A stretch of DNA of 43,077 nucleotides, from assembly GCF_014648275.1 (NCBI RefSeq), contig NZ_BMQU01000028.1:1-43077 (forward strand). The letters run 5' to 3'. How positions within the stretch are numbered: position 1 is the stretch's first letter; each line of letters begins with the position of its first letter. This document shows, one piece after another, positions 1 to 43,077 of this stretch. Origin of the DNA: Pseudomonas laurentiana (GTDB lineage Bacteria > Pseudomonadota > Gammaproteobacteria > Pseudomonadales > Pseudomonadaceae). The notes under the pieces are model-generated. The model was not told the DNA's origin. It ran no database searches and worked only from the letters and a program-made list of their open reading frames with translations. Made by a program: the position numbers and the translations under genes.

Positions 1-435
1 TGCAGCGCTCGACTGCACGGTGGCAATGGCGTTGCCGGCGTAGATCGGACGCTTGAAGGTGTCCGCCGACTCAACCGAGATGATCTCGGAGATCTGATCG
101 ACGTCCAGCAGCGCGGCGACCCGCGGCAGGATGTTCTTGCCGTTGGAGGTTGCAGGTGCCAGCACGTGGCTATAGCCCTTGCCGATCTCGGCAACCAGCA
201 GTGCAACGTTCTCTGGCAACTGGTGCGCGTAAGCAGCGTTGTCGGCAATCAGCACCTTGCTGACGCCAGCGATGTTTGCAGCGGCTTGCGCTACCGCGCC
301 AACGCCTTGGCCGGCAACCAGCACGTGGATATCACCACCGATTTTCGCGGCAGCGGCGACGGTGTTCAGGGTCGCCGGGGCAACGGCAGCGTTTTCCGGC
401 CCCTGCAGGATTTCAGCAATAACCAGAATAGCCAT
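1..435 (-). CDS. etfA: Electron transfer flavoprotein alpha subunit, 3' end outside window
   Basis: EtfA forms with EtfB the soluble FAD-containing heterodimer that takes electrons from acyl-CoA and other flavin dehydrogenases and passes them to ETF:ubiquinone oxidoreductase. About 145 N-terminal residues are visible (begins MAILVIAEI), in the alpha/beta nucleotide-fold part of the family. The C-terminal FAD-binding half lies beyond the left edge, so the gene is cut by the window rather than broken. The start codon overlaps the etfB stop by one base (TGATG), so the two are translationally coupled in the order etfB-etfA. An ETF-ubiquinone oxidoreductase gene, a frequent neighbour in Pseudomonas, is not seen within the window. 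Confidence 0.95.
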   Translation of the reverse strand, partial: MAILVIAEILQGPENAAVAPATLNTVAAAAKIGGDIHVLVAGQGVGAVAQAAANIAGVSKVLIADNAAYAHQLPENVALLVAEIGKGYSHVLAPATSNGKNILPRVAALLDVDQISEIISVESADTFKRPIYAGNAIATVQSSAA

Positions 436-1184
436 CAGATCACCTTCGCTTCAGTTTTCAGTTTCTCGACCAGTTCAGCCACCGACTTGACCTTGATACC
501 CGCGCTTCGGCTAGCGGGAGCTTCAACGCGCAGGATCTGTTGGGTAGAGGCAGTTGAAACGCCCAAGGCGCTCGGGGTAACGGTTTCAAGCGGCTTCTTC
601 TTGGCCTTCATGATGTTCGGCAAGGACGCGTAGCGTGGCTCGTTCAGGCGCAGGTCGGTGGTGACGATAGCGGGCAGGTTCAGCGCAACGGTCTGCAGGC
701 CACCGTCGATTTCACGGGTGACGTTGACCTTGTCACCGGCGACTTCAAGCTTGGACGCGAAAGTGCCCTGAGCGAACCCGCTCAGCGCAGCCAGCATCTG
801 GCCGGTCTGGTTGTTGTCGCTGTCGATGGCCTGCTTGCCGAGGATCACCAGCTGAGGCTGTTCTTTATCGACAACGGCCTTGAGCAGTTTGGCCACGGCC
901 AGGGCGTTGAGCGCTTCGTCGGCCTCGACCAGGACGGCGCGGTCGGCGCCCAGCGCCAGCGCGGTACGCAGTTGCTCCTGGGCCGTGCTCGGGCCGATGG
1001 TGACGACGACGATCTCGCTCGCCAGGCCTTTTTCCTTCAGGCGTACGGCTTCTTCCACGGCAATTTCGCAGAAGGGGTTCAGGGCCATTTTCACGTTAGT
1101 CAGGTCGACGCCGGAGTTGTCCGCCTTGACGCGAACCTTGACGTTGTAATCGACCACTCGTTTGACGCTTACCAGCACTTTCAT
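435..1184 (-). CDS. etfB: Electron transfer flavoprotein beta subunit
   Basis: EtfB, 249 residues, binds AMP and pairs with EtfA. The protein begins [19 protein letters not shown], the classical beta-subunit N-terminus, and contains the [13 protein letters not shown] segment typical of the family. An in-frame ATG four codons upstream exists, but the chosen ATG has a GGAGAG ribosome-binding site at good spacing and matches the normal family start. It is the first gene of an etfBA operon. The 280 bases upstream, up to the AraC gene, should hold its promoter, but no convincing -10/-35 pair could be picked by eye. Confidence 0.96.
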
Positions 1185-1422
1185 AGCGCTCTCCAAAGGC
1201 GGTGCATCGTGATAGCGGGCAGTGACGGCTGCAGTGTGCCGCCCCGCGTGGATCGCGAATCAGATCGCGGTGGGTGGTGCCGACAGCATGAGTCGGGCAG
1301 GCGTTCGTTGATGTGTTTCAGGGCCGCAGCAGCACTGCCGTGGCGCCGTTTACGATACCGACGCCCCGGTTGTGTCCGAATCGTCCGTTCGGATCAGGTC
1401 AGGCCTTGTTTTCTGCGGCAAT

Positions 1423-1452
1423 GCCGCCGCCAGCAGGTGGCGGCGTGGCCTG
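1423..1452 (-). terminator. GC-rich hairpin downstream of the AraC gene
   Basis: Inverted repeat with arms around GCCGCCGCC and GGTGGCGGC, just after the end of the minus-strand AraC gene. It lacks a clear U-run on either strand, so it is at best a weak or factor-assisted terminator separating the hydantoinase-type operon from etfBA. The rest of 1185-1465 shows no gene. Confidence 0.4.
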
Positions 1453-1465
1453 TTTCAGTGCCTTT

Positions 1466-2431
1466 TCAGTGAGGGTGCCCGCTTGCCGCGGCGCGTACTT
1501 CCTTGGCGGTGCAAGCGAAGCGCTGGCGGAAGCTGCGGGCAAATTGAGCCTGATCGCTGAAGCCCCAACGCATGGCCAGTTCGCCGATGGACAAGTGGCA
1601 ATAGGGGTCGTGCAGGTCTCTGTGCACCGCTTCAAGACGGCGTAGACGGATCCATTCGCTGAGGCTGTAGGGGGTGGCCGTGAACAGTTTGTGCAGATAG
1701 CGCACCGACAGCTTGCAGGCGTCAGCGATCATCTGTGGGGCGAGGTCCGGGTTGCCCAGCTGTTGCTCAACGTAGTGTTCAATACGCTGCAAATGCAAGG
1801 CCGCCAGGCTTGAGCTTTCACTGTTGAGTACCCGCTGGTCATCGCGTAGTGCCATCAGCAAGGTTGAGAGCGCTTGCTCCAGCAGCATATGGCGGGCGGT
1901 ATCGTCGCATTCATCGAAGCGTGCCGCACACATTGCCAGTTGGTCGACGAAGATCCTCCCCAGCCCGCGTTTGGCATCGAAGCACAGGCGGGTATAACGT
2001 TCGGCGCCGCGCAGTTGACCATGCAGGGCACGTTCGGGAAGCTTGAACACCCACAGGTCGTTGTCGCTGGCGTAGTGAAAGCGGTAGGGCGCATCACCGC
2101 GCTCGAAGATAAACCCGCCAGGCTGGCAGTGCAGTACGCGGCCGTCCTGTTCGAAGTGCACCTCACTGCGGCGCGGTACCGTGACCAGGTAGCACGCTTC
2201 GCGGTCTTCACTGACCTGGGCCTTGCTGCGCGAGTAACCCAGTTGGGTGGAGCGCAGCCGTGACAGGGTCAACGCGGTGCTCTGGGTTTCCCAGACTTGC
2301 AGGCTGCCACTGAAGCGTGCGCCAGGATCGAAATTCAGGGACAGCGGGAAGTAGGTGCTGCCAATCGCCGCTGCCCAACGTGCCTGGCGTTCGCTGTTGG
2401 GCCAATAGCGGCTGCTGAGTGTGATTGCCAT
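1466..2431 (-). CDS. AraC-family transcriptional regulator
   Basis: 321-residue regulator with an N-terminal AraC-binding-like (FeaR/AraC_binding_2 type) domain and a C-terminal double helix-turn-helix over about the last 100 residues (YLHKLFTATPYSLSEWIRLRRL region, then GELAMRWGFSDQAQFARSFR), the canonical AraC DNA-binding pattern. The start is the ATG giving MAITLSSRY, preceded by GAGGA; a longer reading has no such support. It is the last gene of a minus-strand operon after the HyuA/HyuB-type genes, so the regulator is probably co-transcribed with its targets. From memory, an AraC regulator (OplR) sits beside the lactam-hydrolase genes oplBA in P. putida KT2440. Identity with OplR is an inference, not shown here. 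Confidence 0.9.
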   Translation of the reverse strand: MAITLSSRYWPNSERQARWAAAIGSTYFPLSLNFDPGARFSGSLQVWETQSTALTLSRLRSTQLGYSRSKAQVSEDREACYLVTVPRRSEVHFEQDGRVLHCQPGGFIFERGDAPYRFHYASDNDLWVFKLPERALHGQLRGAERYTRLCFDAKRGLGRIFVDQLAMCAARFDECDDTARHMLLEQALSTLLMALRDDQRVLNSESSSLAALHLQRIEHYVEQQLGNPDLAPQMIADACKLSVRYLHKLFTATPYSLSEWIRLRRLEAVHRDLHDPYCHLSIGELAMRWGFSDQAQFARSFRQRFACTAKEVRAAASGHPH

Positions 2432-2526
2432 GGCCGATCCTCGTGTCTTTTTTATTGTGAGGACGGTGCCGGGGGTAGGCCCCCGGCACCGTTGGTTTGC
2501 CATAATTTGCCAATGCTTACCTAAGG

Positions 2527-4617
2527 TCAATCACTGGGCGTCAGCCGGTAGGTTGCAGAAGGCGCCAGGGTGGCTTGCCAGCCCGGTGGCACGACGATGT
2601 TGGTCGTCGCTTCCTCGATCACACATGGGCCTTGGACCGTGTGCCCGGCTTGCAGCCGATCACCGTTGTACACAGGGGTTTCCTGCCAGGCGTCTTGCGC
2701 GTCGAAGAGCATGGCCCGGTGAGCGATCGGGCTGGCCGGATCAAGGTTGGCCTGCACCGGCAGTTCCGGCATCGGTGGCCGTTGCAGGCGGGCGATCACC
2801 GAGCACTCCAGGTTGACCAGCTCTGCCGGGCTGTCCGGTTCGCTGTAGGAGAAAAGTGCCTTGTGTCGCTCATGGAACGCCGTGCGCAAGGCCTGAAGGC
2901 GCTCAAGGTCCAGTTGATCGCAGTCCAGCTCGACACTGCATTCGTGGACCTGGCCCAGGTAGCGAATCTCCAGGTTGTACAGGCACTCGACCGCATTACC
3001 CGCACTGAAACCATCGTCGCGCAGGTTGTTCAGGCCGCGTTCGCGCAGGTTGCGCAGGGTTTGGTTGAGCAGTGGCAGGTTCACCAGGTCGTCATCCAGG
3101 CGCATCGGCAAGGTGCTCAGTTGGTCGTAGCGGATGTCCGAGAGGATCTGCCCGAATGCGCACAGGCCCGAGGCGACTTTAGGGATCAGTACCACTTTGC
3201 TGCCGATCTCTTCGGCCAGGCGCATGACGTGCATGCCCGCTGCGCCACCGGCGCCGATCAGGGCAAAGTCACGGGGGTCGTAACCGCGTTCGACCGATAC
3301 CCGGCGAATGCCGCTGACCATGTTCAGGTTGACCAGGGTGATGATGCCGATGGCCGCCCGCTCGACGCTGATGCCCAGCGGTTCGGCGATCTTGTGGCGA
3401 ATGGCATCAATCGCTGCTTGTCGGTTCAGGCGGATACTGCCGCCCAGCAGGGCACCATCGGCCAGATAGCCCAGCGCCAGGTTGGCGTCGGTGACGGTCG
3501 GTTCGACGCCACCTTTGCCATAACAGACCGGGCCAGGGTTGGCGCCGGCACTGCGTGGGCCAACCTGCAACATGCCAAAGTCGTCCAGGTACGCAATCGA
3601 ACCGCCGCCGGCGCCGAGGGTTTCGACCTGGATCATCGGTACGCCAATACGGTAGCGCAGGAAGTCGGTGTCTTTGCTGAAGTTGGTTCGCCCGGACTTG
3701 CTCAGCGTGATATCGAACGAGGTGCCGCCCATGTCCACGGTGATCACGTTGTCGATGCCGAACGGCGCGGCCACGCACAGCCCGGCTTGTGGTGCGGACG
3801 CCGGGCCGGAGTTGATTGCATTGACCGCACGTTCGCGCATTACCACACCCGGCGCCAGGCCACCGTTGGACTGGAAGTAGCGGGTGGGTTGTTGCGCGCC
3901 GAGCTCTTCGAACAGCGCATCGATCCGTTCGATGTAGCGGCCCATGACCGGGCTCAGGTAGGCGTTGACCACGGTGGTCGAGGTCCGGGTGTACTCACGA
4001 ATCTGTGGGAATACCTCGTTGCCGGTGCACACGAACACGTGGGGCAGGGCTTCACGGACCATGGCTGCGGCACGTTGCTCATGGCTGGGGTTGCGCACCG
4101 ACCAGACGAACGAGATGGCCACGGCCTTGACGTCCTGCTCGCGGAAGTACTCGATGGCTTCACGGATGGCGTCTTCGTCAAGCGGGCTGTACTCGCTGCC
4201 ATCACTGAGGATGCGGCCACCGACAGGGCGGCGTAGATGGCGCGGTACCAGCATGTGCGCCGGCGGGTAGCTGGCATCGTAGCGATGGCCATCCTCCTTG
4301 TGGCCCAGGCGGATCTCCAGGCTGTCTTCATGGCCGTCGGTGCACAGCAGGCCGACCTTGACGCCGGTTTTTTCGATCAGGGCATTGAGGGCCACGGTGG
4401 TGCCGTTGATGCACAGGTCGCAGTCGGCAATGATCTGTGCCGGCGTGCGGCCGATGGCGTCAGCGATTTGCGCCAGGCCATTACGGATGGCGAGGGTGCC
4501 GTCCTGTGGCGTCGAAGGGGCTTTGAACAACTGAACGTTGCCACTGCGGTCAGCGAGGATGAAGTCGGTGAAGGTGCCGCCGGCGTCGATGCCCAGGCGA
4601 TATTGCTGCTTAGTCAT
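2527..4617 (-). CDS. hyuA: Hydantoinase A/oxoprolinase-type subunit (candidate lactamase subunit)
   Basis: 696-residue large subunit of the ATP-dependent hydantoinase/5-oxoprolinase family, which couples ATP hydrolysis to opening of cyclic amide rings. The N-terminal nucleotide-binding signature LGIDAGGTFTDF is at residues 8-19 and a second, DMGGTSFD, at about 295-302; the C-terminus is the usual beta-rich domain. The start giving MTKQQYRLGID was chosen because it places the phosphate loop at the normal distance. An upstream ATG at 4653, overlapping the end of the B-subunit gene, is possible. Members act on N-methylhydantoin, acetone, acetophenone, 5-oxoproline or lactams, so the substrate cannot be read from sequence. 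The context (5-aminovalerate/glutarate genes next door) favours a lactam such as 2-piperidone. The symbol is the family name only. Confidence 0.9.
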   Translation of the reverse strand: MTKQQYRLGIDAGGTFTDFILADRSGNVQLFKAPSTPQDGTLAIRNGLAQIADAIGRTPAQIIADCDLCINGTTVALNALIEKTGVKVGLLCTDGHEDSLEIRLGHKEDGHRYDASYPPAHMLVPRHLRRPVGGRILSDGSEYSPLDEDAIREAIEYFREQDVKAVAISFVWSVRNPSHEQRAAAMVREALPHVFVCTGNEVFPQIREYTRTSTTVVNAYLSPVMGRYIERIDALFEELGAQQPTRYFQSNGGLAPGVVMRERAVNAINSGPASAPQAGLCVAAPFGIDNVITVDMGGTSFDITLSKSGRTNFSKDTDFLRYRIGVPMIQVETLGAGGGSIAYLDDFGMLQVGPRSAGANPGPVCYGKGGVEPTVTDANLALGYLADGALLGGSIRLNRQAAIDAIRHKIAEPLGISVERAAIGIITLVNLNMVSGIRRVSVERGYDPRDFALIGAGGAAGMHVMRLAEEIGSKVVLIPKVASGLCAFGQILSDIRYDQLSTLPMRLDDDLVNLPLLNQTLRNLRERGLNNLRDDGFSAGNAVECLYNLEIRYLGQVHECSVELDCDQLDLERLQALRTAFHERHKALFSYSEPDSPAELVNLECSVIARLQRPPMPELPVQANLDPASPIAHRAMLFDAQDAWQETPVYNGDRLQAGHTVQGPCVIEEATTNIVVPPGWQATLAPSATYRLTPSD

Positions 4618-4656
4618 GGTAAAAGTCTCTGCATTGCTCAAGGGGCGGGGCATCAA

Positions 4657-6402
4657 TCACTGTGCGGCGCGGATGGCGTGTGTCGCGGCTTCGTCGAGGT
4701 TGCCGTTGCTGTCGAGCACCACGCCGTATTCCAGGCGGGCACCTTCAGGCGACACCAGGCCGTTCAGCACGTCGTTCAGTACCGTCGCGACAGGCCGGCG
4801 CATCGGGTTGCCGTAACCCCCTCCGCCTGGGTTGACGTTGATGACCCGTTCGCCCGGTTGGGCGGTCAGCAGTGCGTTGTAGGTAAAGTGCGCCTCTTCG
4901 CCGTCGACCTTGCGGTGGATCAGGCGGCCAAGTTTGGGTTCGAGCAAGACGTTGGTCGCACCGGCAGCACCTGCGGTTGGCAACTGTCGGCCTTCGCCGA
5001 AACCCACTACGGTCATGGCATGGTTCAGCGGCTCGATTTCGATGCGCGTGCCCGAGCCACCTCTGAATTCACCGGCGCCACCGCTGTCGGTCATCAGGCT
5101 GTAGCGATGGATCAACACCGGGTAGGAGTACTCCAGCAGCTCAATATCACCGGACATCAGCGCCCCGAAGCAGCACAGCGGGCCACAGGCCGGCCAGCCA
5201 TCCATTTCCTTGTTTGCACCGGCGCCGGAAATGATCGAGGCCAGCACCATGGTCACGTACTCGTCGTTGCCGTTACGCGGGTCGTGCCCGGCAATGTTGA
5301 TGCCGCTGGCGTGGCCCCAGGAGGCGGTGACGCGCTCCGGTGCGGCTTGCTCGAGCGCCTGACGCACGGCGTCGGCGAGGGTTTCCATGGGTGTGGTGGT
5401 GCTGTTGACGTGGGGGGCGGGTTCCTGCGCGTTGCACAGGGTGCCGGGTGGCCCGAGGTCGACGCTGACACAGCGGTAGAGCCCTTCGTTGTAGGGCGGT
5501 GGCACCTGGGCAAACATCATCAACCCCAGGTACACCCCGGAGACCGAGTTGCCGGCATAGGAGTTGATGAAGTAAGGCACCTGTGGCGGGCTTTCGATCA
5601 ACACGTGGGCTTCGTCGCCGCGAATTTCCACCTGGGCGGTGATCGACAGCTGGCCCAGGCCATGGCCTGAGTCCTCAAGTACCGCCGTACCGCTGTAGAC
5701 ACCGTCAGGAACGTCACGCAGCAAGGCACGCATATGGCGGTCAGCCATGTCTTTCAACTCGGCGATACAGGCGCGGACCTGCTCCACGCCGTAACGGTCG
5801 AGCAGCTCGATCAAGTGCCGTTCGCCGACACTGCAGGCGCCGTATTGAGCATTCAGATCACCTTCCTGGTAAGCCCGGGCGCGCATGTTGGTCAGCAACA
5901 GGTTGATGACGTCTTCGCGGCGCTGGCCTTTGGACCACAGCTTCACGGGCGGAATGCGCAGGCCTTCGGCGTAGATCTCCTTGGCGTCCGGGTTGTAGCC
6001 GGCCGGCACCGGGCCACCGATGTCGGTCAGGTGGCCTTTGCAGACCGTCCAGAACACCAGTTCCCCTTTGTAGAAAACCGGCTTGTACATGCAGCAGTCG
6101 AGAATATGACTGCCGTTGTAGGCAGGGTCGTTGTGATAGATCACGTCGCCTTCGAGGATGTCATCGCCAAAGAAGCCGGCAACGCACTTCATCGCGGGGA
6201 TCAGCGACCCCAGGTGTATGGGAATGTCCTGGCCTTGCAGGATCATTTCCGGCAGGTGGTCGAAGAGGGCGTTGGAATAGTCGTGTGCCAGGTTGAAAAC
6301 ACTCGAACGGCCGGTTTTTTCCAGCGTCAGGGTCATTTCCCGCTGCGCGGTTTCGAGTGCGCCTCGCACGACGGCCAGGGTGATCGGATCTACTGTACTC
6401 AT
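4657..6402 (-). CDS. hyuB: Hydantoinase B/oxoprolinase-type subunit (candidate lactamase subunit)
   Basis: 581-residue HyuB-family subunit, partner of the adjacent HyuA-type protein. It begins MSTVDPITLAVVRGALETA, a typical family N-terminus, and carries the conserved metal-site region HDYSNALFDHLPEM, the HVNSTTTPMETLADAVRQAL segment and a glycine-rich C-terminal stretch (NPGGGGYGNPMRRP). A GGTGA ribosome-binding site precedes the ATG. The B gene comes before the A gene, separated by 39 bases or fewer depending on the A start, so the two should be made in equal amounts. Hydantoinase, oxoprolinase, acetone carboxylase-like and lactamase members all look like this; assignment to 2-piperidone or caprolactam is inferred from neighbours. 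Confidence 0.9.
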   Translation of the reverse strand: MSTVDPITLAVVRGALETAQREMTLTLEKTGRSSVFNLAHDYSNALFDHLPEMILQGQDIPIHLGSLIPAMKCVAGFFGDDILEGDVIYHNDPAYNGSHILDCCMYKPVFYKGELVFWTVCKGHLTDIGGPVPAGYNPDAKEIYAEGLRIPPVKLWSKGQRREDVINLLLTNMRARAYQEGDLNAQYGACSVGERHLIELLDRYGVEQVRACIAELKDMADRHMRALLRDVPDGVYSGTAVLEDSGHGLGQLSITAQVEIRGDEAHVLIESPPQVPYFINSYAGNSVSGVYLGLMMFAQVPPPYNEGLYRCVSVDLGPPGTLCNAQEPAPHVNSTTTPMETLADAVRQALEQAAPERVTASWGHASGINIAGHDPRNGNDEYVTMVLASIISGAGANKEMDGWPACGPLCCFGALMSGDIELLEYSYPVLIHRYSLMTDSGGAGEFRGGSGTRIEIEPLNHAMTVVGFGEGRQLPTAGAAGATNVLLEPKLGRLIHRKVDGEEAHFTYNALLTAQPGERVINVNPGGGGYGNPMRRPVATVLNDVLNGLVSPEGARLEYGVVLDSNGNLDEAATHAIRAAQ

Positions 6403-6482
6403 GGGTCACCAAGAATCTTGTTGTTATCTGGGTGGGGTAGGACGGATGCCTGACCCACGACACAAAGCTACGCGTACCTTGA

Positions 6483-6500
6483 GGCGGCAAGCTTGTCGCC
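6483..6500. promoter_or_regulatory. Near-perfect palindrome in porin-hyuB gap
   Basis: 18-base palindrome GGCGGCAAGCTTGTCGCC (one G-T pair) in the 141-base gap between the outer-membrane protein gene and hyuB. It may be an operator or an mRNA hairpin. There is no independent evidence for either, and AraC proteins usually bind direct rather than inverted repeats. Confidence 0.3.
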
Positions 6501-6543
6501 GCGTGCACTGTTTTTTGATACTGAGAGCACTGGTACGGGGGGG

Positions 6544-7722
6544 TTAGAAGTAGTAGCCGATGTTGGTGTAAAGCTGGTTCTCCCATTGATTGCTGCCGCC
6601 GGCGCCCAGGCTTTGGGTAAAGCTGCTGCCTCCGATGTACGGATCGTTCTTGCCGTGCAGCCACTCCACCGCTATCCAGAGGTCCTTGAGTGAGAACGAC
6701 GTACCAAGGATGAAACGCTGGGAGTCATGGAATGCACTGTCGCGCTTATCGAAGAGGCTGTAGTTGCCGTACAGCTTGATGCCCGAAAACCAACCGTAGT
6801 TTCCAGCGATGTCATAGCTGAGGTCGGTCACATACAGGTCACCCTTTGCCGCAACGTTGAATGTCGCGTCATAGCTGCCGAACGTGACGTATTGATCGTT
6901 ACCAGGGTTTCTCGGCGTCATGTCCTGTCGTGTGGCTTGCAGTTGAACGCCCCACGGACCGTTCTTGCCCAGGTAGTGCACAGCCACGGCGTTACGTCGA
7001 CCGCTGTCATGGGTGTCGCGGTTCTCCAGCTCCGAGGTGAGTACCGATGCGCCGAGCTCAGACTGCCAGTTGCCGAGCTTCAGGTTGCGGGCCAGGCGCC
7101 CGACGAGAATGTTGCGCTCCTGGTTGTTGCTGCCGTCTGCCACATAGGCGTCGGTCTTGGCGACGCTGGTCGAGTAGGTACGTCCACCGCGGCTGGTGCC
7201 CTGGCCTTGATCAATCGGACGCAGGTAATAGCCGGCCTGCAGGTTCCAGTCCGGGGTGCTCTGGATGTACTTGATGCCCAGGTCCTGAATGTCCTCCAAC
7301 CCGATCACATTGCCCAGCGACTCAAAGAAGGGGCTGCCAAAGTAGGGCTGCAAGCCAAACGGAATGTGGTTCAGGCCGACCTGGACCTGCTGCGAGTCGT
7401 TGAACTTGTAGCCCAGCCAGGCATATTCAGGGAAAGAGATGTCGCCGATGCTGTCTGTGTACGAAAAGGGATAGGCATCTCCGTAGAAGCGGTATTTCGC
7501 AGCGCCAATCCAACTGCTGGAGGTGTAGGTGGCCGTCAGGAAAAACGTATCGAAACTGATTTTTTCCAGGTCTTGATCCGGGTCGTAGTCAACGCGAGCA
7601 CGGATGGCGCCGCCAATGTCCAGGTTTTCATTGATGGCCACGGCAAAGGCAGGAGCGCCGTACAGCGTCACCAGTTGTGCAAAAACTGCAGCCGTCACCG
7701 TGCGATAGTTCACTGAACGCAT
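6544..7722 (-). CDS. Outer-membrane beta-barrel porin-like protein
   Basis: 392-residue protein with an N-terminal signal peptide (hydrophobic stretch TVTAAVFAQLVTLYGAPAFA) followed by alternating-hydrophobicity strands rich in aromatic girdle residues. It ends in NIGYYF: the C-terminal Phe is the BAM-recognition signature of outer-membrane barrels. It is not a typical OprD sequence and the exact family was not recognised. The ATG chosen (MRSVNYRTV) has AAGGA eight bases upstream; a longer reading would put extra residues before the signal peptide. Its position between the permease and the HyuB/HyuA genes suggests it lets the operon's substrate across the outer membrane, which is an inference. 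Confidence 0.82.
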   Translation of the reverse strand: MRSVNYRTVTAAVFAQLVTLYGAPAFAVAINENLDIGGAIRARVDYDPDQDLEKISFDTFFLTATYTSSSWIGAAKYRFYGDAYPFSYTDSIGDISFPEYAWLGYKFNDSQQVQVGLNHIPFGLQPYFGSPFFESLGNVIGLEDIQDLGIKYIQSTPDWNLQAGYYLRPIDQGQGTSRGGRTYSTSVAKTDAYVADGSNNQERNILVGRLARNLKLGNWQSELGASVLTSELENRDTHDSGRRNAVAVHYLGKNGPWGVQLQATRQDMTPRNPGNDQYVTFGSYDATFNVAAKGDLYVTDLSYDIAGNYGWFSGIKLYGNYSLFDKRDSAFHDSQRFILGTSFSLKDLWIAVEWLHGKNDPYIGGSSFTQSLGAGGSNQWENQLYTNIGYYF

Positions 7723-7760
7723 GTGTATGTCCTTGGGTCTTATTGTTGTTTTAGGCGCGT

Positions 7761-7794
7761 AAAAAAGCCGAACCGCAGTCATCCCGCGGCTCGG
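7761..7794 (-). terminator. Intrinsic terminator/attenuator inside the hydantoinase-type operon
   Basis: On the minus strand CCGAGCCGC and GCGGTTCGG pair (9 bp with one G-U, nine-base loop) and are followed by C and six T. It lies 50 bases after the permease stop and about 40 bases before the porin start, so it would end or attenuate transcripts from the permease gene before they reach porin-hyuB-hyuA-araC. A second small perfect hairpin (CTTTCAG/CTGAAAG, 7807-7823) lies just upstream of it. Confidence 0.65.
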
Positions 7795-7843
7795 GGAGGT
7801 AAAGCGCTTTCAGGTGCTGAAAGGGGAAGGCGTGACGTGGCGG

Positions 7844-9205
7844 TCAGGAACAGTGCGGTCGCACGAACCAGCTACGCTTGGCACTGTTGAGCAACAGCCA
7901 ATAGGCCGCAAAGGCACTGATGAACGTCACCGGTGCAGAGCAGGTGGAGAGCGTGGTGCTGCCCGAATTGAGCAAGAGAATCCCAATCCCGGCGGCGAAG
8001 AACCAGGCGCCAAGGCCGCATGGGTTGATGGCGCTGACACGTTCCAGTTCATACTCGATCTTACCGTCGAACAACTGGTGGTACTTGGGCGAGAAAATAT
8101 GCGCCAGTGCAATCGCCACCCATGCCACGACAAAGATGCTCTGGTAGGCCAACGCCTGCAGGATGTAGTCGAACACGTTCAAGCGCATCAGTGCGTAGAC
8201 CACTGCACCCACGGCGACGGCCCAGGCGATGTAAGGCACCCTGGCCAAGCCCAGGCGGCCAAAGAAGGCTTGCATGTTGGTCGCCGCCAGGAAGAAGTTG
8301 GCCGAGTTGATACGGGTTTGACTTACCCAGACGAAAATCAGGCCCCACACCCCCATCAGCTCGACGATCGCCTTCACCACCGAAACCTCTGTCAGCCCGC
8401 CTGGCGTGGGAATTGTTCCGGCAATAAAGATCCCTACCAGGCCGTTGATGAGAAAGGTAAAGGTGTAGAACGGCAGGCCGAAGTTGAATCGGCTGTGGAA
8501 GGAGGCATCCTGTTTACGACCGAACCGGGCATAGTCCCAGGTGTACATCATCAGGATCCACACGCCCATGAAGTAGCTGAAACACTGCCACCAGCCGTTT
8601 TCCACCGGGCCGCTTGCCGGCCCCATGTGCAACCATGCCGAGCTGTAGCCGTATTCGGCGATGGTCATGACGACCAGCGCAACCAGGCCGATCAGGTAAA
8701 ACGGCAGCAGCACCCCGTTGAGCTTGTCCATCCAGTTCTGCACGCTGCCGAATATCAACGGCACGCTGTACAGCACCACCAGCAGGTAGGCCTGATTCAG
8801 TGACATCGACGACACGTAGTCATGGATGGCAATGGCAATGACCGAACCTTCGAAGACGCTGTAGTAGATTGCCGTGGCGAAGAAAATCAATGTGGCAAGG
8901 GTTGCACCGGTTCGCCCGAACAACACCCGGGAAAAGAGCGCTACCGAAAGCCCGGTCTTCATTGCATAGCGGGAAATGACGGCGTTGATCGCGGCATAGG
9001 TAATGACCGATAACACCAGACCGATAATGGCCTGTTGGGTGCCGAAGGTCATGGCCAGTGTGGCAGAGACCACTAGCCAGAACATTGCGCTGCAGATGCC
9101 CCACCAGGCCATCGTTAGCGAGAGCCTACTGAGGCGGTGCGTGTCGGGAACGGCAAAGGCTGTGCAGTCGGTACTGTCGACCTGTTTGGGGATGGGTGTG
9201 GCCAT
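7844..9205 (-). CDS. NCS1-family nucleobase/hydantoin-type permease
   Basis: 453-residue inner-membrane transporter with about twelve hydrophobic segments. Sequence features fit the nucleobase:cation symporter-1 family (cytosine, allantoin, hydantoin permeases): a first helix with LTMAWWGICSAMFWLVVSA, the YAMKTGLSVALFSRVLFG loop, and WDYARFGR after the fifth or sixth helix. The start MATPIPKQ was chosen because it has a purine-rich AGAGAAG upstream and avoids a non-family leader. It is the first gene of the operon running to the AraC gene, so it is the likely cytoplasmic importer for the ring compound cleaved by HyuA/HyuB. Purine, pyrimidine, hydantoin or lactam are all possible substrates. 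Confidence 0.88.
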   Translation of the reverse strand: MATPIPKQVDSTDCTAFAVPDTHRLSRLSLTMAWWGICSAMFWLVVSATLAMTFGTQQAIIGLVLSVITYAAINAVISRYAMKTGLSVALFSRVLFGRTGATLATLIFFATAIYYSVFEGSVIAIAIHDYVSSMSLNQAYLLVVLYSVPLIFGSVQNWMDKLNGVLLPFYLIGLVALVVMTIAEYGYSSAWLHMGPASGPVENGWWQCFSYFMGVWILMMYTWDYARFGRKQDASFHSRFNFGLPFYTFTFLINGLVGIFIAGTIPTPGGLTEVSVVKAIVELMGVWGLIFVWVSQTRINSANFFLAATNMQAFFGRLGLARVPYIAWAVAVGAVVYALMRLNVFDYILQALAYQSIFVVAWVAIALAHIFSPKYHQLFDGKIEYELERVSAINPCGLGAWFFAAGIGILLLNSGSTTLSTCSAPVTFISAFAAYWLLLNSAKRSWFVRPHCS

Positions 9206-9239
9206 GGCTCTTCTCTTTATTGTTGTATGAAGAGTCGTG

Positions 9240-9268
9240 ATTATAAAAAGGCTCATCCGCCCGATAAT
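9240..9268 (-). promoter_or_regulatory. Candidate promoter of the permease-porin-hyuBA-araC operon
   Basis: On the minus strand a perfect -10 hexamer TATAAT (9245-9240) lies about 35 bases before the permease ATG. The hexamer 17 bases upstream (ATTATC) is a poor -35, as expected of a promoter that needs an activator such as the AraC protein encoded at the end of the same operon. Read by eye only. Confidence 0.4.
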
Positions 9269-9351
9269 TGCGCGTGGCTGCACTGTCTTTTGTGGGGCCG
9301 TGCATTGAGACCCTGTGGAGCGTTGGCGTGGCGTATTCACTGACACCGAGT

Positions 9352-9495
9352 GGATGCTATCGCAGGCAAGCCAGCTCCCACAGAAAAGCGGTGTTCTGCG
9401 CTGATCCCCGTGGGAGTTGGCTTGCCAACGATTGCGGGCACCGCGCAGTTACTGGCACCGTGCCGATGCCATCGCAGGCAAGCCTGCTTCTACAG
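9352..9495. repeat. Three REP-like elements between two catabolic operons
   Basis: Three copies of an imperfect palindrome with core CGCAGGCAAGCC and flank CTCCCACAG or CTTCTACAG: 9352-9383 (plus), 9408-9440 (minus) and 9462-9495 (plus). The first two are convergent and can form one long stem. This is the usual form of Pseudomonas REP/BIME elements, which occur between genes and may affect transcript ends or gyrase binding. Together with the terminator at 9541-9567 they fill the 400-base gap, in which no gene is seen. Confidence 0.8.
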
Positions 9496-9540
9496 AACAT
9501 GCAGTGTTCTGCGCGGGTCGCTGTGGGATTGAGCATCGAA

Positions 9541-9567
9541 AAACAAACCCCCGCTAAAAAGCGGGGG
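9541..9567 (-). terminator. Intrinsic terminator of the glaH-lhgO-davDT operon
   Basis: On the minus strand CCCCCGC, a six-base loop TTTTTA and GCGGGGG are followed by TTTGTTTTT. It lies about 40 bases beyond the stop of the last aminotransferase gene and is a textbook rho-independent terminator for the whole operon. Confidence 0.9.
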
Positions 9568-9605
9568 CTTGTCGTTCACGTGCCTTCCTGGCGTATGACA
9601 GTGAC

Positions 9606-10982
9606 CTAGCGGTTGGCCTTGAACCAATGCTCGGTCTCGTCAAGCGAGCGGGCAAAGCGTTCGACGATCAGGCGGATTTCCGCTTCGCTGGAGATCAACG
9701 GCGGGCAGAAGGCAATCGCGTCACCCATATTGCGGGTGATCATGCCATGCGCCTGGGCGCGACCGGCGAGGAAACGTCCCAGTTTGCCGGTGACCTCGAA
9801 CGGGGTCTTGTGCTCGCGGTCGGCAACCAGTTCGACCGCCGCAATCAGGCCACGGCCACGGATCTCGCCCACCCGTGGGTGGTCGGCGAATTGATTCAAC
9901 CCCTCATGAAGAATCGCGCCCATGGCCGCAGCATGCTCGACCAGGTTTTCTTCTTCGATGATCTTCACGTTTTCCAGCGCAACTGCTGCTGCCACCGGAT
10001 GGCCGCTGGCGGTAAAGCCATGGCCAAGGGTGCCCAGCGAATGGCTTTGGTCAGCAATGCCCTGGTACAGCGCATCGTTGATCAGGATCGCCGAGATCGG
10101 TTGGTAGGACGAAGACAGCTGCTTGGACAACACCATCACGTCCGGTTTGATGCCGAAGGTCTGGCTGCCGAACAGGTTGCCGGTACGACCGAACCCGCAG
10201 ATCACCTCGTCTGCGACCACCAGCACGTCATATTTGCGGCAGACGGCCTGGATTTTTTCCCAGTAGGTGCGTGGCGGCACAATGACGCCGCCGGCACCCA
10301 TCAAAGGCTCGCCATAGAAGGCTGCGACGGTTTCCGGGCCTTCACGCAGGATCAGGCTTTCCAGCTCGGCAGCGAGACGGTCGGCAAATTGCTCTTCGGT
10401 TTCACCTGGCAGCGCATGGCGATAATGATGCGGTGCACCGACGTGGAAGAAGCCCGGCAACGGCACATCGAAGCCGCGCTGGTTGGCTGGCAAGCCGGTC
10501 AGGCTGGCGCTGACGATGGTGATGCCGTGGTAGCCGTTGAGGCGGCTGATGAACTTCTTCTTGGCCGGTTTGCCAATGGCGTTGTTGCGATACCAGATCA
10601 GCTTGACCACGGTATCGTTGGCTTCGGAGCCCGAGTTGGTGAAGAACACCTTGCTCATGGGGACCGGCGCCATTTCGATCAGCTTGTCCGCCAGCTCGAT
10701 GCTGGGGGCATGGGCCTTGTGGCTGAACAAGTGGTAGAACGGCAACGTGCGCAATTGTTGCTCGGCCGCCTTGATCAGGCGTTCGTTATTGAACCCCAGG
10801 GCAGCACTCCACAGGCCGGACATGGCCTCGATGTATTGCTTACCCTGGTCGTCATACACATAGATGCCTTCGCCGCGCTCAATGATCAGCGGGCCAAGCT
10901 CTTCGTGCATGCGGGCATCGGTGTAGGGGTGCAGTTGATGTTGGACATCTTTTTCAGCCAACGACAGCGCTTGCTTGCTCAT
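9606..10982 (-). CDS. Class III PLP omega-aminotransferase
   Basis: 458-residue class III (omega) aminotransferase. Visible landmarks are MSGLWSAALGF, the phosphate-binding FFTNSGSEANDT loop, NGYHGIT, VVADEVICGFGRTG with the Asp that contacts the PLP ring nitrogen, and VLSKQLSSSY with the Schiff-base Lys. The type resembles pyruvate-dependent omega-transaminases for putrescine, GABA, beta-alanine or 6-aminohexanoate more than the 2-oxoglutarate-dependent GabT encoded four kilobases upstream. It is the last gene of the operon, 34 bases after the APC permease gene, with a terminator just beyond. It likely deaminates an omega-amino acid imported by the permease or released from a lactam. The exact donor is unknown. 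Confidence 0.88.
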   Translation of the reverse strand: MSKQALSLAEKDVQHQLHPYTDARMHEELGPLIIERGEGIYVYDDQGKQYIEAMSGLWSAALGFNNERLIKAAEQQLRTLPFYHLFSHKAHAPSIELADKLIEMAPVPMSKVFFTNSGSEANDTVVKLIWYRNNAIGKPAKKKFISRLNGYHGITIVSASLTGLPANQRGFDVPLPGFFHVGAPHHYRHALPGETEEQFADRLAAELESLILREGPETVAAFYGEPLMGAGGVIVPPRTYWEKIQAVCRKYDVLVVADEVICGFGRTGNLFGSQTFGIKPDVMVLSKQLSSSYQPISAILINDALYQGIADQSHSLGTLGHGFTASGHPVAAAVALENVKIIEEENLVEHAAAMGAILHEGLNQFADHPRVGEIRGRGLIAAVELVADREHKTPFEVTGKLGRFLAGRAQAHGMITRNMGDAIAFCPPLISSEAEIRLIVERFARSLDETEHWFKANR

Positions 10983-11016
10983 TCGTCAACACTCATCAAA
11001 TAGGTAAATGGAGCTG

Positions 11017-12429
11017 TCAGCGCCCAAGCGCGACAGGGATGCCACCTTGTGCGGTCGCCAAGGCCTTGGCTTTGGCATGGCGACGGCTGACCAGCAAGCC
11101 CGAGCAGACCACCAACAGGCTCAATACGCCGGTCGAGATGACTTCAAGCTGATGATCGGGACGGAACAGCATCACGATGAGCACGGCGCTGATGAACAGG
11201 ATCACACCCCAGGTCAGCCACGGGAAAAGCCACATGCGGTAGTTGAGCGTCTTGCCTTCGGCGATCAGCTTCTTGCGCATACGCAGCTGCGAGATGGCGA
11301 TGACCAGGTAGACCAGCAGGGCAATGGTGCCGGAGCTTGCCATCAGGAAGCCGAATACCTTGGACGGTACCAGGTAGTTGGCAATGACCGTCAGGAACGC
11401 CGCGCCGGTAGACAGCAACACGGCATAGATCGGTGTGCCGATGCTGTTGGTGTAACGGGCGCAGACCGGGGCTTCACCGCGTTTGCTGAGCGAGAAGAGC
11501 ATGCGCGAGGCGGTGTACAGCGAGGAGTTCAGGCAACTGGTCACCGACGTCAGGACGACCACGTCGATCAGCAGCTTGGCGTGCGGAACACCCAGGATTT
11601 CCAGTACGGTGACGTAGGAGCCTTGGGAGGCCAGACGCGGATCGTTCCAGGGTACCAGGGCGACGACGATGAAGATCGAGAGGATATAGAACAGCGTAAT
11701 CCGCCAGATCACCGAATTGGTGGCCCGGGAGATCTGCTTCTCGGCAGCGTCGGACTCGGCGGCAGCAATGGTAACCACCTCGGCGCCGAGGAACGAGAAC
11801 ATGGTGATCAGCATGGCACTGATGACTGCGCCAAAGCCGTTAGGCATGAAACCGCCATTGTCCCACAGGCGCGAAACGCCGCTGACCGGGGCATCGGGCA
11901 GCAGCCCGAAAATGGCGCAGGCGCCCAACGTGATGAAACCGACGATGGCGAGCACCTTGACCAGTGCCAGCCAGAACTCGAACTCACCATAGTTTTTCAC
12001 GCTGGCCAGGTTGGTTGCGGTCAATACCAGGGTGATGATCAAGGACAGTACCCAGATGTCCCACTCGGGCATCCAGGTGTTAATGATGGTGGCGGCGATG
12101 TTGGCTTCGATCGGAATGATCAATACCCAGAACCACCAGTACAACCAGCCGATACTGAACCCCGCCCATTTGCCGATGGCGCGGTCTGCGTAGGTGGAAA
12201 ACGAACCGGTATCCGGTGACGCAACGGCCATTTCGGCGAGCATGCGCATCACCAGCATGACCAGAATGCCGGCAAAGACATAGGCCAGGACGGCCCCTGG
12301 ACCCGCCTCGGCAATCGCACGCCCAGAGCCGACGAACAGCCCGGCGCCAATCACCCCGGCAATCGAGAGCATGGTGACATGACGGGATTTAAGCCCGTGA
12401 CTCAAGTTGTTCTTATGTTTGTTGTTCAT
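11017..12429 (-). CDS. gabP: APC-superfamily amino acid permease, GabP-like
   Basis: 470-residue inner-membrane permease with about twelve hydrophobic segments and the APC helix-1 signature IAGVIGAGLFVGSGRAI. It also has the MFSFLGAEVVTIAAAES region and an SVTSCLNSSLYTASRMLFSLS segment, typical of the amino acid transporter/GABA permease group. An AAAGGT ribosome-binding site precedes the ATG. It sits between davT and a second omega-aminotransferase, so its probable substrates are 5-aminovalerate and/or 4-aminobutyrate. The substrate is inferred from context; general amino acid permeases of the same family look alike. Confidence 0.82.
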   Translation of the reverse strand: MNNKHKNNLSHGLKSRHVTMLSIAGVIGAGLFVGSGRAIAEAGPGAVLAYVFAGILVMLVMRMLAEMAVASPDTGSFSTYADRAIGKWAGFSIGWLYWWFWVLIIPIEANIAATIINTWMPEWDIWVLSLIITLVLTATNLASVKNYGEFEFWLALVKVLAIVGFITLGACAIFGLLPDAPVSGVSRLWDNGGFMPNGFGAVISAMLITMFSFLGAEVVTIAAAESDAAEKQISRATNSVIWRITLFYILSIFIVVALVPWNDPRLASQGSYVTVLEILGVPHAKLLIDVVVLTSVTSCLNSSLYTASRMLFSLSKRGEAPVCARYTNSIGTPIYAVLLSTGAAFLTVIANYLVPSKVFGFLMASSGTIALLVYLVIAISQLRMRKKLIAEGKTLNYRMWLFPWLTWGVILFISAVLIVMLFRPDHQLEVISTGVLSLLVVCSGLLVSRRHAKAKALATAQGGIPVALGR

Positions 12430-12450
12430 GGTCTTACCTTTCTAACGCGA

Positions 12451-12534
12451 TGTCGTTGCCCACGTGAACCCATGGCGCTCGCGGCACGCGTATTGCGGGC
12501 GCCATGGTGCTGCATGTTCACGAGGGCAACGACA
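12451..12534 (-). other. Long imperfect stem-loop in the davT-gabP gap
   Basis: TGTCGTTGCCC pairs with GGGCAACGACA (11 bp). After an A-A mismatch, CGTGAAC pairs with GTTCACG and CCATGGCGC with GCGCCATGG, with an eight-base bulge on the right arm: about 27 pairs in all. There is no U-run on the minus strand, so it is unlikely to be a simple terminator. It may stop 3' exonucleases or be a cleavage site setting different levels of davT and permease message. Confidence 0.75.
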
Positions 12535-12544
12535 GGAGGAGGTC

Positions 12545-13825
12545 TTACGCCAATTCGTTGAAGCACTCACCGATGATCGTCAGACCGCGGGCAAGGTCCT
12601 CGTCGCTGACGGTCAGTGGTACCAGGATGCGCAGGACGTTGTAGTAAGTACCGCACGACAGCAGGATCAGACCTTTCTCACGAGCGAGGGCAACGATCTT
12701 GCCGGTCAGTTCAGCGGCCGGCTTGTGTACGTCGCCACCTTCGCACAGCTCCACGGCAACCATGGCGCCGAGGGTCCGCACTTCAAGAATGCTGGCATGC
12801 TGCTCAGCGATCTTGCGCAGGCCGGTACCGAGGATCTCGCCCACGGCCTTGGCACGGTCAAGCAGGTGCTCTTGCTCGAAGGCTTCGATGACCGCCAGTG
12901 CTGCGGCGCACGACACCGGGCTGCCGGCATAGGTGCCGCCCAGGCCGCCCGGGGCAACGGCGTCCATGATTTCGGCTTTGCCCGCTACGCCCGCCAGTGG
13001 GAAACCACCGGCGATGGATTTGGCGAAGGTGGTCAGATCGGCGGCGACGCCCATCTGTTCCATGGCGAAGAAGGTACCGGTACGACCGGCCCCGGTTTGT
13101 ACTTCGTCAGCGATCAGGACGATGCCGTGCTCGTCGCACAGGGCGCGCAGACGCTGCATGAAGGCTTTTGGCGCGACGTTGAAACCGCCTTCACCCTGTA
13201 CCGGCTCCAGAATGATCGCGGCGATATCGCTCGGCTGGGCATCGTTCTTGAAGATGCGCTCGATGCTGGCGATGGCCTCGTCGGTAGAGATACCGTGCAG
13301 TTCATTCGGGTACTGAGCGCGGAAGATGCCGCCTGGCATCAGGCCCATGCCCGCGGAGTACGGCACGACCTTGCCGGTCAGCGACAGGGTGTAGTGGGTG
13401 CGGCCATGGTAGGCGCCGGTGAAGGCGATGACACCGGTACGGCCGGTGGCAGCACGGGCGATCTTGATGGCGTTTTCGACGGCTTCGGCACCGGTGGTGA
13501 CCAGCAGGGTCTTCTTCGCGAAGTTGCCGGGAACCAGTGTGTTGAGCTTCTCGCACAGTTCAACGTACGGCTTGTAGGCGAACACGTGGAAGCAGGTGTG
13601 GGTCAGCTTGGCTTGCTGTGCTTGCACGGCAGCCATGACTTTCGGGTGCAGGTGGCCGGTGTTCAGAACGGCAATGCCGCCTGCGAAGTCGAGGTACTCA
13701 CGGCCTTCGACATCCCAGACAGTGGCGTTTTCTGCGCGCTCGGCGAAGATCTGGTGGATCTGACCGACGCCACGTGGGATGGCGTCCAGACGACGTTGCT
13801 GCAGCGATTGGTTGGTGTCGCTCAT
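12545..13825 (-). CDS. davT: 5-aminovalerate/4-aminobutyrate aminotransferase
   Basis: 426-residue class III PLP aminotransferase of the GabT/DavT type, which moves the omega-amino group of 5-aminovalerate or GABA to 2-oxoglutarate, giving glutarate semialdehyde or succinate semialdehyde. Landmarks are TTGAEAVENAIKIAR at about 110-124, GAYHGRTHYTLSLT, EPVQGEGGF with the substrate-carboxylate Glu, IADEVQTGAGRTG with Asp240, and FAKSIAGGFP with Schiff-base Lys269. Full length and intact. Because davD, lhgO and glaH lie directly upstream in the same operon, the 5-aminovalerate role fits best, although the family usually acts on GABA as well. It follows davD by 56 bases that contain a perfect hairpin. 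Confidence 0.93.
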   Translation of the reverse strand: MSDTNQSLQQRRLDAIPRGVGQIHQIFAERAENATVWDVEGREYLDFAGGIAVLNTGHLHPKVMAAVQAQQAKLTHTCFHVFAYKPYVELCEKLNTLVPGNFAKKTLLVTTGAEAVENAIKIARAATGRTGVIAFTGAYHGRTHYTLSLTGKVVPYSAGMGLMPGGIFRAQYPNELHGISTDEAIASIERIFKNDAQPSDIAAIILEPVQGEGGFNVAPKAFMQRLRALCDEHGIVLIADEVQTGAGRTGTFFAMEQMGVAADLTTFAKSIAGGFPLAGVAGKAEIMDAVAPGGLGGTYAGSPVSCAAALAVIEAFEQEHLLDRAKAVGEILGTGLRKIAEQHASILEVRTLGAMVAVELCEGGDVHKPAAELTGKIVALAREKGLILLSCGTYYNVLRILVPLTVSDEDLARGLTIIGECFNELA

Positions 13826-13837
13826 TATTACCTCATG

Positions 13838-13857
13838 GACCGCAACGGGTTGCGGTC
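13838..13857 (-). other. Perfect hairpin in the davD-davT gap
   Basis: GACCGCAA, loop CGGG, TTGCGGTC: an 8-bp perfect stem with no U-run on the minus strand. It is one of three intercistronic hairpins in this operon. Confidence 0.7.
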
Positions 13858-13881
13858 TTGTCCGATGTAGAAAGGAAAGGT

Positions 13882-15330
13882 TCAGATACCGATGCAGAGG
13901 TACTTGATTTCCAGGTAGTCCTCGATGCCGTACTTGGAACCTTCACGGCCCAACCCCGAAGCCTTGATGCCGCCGAACGGGGCCACTTCATTGGAGATGA
14001 TGCCGGTGTTGATCCCGACGATGCCGTATTCCAGGGCTTCGCCCACACGGAACACTCGGCTCAGGTCGCGGGCATAGAAGTAGGAGGCCAGGCCGAACTC
14101 GGTATCGTTCGCCATGGCAATGACCTCGGCCTCATCCTTGAAGCGGAACAGCGGCGCCAGTGGGCCGAAGGTCTCTTCCTTGGCTACCGCGGCATTACGC
14201 GGTACGTCGACCAGAATGGTCGGTTCGAAGAAGGTGCCGCCCAGTGCATGGGGCTTGCCGCCTGCAACGACGCGAGCGCCTTTGCTCACGGCGTCGTCGA
14301 TGTGTTCCTGGACTTTGGCCAGGGCCTTGGCGTCGATCAGCGGGCCAGTGGTGATGCCATTTTCCAGGCCGTTGCCGATGTTGAGCTTGGCGACGGCTGC
14401 CGTGAGTTTTTCAACGAAGGCATCGTAGACACCGTCCTGAATGTACAGGCGGTTGGCGCAGACGCAGGTCTGGCCGTTGTTGCGGTATTTGGAGATCAGC
14501 GCACCGTCGACAGCCGCGTCCAGGTCGGCATCGTCAAAGACGATGAAGGGCGCGTTGCCGCCCAGTTCCAGGGAGACTTTCTTGATGTCCTTGGCGCACT
14601 CGACCATCAGTTGGCGACCGATTTCAGTCGAACCGGTGAAGGTCACCTTGCGCACGATCGGGTTGCCGGTCAGCTCGCCGCCGACTTCACCCGCGCTGCC
14701 CGTCACGACACTGAACACGCCTTTCGGGATGCCGGCACGCTCGGCCAGTTCGGCCAGGGCCAGTGCCGAGTAGGGGGTCTGGGACGCAGGCTTGAGCACC
14801 ATGGTGCAACCGGCGGCCAGTGCCGGGCCGGCTTTGCGGGTGATCATGGCGGAAGGGAAGTTCCACGGGGTGATCGCCGCCGTTACACCGATAGGCTGCT
14901 TGAGGACCATCAGGCGCTTGTCGACCTGATGCCCTGGGATCATATCGCCGTAGATACGCTTGGCTTCTTCGCCGAACCATTCCAGGAACGATGCGGCGTA
15001 GGCGATCTCGCCTTTCGATTCGGTCAGTGGTTTACCCTGTTCCAGGGTCATCAGGCGAGCCAGGTCTTCCTGGTTGGCCATCATCAATTCAAACCATTTA
15101 CGCAACTTGACCGCACGTTCCTTGGCAGTCAATGCACGCCAGGCCGGCAGCGCACGGTCCGCGGCTTCGATGGCGCGACGGGTTTCGGCCGCGCCCATCT
15201 TCGGCACGGTACCGATCGTTTCGCCAGTGGCCGGGTTGGTGACCGTAATGGTCTGGCCGTTGTCGGCCTCGACCCAGGCACCGTCGATGTAGGCGTGTTG
15301 GCGAAACAGTTTCAAATCGTTGAGTTGCAC
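13882..15330 (-). CDS. davD: Glutarate/succinate semialdehyde dehydrogenase
   Basis: 482-residue NAD(P)-dependent aldehyde dehydrogenase of the GabD/DavD type, oxidising glutarate semialdehyde (or succinate semialdehyde) to the dicarboxylic acid. It shows PWNFPSAMITRKAGPALAAG, FTGSTEIGR in the cofactor fold, the general-base Glu255 in LELGG, and the catalytic Cys289 in NNGQTCVCANR. The start is GTG, not ATG: GAGGAA lies six bases upstream and the resulting N-terminus (MQLNDLKLF) matches the family, whereas a longer reading begins with a proline-rich stretch overlapping lhgO. It follows lhgO by 13 bases. The neighbours indicate the glutarate role. Confidence 0.94.
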   Translation of the reverse strand: MQLNDLKLFRQHAYIDGAWVEADNGQTITVTNPATGETIGTVPKMGAAETRRAIEAADRALPAWRALTAKERAVKLRKWFELMMANQEDLARLMTLEQGKPLTESKGEIAYAASFLEWFGEEAKRIYGDMIPGHQVDKRLMVLKQPIGVTAAITPWNFPSAMITRKAGPALAAGCTMVLKPASQTPYSALALAELAERAGIPKGVFSVVTGSAGEVGGELTGNPIVRKVTFTGSTEIGRQLMVECAKDIKKVSLELGGNAPFIVFDDADLDAAVDGALISKYRNNGQTCVCANRLYIQDGVYDAFVEKLTAAVAKLNIGNGLENGITTGPLIDAKALAKVQEHIDDAVSKGARVVAGGKPHALGGTFFEPTILVDVPRNAAVAKEETFGPLAPLFRFKDEAEVIAMANDTEFGLASYFYARDLSRVFRVGEALEYGIVGINTGIISNEVAPFGGIKASGLGREGSKYGIEDYLEIKYLCIGI

Positions 15331-15343
15331 GTTGAGTTCCTCG

Positions 15344-16618
15344 TTACTTGGTCGCGGCGGATGCCGCTGCCACGGCAGGCCGGGCGGTGGTGGCGGGCTT
15401 GACGAAGCTGGCGCCCTGACTGGCAAGCTGTTCACGTACCTTGTCGACGATATGGGCGCCGATAGGGATGGCCGAGGTCGCGGCAGGGGAAGGGGCGTTA
15501 CACACGCTGATGCTGCGTTTGGTGTTGACGAACAGGAAGTCGTCGATCAACTTGCCATCCAGCGAAACGGCCTGCGCGCGCACACCGGCCGGGTAGGCGG
15601 TGAGGTCGCTCTTGACGATGCTCGGGCAGTACTTCTGTACTTCCTTCAGGTAACCACCCTTGAACATCGAGTTCTTCATCTCGATCAGGCCAGGGCGCAG
15701 GTTCTTCATCAGAACCTTGAGAATGCCCGGGGTCGTCAGGGTTTCGAACAGGTCGGAAATCGAGATGTCGGTCTTGCGATAACCTTCGCGTTTCATCGCC
15801 AGCACCGCGTTCGGCCCGACGGTAACGGTGCCATCGATCATGCGGGTCAGGTGGACGCCAAGGAACGGCATGGACGGATCCGGGATCGGATAGATCAGGT
15901 GATTGACGATCTGGTTGTGCTGCTTGGGCAGCAGGTAGTACTCACCACGGAACGGGCAGATGATGAAGTTCGGCTTGACCCCCAGCATGCGCACCACACG
16001 GTCAGCCATCAGGCCCGAGCAGGTGATCAGGAAGCGTCCGTGGTACTCGCGGTCACCTGTGCGTACCAGCACTTCATCGGCGCGCTCGTCGATGCCGTTC
16101 ACTTCACTGTTGTAGCGAATTTCGCCACCGGCAGCTTCGAACTCGCGTCCCATGGCGGCGGTTACTTGTGCGTAGTTCACGATGCCGCTCGACGGTACGA
16201 AGATGCCGCCCAGGCCGACAATGTTCGGCTCGCGCTCGTGCAGTTCCTCAGCGCTCAGCCATTCGCGTTTCAAACCGTTGGCTTCGGTGCGGTCCCACAG
16301 TGCACTCATGCGCTGCATTTCCAGCTCGTTGGTTGCCACCAACAGCTTGCCGCACTCGTCATAGCGGATGCCGTGCTTGTCGCAGAACGCCTTGGTGGCC
16401 TTGTTACCTTCCAGGCAGAAACGTGCTTTCAGGCTGCCGGGGGTGTAATAGACGCCGGCATGAATCACGCCACTGTTATGGCCGGTCTGGTGTTTGGCCG
16501 GGCCGGATTCTTTTTCCAGCAACAGGATTTTTGCGTCGGGGTAAACCTGGATCAGTTGCATGGCCGTGGACATGCCCACGATGCCGCCACCGATGATAAT
16601 GAAGTCGTACATAGCCAT
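15344..16618 (-). CDS. lhgO: L-2-hydroxyglutarate oxidase/dehydrogenase
   Basis: 424-residue FAD enzyme oxidising L-2-hydroxyglutarate to 2-oxoglutarate, passing electrons to the membrane quinone pool in characterised bacterial members. The dinucleotide-binding IIGGGIVGMSTA is at residues 8-19. HQTGHNSGVIHAGVYY and PFRGEYYLLP are family signatures. The C-terminal 25 residues are an Ala-rich tail (PATTARPAVAAASAATK) that is longer and less ordered than usual. It is the second gene of the operon after glaH and consumes its product. The second ATG (MYDFIIIGG) is an equally possible start; neither has a strong ribosome-binding site. Confidence 0.95.
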   Translation of the reverse strand: MAMYDFIIIGGGIVGMSTAMQLIQVYPDAKILLLEKESGPAKHQTGHNSGVIHAGVYYTPGSLKARFCLEGNKATKAFCDKHGIRYDECGKLLVATNELEMQRMSALWDRTEANGLKREWLSAEELHEREPNIVGLGGIFVPSSGIVNYAQVTAAMGREFEAAGGEIRYNSEVNGIDERADEVLVRTGDREYHGRFLITCSGLMADRVVRMLGVKPNFIICPFRGEYYLLPKQHNQIVNHLIYPIPDPSMPFLGVHLTRMIDGTVTVGPNAVLAMKREGYRKTDISISDLFETLTTPGILKVLMKNLRPGLIEMKNSMFKGGYLKEVQKYCPSIVKSDLTAYPAGVRAQAVSLDGKLIDDFLFVNTKRSISVCNAPSPAATSAIPIGAHIVDKVREQLASQGASFVKPATTARPAVAAASAATK

Positions 16619-16656
16619 TAGCCTGCACCCACCTGAATAAGGTTGTTTTGAGATAC

Positions 16657-16685
16657 GACGAAGGCCACCCAGTGGTGGCCTCGTC
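16657..16685 (-). other. Hairpin in the glaH-lhgO gap
   Basis: GGCCACC, loop CAGT, GGTGGCC, extended by GACG/CGTC around a bulged A. No U-run follows on the minus strand. It is the first of three intercistronic hairpins in the operon. Confidence 0.65.
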
Positions 16686-16705
16686 GCTTCAGCGTGTTGG
16701 GCGCA

Positions 16706-17683
16706 TTACTGGCCGCGCTTGTACAGGGTTTTCTGATAGCTGATGTAGCCGCGCTGACGCATCAGCTCGCGACGCAGTTCCGGGTGCGGGGTGAAGCGAT
16801 CACGACCGTGCAGCCAGAACATGTTGTTGACCAGCACGAAGCTGCCAACCGGTACCGGTACCGAAAGCTTCTTCTGGCTGCCTTCGATCGACTCGGACAT
16901 GGCGTTCAGCCAGATACCTTCCTCGAAGTCCTGCGGCTGCACGAACTGGTCGATGTAGCGCATGGTTGGGCGGCCTTGGTCGTCATTGTCAAACACTGGG
17001 TGGAAGACATCTTCACGCACGTTTTTGCTCGGTGGTGCGGTGAAACGCATCTCACGGCGTGCCAGTGGGTGGGAGAAGTAGCTGTCGATTTCTTCCCAGT
17101 CGTCCAGGTGCAGCAGCAGGGTGTTGCCACCGACCATGTTCTGCTCGTCGATCTTCATCATCAGCACGTAGTCGGTGTGCTCTTTGACGAAGGTGCCGTC
17201 GTTGTGCAGTTCCATTACACGGTGAGGCTGACGCAGGTAGCTGTCGGAGTTGTCAGTGTTGACCACCACGAAGCGTGCATAGAACTGACCGCTCATGGCG
17301 TCGAAGTTCGAGCGACCGATCAGGTGCGCGATGGCCGAGGAGAATTTCACCATGTCGTCGGCCTGGGTCACGTCACACAGACCTTGTGGCGTTACCAGCA
17401 TGCCGCCAGTAGCACGATCCAGAATGGTGTTCAGCAGTACGGGGCGCAGTGTGCCTTCACACAGTTCGTCGAGGATCTGGCCAACGCGGAAGCGCAGGAA
17501 CGACTTGTACTCCAGCGCCTGTACCGGCCATTGGGCAACAGCGCTGACAAAGGCGTCGACGATTTCCTTGGTGAAGGTCAGTTCCAGCAGGCGCGGAGAC
17601 TGCTTCGACGGGCTGACGGTAAAGCCCTTGGTCTCTACCGGAAGCGGCATAACGGGGTCTTGAATGTGAGTGAAGGCGTTCAT
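16706..17683 (-). CDS. glaH: Glutarate 2-hydroxylase (CsiD/GlaH)
   Basis: 325-residue non-haem Fe(II)/2-oxoglutarate oxygenase converting glutarate, O2 and 2-oxoglutarate to L-2-hydroxyglutarate, succinate and CO2. The iron-binding facial triad is visible as His160 and Asp162 in ELHNDGTF and His292 in FWLHGRD; Arg311 follows at the position expected for 2-oxoglutarate binding. Full family length. AGGAG precedes the ATG. It is the first gene of the glaH-lhgO-davD-davT-gabP-aminotransferase operon, divergent from csiR, so it is the promoter-proximal target of that repressor. The pathway regenerates the 2-oxoglutarate it uses through LhgO. Confidence 0.96.
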
Positions 17684-17745
17684 GGAGGCTCCTGGCAGAG
17701 GTAGTAAAAGTCGTCTTCCAGCAATGATCTGGATCAGGCAGGAGT

Positions 17746-17781
17746 AAAATATCGCTACAAATTAAAAATGTCTACATTTTT
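17746..17781 (-). promoter_or_regulatory. glaH operon promoter with overlapping CsiR-type palindrome
   Basis: On the minus strand a -35 TAGACA (17774-17769), 17-base spacer and -10 TATTTT (17751-17746) precede glaH by about 60 bases. The perfect palindrome AAAAATGT-CT-ACATTTTT (17764-17781) covers the -35. Its core GTCTAC fits the GT-N2-AC pattern of FadR-subfamily GntR proteins, so repressor binding would block RNA polymerase. A 32-base segment (17750-17781) recurs with three differences upstream of the chemoreceptor gene at 20700-20731. Confidence 0.7.
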
Positions 17782-17785
17782 CAAT

Positions 17786-17819
17786 TTGGGCGACAGAAAA
17801 TCTTTTTGTCTAATGTTTT
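17786..17819 (+). promoter_or_regulatory. csiR promoter and second CsiR-type site
   Basis: Candidate -35 TTGGGC (17786-17791), 17-base spacer, -10 TCTAAT (17809-17814). The segment TTGT-N6-TTTT at 17806-17819 overlaps the -10 and matches the TTGTN6TTTT motif reported, as I recall, for E. coli CsiR; the palindrome on the glaH side reads ATGT-N6-TTTT. This arrangement suggests autorepression. Confidence 0.55.
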
Positions 17820-17873
17820 TCCGCTGGAAGCGGTTTGGGTATGATTGATTTTTTTGAGTTCAGGAGCAGTACC

Positions 17874-18590
17874 TTGGAAAGCCTCGCCCCCAGGCATAAC
17901 TCTGCATTCAGTGGGTACGAGCGGCTTAAGCACGACATCATTCGCGGCGTATTCAAGCCGGGTGAAAAGCTGCTCATGAGCGGGCTCAAGGAGCGCTACG
18001 ACCTGGGCGTCGGCCCGCTACGCGAAGCGCTGTCGCAGCTCGTAGCAGAGCATCTGGTGGTGGTCATCAGCCAGAAGGGCTATCGGGTTGCGTCCATGTC
18101 GCTGCAAGAGCTTCAGGATATTTATGATGCTCGCGCGAACCTTGAAGCCATGATCGTGGGGCTCGCCATCGAGCGCGGCGATGATGCGTGGGAAGCGCAG
18201 GTCGTGGCCCAGTCCCATACCTTGTCCAAAGTGATGGATGTACAAACCCGCGAAAAAGTCCTCGATGTCTGGGACATGCGGCACAAGGCTTTTCATAGCG
18301 CCATCGCCGCAGGCTGCGGTTCCAAGCACTTGCTGCAGGTGCGCACCTACCTGTTCGATCAGGCAGAGCGCTACCGCCATCTGTGGTTGACCCAGACGGT
18401 GTTCTCGGAGGAGGCGTTGGAGATCAAGCGCAAGGAGCATGCTGCGCTGGTCGAAGCGATCCTGGCGCGTGACACGGAGCGCGCCACGACCATGATGCGT
18501 CATCACCTCATGTCGCCCGTGCCGATCATTCTTGAAGTGATGCAGCGTGAGGGATTGGGCAAGGCCGTATCGCTTGCCCCGGTTTCCTGA
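17874..18590 (+). CDS. csiR: GntR/FCD-family repressor CsiR
   Basis: 238-residue regulator with an N-terminal winged helix (SGYERLKHDIIRGVFKPGEKLLMSGLKERY, then GVGPLREALSQL) and a C-terminal FCD ligand domain (LQDIYDARANLEAMIVGLAIERG, then HKAFHSAIAAGCGS). It closely follows E. coli CsiR in the parts I can recall, including KGYRVASMS. In that system glutarate relieves repression of csiD. The TTG start is chosen because AGGAG lies seven bases upstream and the resulting N-terminus matches family length; an ATG at 17841 is the alternative. It is divergent from glaH and probably controls that operon, itself and possibly the chemoreceptor gene. Confidence 0.9.
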   Translation: MESLAPRHNSAFSGYERLKHDIIRGVFKPGEKLLMSGLKERYDLGVGPLREALSQLVAEHLVVVISQKGYRVASMSLQELQDIYDARANLEAMIVGLAIERGDDAWEAQVVAQSHTLSKVMDVQTREKVLDVWDMRHKAFHSAIAAGCGSKHLLQVRTYLFDQAERYRHLWLTQTVFSEEALEIKRKEHAALVEAILARDTERATTMMRHHLMSPVPIILEVMQREGLGKAVSLAPVS

Positions 18591-18610
18591 CGCGTTCGGA
18601 CAGTGATGCA

Positions 18611-18630
18611 GGGGCGCACAGGCGCCCCTT
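18611..18630 (+). terminator. Hairpin terminator between csiR and the chemoreceptor gene
   Basis: GGGGCGC, loop ACAG, GCGCCCC, then TTTCG. It lies between two convergent genes whose stops are only 44 bases apart. The short T-run favours csiR, but the stem could serve both directions. Confidence 0.7.
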
Positions 18631-18634
18631 TCGA

Positions 18635-20527
18635 TCAGATACGGAAGCTGTCCACCAGGCTCTTCAGGCGTTCGGCCTGTTCGTCGAGTGCAGTGCAGGC
18701 TTTCAACGTTGCATTGAGGTTGGCCACACCTTGCTGGTTGAGGCTGTTGATCTCGATGATGTCGACATTGAGTGACTCAATCACCGAGGTCTGTTCCTCT
18801 GTAGCGGCCGCGACAGACTGGTTCATTCCATCGATTTCCACGATGCGACCCGTCACGCCATTCAGGTGTTCGCCGGCCTGATTGGCAATCGACACGCTTT
18901 CCTCGCTGTGTTGCTGGCTTTCGGTCATGGTGGCCACGGCCTCACGCGCACCGACCTGCAACTCTTGAATCATCGTCTGGATTTCCTGCGCGGACTCCTG
19001 GGTGCGATGCGCCAGGCTGCGCACTTCGTCAGCGACCACGGCAAAGCCTCGACCTGCCTCGCCCGCCCGTGCAGCTTCGATGGCCGCGTTGAGTGCGAGC
19101 AAATTGGTTTGCTCGGAAATGCCCTTGATTACCTCAAGGATTCGGCCGATGTCGACAGTGCGGTTGTTCAGGGTCTCGATGTTGAGGCACGAGGTACTGA
19201 TCTTCGAGGACAACTCGCTCATGGCCTTGAGGGTTCGGGCCACGACCTGTCCACCGTCTTCCGCTTGCAGGCTGGCGCCCGACGCCTGGCGTGAGGCATC
19301 CGCAGCGTTGCGCGCAATTTCCTGGGCCGCGGCGCCCAGTTCGTTGATGGCCGCGGCGACACTGTTGGTGCGTTGGCTTTGTTCGTCGGAACTGGCCATC
19401 GACGATTCTGACGATCGGATCACTTGCTTGACGACATTGTTGACCTGCGCCGTGGTAGACGCCACTTCGCGGATAGACCCATGGATGCGTTCAACGAAGC
19501 GGTTGAAGGCGATGGCCAGTTGGCCAAACTCATCGCGCGATTGCACGTCGATACGCCGGGTCAGGTCGCCTTCGCCTTCAGCAATGTTCTCCATTGCCCG
19601 GGAAAGGTTGTTCAGGGGTTTCATCAGGATCTGGATCAGCATGCCGAGCAAGGCAATGATCACCACGACGGCGATGATGCTGGCAATCAGCGCACTGGCG
19701 CGAAACTCTCGCTGTTGGCTGTAAGCCATGTCTTTGTCGATTGACAGGCCAATGTACCAATCGACCGAGGGCAGGCCCTTGATCGGTGTGAAGCTGACGA
19801 TTCGGGGTTTGCCATTCTCTTCAGCTTCGGCGAATCGCTGGTCGATTCCCGGGGTATGGTTCGGGTACAGATCCTTCAGGGATTTCATGACCAGTTTGCG
19901 GTCCTGATGGACGAGAATTGTACCGTCCCTGCTGACCAGGAAGGCGTAGCCGGTGCCATTGAAGTCGAGGGCATTGATCATCTCCGTCATGGTCTTCAGG
20001 CTGAGGTCAACACCTGCGATGCCGGCCAGGCTCCCGGCGTGCCGCACCGGTGCGGTAATCGACATGACCAGCTCATTGCTCACCAGATCCATGTAGGGGT
20101 TGGTCAGAATGGCCTGGCCAGCAGTCTCGGCCTCCTTGTACCAAGGGCGGACCCGTGGATCGTAGTCTTTGCCCAGGTCCGTCGGCTTGTTGGCCATGAA
20201 ACGGCCATCTGCCTGGGTGCCGATATAGGCCAGTTCGAATGCCTGACGAATGGCTTTCAACGACATTGCGGCCATGATTGAGTCATCACTCAGGTCGCGC
20301 TCGATGCTTTGCTGCATCGACTCAAGCAGGGCGACGCGCCCGGAGAGCCAGCTCTGGATGTTCTGTGCGGTGAGCGTTCCATTGTTTTGCAGATCGCCAC
20401 GCAGTTCGTTCTCGATGTAGGCGCCTTGGCGAACATCGTTGTAAACCGAGAACAGCGAGAGAATGGCGATCACCACCAATGAGGCGGCGATCAGGATCTT
20501 GTGGCTGAATTTCAGGTTTTGCAGCAC
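18635..20527 (-). CDS. PctA/McpG-type methyl-accepting chemoreceptor
   Basis: 630-residue chemoreceptor: transmembrane segment at about 9-30, periplasmic double-CACHE ligand domain to about 280, second transmembrane segment, HAMP, then a cytoplasmic signalling domain with the hairpin tip [20 protein letters not shown]. The distal pocket carries the amino-acid signature seen in PctA-type receptors (Arg125/127, Trp129, Tyr130, Tyr145, Asp174). The start is GTG, giving [12 protein letters not shown], the PctA-family N-terminus. An upstream ATG at 20656 would add 43 residues without a ribosome-binding site. Ligands may be amino acids, GABA or related omega-amino acids. The gene shares a promoter element with glaH, which points to a metabolite of that operon. 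Confidence 0.93.
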
Positions 20528-20532
20528 GGCGT

Positions 20533-20547
20533 TTAGTCTCCGACTAA
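20533..20547 (-). promoter_or_regulatory. Small hairpin overlapping the chemoreceptor ribosome-binding site
   Basis: On the minus strand TTAGTC-GGA-GACTAA forms a 6-bp hairpin whose loop holds the GGA of the GGAG ribosome-binding site, some ten bases before the GTG start. A GGA presented in a short hairpin loop is also the classical CsrA/RsmA target, so translational control is possible. Confidence 0.45.
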
Positions 20548-20695
20548 GACCCTGATGGTGTGAAGTGCACGCAGCGAGGCTTTTTATAATGTGTAACCTG
20601 CCGACGCTCTGGCGAGACAGGCGTGCCACCTTGTGTGGCTGGCAGGACGTGGACATGGCGGCGACAGATCAGTAAGCCAGGTCGCCAAGCGGTTA

Positions 20696-20731
20696 AAAGT
20701 ATCGCTAAAAATTAAAAATATCTACGTTTTT
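20696..20731 (-). promoter_or_regulatory. Chemoreceptor promoter, near copy of the glaH promoter
   Basis: On the minus strand: -35 TAGATA (20724-20719), 17-base spacer, -10 TACTTT (20701-20696). The 32 bases 20700-20731 match 17750-17781 at 29 positions, with the same orientation to the gene. The palindrome is weaker here (three of eight arm pairs or fewer changed). The predicted leader before the GTG start is about 160 bases. Confidence 0.65.
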
Positions 20732-20744
20732 GATGGATGAAGAT

Positions 20745-20904
20745 GGCACTGTGCCGCAATTTTGTTGGCACGCAGGGACAAGCACTGTGCGAGTGCTGGG
20801 TGGATACTCTTCCCGTCACTTGGGAGAGGTCCCTCGGTGGCTACGGCACTTTCTTCATAATGCGCTATGGTTAGCCGCCAGCTTGATCGCTGGCGGCTTT
20901 TTTT
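20745..20904 (+). ncRNA. Candidate structured small RNA with intrinsic terminator
   Basis: A three-way junction can be drawn: outer stem GGGAC (20775-20779) with GTCCC (20829-20833), hairpin AGCACT/AGTGCT (20781-20797, loop GTGCG) and hairpin CTCT-T-CCC/GGGAGAG (20807-20828), the last stacking directly on the outer stem. About 40 bases later comes a terminator. No open reading frame with a ribosome-binding site is present on this strand, and the next plus-strand gene starts over 1.2 kb away. The fold does not match a riboswitch or Pseudomonas sRNA I can recall. Start and promoter are not established. Confidence 0.45.
20874..20904 (+). terminator. Strong orphan intrinsic terminator
   Basis: GCCGCCAGC, loop TTGATC, GCTGGCGGC, then seven T. 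It is a perfect 9-bp stem with a U-run on the plus strand, where no protein gene ends. This is the main evidence for a non-coding transcript just upstream. Confidence 0.9.
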
Positions 20905-21014
20905 ATGAGGGTGTCAGGTGCCGGGACGGCCGATGCAGGTCGCTTGTGCAGGCGAGTGCCTCCGCTTACCGTCTCGGCATCGGAAGTGGACTCAACGGAT
21001 GGGTTATCAGCGTT

Positions 21015-21629
21015 TCAGCGAAGCACGGCCAGTTTGATGCCAAATCCCAACAGGCATGCACCTGCCAGTTTTTCCAGTGCCGTGGATACCTTCGGGCTTG
21101 CCCGCAAGCGCTCGGCCAGAAAGTGAGTGAGCAGCACCGCTATCAGGCCATACAGAAACGTGAGCACGGCGATTGTTACGGCCATGAAGGCAAACGTCAC
21201 CAGCCCTTGGTGGCGCACCGGATCGACGAACAATGGAAAAAACGCCATGTAGAAGACGATGGCCTTGGGGTTGAGCAACGTGATCATCAGGGTTTGGCGC
21301 AGGTAACTGTTGGGCTTCATCTGTCGCAGAGGGGCTGTGCCCGGTTTTGCCAGCAGCATCCGCGCGCCCAGCCAGGCCAGGTAGGCTGCACCGAGCCATT
21401 GCACCAGATGGAAGGCCGCCGGGTAGGTGTTCAGCAGTGCCGCAACGCCAGCGACTGCCAGCCACAACAACACCTGGTCACCGAAAATGACGCCGAAAGT
21501 GGCCGCGAGCCCGCCTTTTATCCCACCCTTGCCGGTCGATGTGATCAAGGCGAAATTTCCGGGGCCTGGGATGGCCAGCAGGATGATGAAGGCGATGACA
21601 AAAGCGCTGTAGTCCGTTACGCCAAGCAT
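21015..21629 (-). CDS. LysE/RhtB-family amino acid exporter
   Basis: 204-residue inner-membrane protein with six hydrophobic segments. It carries the LysE-family opening AFIILLAIPGPGNFALITSTGKGG (the PGPN/PGPG helix-1 motif) and the ITLLNPKAIVFYMAFFPLFV signature of the fourth segment. Members export amino acids such as lysine, threonine or homoserine lactone. GGAGAA precedes the ATG. It stands alone on the minus strand with no operon partner, so the substrate is not indicated. It has no obvious link to the glutarate operon. Confidence 0.9.
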   Translation of the reverse strand: MLGVTDYSAFVIAFIILLAIPGPGNFALITSTGKGGIKGGLAATFGVIFGDQVLLWLAVAGVAALLNTYPAAFHLVQWLGAAYLAWLGARMLLAKPGTAPLRQMKPNSYLRQTLMITLLNPKAIVFYMAFFPLFVDPVRHQGLVTFAFMAVTIAVLTFLYGLIAVLLTHFLAERLRASPKVSTALEKLAGACLLGFGIKLAVLR

Positions 21630-21697
21630 GGAGTTCTCCGTGGGTGTCTGCAGGCATGCGCCATGTTTGATTCAAAAAATGATGACTGTCGAGTCGT

Positions 21698-21925
21698 TTA
21701 CTCAGGTTTGCCCCGCACGATTCGGCCTTCCTTGATCTCGTCTGCGTAGGCCTTCAGCTTGTCGGAGTCCTTGTACAGGCGGTTCATCAAGTGGAGGACT
21801 GCCACCACATCGACATCTTTGATCCGCTCGGCAAGCTTGCTGATTTCCCCTGCGGTTCGCTCCAGATTTGACGCAACCGCTTTCAGGTCGCGCTTCATTT
21901 CGCTGGTTGATTTCCTGGTGCCCAT
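21698..21925 (-). CDS. Small hypothetical helical protein
   Basis: 75 residues, highly charged (many Lys, Glu, Asp), with heptad-like hydrophobics through LKAVASNLERTAGEISKLAERI, suggesting a coiled coil or helical bundle. No signal peptide or membrane segment. GAGAGG lies upstream of the ATG. The family was not recognised and the neighbours do not suggest a role. Confidence 0.65.
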   Translation of the reverse strand: MGTRKSTSEMKRDLKAVASNLERTAGEISKLAERIKDVDVVAVLHLMNRLYKDSDKLKAYADEIKEGRIVRGKPE

Positions 21926-22174
21926 TCTTACCTCTCAAAACGTCGTCAGGCGCTGTTACCTGACGCTGGTTGGCAACGTGGTGCCGCCGGTCAGGATACT
22001 CAGTCAGGTTTGAATTTTCATCTTCACGTTTACATCCCTGGTTATGGTCGACCTGATTCCAGTCGTGCAGTTGCGCGCCGCTCATGAGGGCATTCCGGTT
22101 TCTGATTGTTGGCCCGTCCCTTGCTCAAGACCTTTCTGCGGTTCTTACATCAGTGCGTCAAAGTGGAGGTTCAT

Positions 22175-22720
22175 ATGCGTATCTCTAGGTCTGTTTTGGC
22201 TCTGGCGATTGGCGCTGTTCTGTCCGCGTCAACCGTGTTCATACCTGACACAGTCGCCGGGTTTTCATCGGTGTACGCCAAGGAAGGTGGTGGTGGTGGT
22301 GGTGGTGGTGGTGGTGGTGGTGGTCACGGTGGCGGCAGTGGTGGCGGTGGCGGTGGAGGTGGTCATGGCGGCGGTAGCGGCGGTGGCGGTGGTCATGGTG
22401 GGGGAAGTGGTAGTGGCGGCGGTCACGGCAGTGGTGGCAGTGGTGGCAGCGGCAGTGGTCATGGTGGCGAAGGCAGTAGCCACGGCGGTGACGGCGCCTC
22501 GGGGCATTCGTCGTCCTCATCCTCCGGGCGCTCGGGCACTCACTCCGAACCCGGTGATGATCACGGCGTACACAGCGCAAATGAACCAGGCGACGATCAT
22601 GGGGTGCATAGTGCAGGTGAACCCGGTGATGACCATGGCATGCACAGTGGCAACGAGCCTGGCGATGACAACGGCGCCCACCGAGGGGCCGAGCCCGGTG
22701 ATGACAGGGGAGGGGCGTGA
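22175..22720 (+). CDS. Secreted Gly/His-rich protein with EPGDD tandem repeats
   Basis: 181 residues: a signal peptide (MRISRSVLALAIGAVLSAS, cleavage probably near residue 25-35), a long glycine tract with interspersed His and Ser (about residues 37-105), a Ser-rich linker, then four 12-residue EPGDD(H/N)G repeats and a partial fifth ending EPGDDRGGA. A perfect GGAGGT ribosome-binding site sets the start; a longer reading has none. The Gly part is encoded partly by 13 consecutive GGT codons. His and Asp residues in a flexible chain suggest metal or mineral binding at the surface, but no function is recognised. Confidence 0.78.
   Translation: MRISRSVLALAIGAVLSASTVFIPDTVAGFSSVYAKEGGGGGGGGGGGGGHGGGSGGGGGGGGHGGGSGGGGGHGGGSGSGGGHGSGGSGGSGSGHGGEGSSHGGDGASGHSSSSSSGRSGTHSEPGDDHGVHSANEPGDDHGVHSAGEPGDDHGMHSGNEPGDDNGAHRGAEPGDDRGGA
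22286..22324 (+). repeat. (GGT)13 microsatellite in the Gly-rich gene
   Basis: 39 bases of uninterrupted GGT in frame with glycine codons. Slippage in steps of three would change the glycine tract length without breaking the frame. Confidence 0.95.
22547..22720 (+). repeat. 36-bp coding tandem repeat
   Basis: Units begin at 22547, 22583, 22619, 22655 and 22691 (last one partial) and encode EPGDD plus a variable HG(V/M)HS tail. The DNA copies differ at third positions more than the protein copies do, so the peptide repeat looks selected rather than recently duplicated. Confidence 0.9.
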
Positions 22721-22880
22721 ACGCGCCCGCTGACTGACAGGTTGTACAGCCTTTGGGGGCTGGTTGGGATTGTGTGTTCGTCAGGCAACGTTTTGCACCC
22801 GCAAAAACACCATGCCCCCCATCAAGTTTCACCCATAAATGGGGGTATTTCCCCGCCATTGCGTTGATCGCCTGATGGGA

Positions 22881-23525
22881 TCAGCCCGTCGTCGAATCGT
22901 CCTTGGGGGTGGTAGGCAACGGTTTCAGATGAAACCGGCACACATTCGCGCCTCGAACCATGCACTCCAGGTGTTCAACCGTGCCGTGCCCCAAACTGCC
23001 GATCAATGCCAGGTCCAGTTCGCAGACTTCTGGATGGGCTGCGGCCAGGTGATGGAAGACACAGTTGTGCGCGACGATCTCTTTTTCGCCGCCGGAGCGG
23101 AAAAACACGTTGGCTTCATAGCCGGCGTTGTTCATGTGGTCGACGATTCTTTCTTCTTCAATCGCCTGTTGCTCAAGGTCGGCTGCCATCTTGCTGCCGA
23201 GCGTGCGCATCAGGGTGAGCAGGCCGTCATGGCCGAGTAGCTTGGCCACCTCACCAATGACCAGATTGGCCAGCAGATGGTAGTGGCGGGGGAACAGCTC
23301 CTTGCCGCGGTCAGTCAGTTGGTGCAACTGCTCGGGCCGTCTACCGGTCGGTCGGGTTTGTCCGCGTGCGACCAAGCCATCGCGCTCCAGGCTGGCCAAG
23401 TGCTGACGCACAGCGGTTCGTGTGATCGTCAGGGCGTGTGCCAGTTCATCAATGCTCATGCCGGCCGGCTGGTAGAGCAGGGCGCTGAGCAGGTCCTGTT
23501 GGGTGCGGCCCAATCCTTGAAGCAT
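22881..23525 (-). CDS. HTH regulator of the COG2345/SufR-like type with four cysteines
   Basis: 214 residues. The N-terminus is a DeoR/ArsR-like winged helix (MSIDELAHALTITRTAVRQHLASLERDGLV) with a basic wing (TRPTGRRPE). The C-terminal half has Cys155, Cys168, Cys188 and Cys196 (spacings 12, 19 and 7) in a context (HNCVFHHLAAAHPEVC) like the iron-sulfur-binding region of SufR-type regulators. A redox- or iron-responsive regulator is therefore likely. It lies downstream of a gene for a small periplasmic protein on the same strand, separated by a perfect 12-bp hairpin. Target genes are unknown. Confidence 0.82.
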   Translation of the reverse strand: MLQGLGRTQQDLLSALLYQPAGMSIDELAHALTITRTAVRQHLASLERDGLVARGQTRPTGRRPEQLHQLTDRGKELFPRHYHLLANLVIGEVAKLLGHDGLLTLMRTLGSKMAADLEQQAIEEERIVDHMNNAGYEANVFFRSGGEKEIVAHNCVFHHLAAAHPEVCELDLALIGSLGHGTVEHLECMVRGANVCRFHLKPLPTTPKDDSTTG

Positions 23526-23550
23526 TTAGTTGACTCCCCACTTGATGAAT

Positions 23551-23581
23551 CCGCGCGAGGCGCGTGTGACGCCTCGCGCGG
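23551..23581 (-). other. 12-bp perfect hairpin between two minus-strand genes
   Basis: CCGCGCGAGGCG, loop CGTGTGA, CGCCTCGCGCGG, beginning five bases after the stop of the periplasmic protein gene. There is no U-run on the minus strand. It may be a factor-assisted terminator or mRNA-stabilising element ahead of the regulator gene. Confidence 0.65.
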
Positions 23582-23586
23582 CCTGC

Positions 23587-24234
23587 TCAGAACTTGTCTG
23601 GGAACTGTTTGACCAGTGCCGCGGTCAGGGTATCGGCCAATGTCAGGATATGTTCGCGCATCGCCATCCAGGTTTTGGCTTCGGCGGTGTAGTCCTTCAT
23701 GGCCAGTTGATCGATCTGCGCCACATGGTGGCCGCCGTGGGCGCTGAGCATGGCTACCAACGATGCTTCAGGCAGGTTGGGGTTGGCCTTGGCCAGAAAA
23801 GCCGCAATCGCTTTGGCATTGCTGGTCAGTTCCTTGACCGCCGTGTCCTTGCCCGCAGCATTCTTGCTGACTGCTGCGTCACTGTAGTGTTTCACTGCTC
23901 CCCAGTGCCCTGCCAGCAGTTTGAGTAGCTGATCGGCGGCAGGTTGGCCGTAGAGCGGTGCCAGGCTGTTAGCGATACGTGTGGCGTTTGCGACGACTTC
24001 TGTGCTGGCAACGGTGGCTTGTTTGCTGTCACCGGCCTGGTTGGCAATCGCGTAGTTTCTGATCCAGAAGATATGTTCGACCCACAAGTCCCTTAGCGCC
24101 AGGCGTGTGCTGAGCGCCGCGGGCTCGGTGGCAACAGGTTTTGCTGTGGGGGCGGCAGGTTCGCCGTATGACGCACTCCAGGCGGGTTGTACGCACAGAG
24201 CGAGCAACAGCATTGCCAGAATCTTGATGTTCAT
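23587..24234 (-). CDS. Periplasmic helical protein of unknown function
   Basis: 215 residues with a clear signal peptide (MNIKILAMLLLALCVQPAWSA). The mature part is all-helical and carries LRDLWVEHIFWIRNYAIA near its start, a Trp-Glu-His-Trp-Arg pattern seen in small exported helical-bundle proteins. His residues also occur in GHWGAVKHYSD and SAHGGHHVAQID, which could be metal ligands. GAGGA precedes the ATG. It lies upstream of the four-cysteine regulator gene on the same strand, so it may be co-transcribed with it. The exact family is not recognised. Confidence 0.78.
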   Translation of the reverse strand: MNIKILAMLLLALCVQPAWSASYGEPAAPTAKPVATEPAALSTRLALRDLWVEHIFWIRNYAIANQAGDSKQATVASTEVVANATRIANSLAPLYGQPAADQLLKLLAGHWGAVKHYSDAAVSKNAAGKDTAVKELTSNAKAIAAFLAKANPNLPEASLVAMLSAHGGHHVAQIDQLAMKDYTAEAKTWMAMREHILTLADTLTAALVKQFPDKF

Positions 24235-24360
24235 GACGGAGTCCTCGTGGCATGGATGACCTTGCAATATCAATTAAAGCATAAAAATATGCCATTAATT
24301 GGTTGGAGGCATTTTCTTTTCATCGGGAGAGGATTTGCTGGGGAGGGGGTTGGCAGGCAT

Positions 24361-24383
24361 AAAAAAACCCGCACAGGGCGGGT
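24361..24383 (-). terminator. Second intrinsic terminator, minus strand
   Basis: On the minus strand ACCCGC, CCTGT loop, GCGGGT, followed by seven T. It lies about 80 bases beyond the terminator of the glycine-zipper gene, with no gene in between, so it is a backup terminator or the end of a short RNA. Confidence 0.75.
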
Positions 24384-24461
24384 CAAGGGAGATTCTGTAG
24401 GAGCGTTGCCAGAATAGGTGGGGCGACGTGAAGTGTTTGTGAAGAGCGTGTGGAGAAAATG

Positions 24462-24488
24462 CAAAACCCGGCCTGCGACCGGGTTTTG
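24462..24488 (-). terminator. Intrinsic terminator after the glycine-zipper gene
   Basis: CAAAACCCGG and CCGGGTTTTG pair around a seven-base loop, giving a U-run on the minus strand inside the stem end. It lies 13 bases beyond the gene stop. Confidence 0.8.
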
Positions 24489-24500
24489 TGCAGCCAAGGG

Positions 24501-24917
24501 TCAATCGTGCTTGTGGTGACGCTTGTGCTTGTGTCGCTTGCCGCCAGAGTTGTTGTCGCCATCGTCACCCAGGTGGTTGCCCAGTGCGCCACCTGCTGCG
24601 CCGCCGAGGCCTGCACCGATTGTGGAGCCGGTGGAGCCGCCGATCTGGTGACCGATGATAGAGCCACCTGCGGAACCGAGCCCGCCACCCAGAGCGGCTT
24701 CGGTGCGGTTGCCCTTCTTGGCACCAACGGCGCTGCCAGCCGCGCCGCCGACACCGGCACCAATCGCTGCACCTGTGCTACCGCCGATTTGCTGGCCGAT
24801 AACATTACCCAAGGCGCCACCCAGGCCGCCGCCGACTGCGGCAGTACCATCGCCGGCAGCCAACGCGCATTGAGACAAGAGAAGACCCAGAGCAAGGGTA
24901 GGTACTGTAAAACGCAT
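24501..24917 (-). CDS. Exported glycine-zipper protein
   Basis: 138 residues: a signal peptide (MRFTVPTLALGLLLSQCALA), then a long Gly/Ala region of repeating GGxxG and GxxxG steps such as GGSTGAAIGAGVGGAAGSAVG and GGSTGSTIGAGLGGAAGGALG, and a basic His/Lys tail (GGKRHKHKRHHKHD). Glycine-zipper proteins of this kind associate with the outer membrane or periplasm; two zipper units of about 40 residues look duplicated. Function unknown. It is oriented with the small His/Asp-rich gene next upstream but is separated from it by 70 bases. Confidence 0.8.
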   Translation of the reverse strand: MRFTVPTLALGLLLSQCALAAGDGTAAVGGGLGGALGNVIGQQIGGSTGAAIGAGVGGAAGSAVGAKKGNRTEAALGGGLGSAGGSIIGHQIGGSTGSTIGAGLGGAAGGALGNHLGDDGDNNSGGKRHKHKRHHKHD

Positions 24918-24988
24918 GATATGAGCCTCAGAAAAGGGGGGCAGTGTTCAAGTAAGCAGTGAGTACGACAAACGTGTCAGCGAGGGCC

Positions 24989-25174
24989 TTAGCGGTCCTC
25001 GTCTCGGTAGCGATCATCATGACGGTGATGACGACGGTCATCCCGGTCTTGCGAATAGCGGCGATCTTGATCGCGCCAGCCATCGTCATCCCGGTCATGG
25101 TAATGGTGGTGATAACAACCGGAGGACGCCAGAAGGGTGGCGATAAGCGCGAATTGTGAAAGGCGAGTCAGCAC
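24989..25174 (-). CDS. Small exported His/Asp/Arg-rich protein
   Basis: 61 residues from a GTG start that has AAGGAA six bases upstream. A hydrophobic leader (LTRLSQFALIATLLASSGC) ends at a Cys that could be a lipobox cysteine, though position -3 (Ser) is atypical. The remainder is almost entirely His, Asp, Arg, Tyr and Glu (CYHHHYHDRDDDGW, RRHHRHDDRYRDEDR), strongly suggestive of metal or proton buffering. It is probably a lipoprotein. Longer readings upstream lack a ribosome-binding site and a leader. Confidence 0.6.
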   Translation of the reverse strand: MLTRLSQFALIATLLASSGCYHHHYHDRDDDGWRDQDRRYSQDRDDRRHHRHDDRYRDEDR

Positions 25175-25324
25175 TGTTGTTTCCTTGATCCGCAGCGCGG
25201 TTTTTAGTTGCAAGGCTCTGACAGTGTTTTCTGTTATTGGTTTCGACGCCGTGAAGGATTTACAACATAGACATCGCGGTTGCATAGAGGGCGGGTTCAA
25301 TGTCCTGTATGAAGCACACAACGT

Positions 25325-25348
25325 AAAAAGGCGCCTATCAAGGCGCCT
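25325..25348 (-). terminator. Terminator of tRNA-Leu
   Basis: On the minus strand AAGGCGCC, loop TTGATA, GGCGCCTT followed by TTT, starting about ten bases beyond the CCA end of the tRNA. Confidence 0.85.
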
Positions 25349-25357
25349 TCTTTAATA

Positions 25358-25442
25358 TGGTGCGAGTGGCGGGACTCGAACCCGCAAGGCTCACGCCGGC
25401 AGATTTTAAGTCTGCTGTGTATACCAATTCCACCACACTCGC
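25358..25442 (-). tRNA. tRNA-Leu (anticodon UAA)
   Basis: An 85-base class II tRNA on the minus strand. The acceptor stem is GCGAGTG/CACTCGC (7 bp, perfect) with discriminator A and encoded CCA. The anticodon stem CAGA/TCTG surrounds loop CTTAAAA, giving anticodon TAA. There is a variable arm (CCGGCGTGAGCC region) and a T-arm with GGTTCGAGTCC. It reads UUA (and UUG by wobble) leucine codons, which are rare in this G+C-rich genome. Confidence 0.97.
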
Positions 25443-25518
25443 ATGCTCGATTTCTTCACTACGGTGCTTCCAGCAAGTAAGCCCGGGTGCAAAATCAAGG
25501 CGCCTTTATAACTCATCG

Positions 25519-25758
25519 TTATATTTGAGTCAACCGGCTAGGGGCTTTTCCCGGCTCGGGCTGTTGCTGCCCAATGCTCTGCGCCACGTCGCGCAGGTCA
25601 TCGATAGACGCCTGTAAGCCTGCTATTCGGCCCTGTACCTCTGTGGCGTCCTGCACATGCACCGAGTGTTGCAGATAGAGCGCATGGCCCGCCAGCGTTG
25701 TTGCGACCTGCTCAAGTTTCTCGGCAGTGTGCTCCAGGTCGTCATGAATTCCTTTCAT
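25519..25758 (-). CDS. Small hypothetical coiled-coil protein
   Basis: 79 residues (MKGIHDDLEHTAEKLEQVAT...), with a heptad pattern through two helical stretches and a Pro/Gln-rich end, and no signal peptide. The ribosome-binding site is poor for this ATG. A TTG at 25776 with GAGGA eight bases upstream would add six residues and is the alternative. A much longer reading through the upstream lipoprotein gene in another frame is a shadow. Confidence 0.5.
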   Translation of the reverse strand: MKGIHDDLEHTAEKLEQVATTLAGHALYLQHSVHVQDATEVQGRIAGLQASIDDLRDVAQSIGQQQPEPGKAPSRLTQI

Positions 25759-25894
25759 CCGTATATCTGATACCAAGACCTTATCCTCTAGTCCTTTATC
25801 GGCAGTCGGCTTTGCTACAGCCGTCGAGGGACTATAGCAAGTTGCCGATGCCTTCAGGTGTTCATTGAGCGTTGGTCTTGAAGCGTTGACGCCG

Positions 25895-26320
25895 TTAGCG
25901 GTTGTAAGCGTACTTGTCGTCGACTTTGCGCTTTTCCAGTGTGTAGTGCTTGATATCGATTTCGTCGCTTTGCAATTGTGCGTCCAGTGAGTCCATTGCC
26001 TTGCGTCGTTGTGAATCGACGTGGGCACGGGTGGCCTGGTAGTTGATGCTCTGTGCGGCATCATAACCACTGACCGGGTCCCAGAATATCGAAACAGGCC
26101 ACAGCAACAGATTGACCACGCCATAGCCGTATGAGCGGCCGTAGAAGGAACCACCACCGGGCAACAAGCCGAGTGCAGCGCCGGTGCCTGGGCTCTTCTC
26201 GCGAACTTCAAGGTTGTTGGCCTCGTAGTAGGCAAGCTCGGCCTTCTGTTGTGAATTCAGGCCCGAGGCACAACCCGCGGTCAATGTGATGAGTGTGGTC
26301 AGGGCAAGTTTACGGAACAT
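25895..26320 (-). CDS. Lipoprotein of unknown function
   Basis: 141 residues. The signal peptide ends in a good lipobox, LTAGC, with the acylated Cys at residue 17. The mature part has a Gly-rich hydrophobic centre (GAALGLLPGGGSFYGRSYGYGVVNLLLWPVSIFWDPVSGYDAA) capable of one membrane-associated segment, then a charged helical C-terminus. It is likely anchored in the outer or inner membrane. No function is recognised, and it shows no operon link to the neighbouring coiled-coil gene beyond shared strand. Confidence 0.8.
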   Translation of the reverse strand: MFRKLALTTLITLTAGCASGLNSQQKAELAYYEANNLEVREKSPGTGAALGLLPGGGSFYGRSYGYGVVNLLLWPVSIFWDPVSGYDAAQSINYQATRAHVDSQRRKAMDSLDAQLQSDEIDIKHYTLEKRKVDDKYAYNR

Positions 26321-26500
26321 TGCGTGCAGATCCCTTTGCAGTGGAAATCAGTGAGTTGAATGAGCCGCCATCGGCGGCGGAAGATCTTAACTCAAGTCCG
26401 CGCGTGCGGTTACTGAATGCGGCGTGCGGGTCTGTTCATTGACATCCTGGGTTGACTGGGCCACTGTTCAGGATAATGGATCCAATCAGGGTGGCAGCCA

Positions 26501-26779
26501 GTGCCTCATCAGGTGTTTGAGCAACGAAGGGAAGGGCGAGGGCCGGTGCGCTGGTATTGGCAACTGCTGTTTGCCAAGGTCTGGCTGGCCGCAGTGTTTT
26601 TACTGCTGAGCCTGGTGGGTATTGCGGTCGTACTGTTCAGGGTCAGTGTTGAAGCCGGTGTACCTGGTGGTCAACGTGTACTGGCGTTCATGGCAGGTAC
26701 CTTCATCCTGGCGCTGTGGATGTGTATTCTGAACATGCTCATGCCAAGACGACGTCCTGAGCAAGAGACACCTCAATAG
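26501..26779 (+). CDS. Small two-helix membrane protein
   Basis: 92 residues from a GTG start with AGGGTGG upstream. Two hydrophobic segments (LLFAKVWLAAVFLLLSLVGIAVVLF and VLAFMAGTFILALWMCILNML) lie between a basic N-terminus and a basic C-terminal tail (PRRRPEQE), suggesting a hairpin with both ends in the cytoplasm. No family recognised. Confidence 0.55.
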   Translation: MPHQVFEQRREGRGPVRWYWQLLFAKVWLAAVFLLLSLVGIAVVLFRVSVEAGVPGGQRVLAFMAGTFILALWMCILNMLMPRRRPEQETPQ

Positions 26780-26929
26780 TGTGCTATTGGCTTCTCGTTC
26801 ATGGGGGCGGCACGTTGTAGCTCAGGGAATGGATTGGCGCGCCTGAGCCCCCCTGAAAGGCATACGGTCCGCGGTCATGGCCAAGTGCTTGGCGACCAAG
26901 CGCATCCGTGCGACTCGAGTCATGGGCTG

Positions 26930-27127
26930 TTAGTGCTGATCGTCTCCTTTCTCTGGTGCTGGGTTGCCAGCCTGGATGCGCTTGAAAATCTCTTCTCGAT
27001 GCACTTGAACATCTTTAGGTGCATCAATGCCGATCCTCACTTGCATCCCTTTGACGCCGAGAATAGTGACCTTGATGTCATCATCGATAACGATGCTTTC
27101 GCCGACCTTTCGGGTGAGTATCAGCAT
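26930..27127 (-). CDS. csrA: Carbon storage regulator CsrA/RsmA family
   Basis: 65-residue RNA-binding dimer that recognises GGA in hairpin loops and usually blocks ribosome binding. It begins [14 protein letters not shown] and contains [18 protein letters not shown] with the conserved Arg of the RNA-binding face; only the acidic tail ([10 protein letters not shown]) is variable. A perfect AAGGAG ribosome-binding site sets the start. Pseudomonas carries several paralogues (RsmA, RsmE and others); the KVGESI wording is closer to RsmE-like copies, but I cannot assign it firmly. The 307 bases between this gene and modC hold no convincing gene. Confidence 0.95.
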
Positions 27128-27187
27128 GTATTTCTCCTTGGTAGCTTGAGTTGCCTGGCAAGGTTGTCGCCTAGGCCGGTTGCGCAC

Positions 27188-27193
27188 TATATG
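27188..27193 (-). promoter_or_regulatory. Candidate -10 of a csrA promoter
   Basis: TATAGT on the minus strand about 60 bases before the csrA ATG, with no good -35, as in stationary-phase promoters. A second TATAAT lies further upstream on the same strand (27417-27412), next to the end of modC. Either or both could serve csrA. Confidence 0.35.
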
Positions 27194-27434
27194 CGCTTCC
27201 TCTTTCCTTTATTAAAGACGCATTCGTTGAAAATAAATTCTCCGAGCAAAGATTCTGCTGCGTGTCTTTAGTCGCAGGAGGCGACTGGGCGGATGCAAAC
27301 GTACGAACGCACCTTGCCCGCAGACGCAAGCATAGGGGGGTTCGACGAATATGGGAAATTTCTCTGCTAAGCATGAGCAAAATCTTAATTTGCCGTATCT
27401 CTCAGCCGAAAATTATACAGCGTTGCGACAGTGA

Positions 27435-28523
27435 TCAACCGAGCAAGGCCACTGATTTAATTTGAGCCCAAAGCTGTTGCCCTTCGTGGATGCCCAGTTG
27501 GTCGTAGGAGAACCGAGTGATGCGCGCCAGTAATGGTGTGCCTCCGGCATCCAGGCTCAGCAGTACGTGAGCGTCATTGTCTGCAGCGCGTTGCTGGCCG
27601 ACACGTACAGGTAAACGATTGAGAATACTGGAGTGATCGTTTTCGACCAGGCTGAGGCTGACATCACGGGCACGAACCTTGAGCCTCAGGCGGTCCCCAA
27701 TCGCCAGGGGCGCATGAGTGACGCGCAGGTGTAACGCGGTACCGGGTACGTGCAGGCTGAGCAATCGATAGGCCGGGTCATAACTGGCGACGTTCCCTTC
27801 GATGATGACCCCGGCATCTTCTTCCTGGGCCAGAGGCAGGTCGATGCGGGCCAGTGTTGGCGCCAAGGCACCGCTGGCCAGGACGTTGCCCTGTTCAATG
27901 ATCACCAGGTGATCGGCCAGTCGGGTCACTTCGTCCAGCGCGTGACTGACGTAGACCAGAGGGATTTCCAGCTCATCGTGCAGGCGTTCAAGGTACGGCA
28001 GGATCTCACGCTTGCGCGGTACATCGAGTGATGCGAGCGGTTCATCCATCAACAGTAGCTGCGGGCTGGTCAACAACGCGCGAGCAATGCCCACGCGCTG
28101 CCGTTCTCCCCCTGATAGGGTGTCAGGCTGGCGCTCAAGCAGGTGGCGGATGCCGAGCAGTTCGCAGGCTTGCTCGAACGCCACTTTGCGCTCGCGGGGG
28201 GGCGTGCGGCGTTGTCCGAACTCCAGATTGCTGCGCACGGACAGGTGGGTGAACAGGCTGGCTTCCTGGAACACGTAGCCAATGGAGCGGCGGTGCGCGG
28301 GCAGGAAGTACTGTCGGCGGGAGTCTTGCCAGACCACGCCATTGACTTCGATATAGGCCTCGTCTGCCCGCTCAAGACCGGCCAGGCAACGCAGGCAGGT
28401 TGTCTTGCCGGAGCCAGAGTGGCCGAACAGGGCGCTGATTCCACGGCCAGGCAATTGCAGGTCGACATTCAGTTCAAAGGCTTTCCAGGCCAGTTTCAAG
28501 CGGGCATGAATCATGGGTTGCAT
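27435..28523 (-). CDS. modC: Molybdate ABC transporter ATP-binding protein
   Basis: 362-residue ATPase that powers molybdate import through ModB. The Walker A GHSGSGKT is at 34-41, the ABC signature LSGGERQR at 136-143 and the Walker B LLLMDEP at 156-162. A C-terminal molybdate-binding (TOBE/mop) domain covers roughly residues 290-360 and contains RLPVRVG and a second beta unit. GGAG lies six bases before the ATG, which follows the modB stop by two bases. It is the last gene of modABC. No intrinsic terminator was found right after it. Confidence 0.96.
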
Positions 28524-28525
28524 GC

Positions 28526-29205
28526 TTAGCTCCAGCTTGGCTTTTCGCGACGGCTGGCGTAGAGCGCCAGCAACACCACGAAGGAAAATACCAACATGGC
28601 GCCAGCCAGCCAGTGGGCTTGCAGGTAGTCCATGGCTTCAACATGGTCGTAGATCTGCACTGAAACCACGCGTGTCTTGTCGGGAATATTGCCGCCGATC
28701 ATCAGCACCACACCGAACTCGCCGACGGTGTGAGCGAAACCAAGAATACTGGCAGTGATGAAGCCGGGTTTGGCCAGTGGCAGCACCACGCTGAAAAAGG
28801 TGTCCCATGGCCCGGCGCGCAAGGTTGCTGCGACCTCCAGCGGGCGTTCGCCGATGGCGCTGAACGCGTTTTGCAGCGGTTGCACGACAAAGGGCATCGA
28901 GTAGATTACCGAGCCGATCACCAGGCCGCTGAAGCTGAACACCACCGTGCCCAGCCCGAGTGCCTGGGTGGCCTGGCCGATCAAGCCGTTGGGGCCCATT
29001 GCCAGCAGCAGGTAGAAGCCGATGACAGTGGGCGGAAGCACCAGAGGCAGGGCGACGATAGCCCCGACCGGTCCGCGCAGCCACGAACGGGTGCGCGCCA
29101 GCCACCAGGCGATGGGTGTGCCAACGATCAGCAAAATCAGGGTGGTCAGGCTGGCCAGCTTGAAGGTCAGCCAGATAGCGGCAAGGTCGTTGGCATCCAG
29201 CGGCA

Positions 29206-29206
<1 letters not shown>
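28526..29206 (-). CDS. modB: Molybdate ABC transporter permease
   Basis: 226-residue inner-membrane channel with five to six hydrophobic segments. It contains [15 protein letters not shown] and the [25 protein letters not shown] stretch, including the EAA-type loop that docks on ModC ([25 protein letters not shown]). The start codon shares one base with the modA stop (TAATG), so translation is coupled. Confidence 0.96.
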
Positions 29207-30045
<839 letters not shown>

Positions 30046-31119
30046 TCAGCGCGCGAGGAGCGCCAGGGCCTTGTCCGCCAACTGTCGGGTGAGTTGTGCA
30101 GCCGGCAGTTCGACGCCCAGCCGCAGCGCCTGGCCAGACCACAGGTTGCTGAAGTCGGTATTGCCCTTGGGTTCGCTGATTGCCCGCAGCGGCATCAAGG
30201 CCCCGCCTGCCAATGGAAAGGCCGGGGCTACGGGGTTCATTGGGCCGAGCTCGCGCATGATGCGGGTGGTAATCCCGCGGGCCGGGCGCCCGGTGAACAG
30301 GTTGGTCAGGGCCGTATCGCTTTCCGCATGGGTGTGCAGGGCCTGACGATGGGCGGCCGAGATCTTCGCTTCCGGGCAGAACAAGTAGGCGGTTCCCATC
30401 TGCACGGCCGAAGCCCCCAGCGCAAACGCTGCAACGATGCCGCGTGCGTCGCCAATACCACCCGCGGCAATGACCGGAACCTGCACGGCATCGACGACTT
30501 GGGGGACCAGTGCCAGCGTCCCGACCTGGGTATTCAGGTCGCTGCTGAGGAACATGCCACGGTGCCCGCCGGCTTCATACCCCATGGCAATGATCGCATC
30601 GCAACCCTGCTGTTCCAGCCACACGGCTTCAGCGACGGTCGTTGCGCTCGACAACACCTTGGCGCCTGTTGCCTTGACCCGTTTTACCAGCTCGGCGTCG
30701 GGCAGGCCGAAGTGGAAGCTGACGACCGCCGGGCGGAACTCTTCCACCAGGGCGCAGGTTGCGGCATCAAAAGGGGCGCGGTTCGAAACCGGGGTCGGTG
30801 CATCGAAATCGGCACCCAAGGCGTCGTAATACGGTTTTAATGCCTGCTTCCAGCGCACATCGCGTTCACTGTCGGGGGTTGGCGCGCGGTGGCAGAAAAA
30901 GTTGACGTTAAGCGGGCGTTGGCTGGCCTGGGAAAATGCCTGCAGCTCTTGGCGCATCTGCTCGATGCTCAGGGTTGCGCAGGGCAGGGAACCCAGGCCG
31001 CCAGCGTTACTGACGGCAATGGCCATGGCTGACCCTGTAGAACCGGCCATCGGCGCCTGGATAATGGGCAGTTCGATGCCCAGCAAATCGAGGATACGGT
31101 TGTCTGGCCATTGGCTCAT
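30046..31119 (-). CDS. Nitronate monooxygenase
   Basis: 357-residue FMN-dependent nitronate monooxygenase (formerly 2-nitropropane dioxygenase), oxidising alkyl nitronates such as propionate-3-nitronate. It shows LPIIQAPMAGSTG at the N-terminus, NVNFFCHRAP, VSFHFGLP with a His typical of class I enzymes, DAIIAMGYEAGGHRG, PVIAAGGIGD and GASAVQMGTAYLFCPEA, the TIM-barrel FMN phosphate-binding region. The start MSQWPDNR has GGAG upstream; the roughly 47 extra residues of a longer reading are not family sequence. The upstream 56-residue gene is on the same strand and may share the transcript. Confidence 0.92.
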   Translation of the reverse strand: MSQWPDNRILDLLGIELPIIQAPMAGSTGSAMAIAVSNAGGLGSLPCATLSIEQMRQELQAFSQASQRPLNVNFFCHRAPTPDSERDVRWKQALKPYYDALGADFDAPTPVSNRAPFDAATCALVEEFRPAVVSFHFGLPDAELVKRVKATGAKVLSSATTVAEAVWLEQQGCDAIIAMGYEAGGHRGMFLSSDLNTQVGTLALVPQVVDAVQVPVIAAGGIGDARGIVAAFALGASAVQMGTAYLFCPEAKISAAHRQALHTHAESDTALTNLFTGRPARGITTRIMRELGPMNPVAPAFPLAGGALMPLRAISEPKGNTDFSNLWSGQALRLGVELPAAQLTRQLADKALALLAR

Positions 31120-31162
31120 TGCCGGGTACTCCATGTAGCGTGATGGACGGTCCTGCCAGGGG

Positions 31163-31333
31163 TTACAGCGCGCGCGTGACGCGAATTTCAGTGATGCGCT
31201 CGGCGTCCTCGCCATGCATCGCCTTGAGTGCGGCCTGGGCCTGTTCGAGCGAGTCATCACTCAGTTGGGCAAAGTCCCAGCGGCGTTGGTCGTCGAGTTT
31301 GTAGTGGATGACGTATTTGCGCGTGTCGCTCAT
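31163..31333 (-). CDS. Small hypothetical protein (56 aa)
   Basis: 56 residues beginning MSDTRKYVIHYKLDDQRRW and ending EIRVTRAL, an alpha/beta pattern with a basic and aromatic-rich first strand. It lies in a gap of exactly its own length between the nitronate monooxygenase gene and the DUF1883 gene, all on the same strand, which supports it being real. The ribosome-binding site is weak (GAG). Function unknown. Confidence 0.6.
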   Translation of the reverse strand: MSDTRKYVIHYKLDDQRRWDFAQLSDDSLEQAQAALKAMHGEDAERITEIRVTRAL

Positions 31334-31335
31334 GT

Positions 31336-31641
31336 TCAGCTCAGCTTTGAAGAAGATCGACGGATGATCTTGATGGAATGGGTGAAGGTCGTCTTGCGCG
31401 CGGCGGCGTTGTTCAGGCGCGGGCCCGCTGTGTCGAGGGTGATGTTCCAGAAGCCGGAACTGGGTACCGTGATTTTTGCCGGGAAGCGGTCAAAGGCACC
31501 GCCATGATAAGTGTGGCGGCCACCGTTCTTGAAGCTGCGGAAGTTGGCATCGCTCATCAGGCGAATATTGCAGCGCTGGGAACACTCGATAACGACGATA
31601 TCGTCTTCATTGAGGTGCTCGCGCCGGTGTACAAATTTCAT
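31336..31641 (-). CDS. DUF1883 domain protein
   Basis: 101 residues starting MKFVHRREHLNEDDIVVIEC. SQRCNIRLMSDANFRSFKNG and FPAKITVPSSGFWNITLDT follow, the full DUF1883 pattern: a small beta-sandwich. The upstream GGAGAG sets the start; the reading continues far upstream in frame but without family sequence. It is one or two bases from the next downstream gene, so these two and the monooxygenase may form one operon. The function of DUF1883 is unknown to me. Confidence 0.85.
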   Translation of the reverse strand: MKFVHRREHLNEDDIVVIECSQRCNIRLMSDANFRSFKNGGRHTYHGGAFDRFPAKITVPSSGFWNITLDTAGPRLNNAAARKTTFTHSIKIIRRSSSKLS

Positions 31642-31795
31642 GTGACTCTCCGCAACGGAACTTTTCGCAAACCAAAACGATACCACGATGTCGGTTACAC
31701 TGTCGGCTCTCGCGCCAGACGTAGGAGAAATCTGCCAATCAAGGGAGCAAATCTGTCGGCGCGTGGTCAGAGTCCTTTTCGATGGAGTGGTATTG

Positions 31796-32146
31796 ATGAG
31801 ATGGCTTGTTCCAGCGTTGGCAGTAACGCTGACGGGTTGTGCGAGTGTGGCGGAGCTTGAGCAAACCCCCGAGACCCTGGATGTTATTTCTGGCAAATCG
31901 CCCCAGGAATACGCCCGTTGCGTCCAGCAGAAGCTGGCCGGCAGTCGTGAACCCTTGCAGTTGGAAGAGCGCCATGATGGGGTTCGCTTGATTGTGCCGC
32001 AGAAACTTTCCGCCGGGCCAGCAGCGGTGTTCCATATCCAGAAACGCGGCAGCGGCAGCAGCATCAAGCTGTATGAGCGGCTGAACAACTTCCCACTGCG
32101 TTTGGGGGATGTGAAGACCGCCGCCACGAACTGTATTTCGGGCTGA
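31796..32146 (+). CDS. Small lipoprotein
   Basis: 116 residues with a lipoprotein signal MRWLVPALAVTLTGC (acylated Cys at residue 15). The mature domain, of about 100 residues, has an IP/LIVPQKLSAGPAAVFHIQKRG beta region and two further Cys (RCVQQKL and the TNCISG end) that could form a disulfide. GGAG precedes the ATG. No family is recognised. It is divergent from the DUF1883 gene, leaving about 155 bases for two promoters. Confidence 0.75.
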   Translation: MRWLVPALAVTLTGCASVAELEQTPETLDVISGKSPQEYARCVQQKLAGSREPLQLEERHDGVRLIVPQKLSAGPAAVFHIQKRGSGSSIKLYERLNNFPLRLGDVKTAATNCISG

Positions 32147-32238
32147 GGCTGGTGTTCCGATGATGACTACCCGATAAGGCCGCTCTGCCTGATCGCTCTC
32201 CTTTTCTAGAACAGACGCGACGTTTGTAGCTGATGGCA

Positions 32239-32253
32239 GATAGGCCTACTATC
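32239..32253. promoter_or_regulatory. Palindrome and candidate promoter before the cytochrome pair
   Basis: GATAG-GCCTA-CTATC is a 15-base inverted repeat overlapping the -10 of a candidate promoter: -35 TTGTAG (32224-32229), 17-base spacer, -10 TACTAT (32247-32252). It may be an operator controlling the tsdB-tsdA-like genes. Confidence 0.4.
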
Positions 32254-32306
32254 CATAGGCTTATATTTTGTGCGTCTAAGCTTATAACTAGAAAATGGAG
32301 TTCGTG

Positions 32307-32957
32307 ATGATCCCACTGGATCGAATCCTGGTGAGTGGCGCGCTGCTGCTCTCGCTTCAGATCGCGCAGGCTACGGAAGGCCGGACGGTTTTTACTCAAG
32401 GCGGCCAGAACCCTGCTGCCATGGCCTGTATAGGCTGTCATGGCGCGGATGGCATGGGTATGGCCGCGGCTGGTTTTCCGCGTTTGGCAGGATTGCCTGC
32501 CGGCTACCTGAGCAAGCAGTTGGCCGACTTCCGCAGTGGCAGTCGCAAGAACCCGATCATGGAGCCGCTGGCCAAGGCCCTGAGCGACTCGGAAATTCAG
32601 TCGGTCAGCGCTGCGCTGGCCGCCATGCCCACGCCCAAGACACCTGTTGTCCGTCGCCAGCAGATGGCGAGTAGTCCGGACGAGAAACTGGCACTGTACG
32701 GCGATTGGTCGCGTGGTATTCCTGGCTGTGTTCAGTGCCATGGCCCCGGCGGTTTGGGCGTCGGCGAACATTTCCCGCCATTGGTGCATCAACCGGCCAG
32801 CTATCTGGTTGCACAGCTCAATGCCTGGCGAGACGGCACCCGTAGCAACGATACGAACCAGCTTATGGTTGGCGTCGCCAAGGCCCTGAACGACGAAGAG
32901 GTCAAGGCGGTGGCGGATTACTTTGCCAACCGTATCGGCCAGGAGGGCACGCAATGA
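32307..32957 (+). CDS. Dihaem cytochrome c (TsdB-like)
   Basis: 216-residue exported protein with a signal peptide (ILVSGALLLSLQIAQA) and two class I cytochrome c domains of about 100 residues each, with haem motifs CIGCH at 41-45 and CVQCH at 141-145. The tandem-domain design and the overlap with the next gene match TsdB, the electron acceptor of thiosulfate dehydrogenase TsdA. Cytochrome c4 has the same tandem form and is the alternative. The ATG chosen has GGAG six bases upstream; an ATG four codons earlier is less well placed. The stop overlaps the next ATG (ATGA). Confidence 0.85.
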   Translation: MIPLDRILVSGALLLSLQIAQATEGRTVFTQGGQNPAAMACIGCHGADGMGMAAAGFPRLAGLPAGYLSKQLADFRSGSRKNPIMEPLAKALSDSEIQSVSAALAAMPTPKTPVVRRQQMASSPDEKLALYGDWSRGIPGCVQCHGPGGLGVGEHFPPLVHQPASYLVAQLNAWRDGTRSNDTNQLMVGVAKALNDEEVKAVADYFANRIGQEGTQ

Positions 32958-33868
32958 CGCGCTTTATGCTGACCTTGCTGGCGTTGGGCATGGGTAATGC
33001 GCAGGCCGCGCAGATCGTCATGGAGGATCAGTCCCAGTTGAAGGTGCTGCCCGCCAGCGCAGCTGCGGCCTTCAGCCCGCCCGCCGAAAGCGAACTGCCG
33101 GACAATGCGTTTGGCAAGATGGTTCGCGAGGGCCATGCCTTGTTCGTCGATACCCGGCGACTGATGCCGAACAACGTCGGCAATGGTCTCAATTGCAGTA
33201 ACTGCCACCTTGACCAGGGGCGCATGGCTAACTCGGCACCGTTGTGGGGTGCGTACCCCATGTACCCGGCCTATCGCAAGAAAAACGACAAGGTCAACAC
33301 GTTCGCCGAGCGTATCCAGGGGTGTTTCCAATTCAGCATGAATGGCAAGCCACCTGCCGCGGACAGCCCTGAGATGACGGCGTTGTCGGTCTATGCCTAT
33401 TGGCTGGCCAGCAAGGCGCCGATTGGCGTCGAAATGCCTGGGCGTGGTTACCCGGATGTGCCGCAACCTGCCCAGGGGTACGATTTCGGTCGGGGTGAGC
33501 AGGTCTACAAGGACCAGTGCGCGGTGTGTCACGGCAGTCATGGTGAGGGCCAGAGCGTCGCCAATGACTATGTGATGCCGCCACTTTGGGGCAAGGATTC
33601 CTATAACTGGGGCGCGGGCATGCACCGGATCAATACTGCTACCTCATTCATCAAGCACAATATGCCGTTGGGCAAGCCCGGTAGCCTCTCCGATCAGCAA
33701 GCCTGGGACGTGGCGGCGTACATCAACAAACACGAACGGCCCCAGGATCCCCGGTTGATCGAAGGCTCGATCGAGAAGACCCGCCTGAAGTTTCATGCCA
33801 ATGACGGGGTAAACCTGTATGGGCAGAAGGTCGAGGGTGTATTGATCGGTCAAGGTACGGGTAAGTAA
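32954..33868 (+). CDS. Thiosulfate dehydrogenase-like dihaem cytochrome (TsdA-like)
   Basis: 304-residue periplasmic dihaem cytochrome with signal peptide (MLTLLALGMGNAQA). The haem motifs are CSNCH at 81-85 and CAVCH at 189-193. Cys124 in IQGCFQFSMNG sits where TsdA proteins carry the axial Cys ligand of the active-site haem. NCHLDQGRMANSAPLWGAYP is also TsdA-like. TsdA joins two thiosulfates into tetrathionate, or runs in reverse. The direction and physiological substrate here cannot be told. It is translationally coupled to the TsdB-like gene. Confidence 0.85.
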   Translation: MTRFMLTLLALGMGNAQAAQIVMEDQSQLKVLPASAAAAFSPPAESELPDNAFGKMVREGHALFVDTRRLMPNNVGNGLNCSNCHLDQGRMANSAPLWGAYPMYPAYRKKNDKVNTFAERIQGCFQFSMNGKPPAADSPEMTALSVYAYWLASKAPIGVEMPGRGYPDVPQPAQGYDFGRGEQVYKDQCAVCHGSHGEGQSVANDYVMPPLWGKDSYNWGAGMHRINTATSFIKHNMPLGKPGSLSDQQAWDVAAYINKHERPQDPRLIEGSIEKTRLKFHANDGVNLYGQKVEGVLIGQGTGK

Positions 33869-33886
33869 GCTCAGCCCTTGCCATTG

Positions 33887-33916
33887 TGCGCCTGCCGACA
33901 GGTATCGGCAGGCGCA
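33887..33916 (+). terminator. Hairpin after the tsdA-like gene
   Basis: TGCGCCTGCCGA, loop CAGGTA, TCGGCAGGCGCA: a perfect 12-bp stem followed by ATATTTA, 18 bases beyond the stop. Probable terminator with a weak U-run. Confidence 0.75.
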
Positions 33917-34057
33917 ATATTTACGTGGCCAGGGAACTATCTACACTGGTATTTCTCTATTTGGCATCGGCCAACCATGGGTGGGGCATTGTAAGGTGAC
34001 CGCCGCCTGATTAGACTGCGCCGAATTTCGTACGCACAGCCCTTGTTAAGGACTTTT

Positions 34058-34897
34058 ATGATCAAAAAATGCTTGTTCCCGGCAGCCGGCTACGGCACTC
34101 GCTTCCTGCCAGCAACCAAAGCCATGCCCAAGGAAATGCTGCCGGTGGTGAACAAGCCACTGATCCAGTACGGCGTTGAAGAGGCGCTGGAAGCGGGTCT
34201 GAATCAGATCGCTATCGTTACCGGCCGTGGCAAGCGTGCTCTGGAAGACCATTTCGACATCAGCTATGAGCTGGAAAACCAGATCAAGGGCACCGACAAG
34301 GAAAAGTACCTGGTTGGTATTCGCCGCCTGCTTGACGAGTGCTCGTTCTCCTACACCCGTCAGACCGAAATGAAGGGCCTGGGCCACGCGATCCTGACCG
34401 GTCGCCCGCTGATCGGCGATGAGCCGTTTGCCGTAGTGCTGGCTGACGACCTGTGCGTCAACCTGGACGGCGATGGCGTGCTGACCCAGATGGTCAAGCT
34501 GTACCAGCAGTTCCGTTGCTCGATCGTGGCCATCCAGGAAGTCGATCCTTCGGAAACCAACAAGTACGGCGTGATTGCCGGCGAGATGATCCGTGACGAC
34601 ATTTACCGCGTCCACAGCATGGTCGAGAAGCCAAAGCCTGAAGATGCGCCGTCGAACCTGGCCATCATCGGTCGTTACATCCTGACGCCGGACATCTTCG
34701 ACCTGATCGAACAGACCGAACCAGGCAAGGGTGGCGAGATCCAGATCACCGACGCCCTGATGAAACAGGCGCAGAATGGCTGTGTCATGGCCTACAAGTT
34801 CAAGGGCAAGCGTTTTGACTGCGGTGGCGCGGAAGGCTACATCGACGCCACTAACTTCTGCTTCGAGAACTTCTACAAGACCGGCAAGGCCTACTGA
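34058..34897 (+). CDS. galU: UTP-glucose-1-phosphate uridylyltransferase
   Basis: 279-residue cytoplasmic enzyme making UDP-glucose from UTP and glucose 1-phosphate, for lipopolysaccharide core, exopolysaccharide and trehalose precursors. The nucleotide-binding FPAAGYGTRFLPATKAMPKEM is at the N-terminus, with VVLADDLC (metal-binding Asp), MVEKPKPEDAPSN, and FDCGGAEGYIDA near the end. Length equals the usual Pseudomonas GalU. AAGGA lies six bases before the ATG; the short upstream extension is not family sequence. It has its own terminator and so is monocistronic. Confidence 0.97.
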   Translation: MIKKCLFPAAGYGTRFLPATKAMPKEMLPVVNKPLIQYGVEEALEAGLNQIAIVTGRGKRALEDHFDISYELENQIKGTDKEKYLVGIRRLLDECSFSYTRQTEMKGLGHAILTGRPLIGDEPFAVVLADDLCVNLDGDGVLTQMVKLYQQFRCSIVAIQEVDPSETNKYGVIAGEMIRDDIYRVHSMVEKPKPEDAPSNLAIIGRYILTPDIFDLIEQTEPGKGGEIQITDALMKQAQNGCVMAYKFKGKRFDCGGAEGYIDATNFCFENFYKTGKAY

Positions 34898-34922
34898 TTT
34901 CCTGGCCTGACCGTTGATGTTC

Positions 34923-34949
34923 AAAAAGCCACCTTCGGGTGGCTTTTTT
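34923..34949 (+). terminator. Intrinsic terminator after galU
   Basis: AAAAAGCCACC, tetraloop TTCG, GGTGGCTTTTTT: a bidirectional-looking perfect stem with a U-run on the plus strand, 26 bases after the galU stop and 52 bases before gor. Confidence 0.93.
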
Positions 34950-35000
34950 GTTCCTGGCGGTGGCCGGGGTTATGCTGTTGGCCTGCCAAGGAGACCTGAG

Positions 35001-36356
35001 ATGGCCTACGATTTTGATTTGTTCGTGATTGGTGCCGGTTCCGGTGGTGTGCGTGCGGCACGCTTCGCCGCGGGGTTCGGTGCAAAGGTGGCGGTTGCTG
35101 AAAGCCGCTACCTGGGTGGTACCTGCGTAAACGTGGGCTGCGTACCGAAAAAATTGCTGGTCTATGGAGCTCACTTCGCGGATGACTTCGAGCAGGCGAG
35201 TGGTTTTGGGTGGTCGCTGGAGGATGCACAGTTCGACTGGGGGCAGTTGATCGCCAACAAGAACCGCGAAATCGAGCGGCTCAACGGGATCTACCGCAAC
35301 CTGCTGCTGAACAGTGGCGTGACCTTGCTCGAAGGCCATGCGCGCCTGACCGGCGCCCACGAGGTGGAAGTCGACGGGCAGCGCTACAGTGCCGAGCACA
35401 TTCTGATTGCTACCGGTGGTTGGCCGCAGATTCCAGACATCCCAGGCAAAGAGTTGGCCATCAGCTCTAACGAAGCCTTCTACCTCAAGGACCTGCCCAA
35501 GCGTGTACTGGTCGTCGGTGGCGGTTACATTGCCGTGGAATTCGCCGGCATTTTCCAAGGCTTGGGTGCCAAGACGTCGCTGTTGTACCGGGGAGACCTG
35601 TTCCTGCGCGGCTTCGACGGTGCGGTACGTGAGCACCTGAAGGACGAGTTGGAAAAGCGGGGCATGGACCTGCAGTTCAACACTGAAATTCGCAGTATCG
35701 AGAAACAGGCTGACGGAAGCCTCAAGGCCACCCTCAACGATGGCCGCGAACTGATCGCCGACTGCGTGTTCTACGCCACCGGGCGTCGCCCAATGCTGGA
35801 TAACCTGGGCCTGGAAAACACCGGTGTCGAGCTTGACTCGCGCGGCTTCATTCGCGTCGACGAACTGTTCCAGACCACGGACCCTTGGATTCTGGCGATT
35901 GGCGACGTGATCGGGCGTGTGCAGTTGACGCCAGTGGCGCTTGCCGAAGGCATGGCTGTGGTGCGCCGTCTGTTCAAGCCGGAGCAGTACCGCAAGGTCG
36001 ACTACCAGAACATACCGACAGCCGTGTTCAGCCAGCCACCGATTGGTACCGTTGGCCTGAGCGAAGAGCAGGCACGGGAGCAGGGCTATGAGGTGAGTAT
36101 TTTTGAAAGCCGTTTCCGGCCGATGAAGCTGACCCTGACCGAGTGCCAGGAACGCACCTTGATGAAACTGGTGGTCGATGCCAAGACCGATCGTGTCCTG
36201 GGCTGCCATATGGTTGGCCCGGAGGCTGGCGAGATCATCCAGGGCCTCGGTATTGCGCTGAAGGCCGGTGCTACCAAGCAGCAATTCGACGAAACCATCG
36301 GTGTGCATCCAACTGCCGCCGAGGAGTTTGTCACGATGCGCACGTCGGTCCGCTAA
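35001..36356 (+). CDS. gor: Glutathione reductase
   Basis: 451-residue FAD disulfide oxidoreductase that keeps glutathione reduced with NADPH. FAD-binding [13 protein letters not shown] is at 9-21, the redox disulfide CVNVGC is Cys42/Cys47, the NADPH fold is [14 protein letters not shown], and the C-terminal HPTAAEE holds the proton-relay His. AAGGAG sets the ATG (MAYDFDLF). The absence of a lipoamide-type QHM end and the length fit Gor rather than dihydrolipoamide dehydrogenase. Together with ahpC and ahpF downstream on the same strand it forms a thiol/peroxide-defence neighbourhood, although each seems to have its own transcription signals. Confidence 0.95.
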
Positions 36357-36367
36357 CCGTCGTCCAT

Positions 36368-36422
36368 TGCAGGCACCCTGCGAAGGTCTTAGCGGGGTGT
36401 CTGTCAGTTCACGGTGCCTGCA
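36368..36422 (+). terminator. Large stem-loop after gor
   Basis: TGCAGGCACC pairs with GGTGCCTGCA (10 bp) around a 35-base loop that can itself fold. It lacks a U-run, so termination is uncertain. Confidence 0.45.
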
Positions 36423-36479
36423 TCGCGGGCAATGCGTTTTTCGATACAAACAGAAATCTTCTATCAACCACGTCGGCTT

Positions 36480-36516
36480 ATAGCCAAAACCAATCGGCAG
36501 CATCAGCTTTGCCAAT
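36480..36516 (+). promoter_or_regulatory. Candidate OxyR site and ahpC promoter
   Basis: ATAG-N7-CAAT-N7-ATCA-N7-CAAT follows the OxyR spacing ATAG-N7-CTAT-N7-ATAG-N7-CTAT with 12 of 16 defined bases. The last quarter overlaps a -35-like TTGCCA (36509-36514), followed by ATAA at 36531-36534 at -10 distance, the layout of OxyR-activated promoters. The ahpC ATG is about 50 bases further on. Confidence 0.6.
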
Positions 36517-36585
36517 GAGCGATTTTTTCGATAAGTGACTAGGATTCCTCCATCAGATTTCTCAACCCCTGAAGGAGCGTCACTC

Positions 36586-37149
36586 ATGCCTATCATCAAT
36601 AGCCAGGTCAAACCGTTCAACGCTACCGCTTACCACAACGGCAAGTTCGTCGAGGTGTCGGACGCTGACCTGAAGGGTAAATGGTCCGTAGTATTTTTCT
36701 ATCCGGCCGACTTCACCTTCGTCTGCCCAACCGAGTTGGGTGACCTGGCTGACAACTACGCCGAGTTCCAGAAGCTGGGCGTAGAGATCTACGGTGTGTC
36801 CACCGACACCCACTTCACCCACAAAGCCTGGCACGACACTTCGGACACTATCGGCAAGATCCAGTACCCGCTGATCGGTGACCCGACTCACGTCATCTCT
36901 CGCAACTTCGACGTGCTGATCGAAGAAGCCGGTCTGGCTGACCGCGGTACGTTCGTGATCAACCCGCAGGGCCAGATCAAAATCGTCGAGCTGAACGACG
37001 GCGGTGTCGGTCGTGATGCCAGCGAGCTGCTGCGTAAGGTCAAGGCCGCCCAGTACGTTGCCGCCCACCCAGGCGAAGTTTGCCCGGCCAAGTGGAAAGA
37101 AGGCGAAGCGACCCTGGCGCCATCCCTGGACCTGGTCGGCAAGATCTAA
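36586..37149 (+). CDS. ahpC: Alkyl hydroperoxide reductase peroxiredoxin
   Basis: 187-residue typical 2-Cys peroxiredoxin reducing H2O2, organic peroxides and peroxynitrite. The peroxidatic Cys47 is in [10 protein letters not shown], and the resolving Cys166 in [10 protein letters not shown]; residues 2-20 ([19 protein letters not shown]) are the enterobacterial-type AhpC N-terminus. GAAGGAG precedes the ATG. A terminator-like hairpin separates it from ahpF, so AhpC is likely made in excess over its reductase. Probably OxyR-controlled. Confidence 0.97.
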
Positions 37150-37205
37150 GACCGTGAGCCAGCCGAGGGCGGTCTACCGCACCTGATGTTGTCACCGCCC
37201 CGCAA

Positions 37206-37240
37206 AACGCCCGGGCGCTCTCGCCCGGGCGTTGTTTTTT
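37206..37240 (+). terminator. Terminator/attenuator between ahpC and ahpF
   Basis: AACGCCCGGGCG, loop CTCT, CGCCCGGGCGTT, then GTTTTTT. A strong intrinsic terminator 57 bases after the ahpC stop and about 27 bases before ahpF, so only read-through transcripts from the ahpC promoter would reach ahpF. Confidence 0.9.
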
Positions 37241-37266
37241 CTACTGTTTAAAAAGGAATCGCCCGT

Positions 37267-38829
37267 ATGTTGGACGCCACGCTTAAAACTCAGTTGAAGT
37301 CCTACCTGGAGCGGGTCACTCAGCCGATCGAGATCGTTGCTTCCCTCGACGACGGCGCGAAGTCCCGCGAACTGCACGACCTGCTGCGCGAAATCGCCAG
37401 CCTGTCGAACCTGATTACCTTGCGTGAGGACGGCAGTGACGCCCGTCGCCCGTCGTTCTCGCTCAATCGCCCTGGCGCGGATATCAGCCTGCGTTTCGCT
37501 GGCATCCCCATGGGCCACGAATTCACCTCATTGGTGCTGGCGCTGCTGCAGGTCGGTGGTCATCCGTCCAAGGCCAGTGCCGAAGTGATCGAGCAGATTG
37601 GTGCGCTCAAGGGTGAGTTCAACTTTGAAACCTACTTCTCGCTGTCCTGCCAGAACTGCCCGGATGTGGTTCAGGCGCTCAACCTGATGGCGGTGCTCAA
37701 CCCGAGCGTGCGCCACGTCGCGATCGACGGCGCGCTGTTTCAGGATGAAGTCGAGTCGCGCAAGGTCATGGCCGTGCCGAGTGTGTACCTCAATGGTGAA
37801 GTTTTCGGCCAGGGTCGCATGGGCCTGGAGGAGATTGTTGGCAAGCTCGACGCCAGCGCCGGTGAGCGTCAGGCTGAAAAAATCAACGCCAAGGACGCCT
37901 TCGACGTGCTGGTGGTAGGCGGCGGGCCGGCCGGTGCCGCAGCAGCCATTTATGCCGCGCGCAAAGGCATTCGTACCGGGGTGGCTGCTGAGCGTTTTGG
38001 CGGTCAGGTACTCGATACCATGGCAATCGAGAACTTTATCTCGGTGCAAGAAACCGAAGGCCCGAAACTGGCCACGGCGCTGGAAGAGCACGTTAAGCAA
38101 TATGACGTCGACATCATGAACCTGCAGCGTGCCGACGCGCTGATCCCCGCCACCGATGGCGGCCTGCACGAGGTGCGCCTTGCCAGCGGTGCGTCGCTCA
38201 AGGCCAAGACCGTCATTCTTGCAACGGGTGCGCGCTGGCGCGAAATGAACGTTCCGGGGGAGAAAGAGTACCGCAGCCGCGGTGTTGCCTACTGCCCGCA
38301 CTGCGATGGCCCTCTGTTCAAAGGCAAGCGCGTAGCGGTGATTGGGGGGGGCAACTCCGGTGTGGAAGCGGCTATCGACCTGGCGGGTATCGTTGCTCAG
38401 GTCACCCTGATCGAGTTCGACAGCCACTTGCGTGCTGACGCCGTACTGCAACGCAAGCTGCACAGCTTGCCAAACGTCAAGGTCATCACCAGCGCATTGA
38501 CCACCGAGGTGCTGGGCGATGGGCAGAAGGTCAGCGGCCTGCGTTACAAGGACCGCACGACTGAAGCGCTGCATGACCTGGCGCTGGAGGGGATCTTTGT
38601 ACAGATCGGTTTGTTGCCCAACACCGATTGGCTCAAGGGCACCGTCGAGCTGTCACCGCGTGGCGAGATTGTGGTCGATGCCCGTGGCCAGACCAACCTG
38701 CCGGGTGTGTTTGCCGCCGGTGACGTGACCACCGTACCCTACAAGCAGATTGTCATTGCGGTGGGTGAGGGCGCTAAAGCATCGTTGGCCGCGTTTGATC
38801 ACCTGATTCGCACCTCGGCGCCAGCCTGA
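37267..38829 (+). CDS. ahpF: Alkyl hydroperoxide reductase flavoprotein subunit
   Basis: 520-residue NADH-dependent FAD enzyme that re-reduces AhpC. The N-terminal tandem-thioredoxin-fold domain holds the CQNC centre (Cys128/Cys131). The thioredoxin-reductase-like part has FAD-binding [17 protein letters not shown], the CPHC disulfide (Cys343/Cys346), NADH-fold [16 protein letters not shown] and the C-terminal [16 protein letters not shown]. The AAAAGGAA before the ATG is an adequate ribosome-binding site. It lies 117 bases after ahpC, beyond a strong terminator. Confidence 0.97.
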
Positions 38830-38833
38830 GGTT

Positions 38834-38856
38834 TGATCTGATCTGATCTGATCTGA
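38834..38856 (+). repeat. Pentanucleotide repeat (TGATC)4
   Basis: Four tandem TGATC units and a partial fifth, just after the ahpF stop. Short tandem repeat in non-coding DNA, with no evident role. Confidence 0.85.
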
Positions 38857-38861
38857 CCGGT

Positions 38862-38903
38862 ACCGAAAGCGCTTCTGCCTCTGGTGGTGGAAGCACTTTC
38901 GGT
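38862..38903 (+). terminator. Hairpin after ahpF
   Basis: ACCGAAAG-C-GCTTC pairs with GAAGC-A-CTTTCGGT (8 + 5 bp with one mismatch). It is followed by a short T-rich stretch. Possible terminator for ahpF. Confidence 0.6.
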
Positions 38904-38929
38904 CGTTTCTGTACCTGTTGCGCACATGC

Positions 38930-39181
38930 CTAGCCGAGCAGTTTCCGGCCCTTGTCCAGTTGTTGGTCTACCAGCCATTTGCCGTGTGCGATGGACGCGT
39001 GCTGGGCCTTTTCAAGGCTGGCCAGAAAGCCCATGTTCAGGGGCAGCGGCAGGCGTCGGGAGGTGTGCCCTTCGGGGCTGGTGATCAGGCAACCGCCCGC
39101 GAATGGCAGGGGAATGCCGGGGTGTGCTTCGACATTGGCGACGATGGTGTAGTTACGATGGACACATTGAAGGGATTGCAT
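38930..39181 (-). CDS. Small hypothetical protein
   Basis: 83 residues (MQSLQCVHRNYTIVANVEAHPG...) with a beta-strand-rich first half (GIPLPFAGGCLITSPEGHTSRRLPLP) and a helical C-terminus. AGGT lies seven bases before the ATG. No signal peptide. Not recognised. It is convergent with ahpF and separate from gloA by about 100 bases. Confidence 0.65.
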   Translation of the reverse strand: MQSLQCVHRNYTIVANVEAHPGIPLPFAGGCLITSPEGHTSRRLPLPLNMGFLASLEKAQHASIAHGKWLVDQQLDKGRKLLG

Positions 39182-39285
39182 CGGATCTACCTCGCTGTGG
39201 TGGCGTTAACCGAACACCGTTCCCGATATACCACAGCTTGGCAGGCCCCGAGTCGAACGCCGACGAGCGCGACCCGGGGTTTGGC

Positions 39286-39807
39286 TTAGAACTCGGTAGG
39301 CTGAATGATCTCAACCCAGTAATCGTCCGGGTCCTTGATGAAGGCCAGGTGCTTCATGCGTCCATCGCTCAGGCGCTTCTGGAAGGTCACGCCCAGCGCT
39401 TCAAAGCGCTCGCAGGCCGCGCGAATGTCCGGCACGGAAATGCAGATATGGCCAAAGCCGCGCGGATCGCTGTTGCCATTGTGGTAGGCGAACGCAGGAT
39501 CATGTTCGGTGCCGTGGTTATGCGTCAGCTCAAGGATGCCGGGGATCGATTTCATCCACGCAGTGCGTGCTGCTGCGTCGGTCGGGATCTGTGCCTTGTC
39601 GACCAGGGCCAGGAAGTACAGGCTGAATTCGGCTTCAGGGAAGTCGCGCTTTTCCACCAGGCTGAAGCCCAGTACCCGAGTGTAGAAGTCCAGGGATTTG
39701 GCGACATCCTTGACCCGCAACATGGTGTGGTTGAACACGAAGTTTTGGGTAGCAGCGTCCGGTTGTGCAGTGACGCCGGGGAGTGTGTCGAGATGTTGCA
39801 GGCTCAT
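39286..39807 (-). CDS. gloA: Lactoylglutathione lyase (glyoxalase I)
   Basis: 173-residue metalloenzyme turning the methylglyoxal-glutathione hemithioacetal into S-lactoylglutathione. The four metal ligands are visible at family spacing: His27 (FNHTMLRV), Glu93 (LELTHNHG), His120 (GFGHICISV) and Glu166 (YWVEIIQ). It is the long eukaryote-like form with an extra N-terminal stretch and the [15 protein letters not shown] loop, which is usually Zn-dependent, rather than the 130-residue Ni form. GGAGAG precedes the ATG. It uses glutathione kept reduced by the nearby gor product. Confidence 0.95.
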
Positions 39808-40033
39808 GGGCTCTCCGCAGAAGGGGCTGGCACGGTGGTGCCAGCGAAACGGTCAGACGGCCATGATACGGAAGTGAAGCGATTGCGCAAACGGTTTGCG
39901 CCCTGCAGACAGGGTCGGCAGGGCGCACTCGAATAAGTAGCCCGCCGTGGCGGGCGAATGGGGCGCTAATCCTTTAGCAGTCTTCATCCTGAAAGAGGCG
40001 GTGTGAAAAAAGTGTGAAGTAAATGGGCGTTTT

Positions 40034-40393
40034 TCAGTGGCGTACCCAGCCCTCGACAGTCTGCGCGCCGTACTGCTGTTTCCAGGCTTTCAGGCCCCGG
40101 TGATTACCCCCTTTGGTTTCGATCAACTCGCCGGTGTGAGGGTTTTCATAGACCTTTACCACGCGTGGGCGACGGTGCTTGATGAGGGCGGCCGGTGCCT
40201 TTTCGGCGGCTTTTGGATCGAGAATTTCAATCACATCACGCAGGCTCTTGCCATAGCTGTTCATCAGGCCGACAAGTTTCTGCTCGAACTCTATTTCACG
40301 TTTTAGGCCGGCATCCTTTTTCAAGGCTTCCAGTTGAGCAAGCTGTTCCTGGAGCGCTCTTTCGGCAGCACGAAACTCAGCAAGTCGGGACAC
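40034..40393 (-). CDS. MvaT/MvaU-family H-NS-like nucleoid protein
   Basis: 119-residue xenogeneic silencer. The N-terminal coiled coil for dimerisation (FRAAERALQEQLAQLEALKKDAGLK) is followed by the C-terminal DNA-binding domain with RPRVVKVYENPHTGELIETKGGNHRGLKAWK. The start is most likely GTG, giving MSRLAEFRAAE as in MvaU-type proteins: AGGAG is eight bases away from that GTG but only two bases from the ATG six bases upstream. The protein resembles MvaU/TurB more than MvaT. The AT-rich 353-base gap upstream is a plausible autoregulatory region. Confidence 0.9.
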   Translation of the reverse strand: MSRLAEFRAAERALQEQLAQLEALKKDAGLKREIEFEQKLVGLMNSYGKSLRDVIEILDPKAAEKAPAALIKHRRPRVVKVYENPHTGELIETKGGNHRGLKAWKQQYGAQTVEGWVRH

Positions 40394-40746
40394 AATCATT
40401 ACTCCTCTTGTCTGCAGTGGCTTTTACGCACGGTGGTCATTAGCGTATTGAAAAGCACAGTGGCCATAGGTGCACGCACCATAGTAATAATCAGTGTAGT
40501 CAATAAATAACACGGTGCGGTCAGGCGTAGATAATGGCAGTGTGCCTAACTATTGAACTACAGCGCTTTTCGCTATTTGAGGATTAACCGGGTGAGTGGA
40601 AGGTGGACTAGACCAAGGTCCAATGGCCTGTTCTAGAGCGGTTTGGTGATAATTTAAGGTCGCCGCGGGTTGTAGTTCGGTGCATGTGGCCGGTGCCAGG
40701 AAGGGCGCGGGTTGGTTCTTTGCCTTTATTCGGATTGTCGTAACTC
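40394..40746. other. AT-richer intergenic region between the mvaU-like gene and the porin gene
   Basis: 353 bases between divergent genes, containing local A+T-rich stretches (around 40480-40510 and 40540-40590) of the sort bound by MvaT-type proteins. It must hold two promoters. TTATTG and TATGGT at 17-base spacing on the minus strand (near 40480-40510) are a weak candidate for the mvaU-like gene. No gene or strong repeat is seen. Confidence 0.5.
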
Positions 40747-42036
40747 ATGTTTCCCCCTTATCCCTTTGTCCATGGGCGCCATCTGGCAGGTCTAGTGGCC
40801 CTGTTTGCTGGTTTTTCGGCCCAGGCCGCCGGTTTTCTTGAAGACACCAGTGCCAAGGTCGAAGCACGTAATGTCTATTTCAACCGCGACTTTCGTGACG
40901 GCCATACCAGCTCGCAACAAGGGGGCTCAAAACGTGAAGAGTGGGCGCAGGGCTTTATTCTGAATGTGCAATCCGGTTATACCGAAGGGCCGGTCGGATT
41001 TGGCGTTGATGCACTGGGCATGTTCGGTTTCAAGCTGGACTCCAGCCCGGCCGACAGTAACAGCGGGCTGTTGCCTTCCAGTGGCCACAACCCCCGACAT
41101 TCTGCAGACCAGTACGCAAAGTTGGGCGTCGCGGGCAAAGTGCGTTACTCGAACACCGTGCTCAAGTACGGTGCGATGATGCCCGATGTGCCGTTGCTCA
41201 AGTACAACGATGGCCGTTTGTTGCCAACCATGTTCCACGGCACCCAGTTGACCTCTGAGGAGTTCAAGGACCTCAAGTTCATGGCCGCACGGTTGGATCG
41301 TTACACCGCGCGGGATTCGACCGATGCACAAGAGATTCGCGTGCATTGCAAGAACAAGCGCTATGCCTGCGATACCAAGGCCGATCATTTTGACATGGCC
41401 GGGGTCGATTACCGTTTCAATGAGCGGTTATCGGGCCAGTACCAGGTTGCCACGCTGGACGACATCTACCGTCAGCACTTCCTGGGTGTGCTCGCCAACC
41501 AACCGTTGAGTGTTGGCAGCCTGTCGGCAGACCTGCGGCTTATCAAGAGTGACGACATCGGTGCAGCCAAGGCTGGCAGCATCGACCACCGCGCGTTCAG
41601 CGGTATGCTGGGCTACGGCCTGGGCGGGCACAAGTTCAGCGCGGGCTGGCAGCGCATGTACGGCGAAAACGCCATGCCATACCTCGATGGCAGCAATCCC
41701 TACCTGGTCAACTATTCCCAGGTCAACGACTTTGCTGCCGCTCAGGAACGTTCCTGGCAACTACGCTATGACTATGACTTCAAGGCACTGGGTGTTCCAG
41801 GGCTGACCTTCTTGACCCGTTACATCAACGGCGACACCATCAAGGTGCCGGGCAGCCAGGCCGAAGGCAAGGAATGGGAACGCGATACCGAGTTCAAGTA
41901 CCAGGTACAAAGCGGTACGTTCAAGGATGTCAGTGTTCGCCTGCGTAATGCGACCTACCGCAGCAACTATGAAAAGTTTGCCCGCGACATGGACGAAACC
42001 CGTGTAATTGTCAGCTACAACTTCTCGTTGCTGTAA
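40747..42036 (+). CDS. OprD-family outer-membrane porin
   Basis: 429-residue substrate-specific porin with signal peptide (LAGLVALFAGFSAQAAG). It has the OprD pattern: GFLEDTSAKVEARNVYFNRDFRDG at the mature N-terminus, EWAQGFILNVQSGYTEGPVGFGVDALG, and PLLKYNDGRLLPTMFHGTQLTSEE in the constriction-loop region. The C-terminal strand is VIVSYNFSLL; the last residue is Leu rather than Phe, with the aromatic displaced. OprD/Opd porins take up basic amino acids, aromatics or dicarboxylates; the substrate here is unknown. The ribosome-binding site is poor. Confidence 0.92.
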   Translation: MFPPYPFVHGRHLAGLVALFAGFSAQAAGFLEDTSAKVEARNVYFNRDFRDGHTSSQQGGSKREEWAQGFILNVQSGYTEGPVGFGVDALGMFGFKLDSSPADSNSGLLPSSGHNPRHSADQYAKLGVAGKVRYSNTVLKYGAMMPDVPLLKYNDGRLLPTMFHGTQLTSEEFKDLKFMAARLDRYTARDSTDAQEIRVHCKNKRYACDTKADHFDMAGVDYRFNERLSGQYQVATLDDIYRQHFLGVLANQPLSVGSLSADLRLIKSDDIGAAKAGSIDHRAFSGMLGYGLGGHKFSAGWQRMYGENAMPYLDGSNPYLVNYSQVNDFAAAQERSWQLRYDYDFKALGVPGLTFLTRYINGDTIKVPGSQAEGKEWERDTEFKYQVQSGTFKDVSVRLRNATYRSNYEKFARDMDETRVIVSYNFSLL

Positions 42037-42098
42037 ACGGCTTTGCCCTGAATACGCGGCCGTTCGACAATGGCCGTGTATTCACCGGAGCGATGGCG

Positions 42099-42839
42099 AT
42101 GAAACACCTGCTGCTGATCGGTATCGGCCCAGGCAATCCCCGACAGGTCACGCTGGAAGCCCTCGACGCGCTGAATCGCGCCGATGTCTTTTTCCTGCTG
42201 GACAAGGGCGTGGGCAAGGATGACCTGTTGCGCGTGCGCACGGAACTGCTCGAGCGGCATGTGCACAGGCCTTACCGGGTGGTCGCGGTCGATGATCCGC
42301 TGCGTGACGCTGTGGCCAGCGATTATGTCGAGGCCGTGCAAGGCTGGCACCGCCTGCGCGCCTGTCTCTATGCGCGCCTGTTGGCGGACGAATTGCCTGA
42401 AGGGCAGTGCGGCGCCTTCTTGCTGTGGGGTGAGCCTGGGCTGTATGACAGCACATTGCGCATCCTCGATCTGATCGAAGAACAGCACTTTTCCATTGAA
42501 GTCATTCCTGGTATCAGCAGTGTCCAGGCGTTGGCCGCGCGCCATTGCATCCCGTTGAACCGTATTGGCGAGCCTTTACAAATAGTACCCGGCCGACGTT
42601 TGGCCGATGTGTCGCCGATTGAAAACGTGGTGGTGATGCTCGACGCCCAGTCGGCTTTTGCCACGTTGGACGATCCTCGACTGCACATTTATTGGGGCGC
42701 TTACCTGGGAACTGACGACGAGATCCTGATCGAGGGGCCGCTGCTGGAGGTCAAGGCACAGATCCTTTCCCGGCGCGAGCAGGCCAGGGCCAGCAAAGGC
42801 TGGATCATGGACACCTATTTGCTGCGACGGCTGTACTGA
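42099..42839 (+). CDS. cobF: Precorrin-6A synthase (deacetylating)
   Basis: 246-residue SAM-dependent methyltransferase that methylates C-1 of precorrin-5 and releases acetate in aerobic cobalamin synthesis. The SAM-binding GIGPGNPRQVTLEALDALNRADV at the N-terminus and the LLWGEPGLYDSTLRILD and IPGISSVQALAA regions are the CobF form of the tetrapyrrole methylase fold. The second ATG is chosen because GGAG lies eight bases before it; the first is only two bases away from it. No cobalamin riboswitch is seen upstream, and no other cob gene lies in the window. Confidence 0.94.
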   Translation: MKHLLLIGIGPGNPRQVTLEALDALNRADVFFLLDKGVGKDDLLRVRTELLERHVHRPYRVVAVDDPLRDAVASDYVEAVQGWHRLRACLYARLLADELPEGQCGAFLLWGEPGLYDSTLRILDLIEEQHFSIEVIPGISSVQALAARHCIPLNRIGEPLQIVPGRRLADVSPIENVVVMLDAQSAFATLDDPRLHIYWGAYLGTDDEILIEGPLLEVKAQILSRREQARASKGWIMDTYLLRRLY

Positions 42840-43000
42840 AACAGGTCGCGTGATTCTGTTTAGCGACGCGTCTGTCACAGAGTTCAGACGTATCCTACTT
42901 CCTTCCGAATACATCCCTGCTAGCGTCAAACCCCTTCGTCTGTGGGGTGCTCATGCTTGAACGAGCGCCTCGCCCATAACCGTCGCGATAGGGACAAGGG

Positions 43001-43077
43001 ATGTTCTCAGTTGGCAATCACGCGCACTTCAGCCTGACGATCGATGACCTTCAGCACGACCTTCAGGTACTGTCATT
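43001..43077 (+). CDS. vgrG: Start of a VgrG (TssI) type VI secretion spike gene
   Basis: Only the first 25 or so codons are inside the window. They read MFSVGNHAHFSLTIDDLQHD and then LQVLSF, the characteristic N-terminus of one group of Pseudomonas VgrG proteins (gp27-like domain, usually with an HFSLTI start and VLSF/VLAF before the GREA segment). The gene continues beyond the right edge. The upstream AAGGG is close to the ATG. About 160 bases separate it from cobF, with a small ACCCC/GGGGT hairpin at 42930-42948 that may help end cobF transcripts. Effector or adaptor genes may follow. Confidence 0.82.
   Translation, partial: MFSVGNHAHFSLTIDDLQHDLQVLS

Follow-up and report, generated by a model that had tools for sequence, protein, structure and literature searches.

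ATP-dependent lactamase genes next to genes of glutarate oxidation have been described for Pseudomonas jessenii GO3, in which capAB lie beside csiR-csiD-lhgO-aminotransferase-gabD (Otzen 2018, PMC6061476). Caprolactam was the substrate on which CapAB was discovered and assayed. The table of caprolactam-induced genes lists capA, capB, the aminotransferase gene and the gabD-like gene, while lhgO, csiD and csiR are depicted as lacking significant upregulation, a weak status since the proteome identified only 137 proteins (PMC6061476). Caprolactam plasmids were reported in older work cited there (PMC6061476). OplBA of P. putida KT2440 belongs to the same lactamase group, with the AraC-type OplR as regulator of the lactam operon (PMC11879879, PMC11683335). 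In vitro, OplAB handled delta-valerolactam well, caprolactam at 25% or less and gamma-butyrolactam not at all or in traces (PMC11033972), and an engineered P. putida no longer grew on caprolactam once oplBA had been deleted (PMC11879879). The glutarate genes have their own relative in the five-gene csiD-lhgO-gabDTP operon of Escherichia coli, which is controlled by CsiR (PMC6265302).

The window analysed here is a stretch of 43,077 nucleotides from Pseudomonas laurentiana. A first-pass annotation had listed eleven genes in positions 1466-17683 (a permease, an outer-membrane barrel, HyuB and HyuA, an AraC regulator, glaH, lhgO, davD, davT, a GabP-like permease and an aminotransferase); all were located in this block on the minus strand, ten of them identified by profile. 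The regulatory gene csiR sits beyond the right edge of the block. The features are, from right to left:

17835..18590, plus strand: csiR, GntR-family repressor of the csiD (glaH) operon (NF008576, 399.9 bits, cut-off 218)
17746..17774, minus strand: csiD/glaH promoter (-35 TAGACA, 17 bp, -10 TATTTT)
16706..17683, minus strand: glaH (csiD), glutarate 2-hydroxylase (NF002814, 512.7 bits, cut-off 333)
15344..16618, minus strand: lhgO, L-2-hydroxyglutarate dehydrogenase/oxidase (NF008726, 607.6 bits, cut-off 299)
13882..15435, minus strand: gabD of the csiD operon (NF008415, 1004 bits, cut-off 828)
12545..13825, minus strand: gabT of the csiD operon, a DavT paralogue (NF005985, 801 bits, cut-off 713; tree)
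11017..12429, minus strand: gabP, GABA/5-aminovalerate-type permease (TIGR01773, 732 bits, cut-off 678)
9606..10982, minus strand: capC-like omega-aminotransferase, class III, PjAT family (PDB 6G4B, 838 bits, residues 2-454)
9548..9567, minus strand: terminator palindrome, 8-bp stem with 7 G-C pairs, followed by TTTGTTTTT on the minus strand
9331..9528, no strand: two REP-like elements at the junction of both halves (from the sequence)
9265..9308, minus strand: predicted OplR-type operator before the permease gene N (44-bp matrix, 4.1 bits; weak alone)
7844..9205, minus strand: N, NCS1-type permease (ORF to 9346, start at about 9205; PF02133, 24.3 bits, cut-off 23.5)
7768..7794, minus strand: hairpin with a T-rich tail between N and P, a possible terminator or attenuator
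6544..7722, minus strand: P, outer-membrane porin-like barrel (ORF to 7782, start at about 7722; sub-threshold Porin_O_P, model)
6490..6533, minus strand: predicted OplR-type operator before capB (43.5 bits, two half-sites 22 bp apart)
4657..6402, minus strand: capB (HyuB), lactamase beta subunit, metal site and ring hydrolysis (NF050157, 1138.9 bits, cut-off 1000)
2527..4617, minus strand: capA (HyuA), lactamase alpha subunit, ATP-dependent activation (ORF to 4656, start at about 4617; NF050156, 1177.2 bits, cut-off 1000)
1466..2431, minus strand: R, AraC-family regulator in the OplR position (ORF to 2530; AraC_binding_2, HTH_18)
435..1184, minus strand: etfB, flanking gene (PF01012); a second copy, 93% identical, lies elsewhere in the genome (G000:C43)

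HyuA and HyuB both exceed the NCBIfam equivalog cut-offs for the caprolactamase subunits CapA and CapB. The capA product is identical to chain A of the solved P. jessenii enzyme (6YRA) in 608 of 695 residues and the capB product to chain B in 540 of 580. CapA residues Asp11 and Asp295 form the ATP site and CapB residues Asp41, His99, Asp102 and His124 are the metal ligands (PMC8453981); in the alignment to 6YRA, D11 and D295 are conserved in the window CapA, and the four metal ligands as well as the checked pocket residues of CapB are identical. By sequence, HyuA and HyuB are members of the CapAB/OplBA group of ATP-dependent lactamases, and their earlier designation as lactam-opening enzymes is borne out by the alignment. 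Their Pfam family names taken alone point to an oxoprolinase or hydantoinase, and the PDB molecule name for 6YRA chain A is 5-oxoprolinase; a firm placement among such enzymes was looked for, but the CapA and CapB cut-offs were passed instead. In a comparison set of the CapAB structure and the N-methylhydantoinase 7HK5, the former scored 1396 bits for CapA and the latter 385 bits, and hydrolysis of 5-oxoproline by GO3 CapAB was not detected in the published assays (PMC6061476). An identity as 5-oxoprolinase or N-methylhydantoinase was hence rejected and is given hardly any weight.

The genes glaH, lhgO, gabD, gabT and gabP are consecutive in the order of a csiD operon, with csiR nearby. The five genes and their order are shared with E. 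coli, and the control by CsiR described there (PMC6265302) is predicted here; csiR is divergent in the window and downstream in E. coli, and the window adds capC and then the lactam module. The glaH gene is the single match in the whole genome, and the hexamers and spacing of its promoter equal those of the csiD promoter of KT2440 (PMC6667623). Of the E. coli boxes, TTGTN5TTTT does not occur between csiR and glaH, and ATGTN5TTTT occurs there once on each strand. The gabD reading frame overlaps lhgO, so that its 5' end and start are uncertain; its product is 85% identical to that of a second copy on contig C1 of the same genome, where a canonical-type gabD-gabT pair is encoded (G000:C1:241977-244898). 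Genes resembling a glutaryl-CoA route are also present in this genome. The gene first labelled davT was reassigned. In a tree with the single GabT-type copy of a P. putida-group strain as the DavT reference, the window gabT falls in a separate csiD-operon clade (98/93, bootstrap not settled), while the P. putida NBRC 14671 gene clusters with the contig C1 copy; the window gene is thus a csiD-operon GabT paralogue and was rejected as a DavT orthologue, gabD having been compared by identity alone. The last gene of the operon encodes the second aminotransferase, whose closest solved relative is 6G4B, which we take to be PjAT. The aminotransferase activity for which CapC is known is that on 6-aminohexanoate. 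The earlier suggestion that this gene widens the substrate range holds as far as its likeness to CapC/PjAT, but alone it gives no extension to 2-pyrrolidone, a substrate disfavoured by the absent or trace activity of OplAB on gamma-butyrolactam.

The block was initially read as a joining of lactam opening and glutarate oxidation. Both halves are indeed present, but the GO3 locus had already been published and the block was discarded as a first case (PMC6061476). On GO3 contig 5, capA, capB, an omega-aminotransferase gene, a gabD-like gene, lhgO, csiD and csiR likewise lie together (PMC6061476), and the window encodes close homologues of GO3 CapAB and of its aminotransferase. In contrast, the GO3 locus (layout T1) differs in order and orientation, and the published description of its cluster reports no gabP and describes no gabT (PMC6061476), whereas the window contains both within a full glaH-lhgO-gabD-gabT-gabP-capC operon. 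In locus L020, which is near-identical to GO3, a predicted operator box precedes capC-gabD, a 3-oxoadipyl-CoA thiolase gene (over its cut-off) and a CoA-transferase gene lie beside the module, and an etfBA pair is also near, comparable to the etfB flank of the window. A search of the window genome with this one CoA-transferase as query revealed no close relative; the best match (55%) has succinate--glutarate CoA-transferase as its nearest model, below cut-off. The P. putida-group loci L034 and L036 differ from the window in that N, P and the csiD-operon genes are absent within 10 kb.

The two halves meet at a terminator palindrome located about 40 bp after capC and at two elements that are presumably of the REP type. 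P. defluvii has this hairpin after capC as well, and REP-like elements similar to the junction pair occur at both matching edges in that species. Similar elements are dispersed in other loci. The terminator and the REP-like boundary separate the halves into at least two transcription units, which led us to reject a single operon for the entire block; the promoter and terminator scan as a whole gave no excess over shuffles. The notion that a single locus serves the uptake, opening and oxidation of a lactam stands in that both halves adjoin, but the block comprises two or more transcription units, and the regulators predicted for them differ. Since the halves lie apart in the closest relative, and do so in both P. 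defluvii and P. akapageensis, their joining in the window looks recent on comparison of these genomes, and recombination at the REP-like elements may have been the route.

Of the 80 named capB loci, 75 have an AraC-family gene downstream of capA at a distance of at most 500 bp. R adjoins the lactamase genes, has FeaR as its best NCBIfam match (below the FeaR cut-off) and is predicted from this gene position to be an OplR-type regulator. With the 44-bp matrix, the operator before capB is the top site in the window and far exceeds the best of 100 shuffles (11.3 bits). The box before N ranks second, with 8 of 100 shuffles reaching its score, and tenth with a 28-bp matrix; its support comes from the conserved position of the box before N in relatives. 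Pattern searches were drawn from these two window sites and hence address the uniqueness of the pattern, not its existence. The capB box is conserved in sequence, and R is its probable binding protein. The 44-bp operator also precedes capC in seven GO3-like loci; none was found before capC in the window or in other window-type operons. The induction pattern of GO3 would be expected if capC-gabD has its own box and CsiR answers to glutarate. Among the open-licence papers listed in literature searches, none was seen to treat an OplR-type 44-bp operator or repeated joining of capAB/oplBA with a csiD operon.

Concerning transport, N is barely above the PF02133 cut-off and reaches 36.2 bits with TIGR00800, far under its cut-off of 353. 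Its structure model (pLDDT 81) has CodB and Mhp1 as top PDB fold matches, and N is likely an NCS1-type symporter for lactams or cyclic amides. P matches no Pfam profile at the default limit, and its Porin_O_P score (17.4 bits) is below the gathering score of 20.9 used for OprO/P-type porins; relatives in loci L009 (23.6) and L054 (21.8) exceed this score. The moderate barrel model of P (pLDDT 67) predicts a porin-like outer-membrane barrel.

Synteny was compared within Pseudomonas and beyond, and the linkage recurs in both with differing orders and orientations. Among 399 Pseudomonas genomes, CapB was over its cut-off in 32, GlaH in 46 and both in 22; the two lie within 11 kb in 10 of these 22, genomes being counted without correction for relatedness. 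About one fifth of the named capB loci (17 of 80) have csiR, lhgO or glaH no more than 10 kb away. These loci show about seven layouts and come from Pseudomonas, Halomonas, Oceanospirillum and Marinobacterium. A further 46 of the 80 have full flanks without any of these genes. On the plasmid NZ_CP087599.1 of Paracoccus sp. MA, R, capB, capA, an NCS1-type permease and gabD- and gabT-like genes are found as in the window, with gcdH- and gcdG-like genes in place of glaH and lhgO. Such gabT-, gcdH- and gcdG-like genes adjoin the module also on Paracoccus versutus plasmids and in Novosphingobium (L078); the names gcdH and gcdG are based on gene neighbourhood and sequence similarity, both proteins scoring below the curated cut-offs. 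In PLSDB, neither the L020 locus nor the window module is covered to 80% by any record. The L020 matches listed (15 of 314) all fall on a group II intron, and 23 plasmid records, all from outside Pseudomonas, contain a CapB relative at 60-80%. These distributions suggest that the two parts were brought together repeatedly. A chance rearrangement that made the halves neighbours without functional coupling would agree with their separate transcription units, with the recent, REP-bounded junction, with their separation in P. defluvii and P. akapageensis and with the 12 of 22 genomes in which closeness of CapB and GlaH was not shown. Nonetheless, the close pairs in the other ten make it very improbable, as does the recurrence of the linkage across several genera, in varied gene orders and orientations and with one or the other glutarate route.

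We propose, with a probability of about two in three, that the locus encodes the breakdown of a C5 lactam to 2-oxoglutarate in two units, the lactam most likely being delta-valerolactam (2-piperidone), with N-P-capB-capA-R as the first unit and csiR / glaH-lhgO-gabD-gabT-gabP-capC as the second. The porin-like P and the permease N would admit the lactam, which CapA would activate with ATP and the metal-bearing CapB hydrolyse to 5-aminovalerate. R, as an OplR-type activator, would sense the lactam and act via the boxes before capB and N. Conversion of 5-aminovalerate to glutarate could be catalyzed by GabT and GabD of this locus, by the canonical-type pair elsewhere and perhaps by CapC. Glutarate would then lift the repression by CsiR, and GlaH and LhgO would oxidise it to 2-oxoglutarate, so that control would proceed in two stages, by lactam and R first and by glutarate and CsiR second. 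The sequence itself gives the gene identities and layouts, the catalytic residues, the csiD promoter match, the terminator/REP boundary and the conserved capB box; the substrate, the transport roles, this order of induction, box binding by R and recombination at the REP-like elements are inferred. The two units were probably joined recently in the window lineage at the REP-like elements.

Alternatively, caprolactam could be the physiological substrate, opened by CapBA to 6-aminohexanoate and converted by CapC and GabD to adipate for beta-oxidation, with GlaH and LhgO as neighbours with another job. CapAB and PjAT were characterised on this compound in GO3 (PMC6061476), caprolactam growth of the engineered P. 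putida needs oplBA (PMC11879879), the window encodes a CapC homologue, and etfB flanks the module as etfBA does near the L020 thiolase and CoA-transferase genes. The pocket residues are identical to those of the GO3 enzyme, so that sequence does not separate C5 from C6. We nonetheless consider caprolactam unlikely, because the search with the one L020 CoA-transferase gave no close GO3-type adipate CoA-transferase in the genome, the window capC lacks the operator box of the seven GO3-like loci and is placed in a glutarate-type operon, and OplAB prefers valerolactam (PMC11033972). Another natural cyclic amide that also yields 5-aminovalerate or glutarate, such as a substituted 2-piperidone or a cyclic peptide-like compound, would suit a lactamase family acting on several cyclic amides (PMC8453981, PMC6061476) and a permease fold resembling cytosine and hydantoin carriers. 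The neighbouring genes fit an unsubstituted C5 amino acid and plain valerolactam is handled well by OplAB (PMC11033972), which renders such a substrate quite improbable.

Returning to the delta-valerolactam pathway, a wider reading may be offered tentatively, at somewhat less than even odds. R-capB-capA-N would be a portable front end that was docked repeatedly onto either glutarate route in gamma- and alpha-proteobacteria, and this repeated docking would mark delta-valerolactam as its usual substrate. Caprolactam use of the GO3 type would be derived, via a copy of the operator before capC-gabD and adipate genes, and the window would hold a C5-type member that was joined not long ago and is controlled in two stages. 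New here, as far as the open-licence papers listed show, are the linked capB loci in their several layouts and genera, the alpha-proteobacterial glutaryl-CoA-type variant and the predicted 44-bp operator, which supplies a concrete candidate for the OplR-type regulator. Annotations as hydantoinase or oxoprolinase become a testable pathway, and genome context becomes a substrate signal for enzymes used in nylon-monomer work. The separate regulation of the two units may also answer a published oddity, namely that lhgO and csiD lie in the caprolactam cluster of GO3 and yet were not seen to be induced by caprolactam.

The best-supported reading of the locus is C5-lactam catabolism under two-stage control, for which we infer substrate, operator binding and induction. 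The sequence itself shows the gene identities, the gene layouts and the boxes before capB and, in GO3-like loci, before capC. In the 5.2-Mb genome of P. laurentiana, the window (contig C28) carries on the minus strand, in order of transcription, glaH, lhgO, gabD, gabT, gabP, an omega-aminotransferase gene, genes for an NCS1-type permease (N) and a porin-like protein (P), capB (B), capA (A) and an AraC-type regulator gene (R); csiR is divergent from glaH. Both CapA and CapB passed the NCBIfam caprolactamase equivalog cut-offs in a profile search, with 608/695 and 540/580 residues identical to the CapAB structure of the caprolactam strain P. jessenii GO3 (PDB: 6YRA). Of the residues compared in the ATP site, metal site, channel and pocket (list taken from PMC8453981), 7 of 7 in CapA and 20 of 20 in CapB were identical to 6YRA, in agreement with the first-pass annotation, which read the HyuA/HyuB pair as ATP-dependent cyclic-amidase subunits. 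The nearest CapB in a capB scan of named genomes was that of Pseudomonas defluvii WCHP16 (99%). The nearest folds for the N model (pLDDT 81) were CodB and Mhp1, carriers of cytosine and hydantoins; the P model is a moderate barrel (pLDDT 67) nearest to general porins. The aminotransferase, previously noted as an extra omega-aminotransferase, is present and can be named more sharply as CapC/PjAT-like, its nearest match (838 bits) being PDB: 6G4B, which we take to be PjAT/CapC.

A complete lactam-to-2-oxoglutarate pathway had been proposed for 1466..17683. All its genes do lie side by side, but a single operon is ruled out by a terminator-like palindrome and REP-like elements after capC. The GC-rich palindrome lies ~40 bp past capC, is followed by TTTGTTTTT on the minus strand, and was also found as a hairpin in the hairpin scan.

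Further features of the window
435-1184, etfB, 93% identical to a second etfB at C43:427-1173; the window starts inside the etf pair
9331-9528, two REP-like elements beyond the palindrome after capC
18635-20656, chemoreceptor-type gene adjoining csiR, as in P. defluvii (L120); it scores 321 bits against the CtpM model (cut-off 900)
25358-42839, right part of the window, with tRNA-Leu, the molybdate transport genes modC and modA, ahpF and cobF

The chemoreceptor-type gene might sense a pathway compound, and 25358-42839 looks like ordinary chromosome. The csiD promoter (-35 TAGACA, 17 bp, -10 TATTTT) is the same as that mapped in KT2440 (PMC6667623).

In the genus survey, glaH had one match in the own genome. 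A second adjacent gabD-gabT pair lies at C1:241977-244898, 85% and 76% identical to the window pair. Window GabT had matches at the strict limit in 11 of 12 named-strain genomes: four (P. defluvii, P. akapageensis, sp. 30_B and P. jinjuensis) hold both a csiD-type GabT (87-100%) and a 76-79% copy, the remaining seven the latter only. The GabT tree unites the csiD-type copies in a single clade (98/93, bootstrap not settled) and groups the P. putida NBRC 14671 copy, used as the P. putida reference, with the own C1 copy; by this placement the window gabT is a probable paralogue of DavT, and the earlier label davT is withdrawn. For davD, the comparison comprised percent identities only (gabD 85% between the two own copies).

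P. defluvii shares with the window, at 94% identity, a stretch of 6.7 kb that covers B, P and N completely and A for the most part; the R side of the P. defluvii module is lost at a contig end. Its DNA past N is a different neighbourhood, with genes of the enoyl-CoA hydratase and MFS types; the capC-gabP-gabT (95%) and csiR-glaH (93%) stretches lie on other contigs than the lactam module. Since the same hairpin and REP-like DNA follow capC there and REP-like DNA also precedes N, i.e. at both matching edges, the pattern is consistent with a recent junction in the window, possibly through recombination at REP elements. In P. akapageensis (L004), the ~240 bp that precede capB (before 10001), read by eye, retain an N-type box and the P coding end; N and P seem to have been lost there through deletion.

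The capB scan gave 161 relatives, of which the best 80 were analysed. csiR, lhgO or glaH lay within 10 kb in 17/80; 46 had full flanks with none of these within 10 kb, 16 end at contig edges, and L061, with capC at the locus edge, was left uncounted. The synteny comparison suggested by the first-pass annotation yielded linked halves in several layouts, the window's own being found in none of the best 80 of 161.

Layouts of linked loci
T1 (L009, L014, L020, L021): N-P-B-A-R, then csiR/glaH-lhgO-capC-gabD; L021 cut before N
T2 (L022, L023, L035): csiD block first, then N-P-B-A-R
T3 (L024, L026, L027, L030, L032): divergent gabT-gabD-lhgO-glaH/csiR, then N-P-B-A-R; gabP seen in three
T4 (L031, L041): convergent
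T5 (L042): Halomonas
T6 (L053): Marinobacterium
T7 (L050): Oceanospirillum; only csiR seen

On a CapB+CapA tree built by a quick method (81 rows, of which 17 were left out of the count; 22 open forks), the linked state requires at least 8 changes, gains and losses together. The window and P. defluvii share a clade of 20 rows; none of the remaining rows there is linked, and 13 of these have full flanks. In an unnamed genus sample of 399 genomes, CapB was over the cut-off in 32, GlaH in 46 and both in 22 (Fisher 3e-16, kinship among genomes ignored); the two lay within 11 kb in 10 of the 22, over 650 kb apart in three and on different contigs in nine. Among 43 Pseudomonas-titled loci, linkage to csiD-operon genes occurred in 14 of the 19 that have P, but in none of the 4 that have N alone and none of the 20 with neither seen (7 contig-end cut).

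A pair of AGTGCNC-type half-sites, spaced 22 bp apart, recurs in the aligned capB promoters together with a CAAGCC tail; a box resembling it is common to the N promoters. To train a 44-bp matrix we took 16 capB promoters from loci that lack P and were not seen to be linked (three cut by contig ends, L056 with an N-like gene farther away), leaving out the window, L003 and L004. The window capB box scored 43.5 bits (maximum of 100 shuffles 11.3); the N site ranked second with 4.1 bits, reached in 8/100 shuffles. Across 30 test loci, the predicted box stood at the capC promoter in 7/7 T1/T2 loci (27-41 bits; shuffles, five per locus, at most 3.7 there). The predicted N-promoter site ranked fourth or higher in 19 of the 20 Pseudomonas test loci with N, was missed in L020, and in L011 and L013 was not above their own shuffles; of the eight test loci outside Pseudomonas, L044 and L050 had a clear predicted box and the other six a weak one or none. 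With this matrix, no box was found before capC in the window, the T4 loci or the csiD-operon stretches of P. akapageensis and P. defluvii. Searching the own genome with a two-site pattern from the window's two sites returned only those two exactly and two more at 3 mismatches (reversed control, 1). In GO3 grown on caprolactam, with 137 proteins identified, the aminotransferase and a gabD-like enzyme were induced and LhgO and CsiD were not (PMC6061476); the predicted capC-gabD box, read across from GO3-like loci, would explain this pattern.

Seven of 23 plasmid loci with a CapB relative were examined. In two, Paracoccus sp. MA and Paracoccus versutus, gabD-, gabT-, gcdH- and gcdG-like genes adjoin R-B-A-N (41, 57, 71 and 55-56% identity to own-genome proteins); this set was not found beside the module in the other five, the Haladaptatus gcdH match being only 27%. 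The labels gcdH and gcdG denote similarity to a C38 gene pair adjoining a LysR-type gene, in which the CoA-transferase is nearest to the succinate--glutarate CoA-transferase model (551 bits, cut-off 750) and the acyl-CoA dehydrogenase is below every curated cut-off. Novosphingobium L078 has gabT, gcdH and gcdG likenesses, and L050 and L066 gcdG-like genes only. The Haladaptatus plasmid NZ_CP119783.1 (L205, archaeal) holds a 61% CapB relative and a CapA relative with an acyl-CoA dehydrogenase gene close by. On a Paracoccus seriniphilus plasmid (L202), R-B-A-N lies near hpbA, annotated as N-methyl-L-proline N-demethylase, hinting at other cyclic substrates. Beside the module of L020 (P. chengduensis 402) are a gene for 3-oxoadipyl-CoA thiolase (740 bits against a cut-off of 622), etfBA and a CoA-transferase nearest to the succinate--glutarate model (492 bits, below cut-off). 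P. akapageensis has a 90% match to this CoA-transferase. Because the best own-genome match to it was the C38 gene (55%), this search found no GO3-type adipate gene in the own genome, and both glutarate routes seem to be present.

That the organism had joined both halves agrees with their adjacency in the window. GO3 contig 5 already holds a gabD-like gene, aminotransferase, lhgO, csiD, csiR, capA and capB together (PMC6061476), so the joining as such is known. GO3 CapAB is nearly identical to CapAB of the T1 loci L020 and L021 (P. marincola), and over 99% is also given for P. mosselii SJ10 (PMC6061476); such near-identity across Pseudomonas species may be a sign of recent interspecies transfer. 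The otherwise GO3-like L020 carries between P and capB a group II intron (ltrA, L020:7886-9820), 99.5% identical to a P. aeruginosa plasmid copy. As far as the literature was searched, no description of the operator, of the linkage as a repeated event or of its pairing with two glutarate routes was found; the locus is an extension of the one published for GO3.
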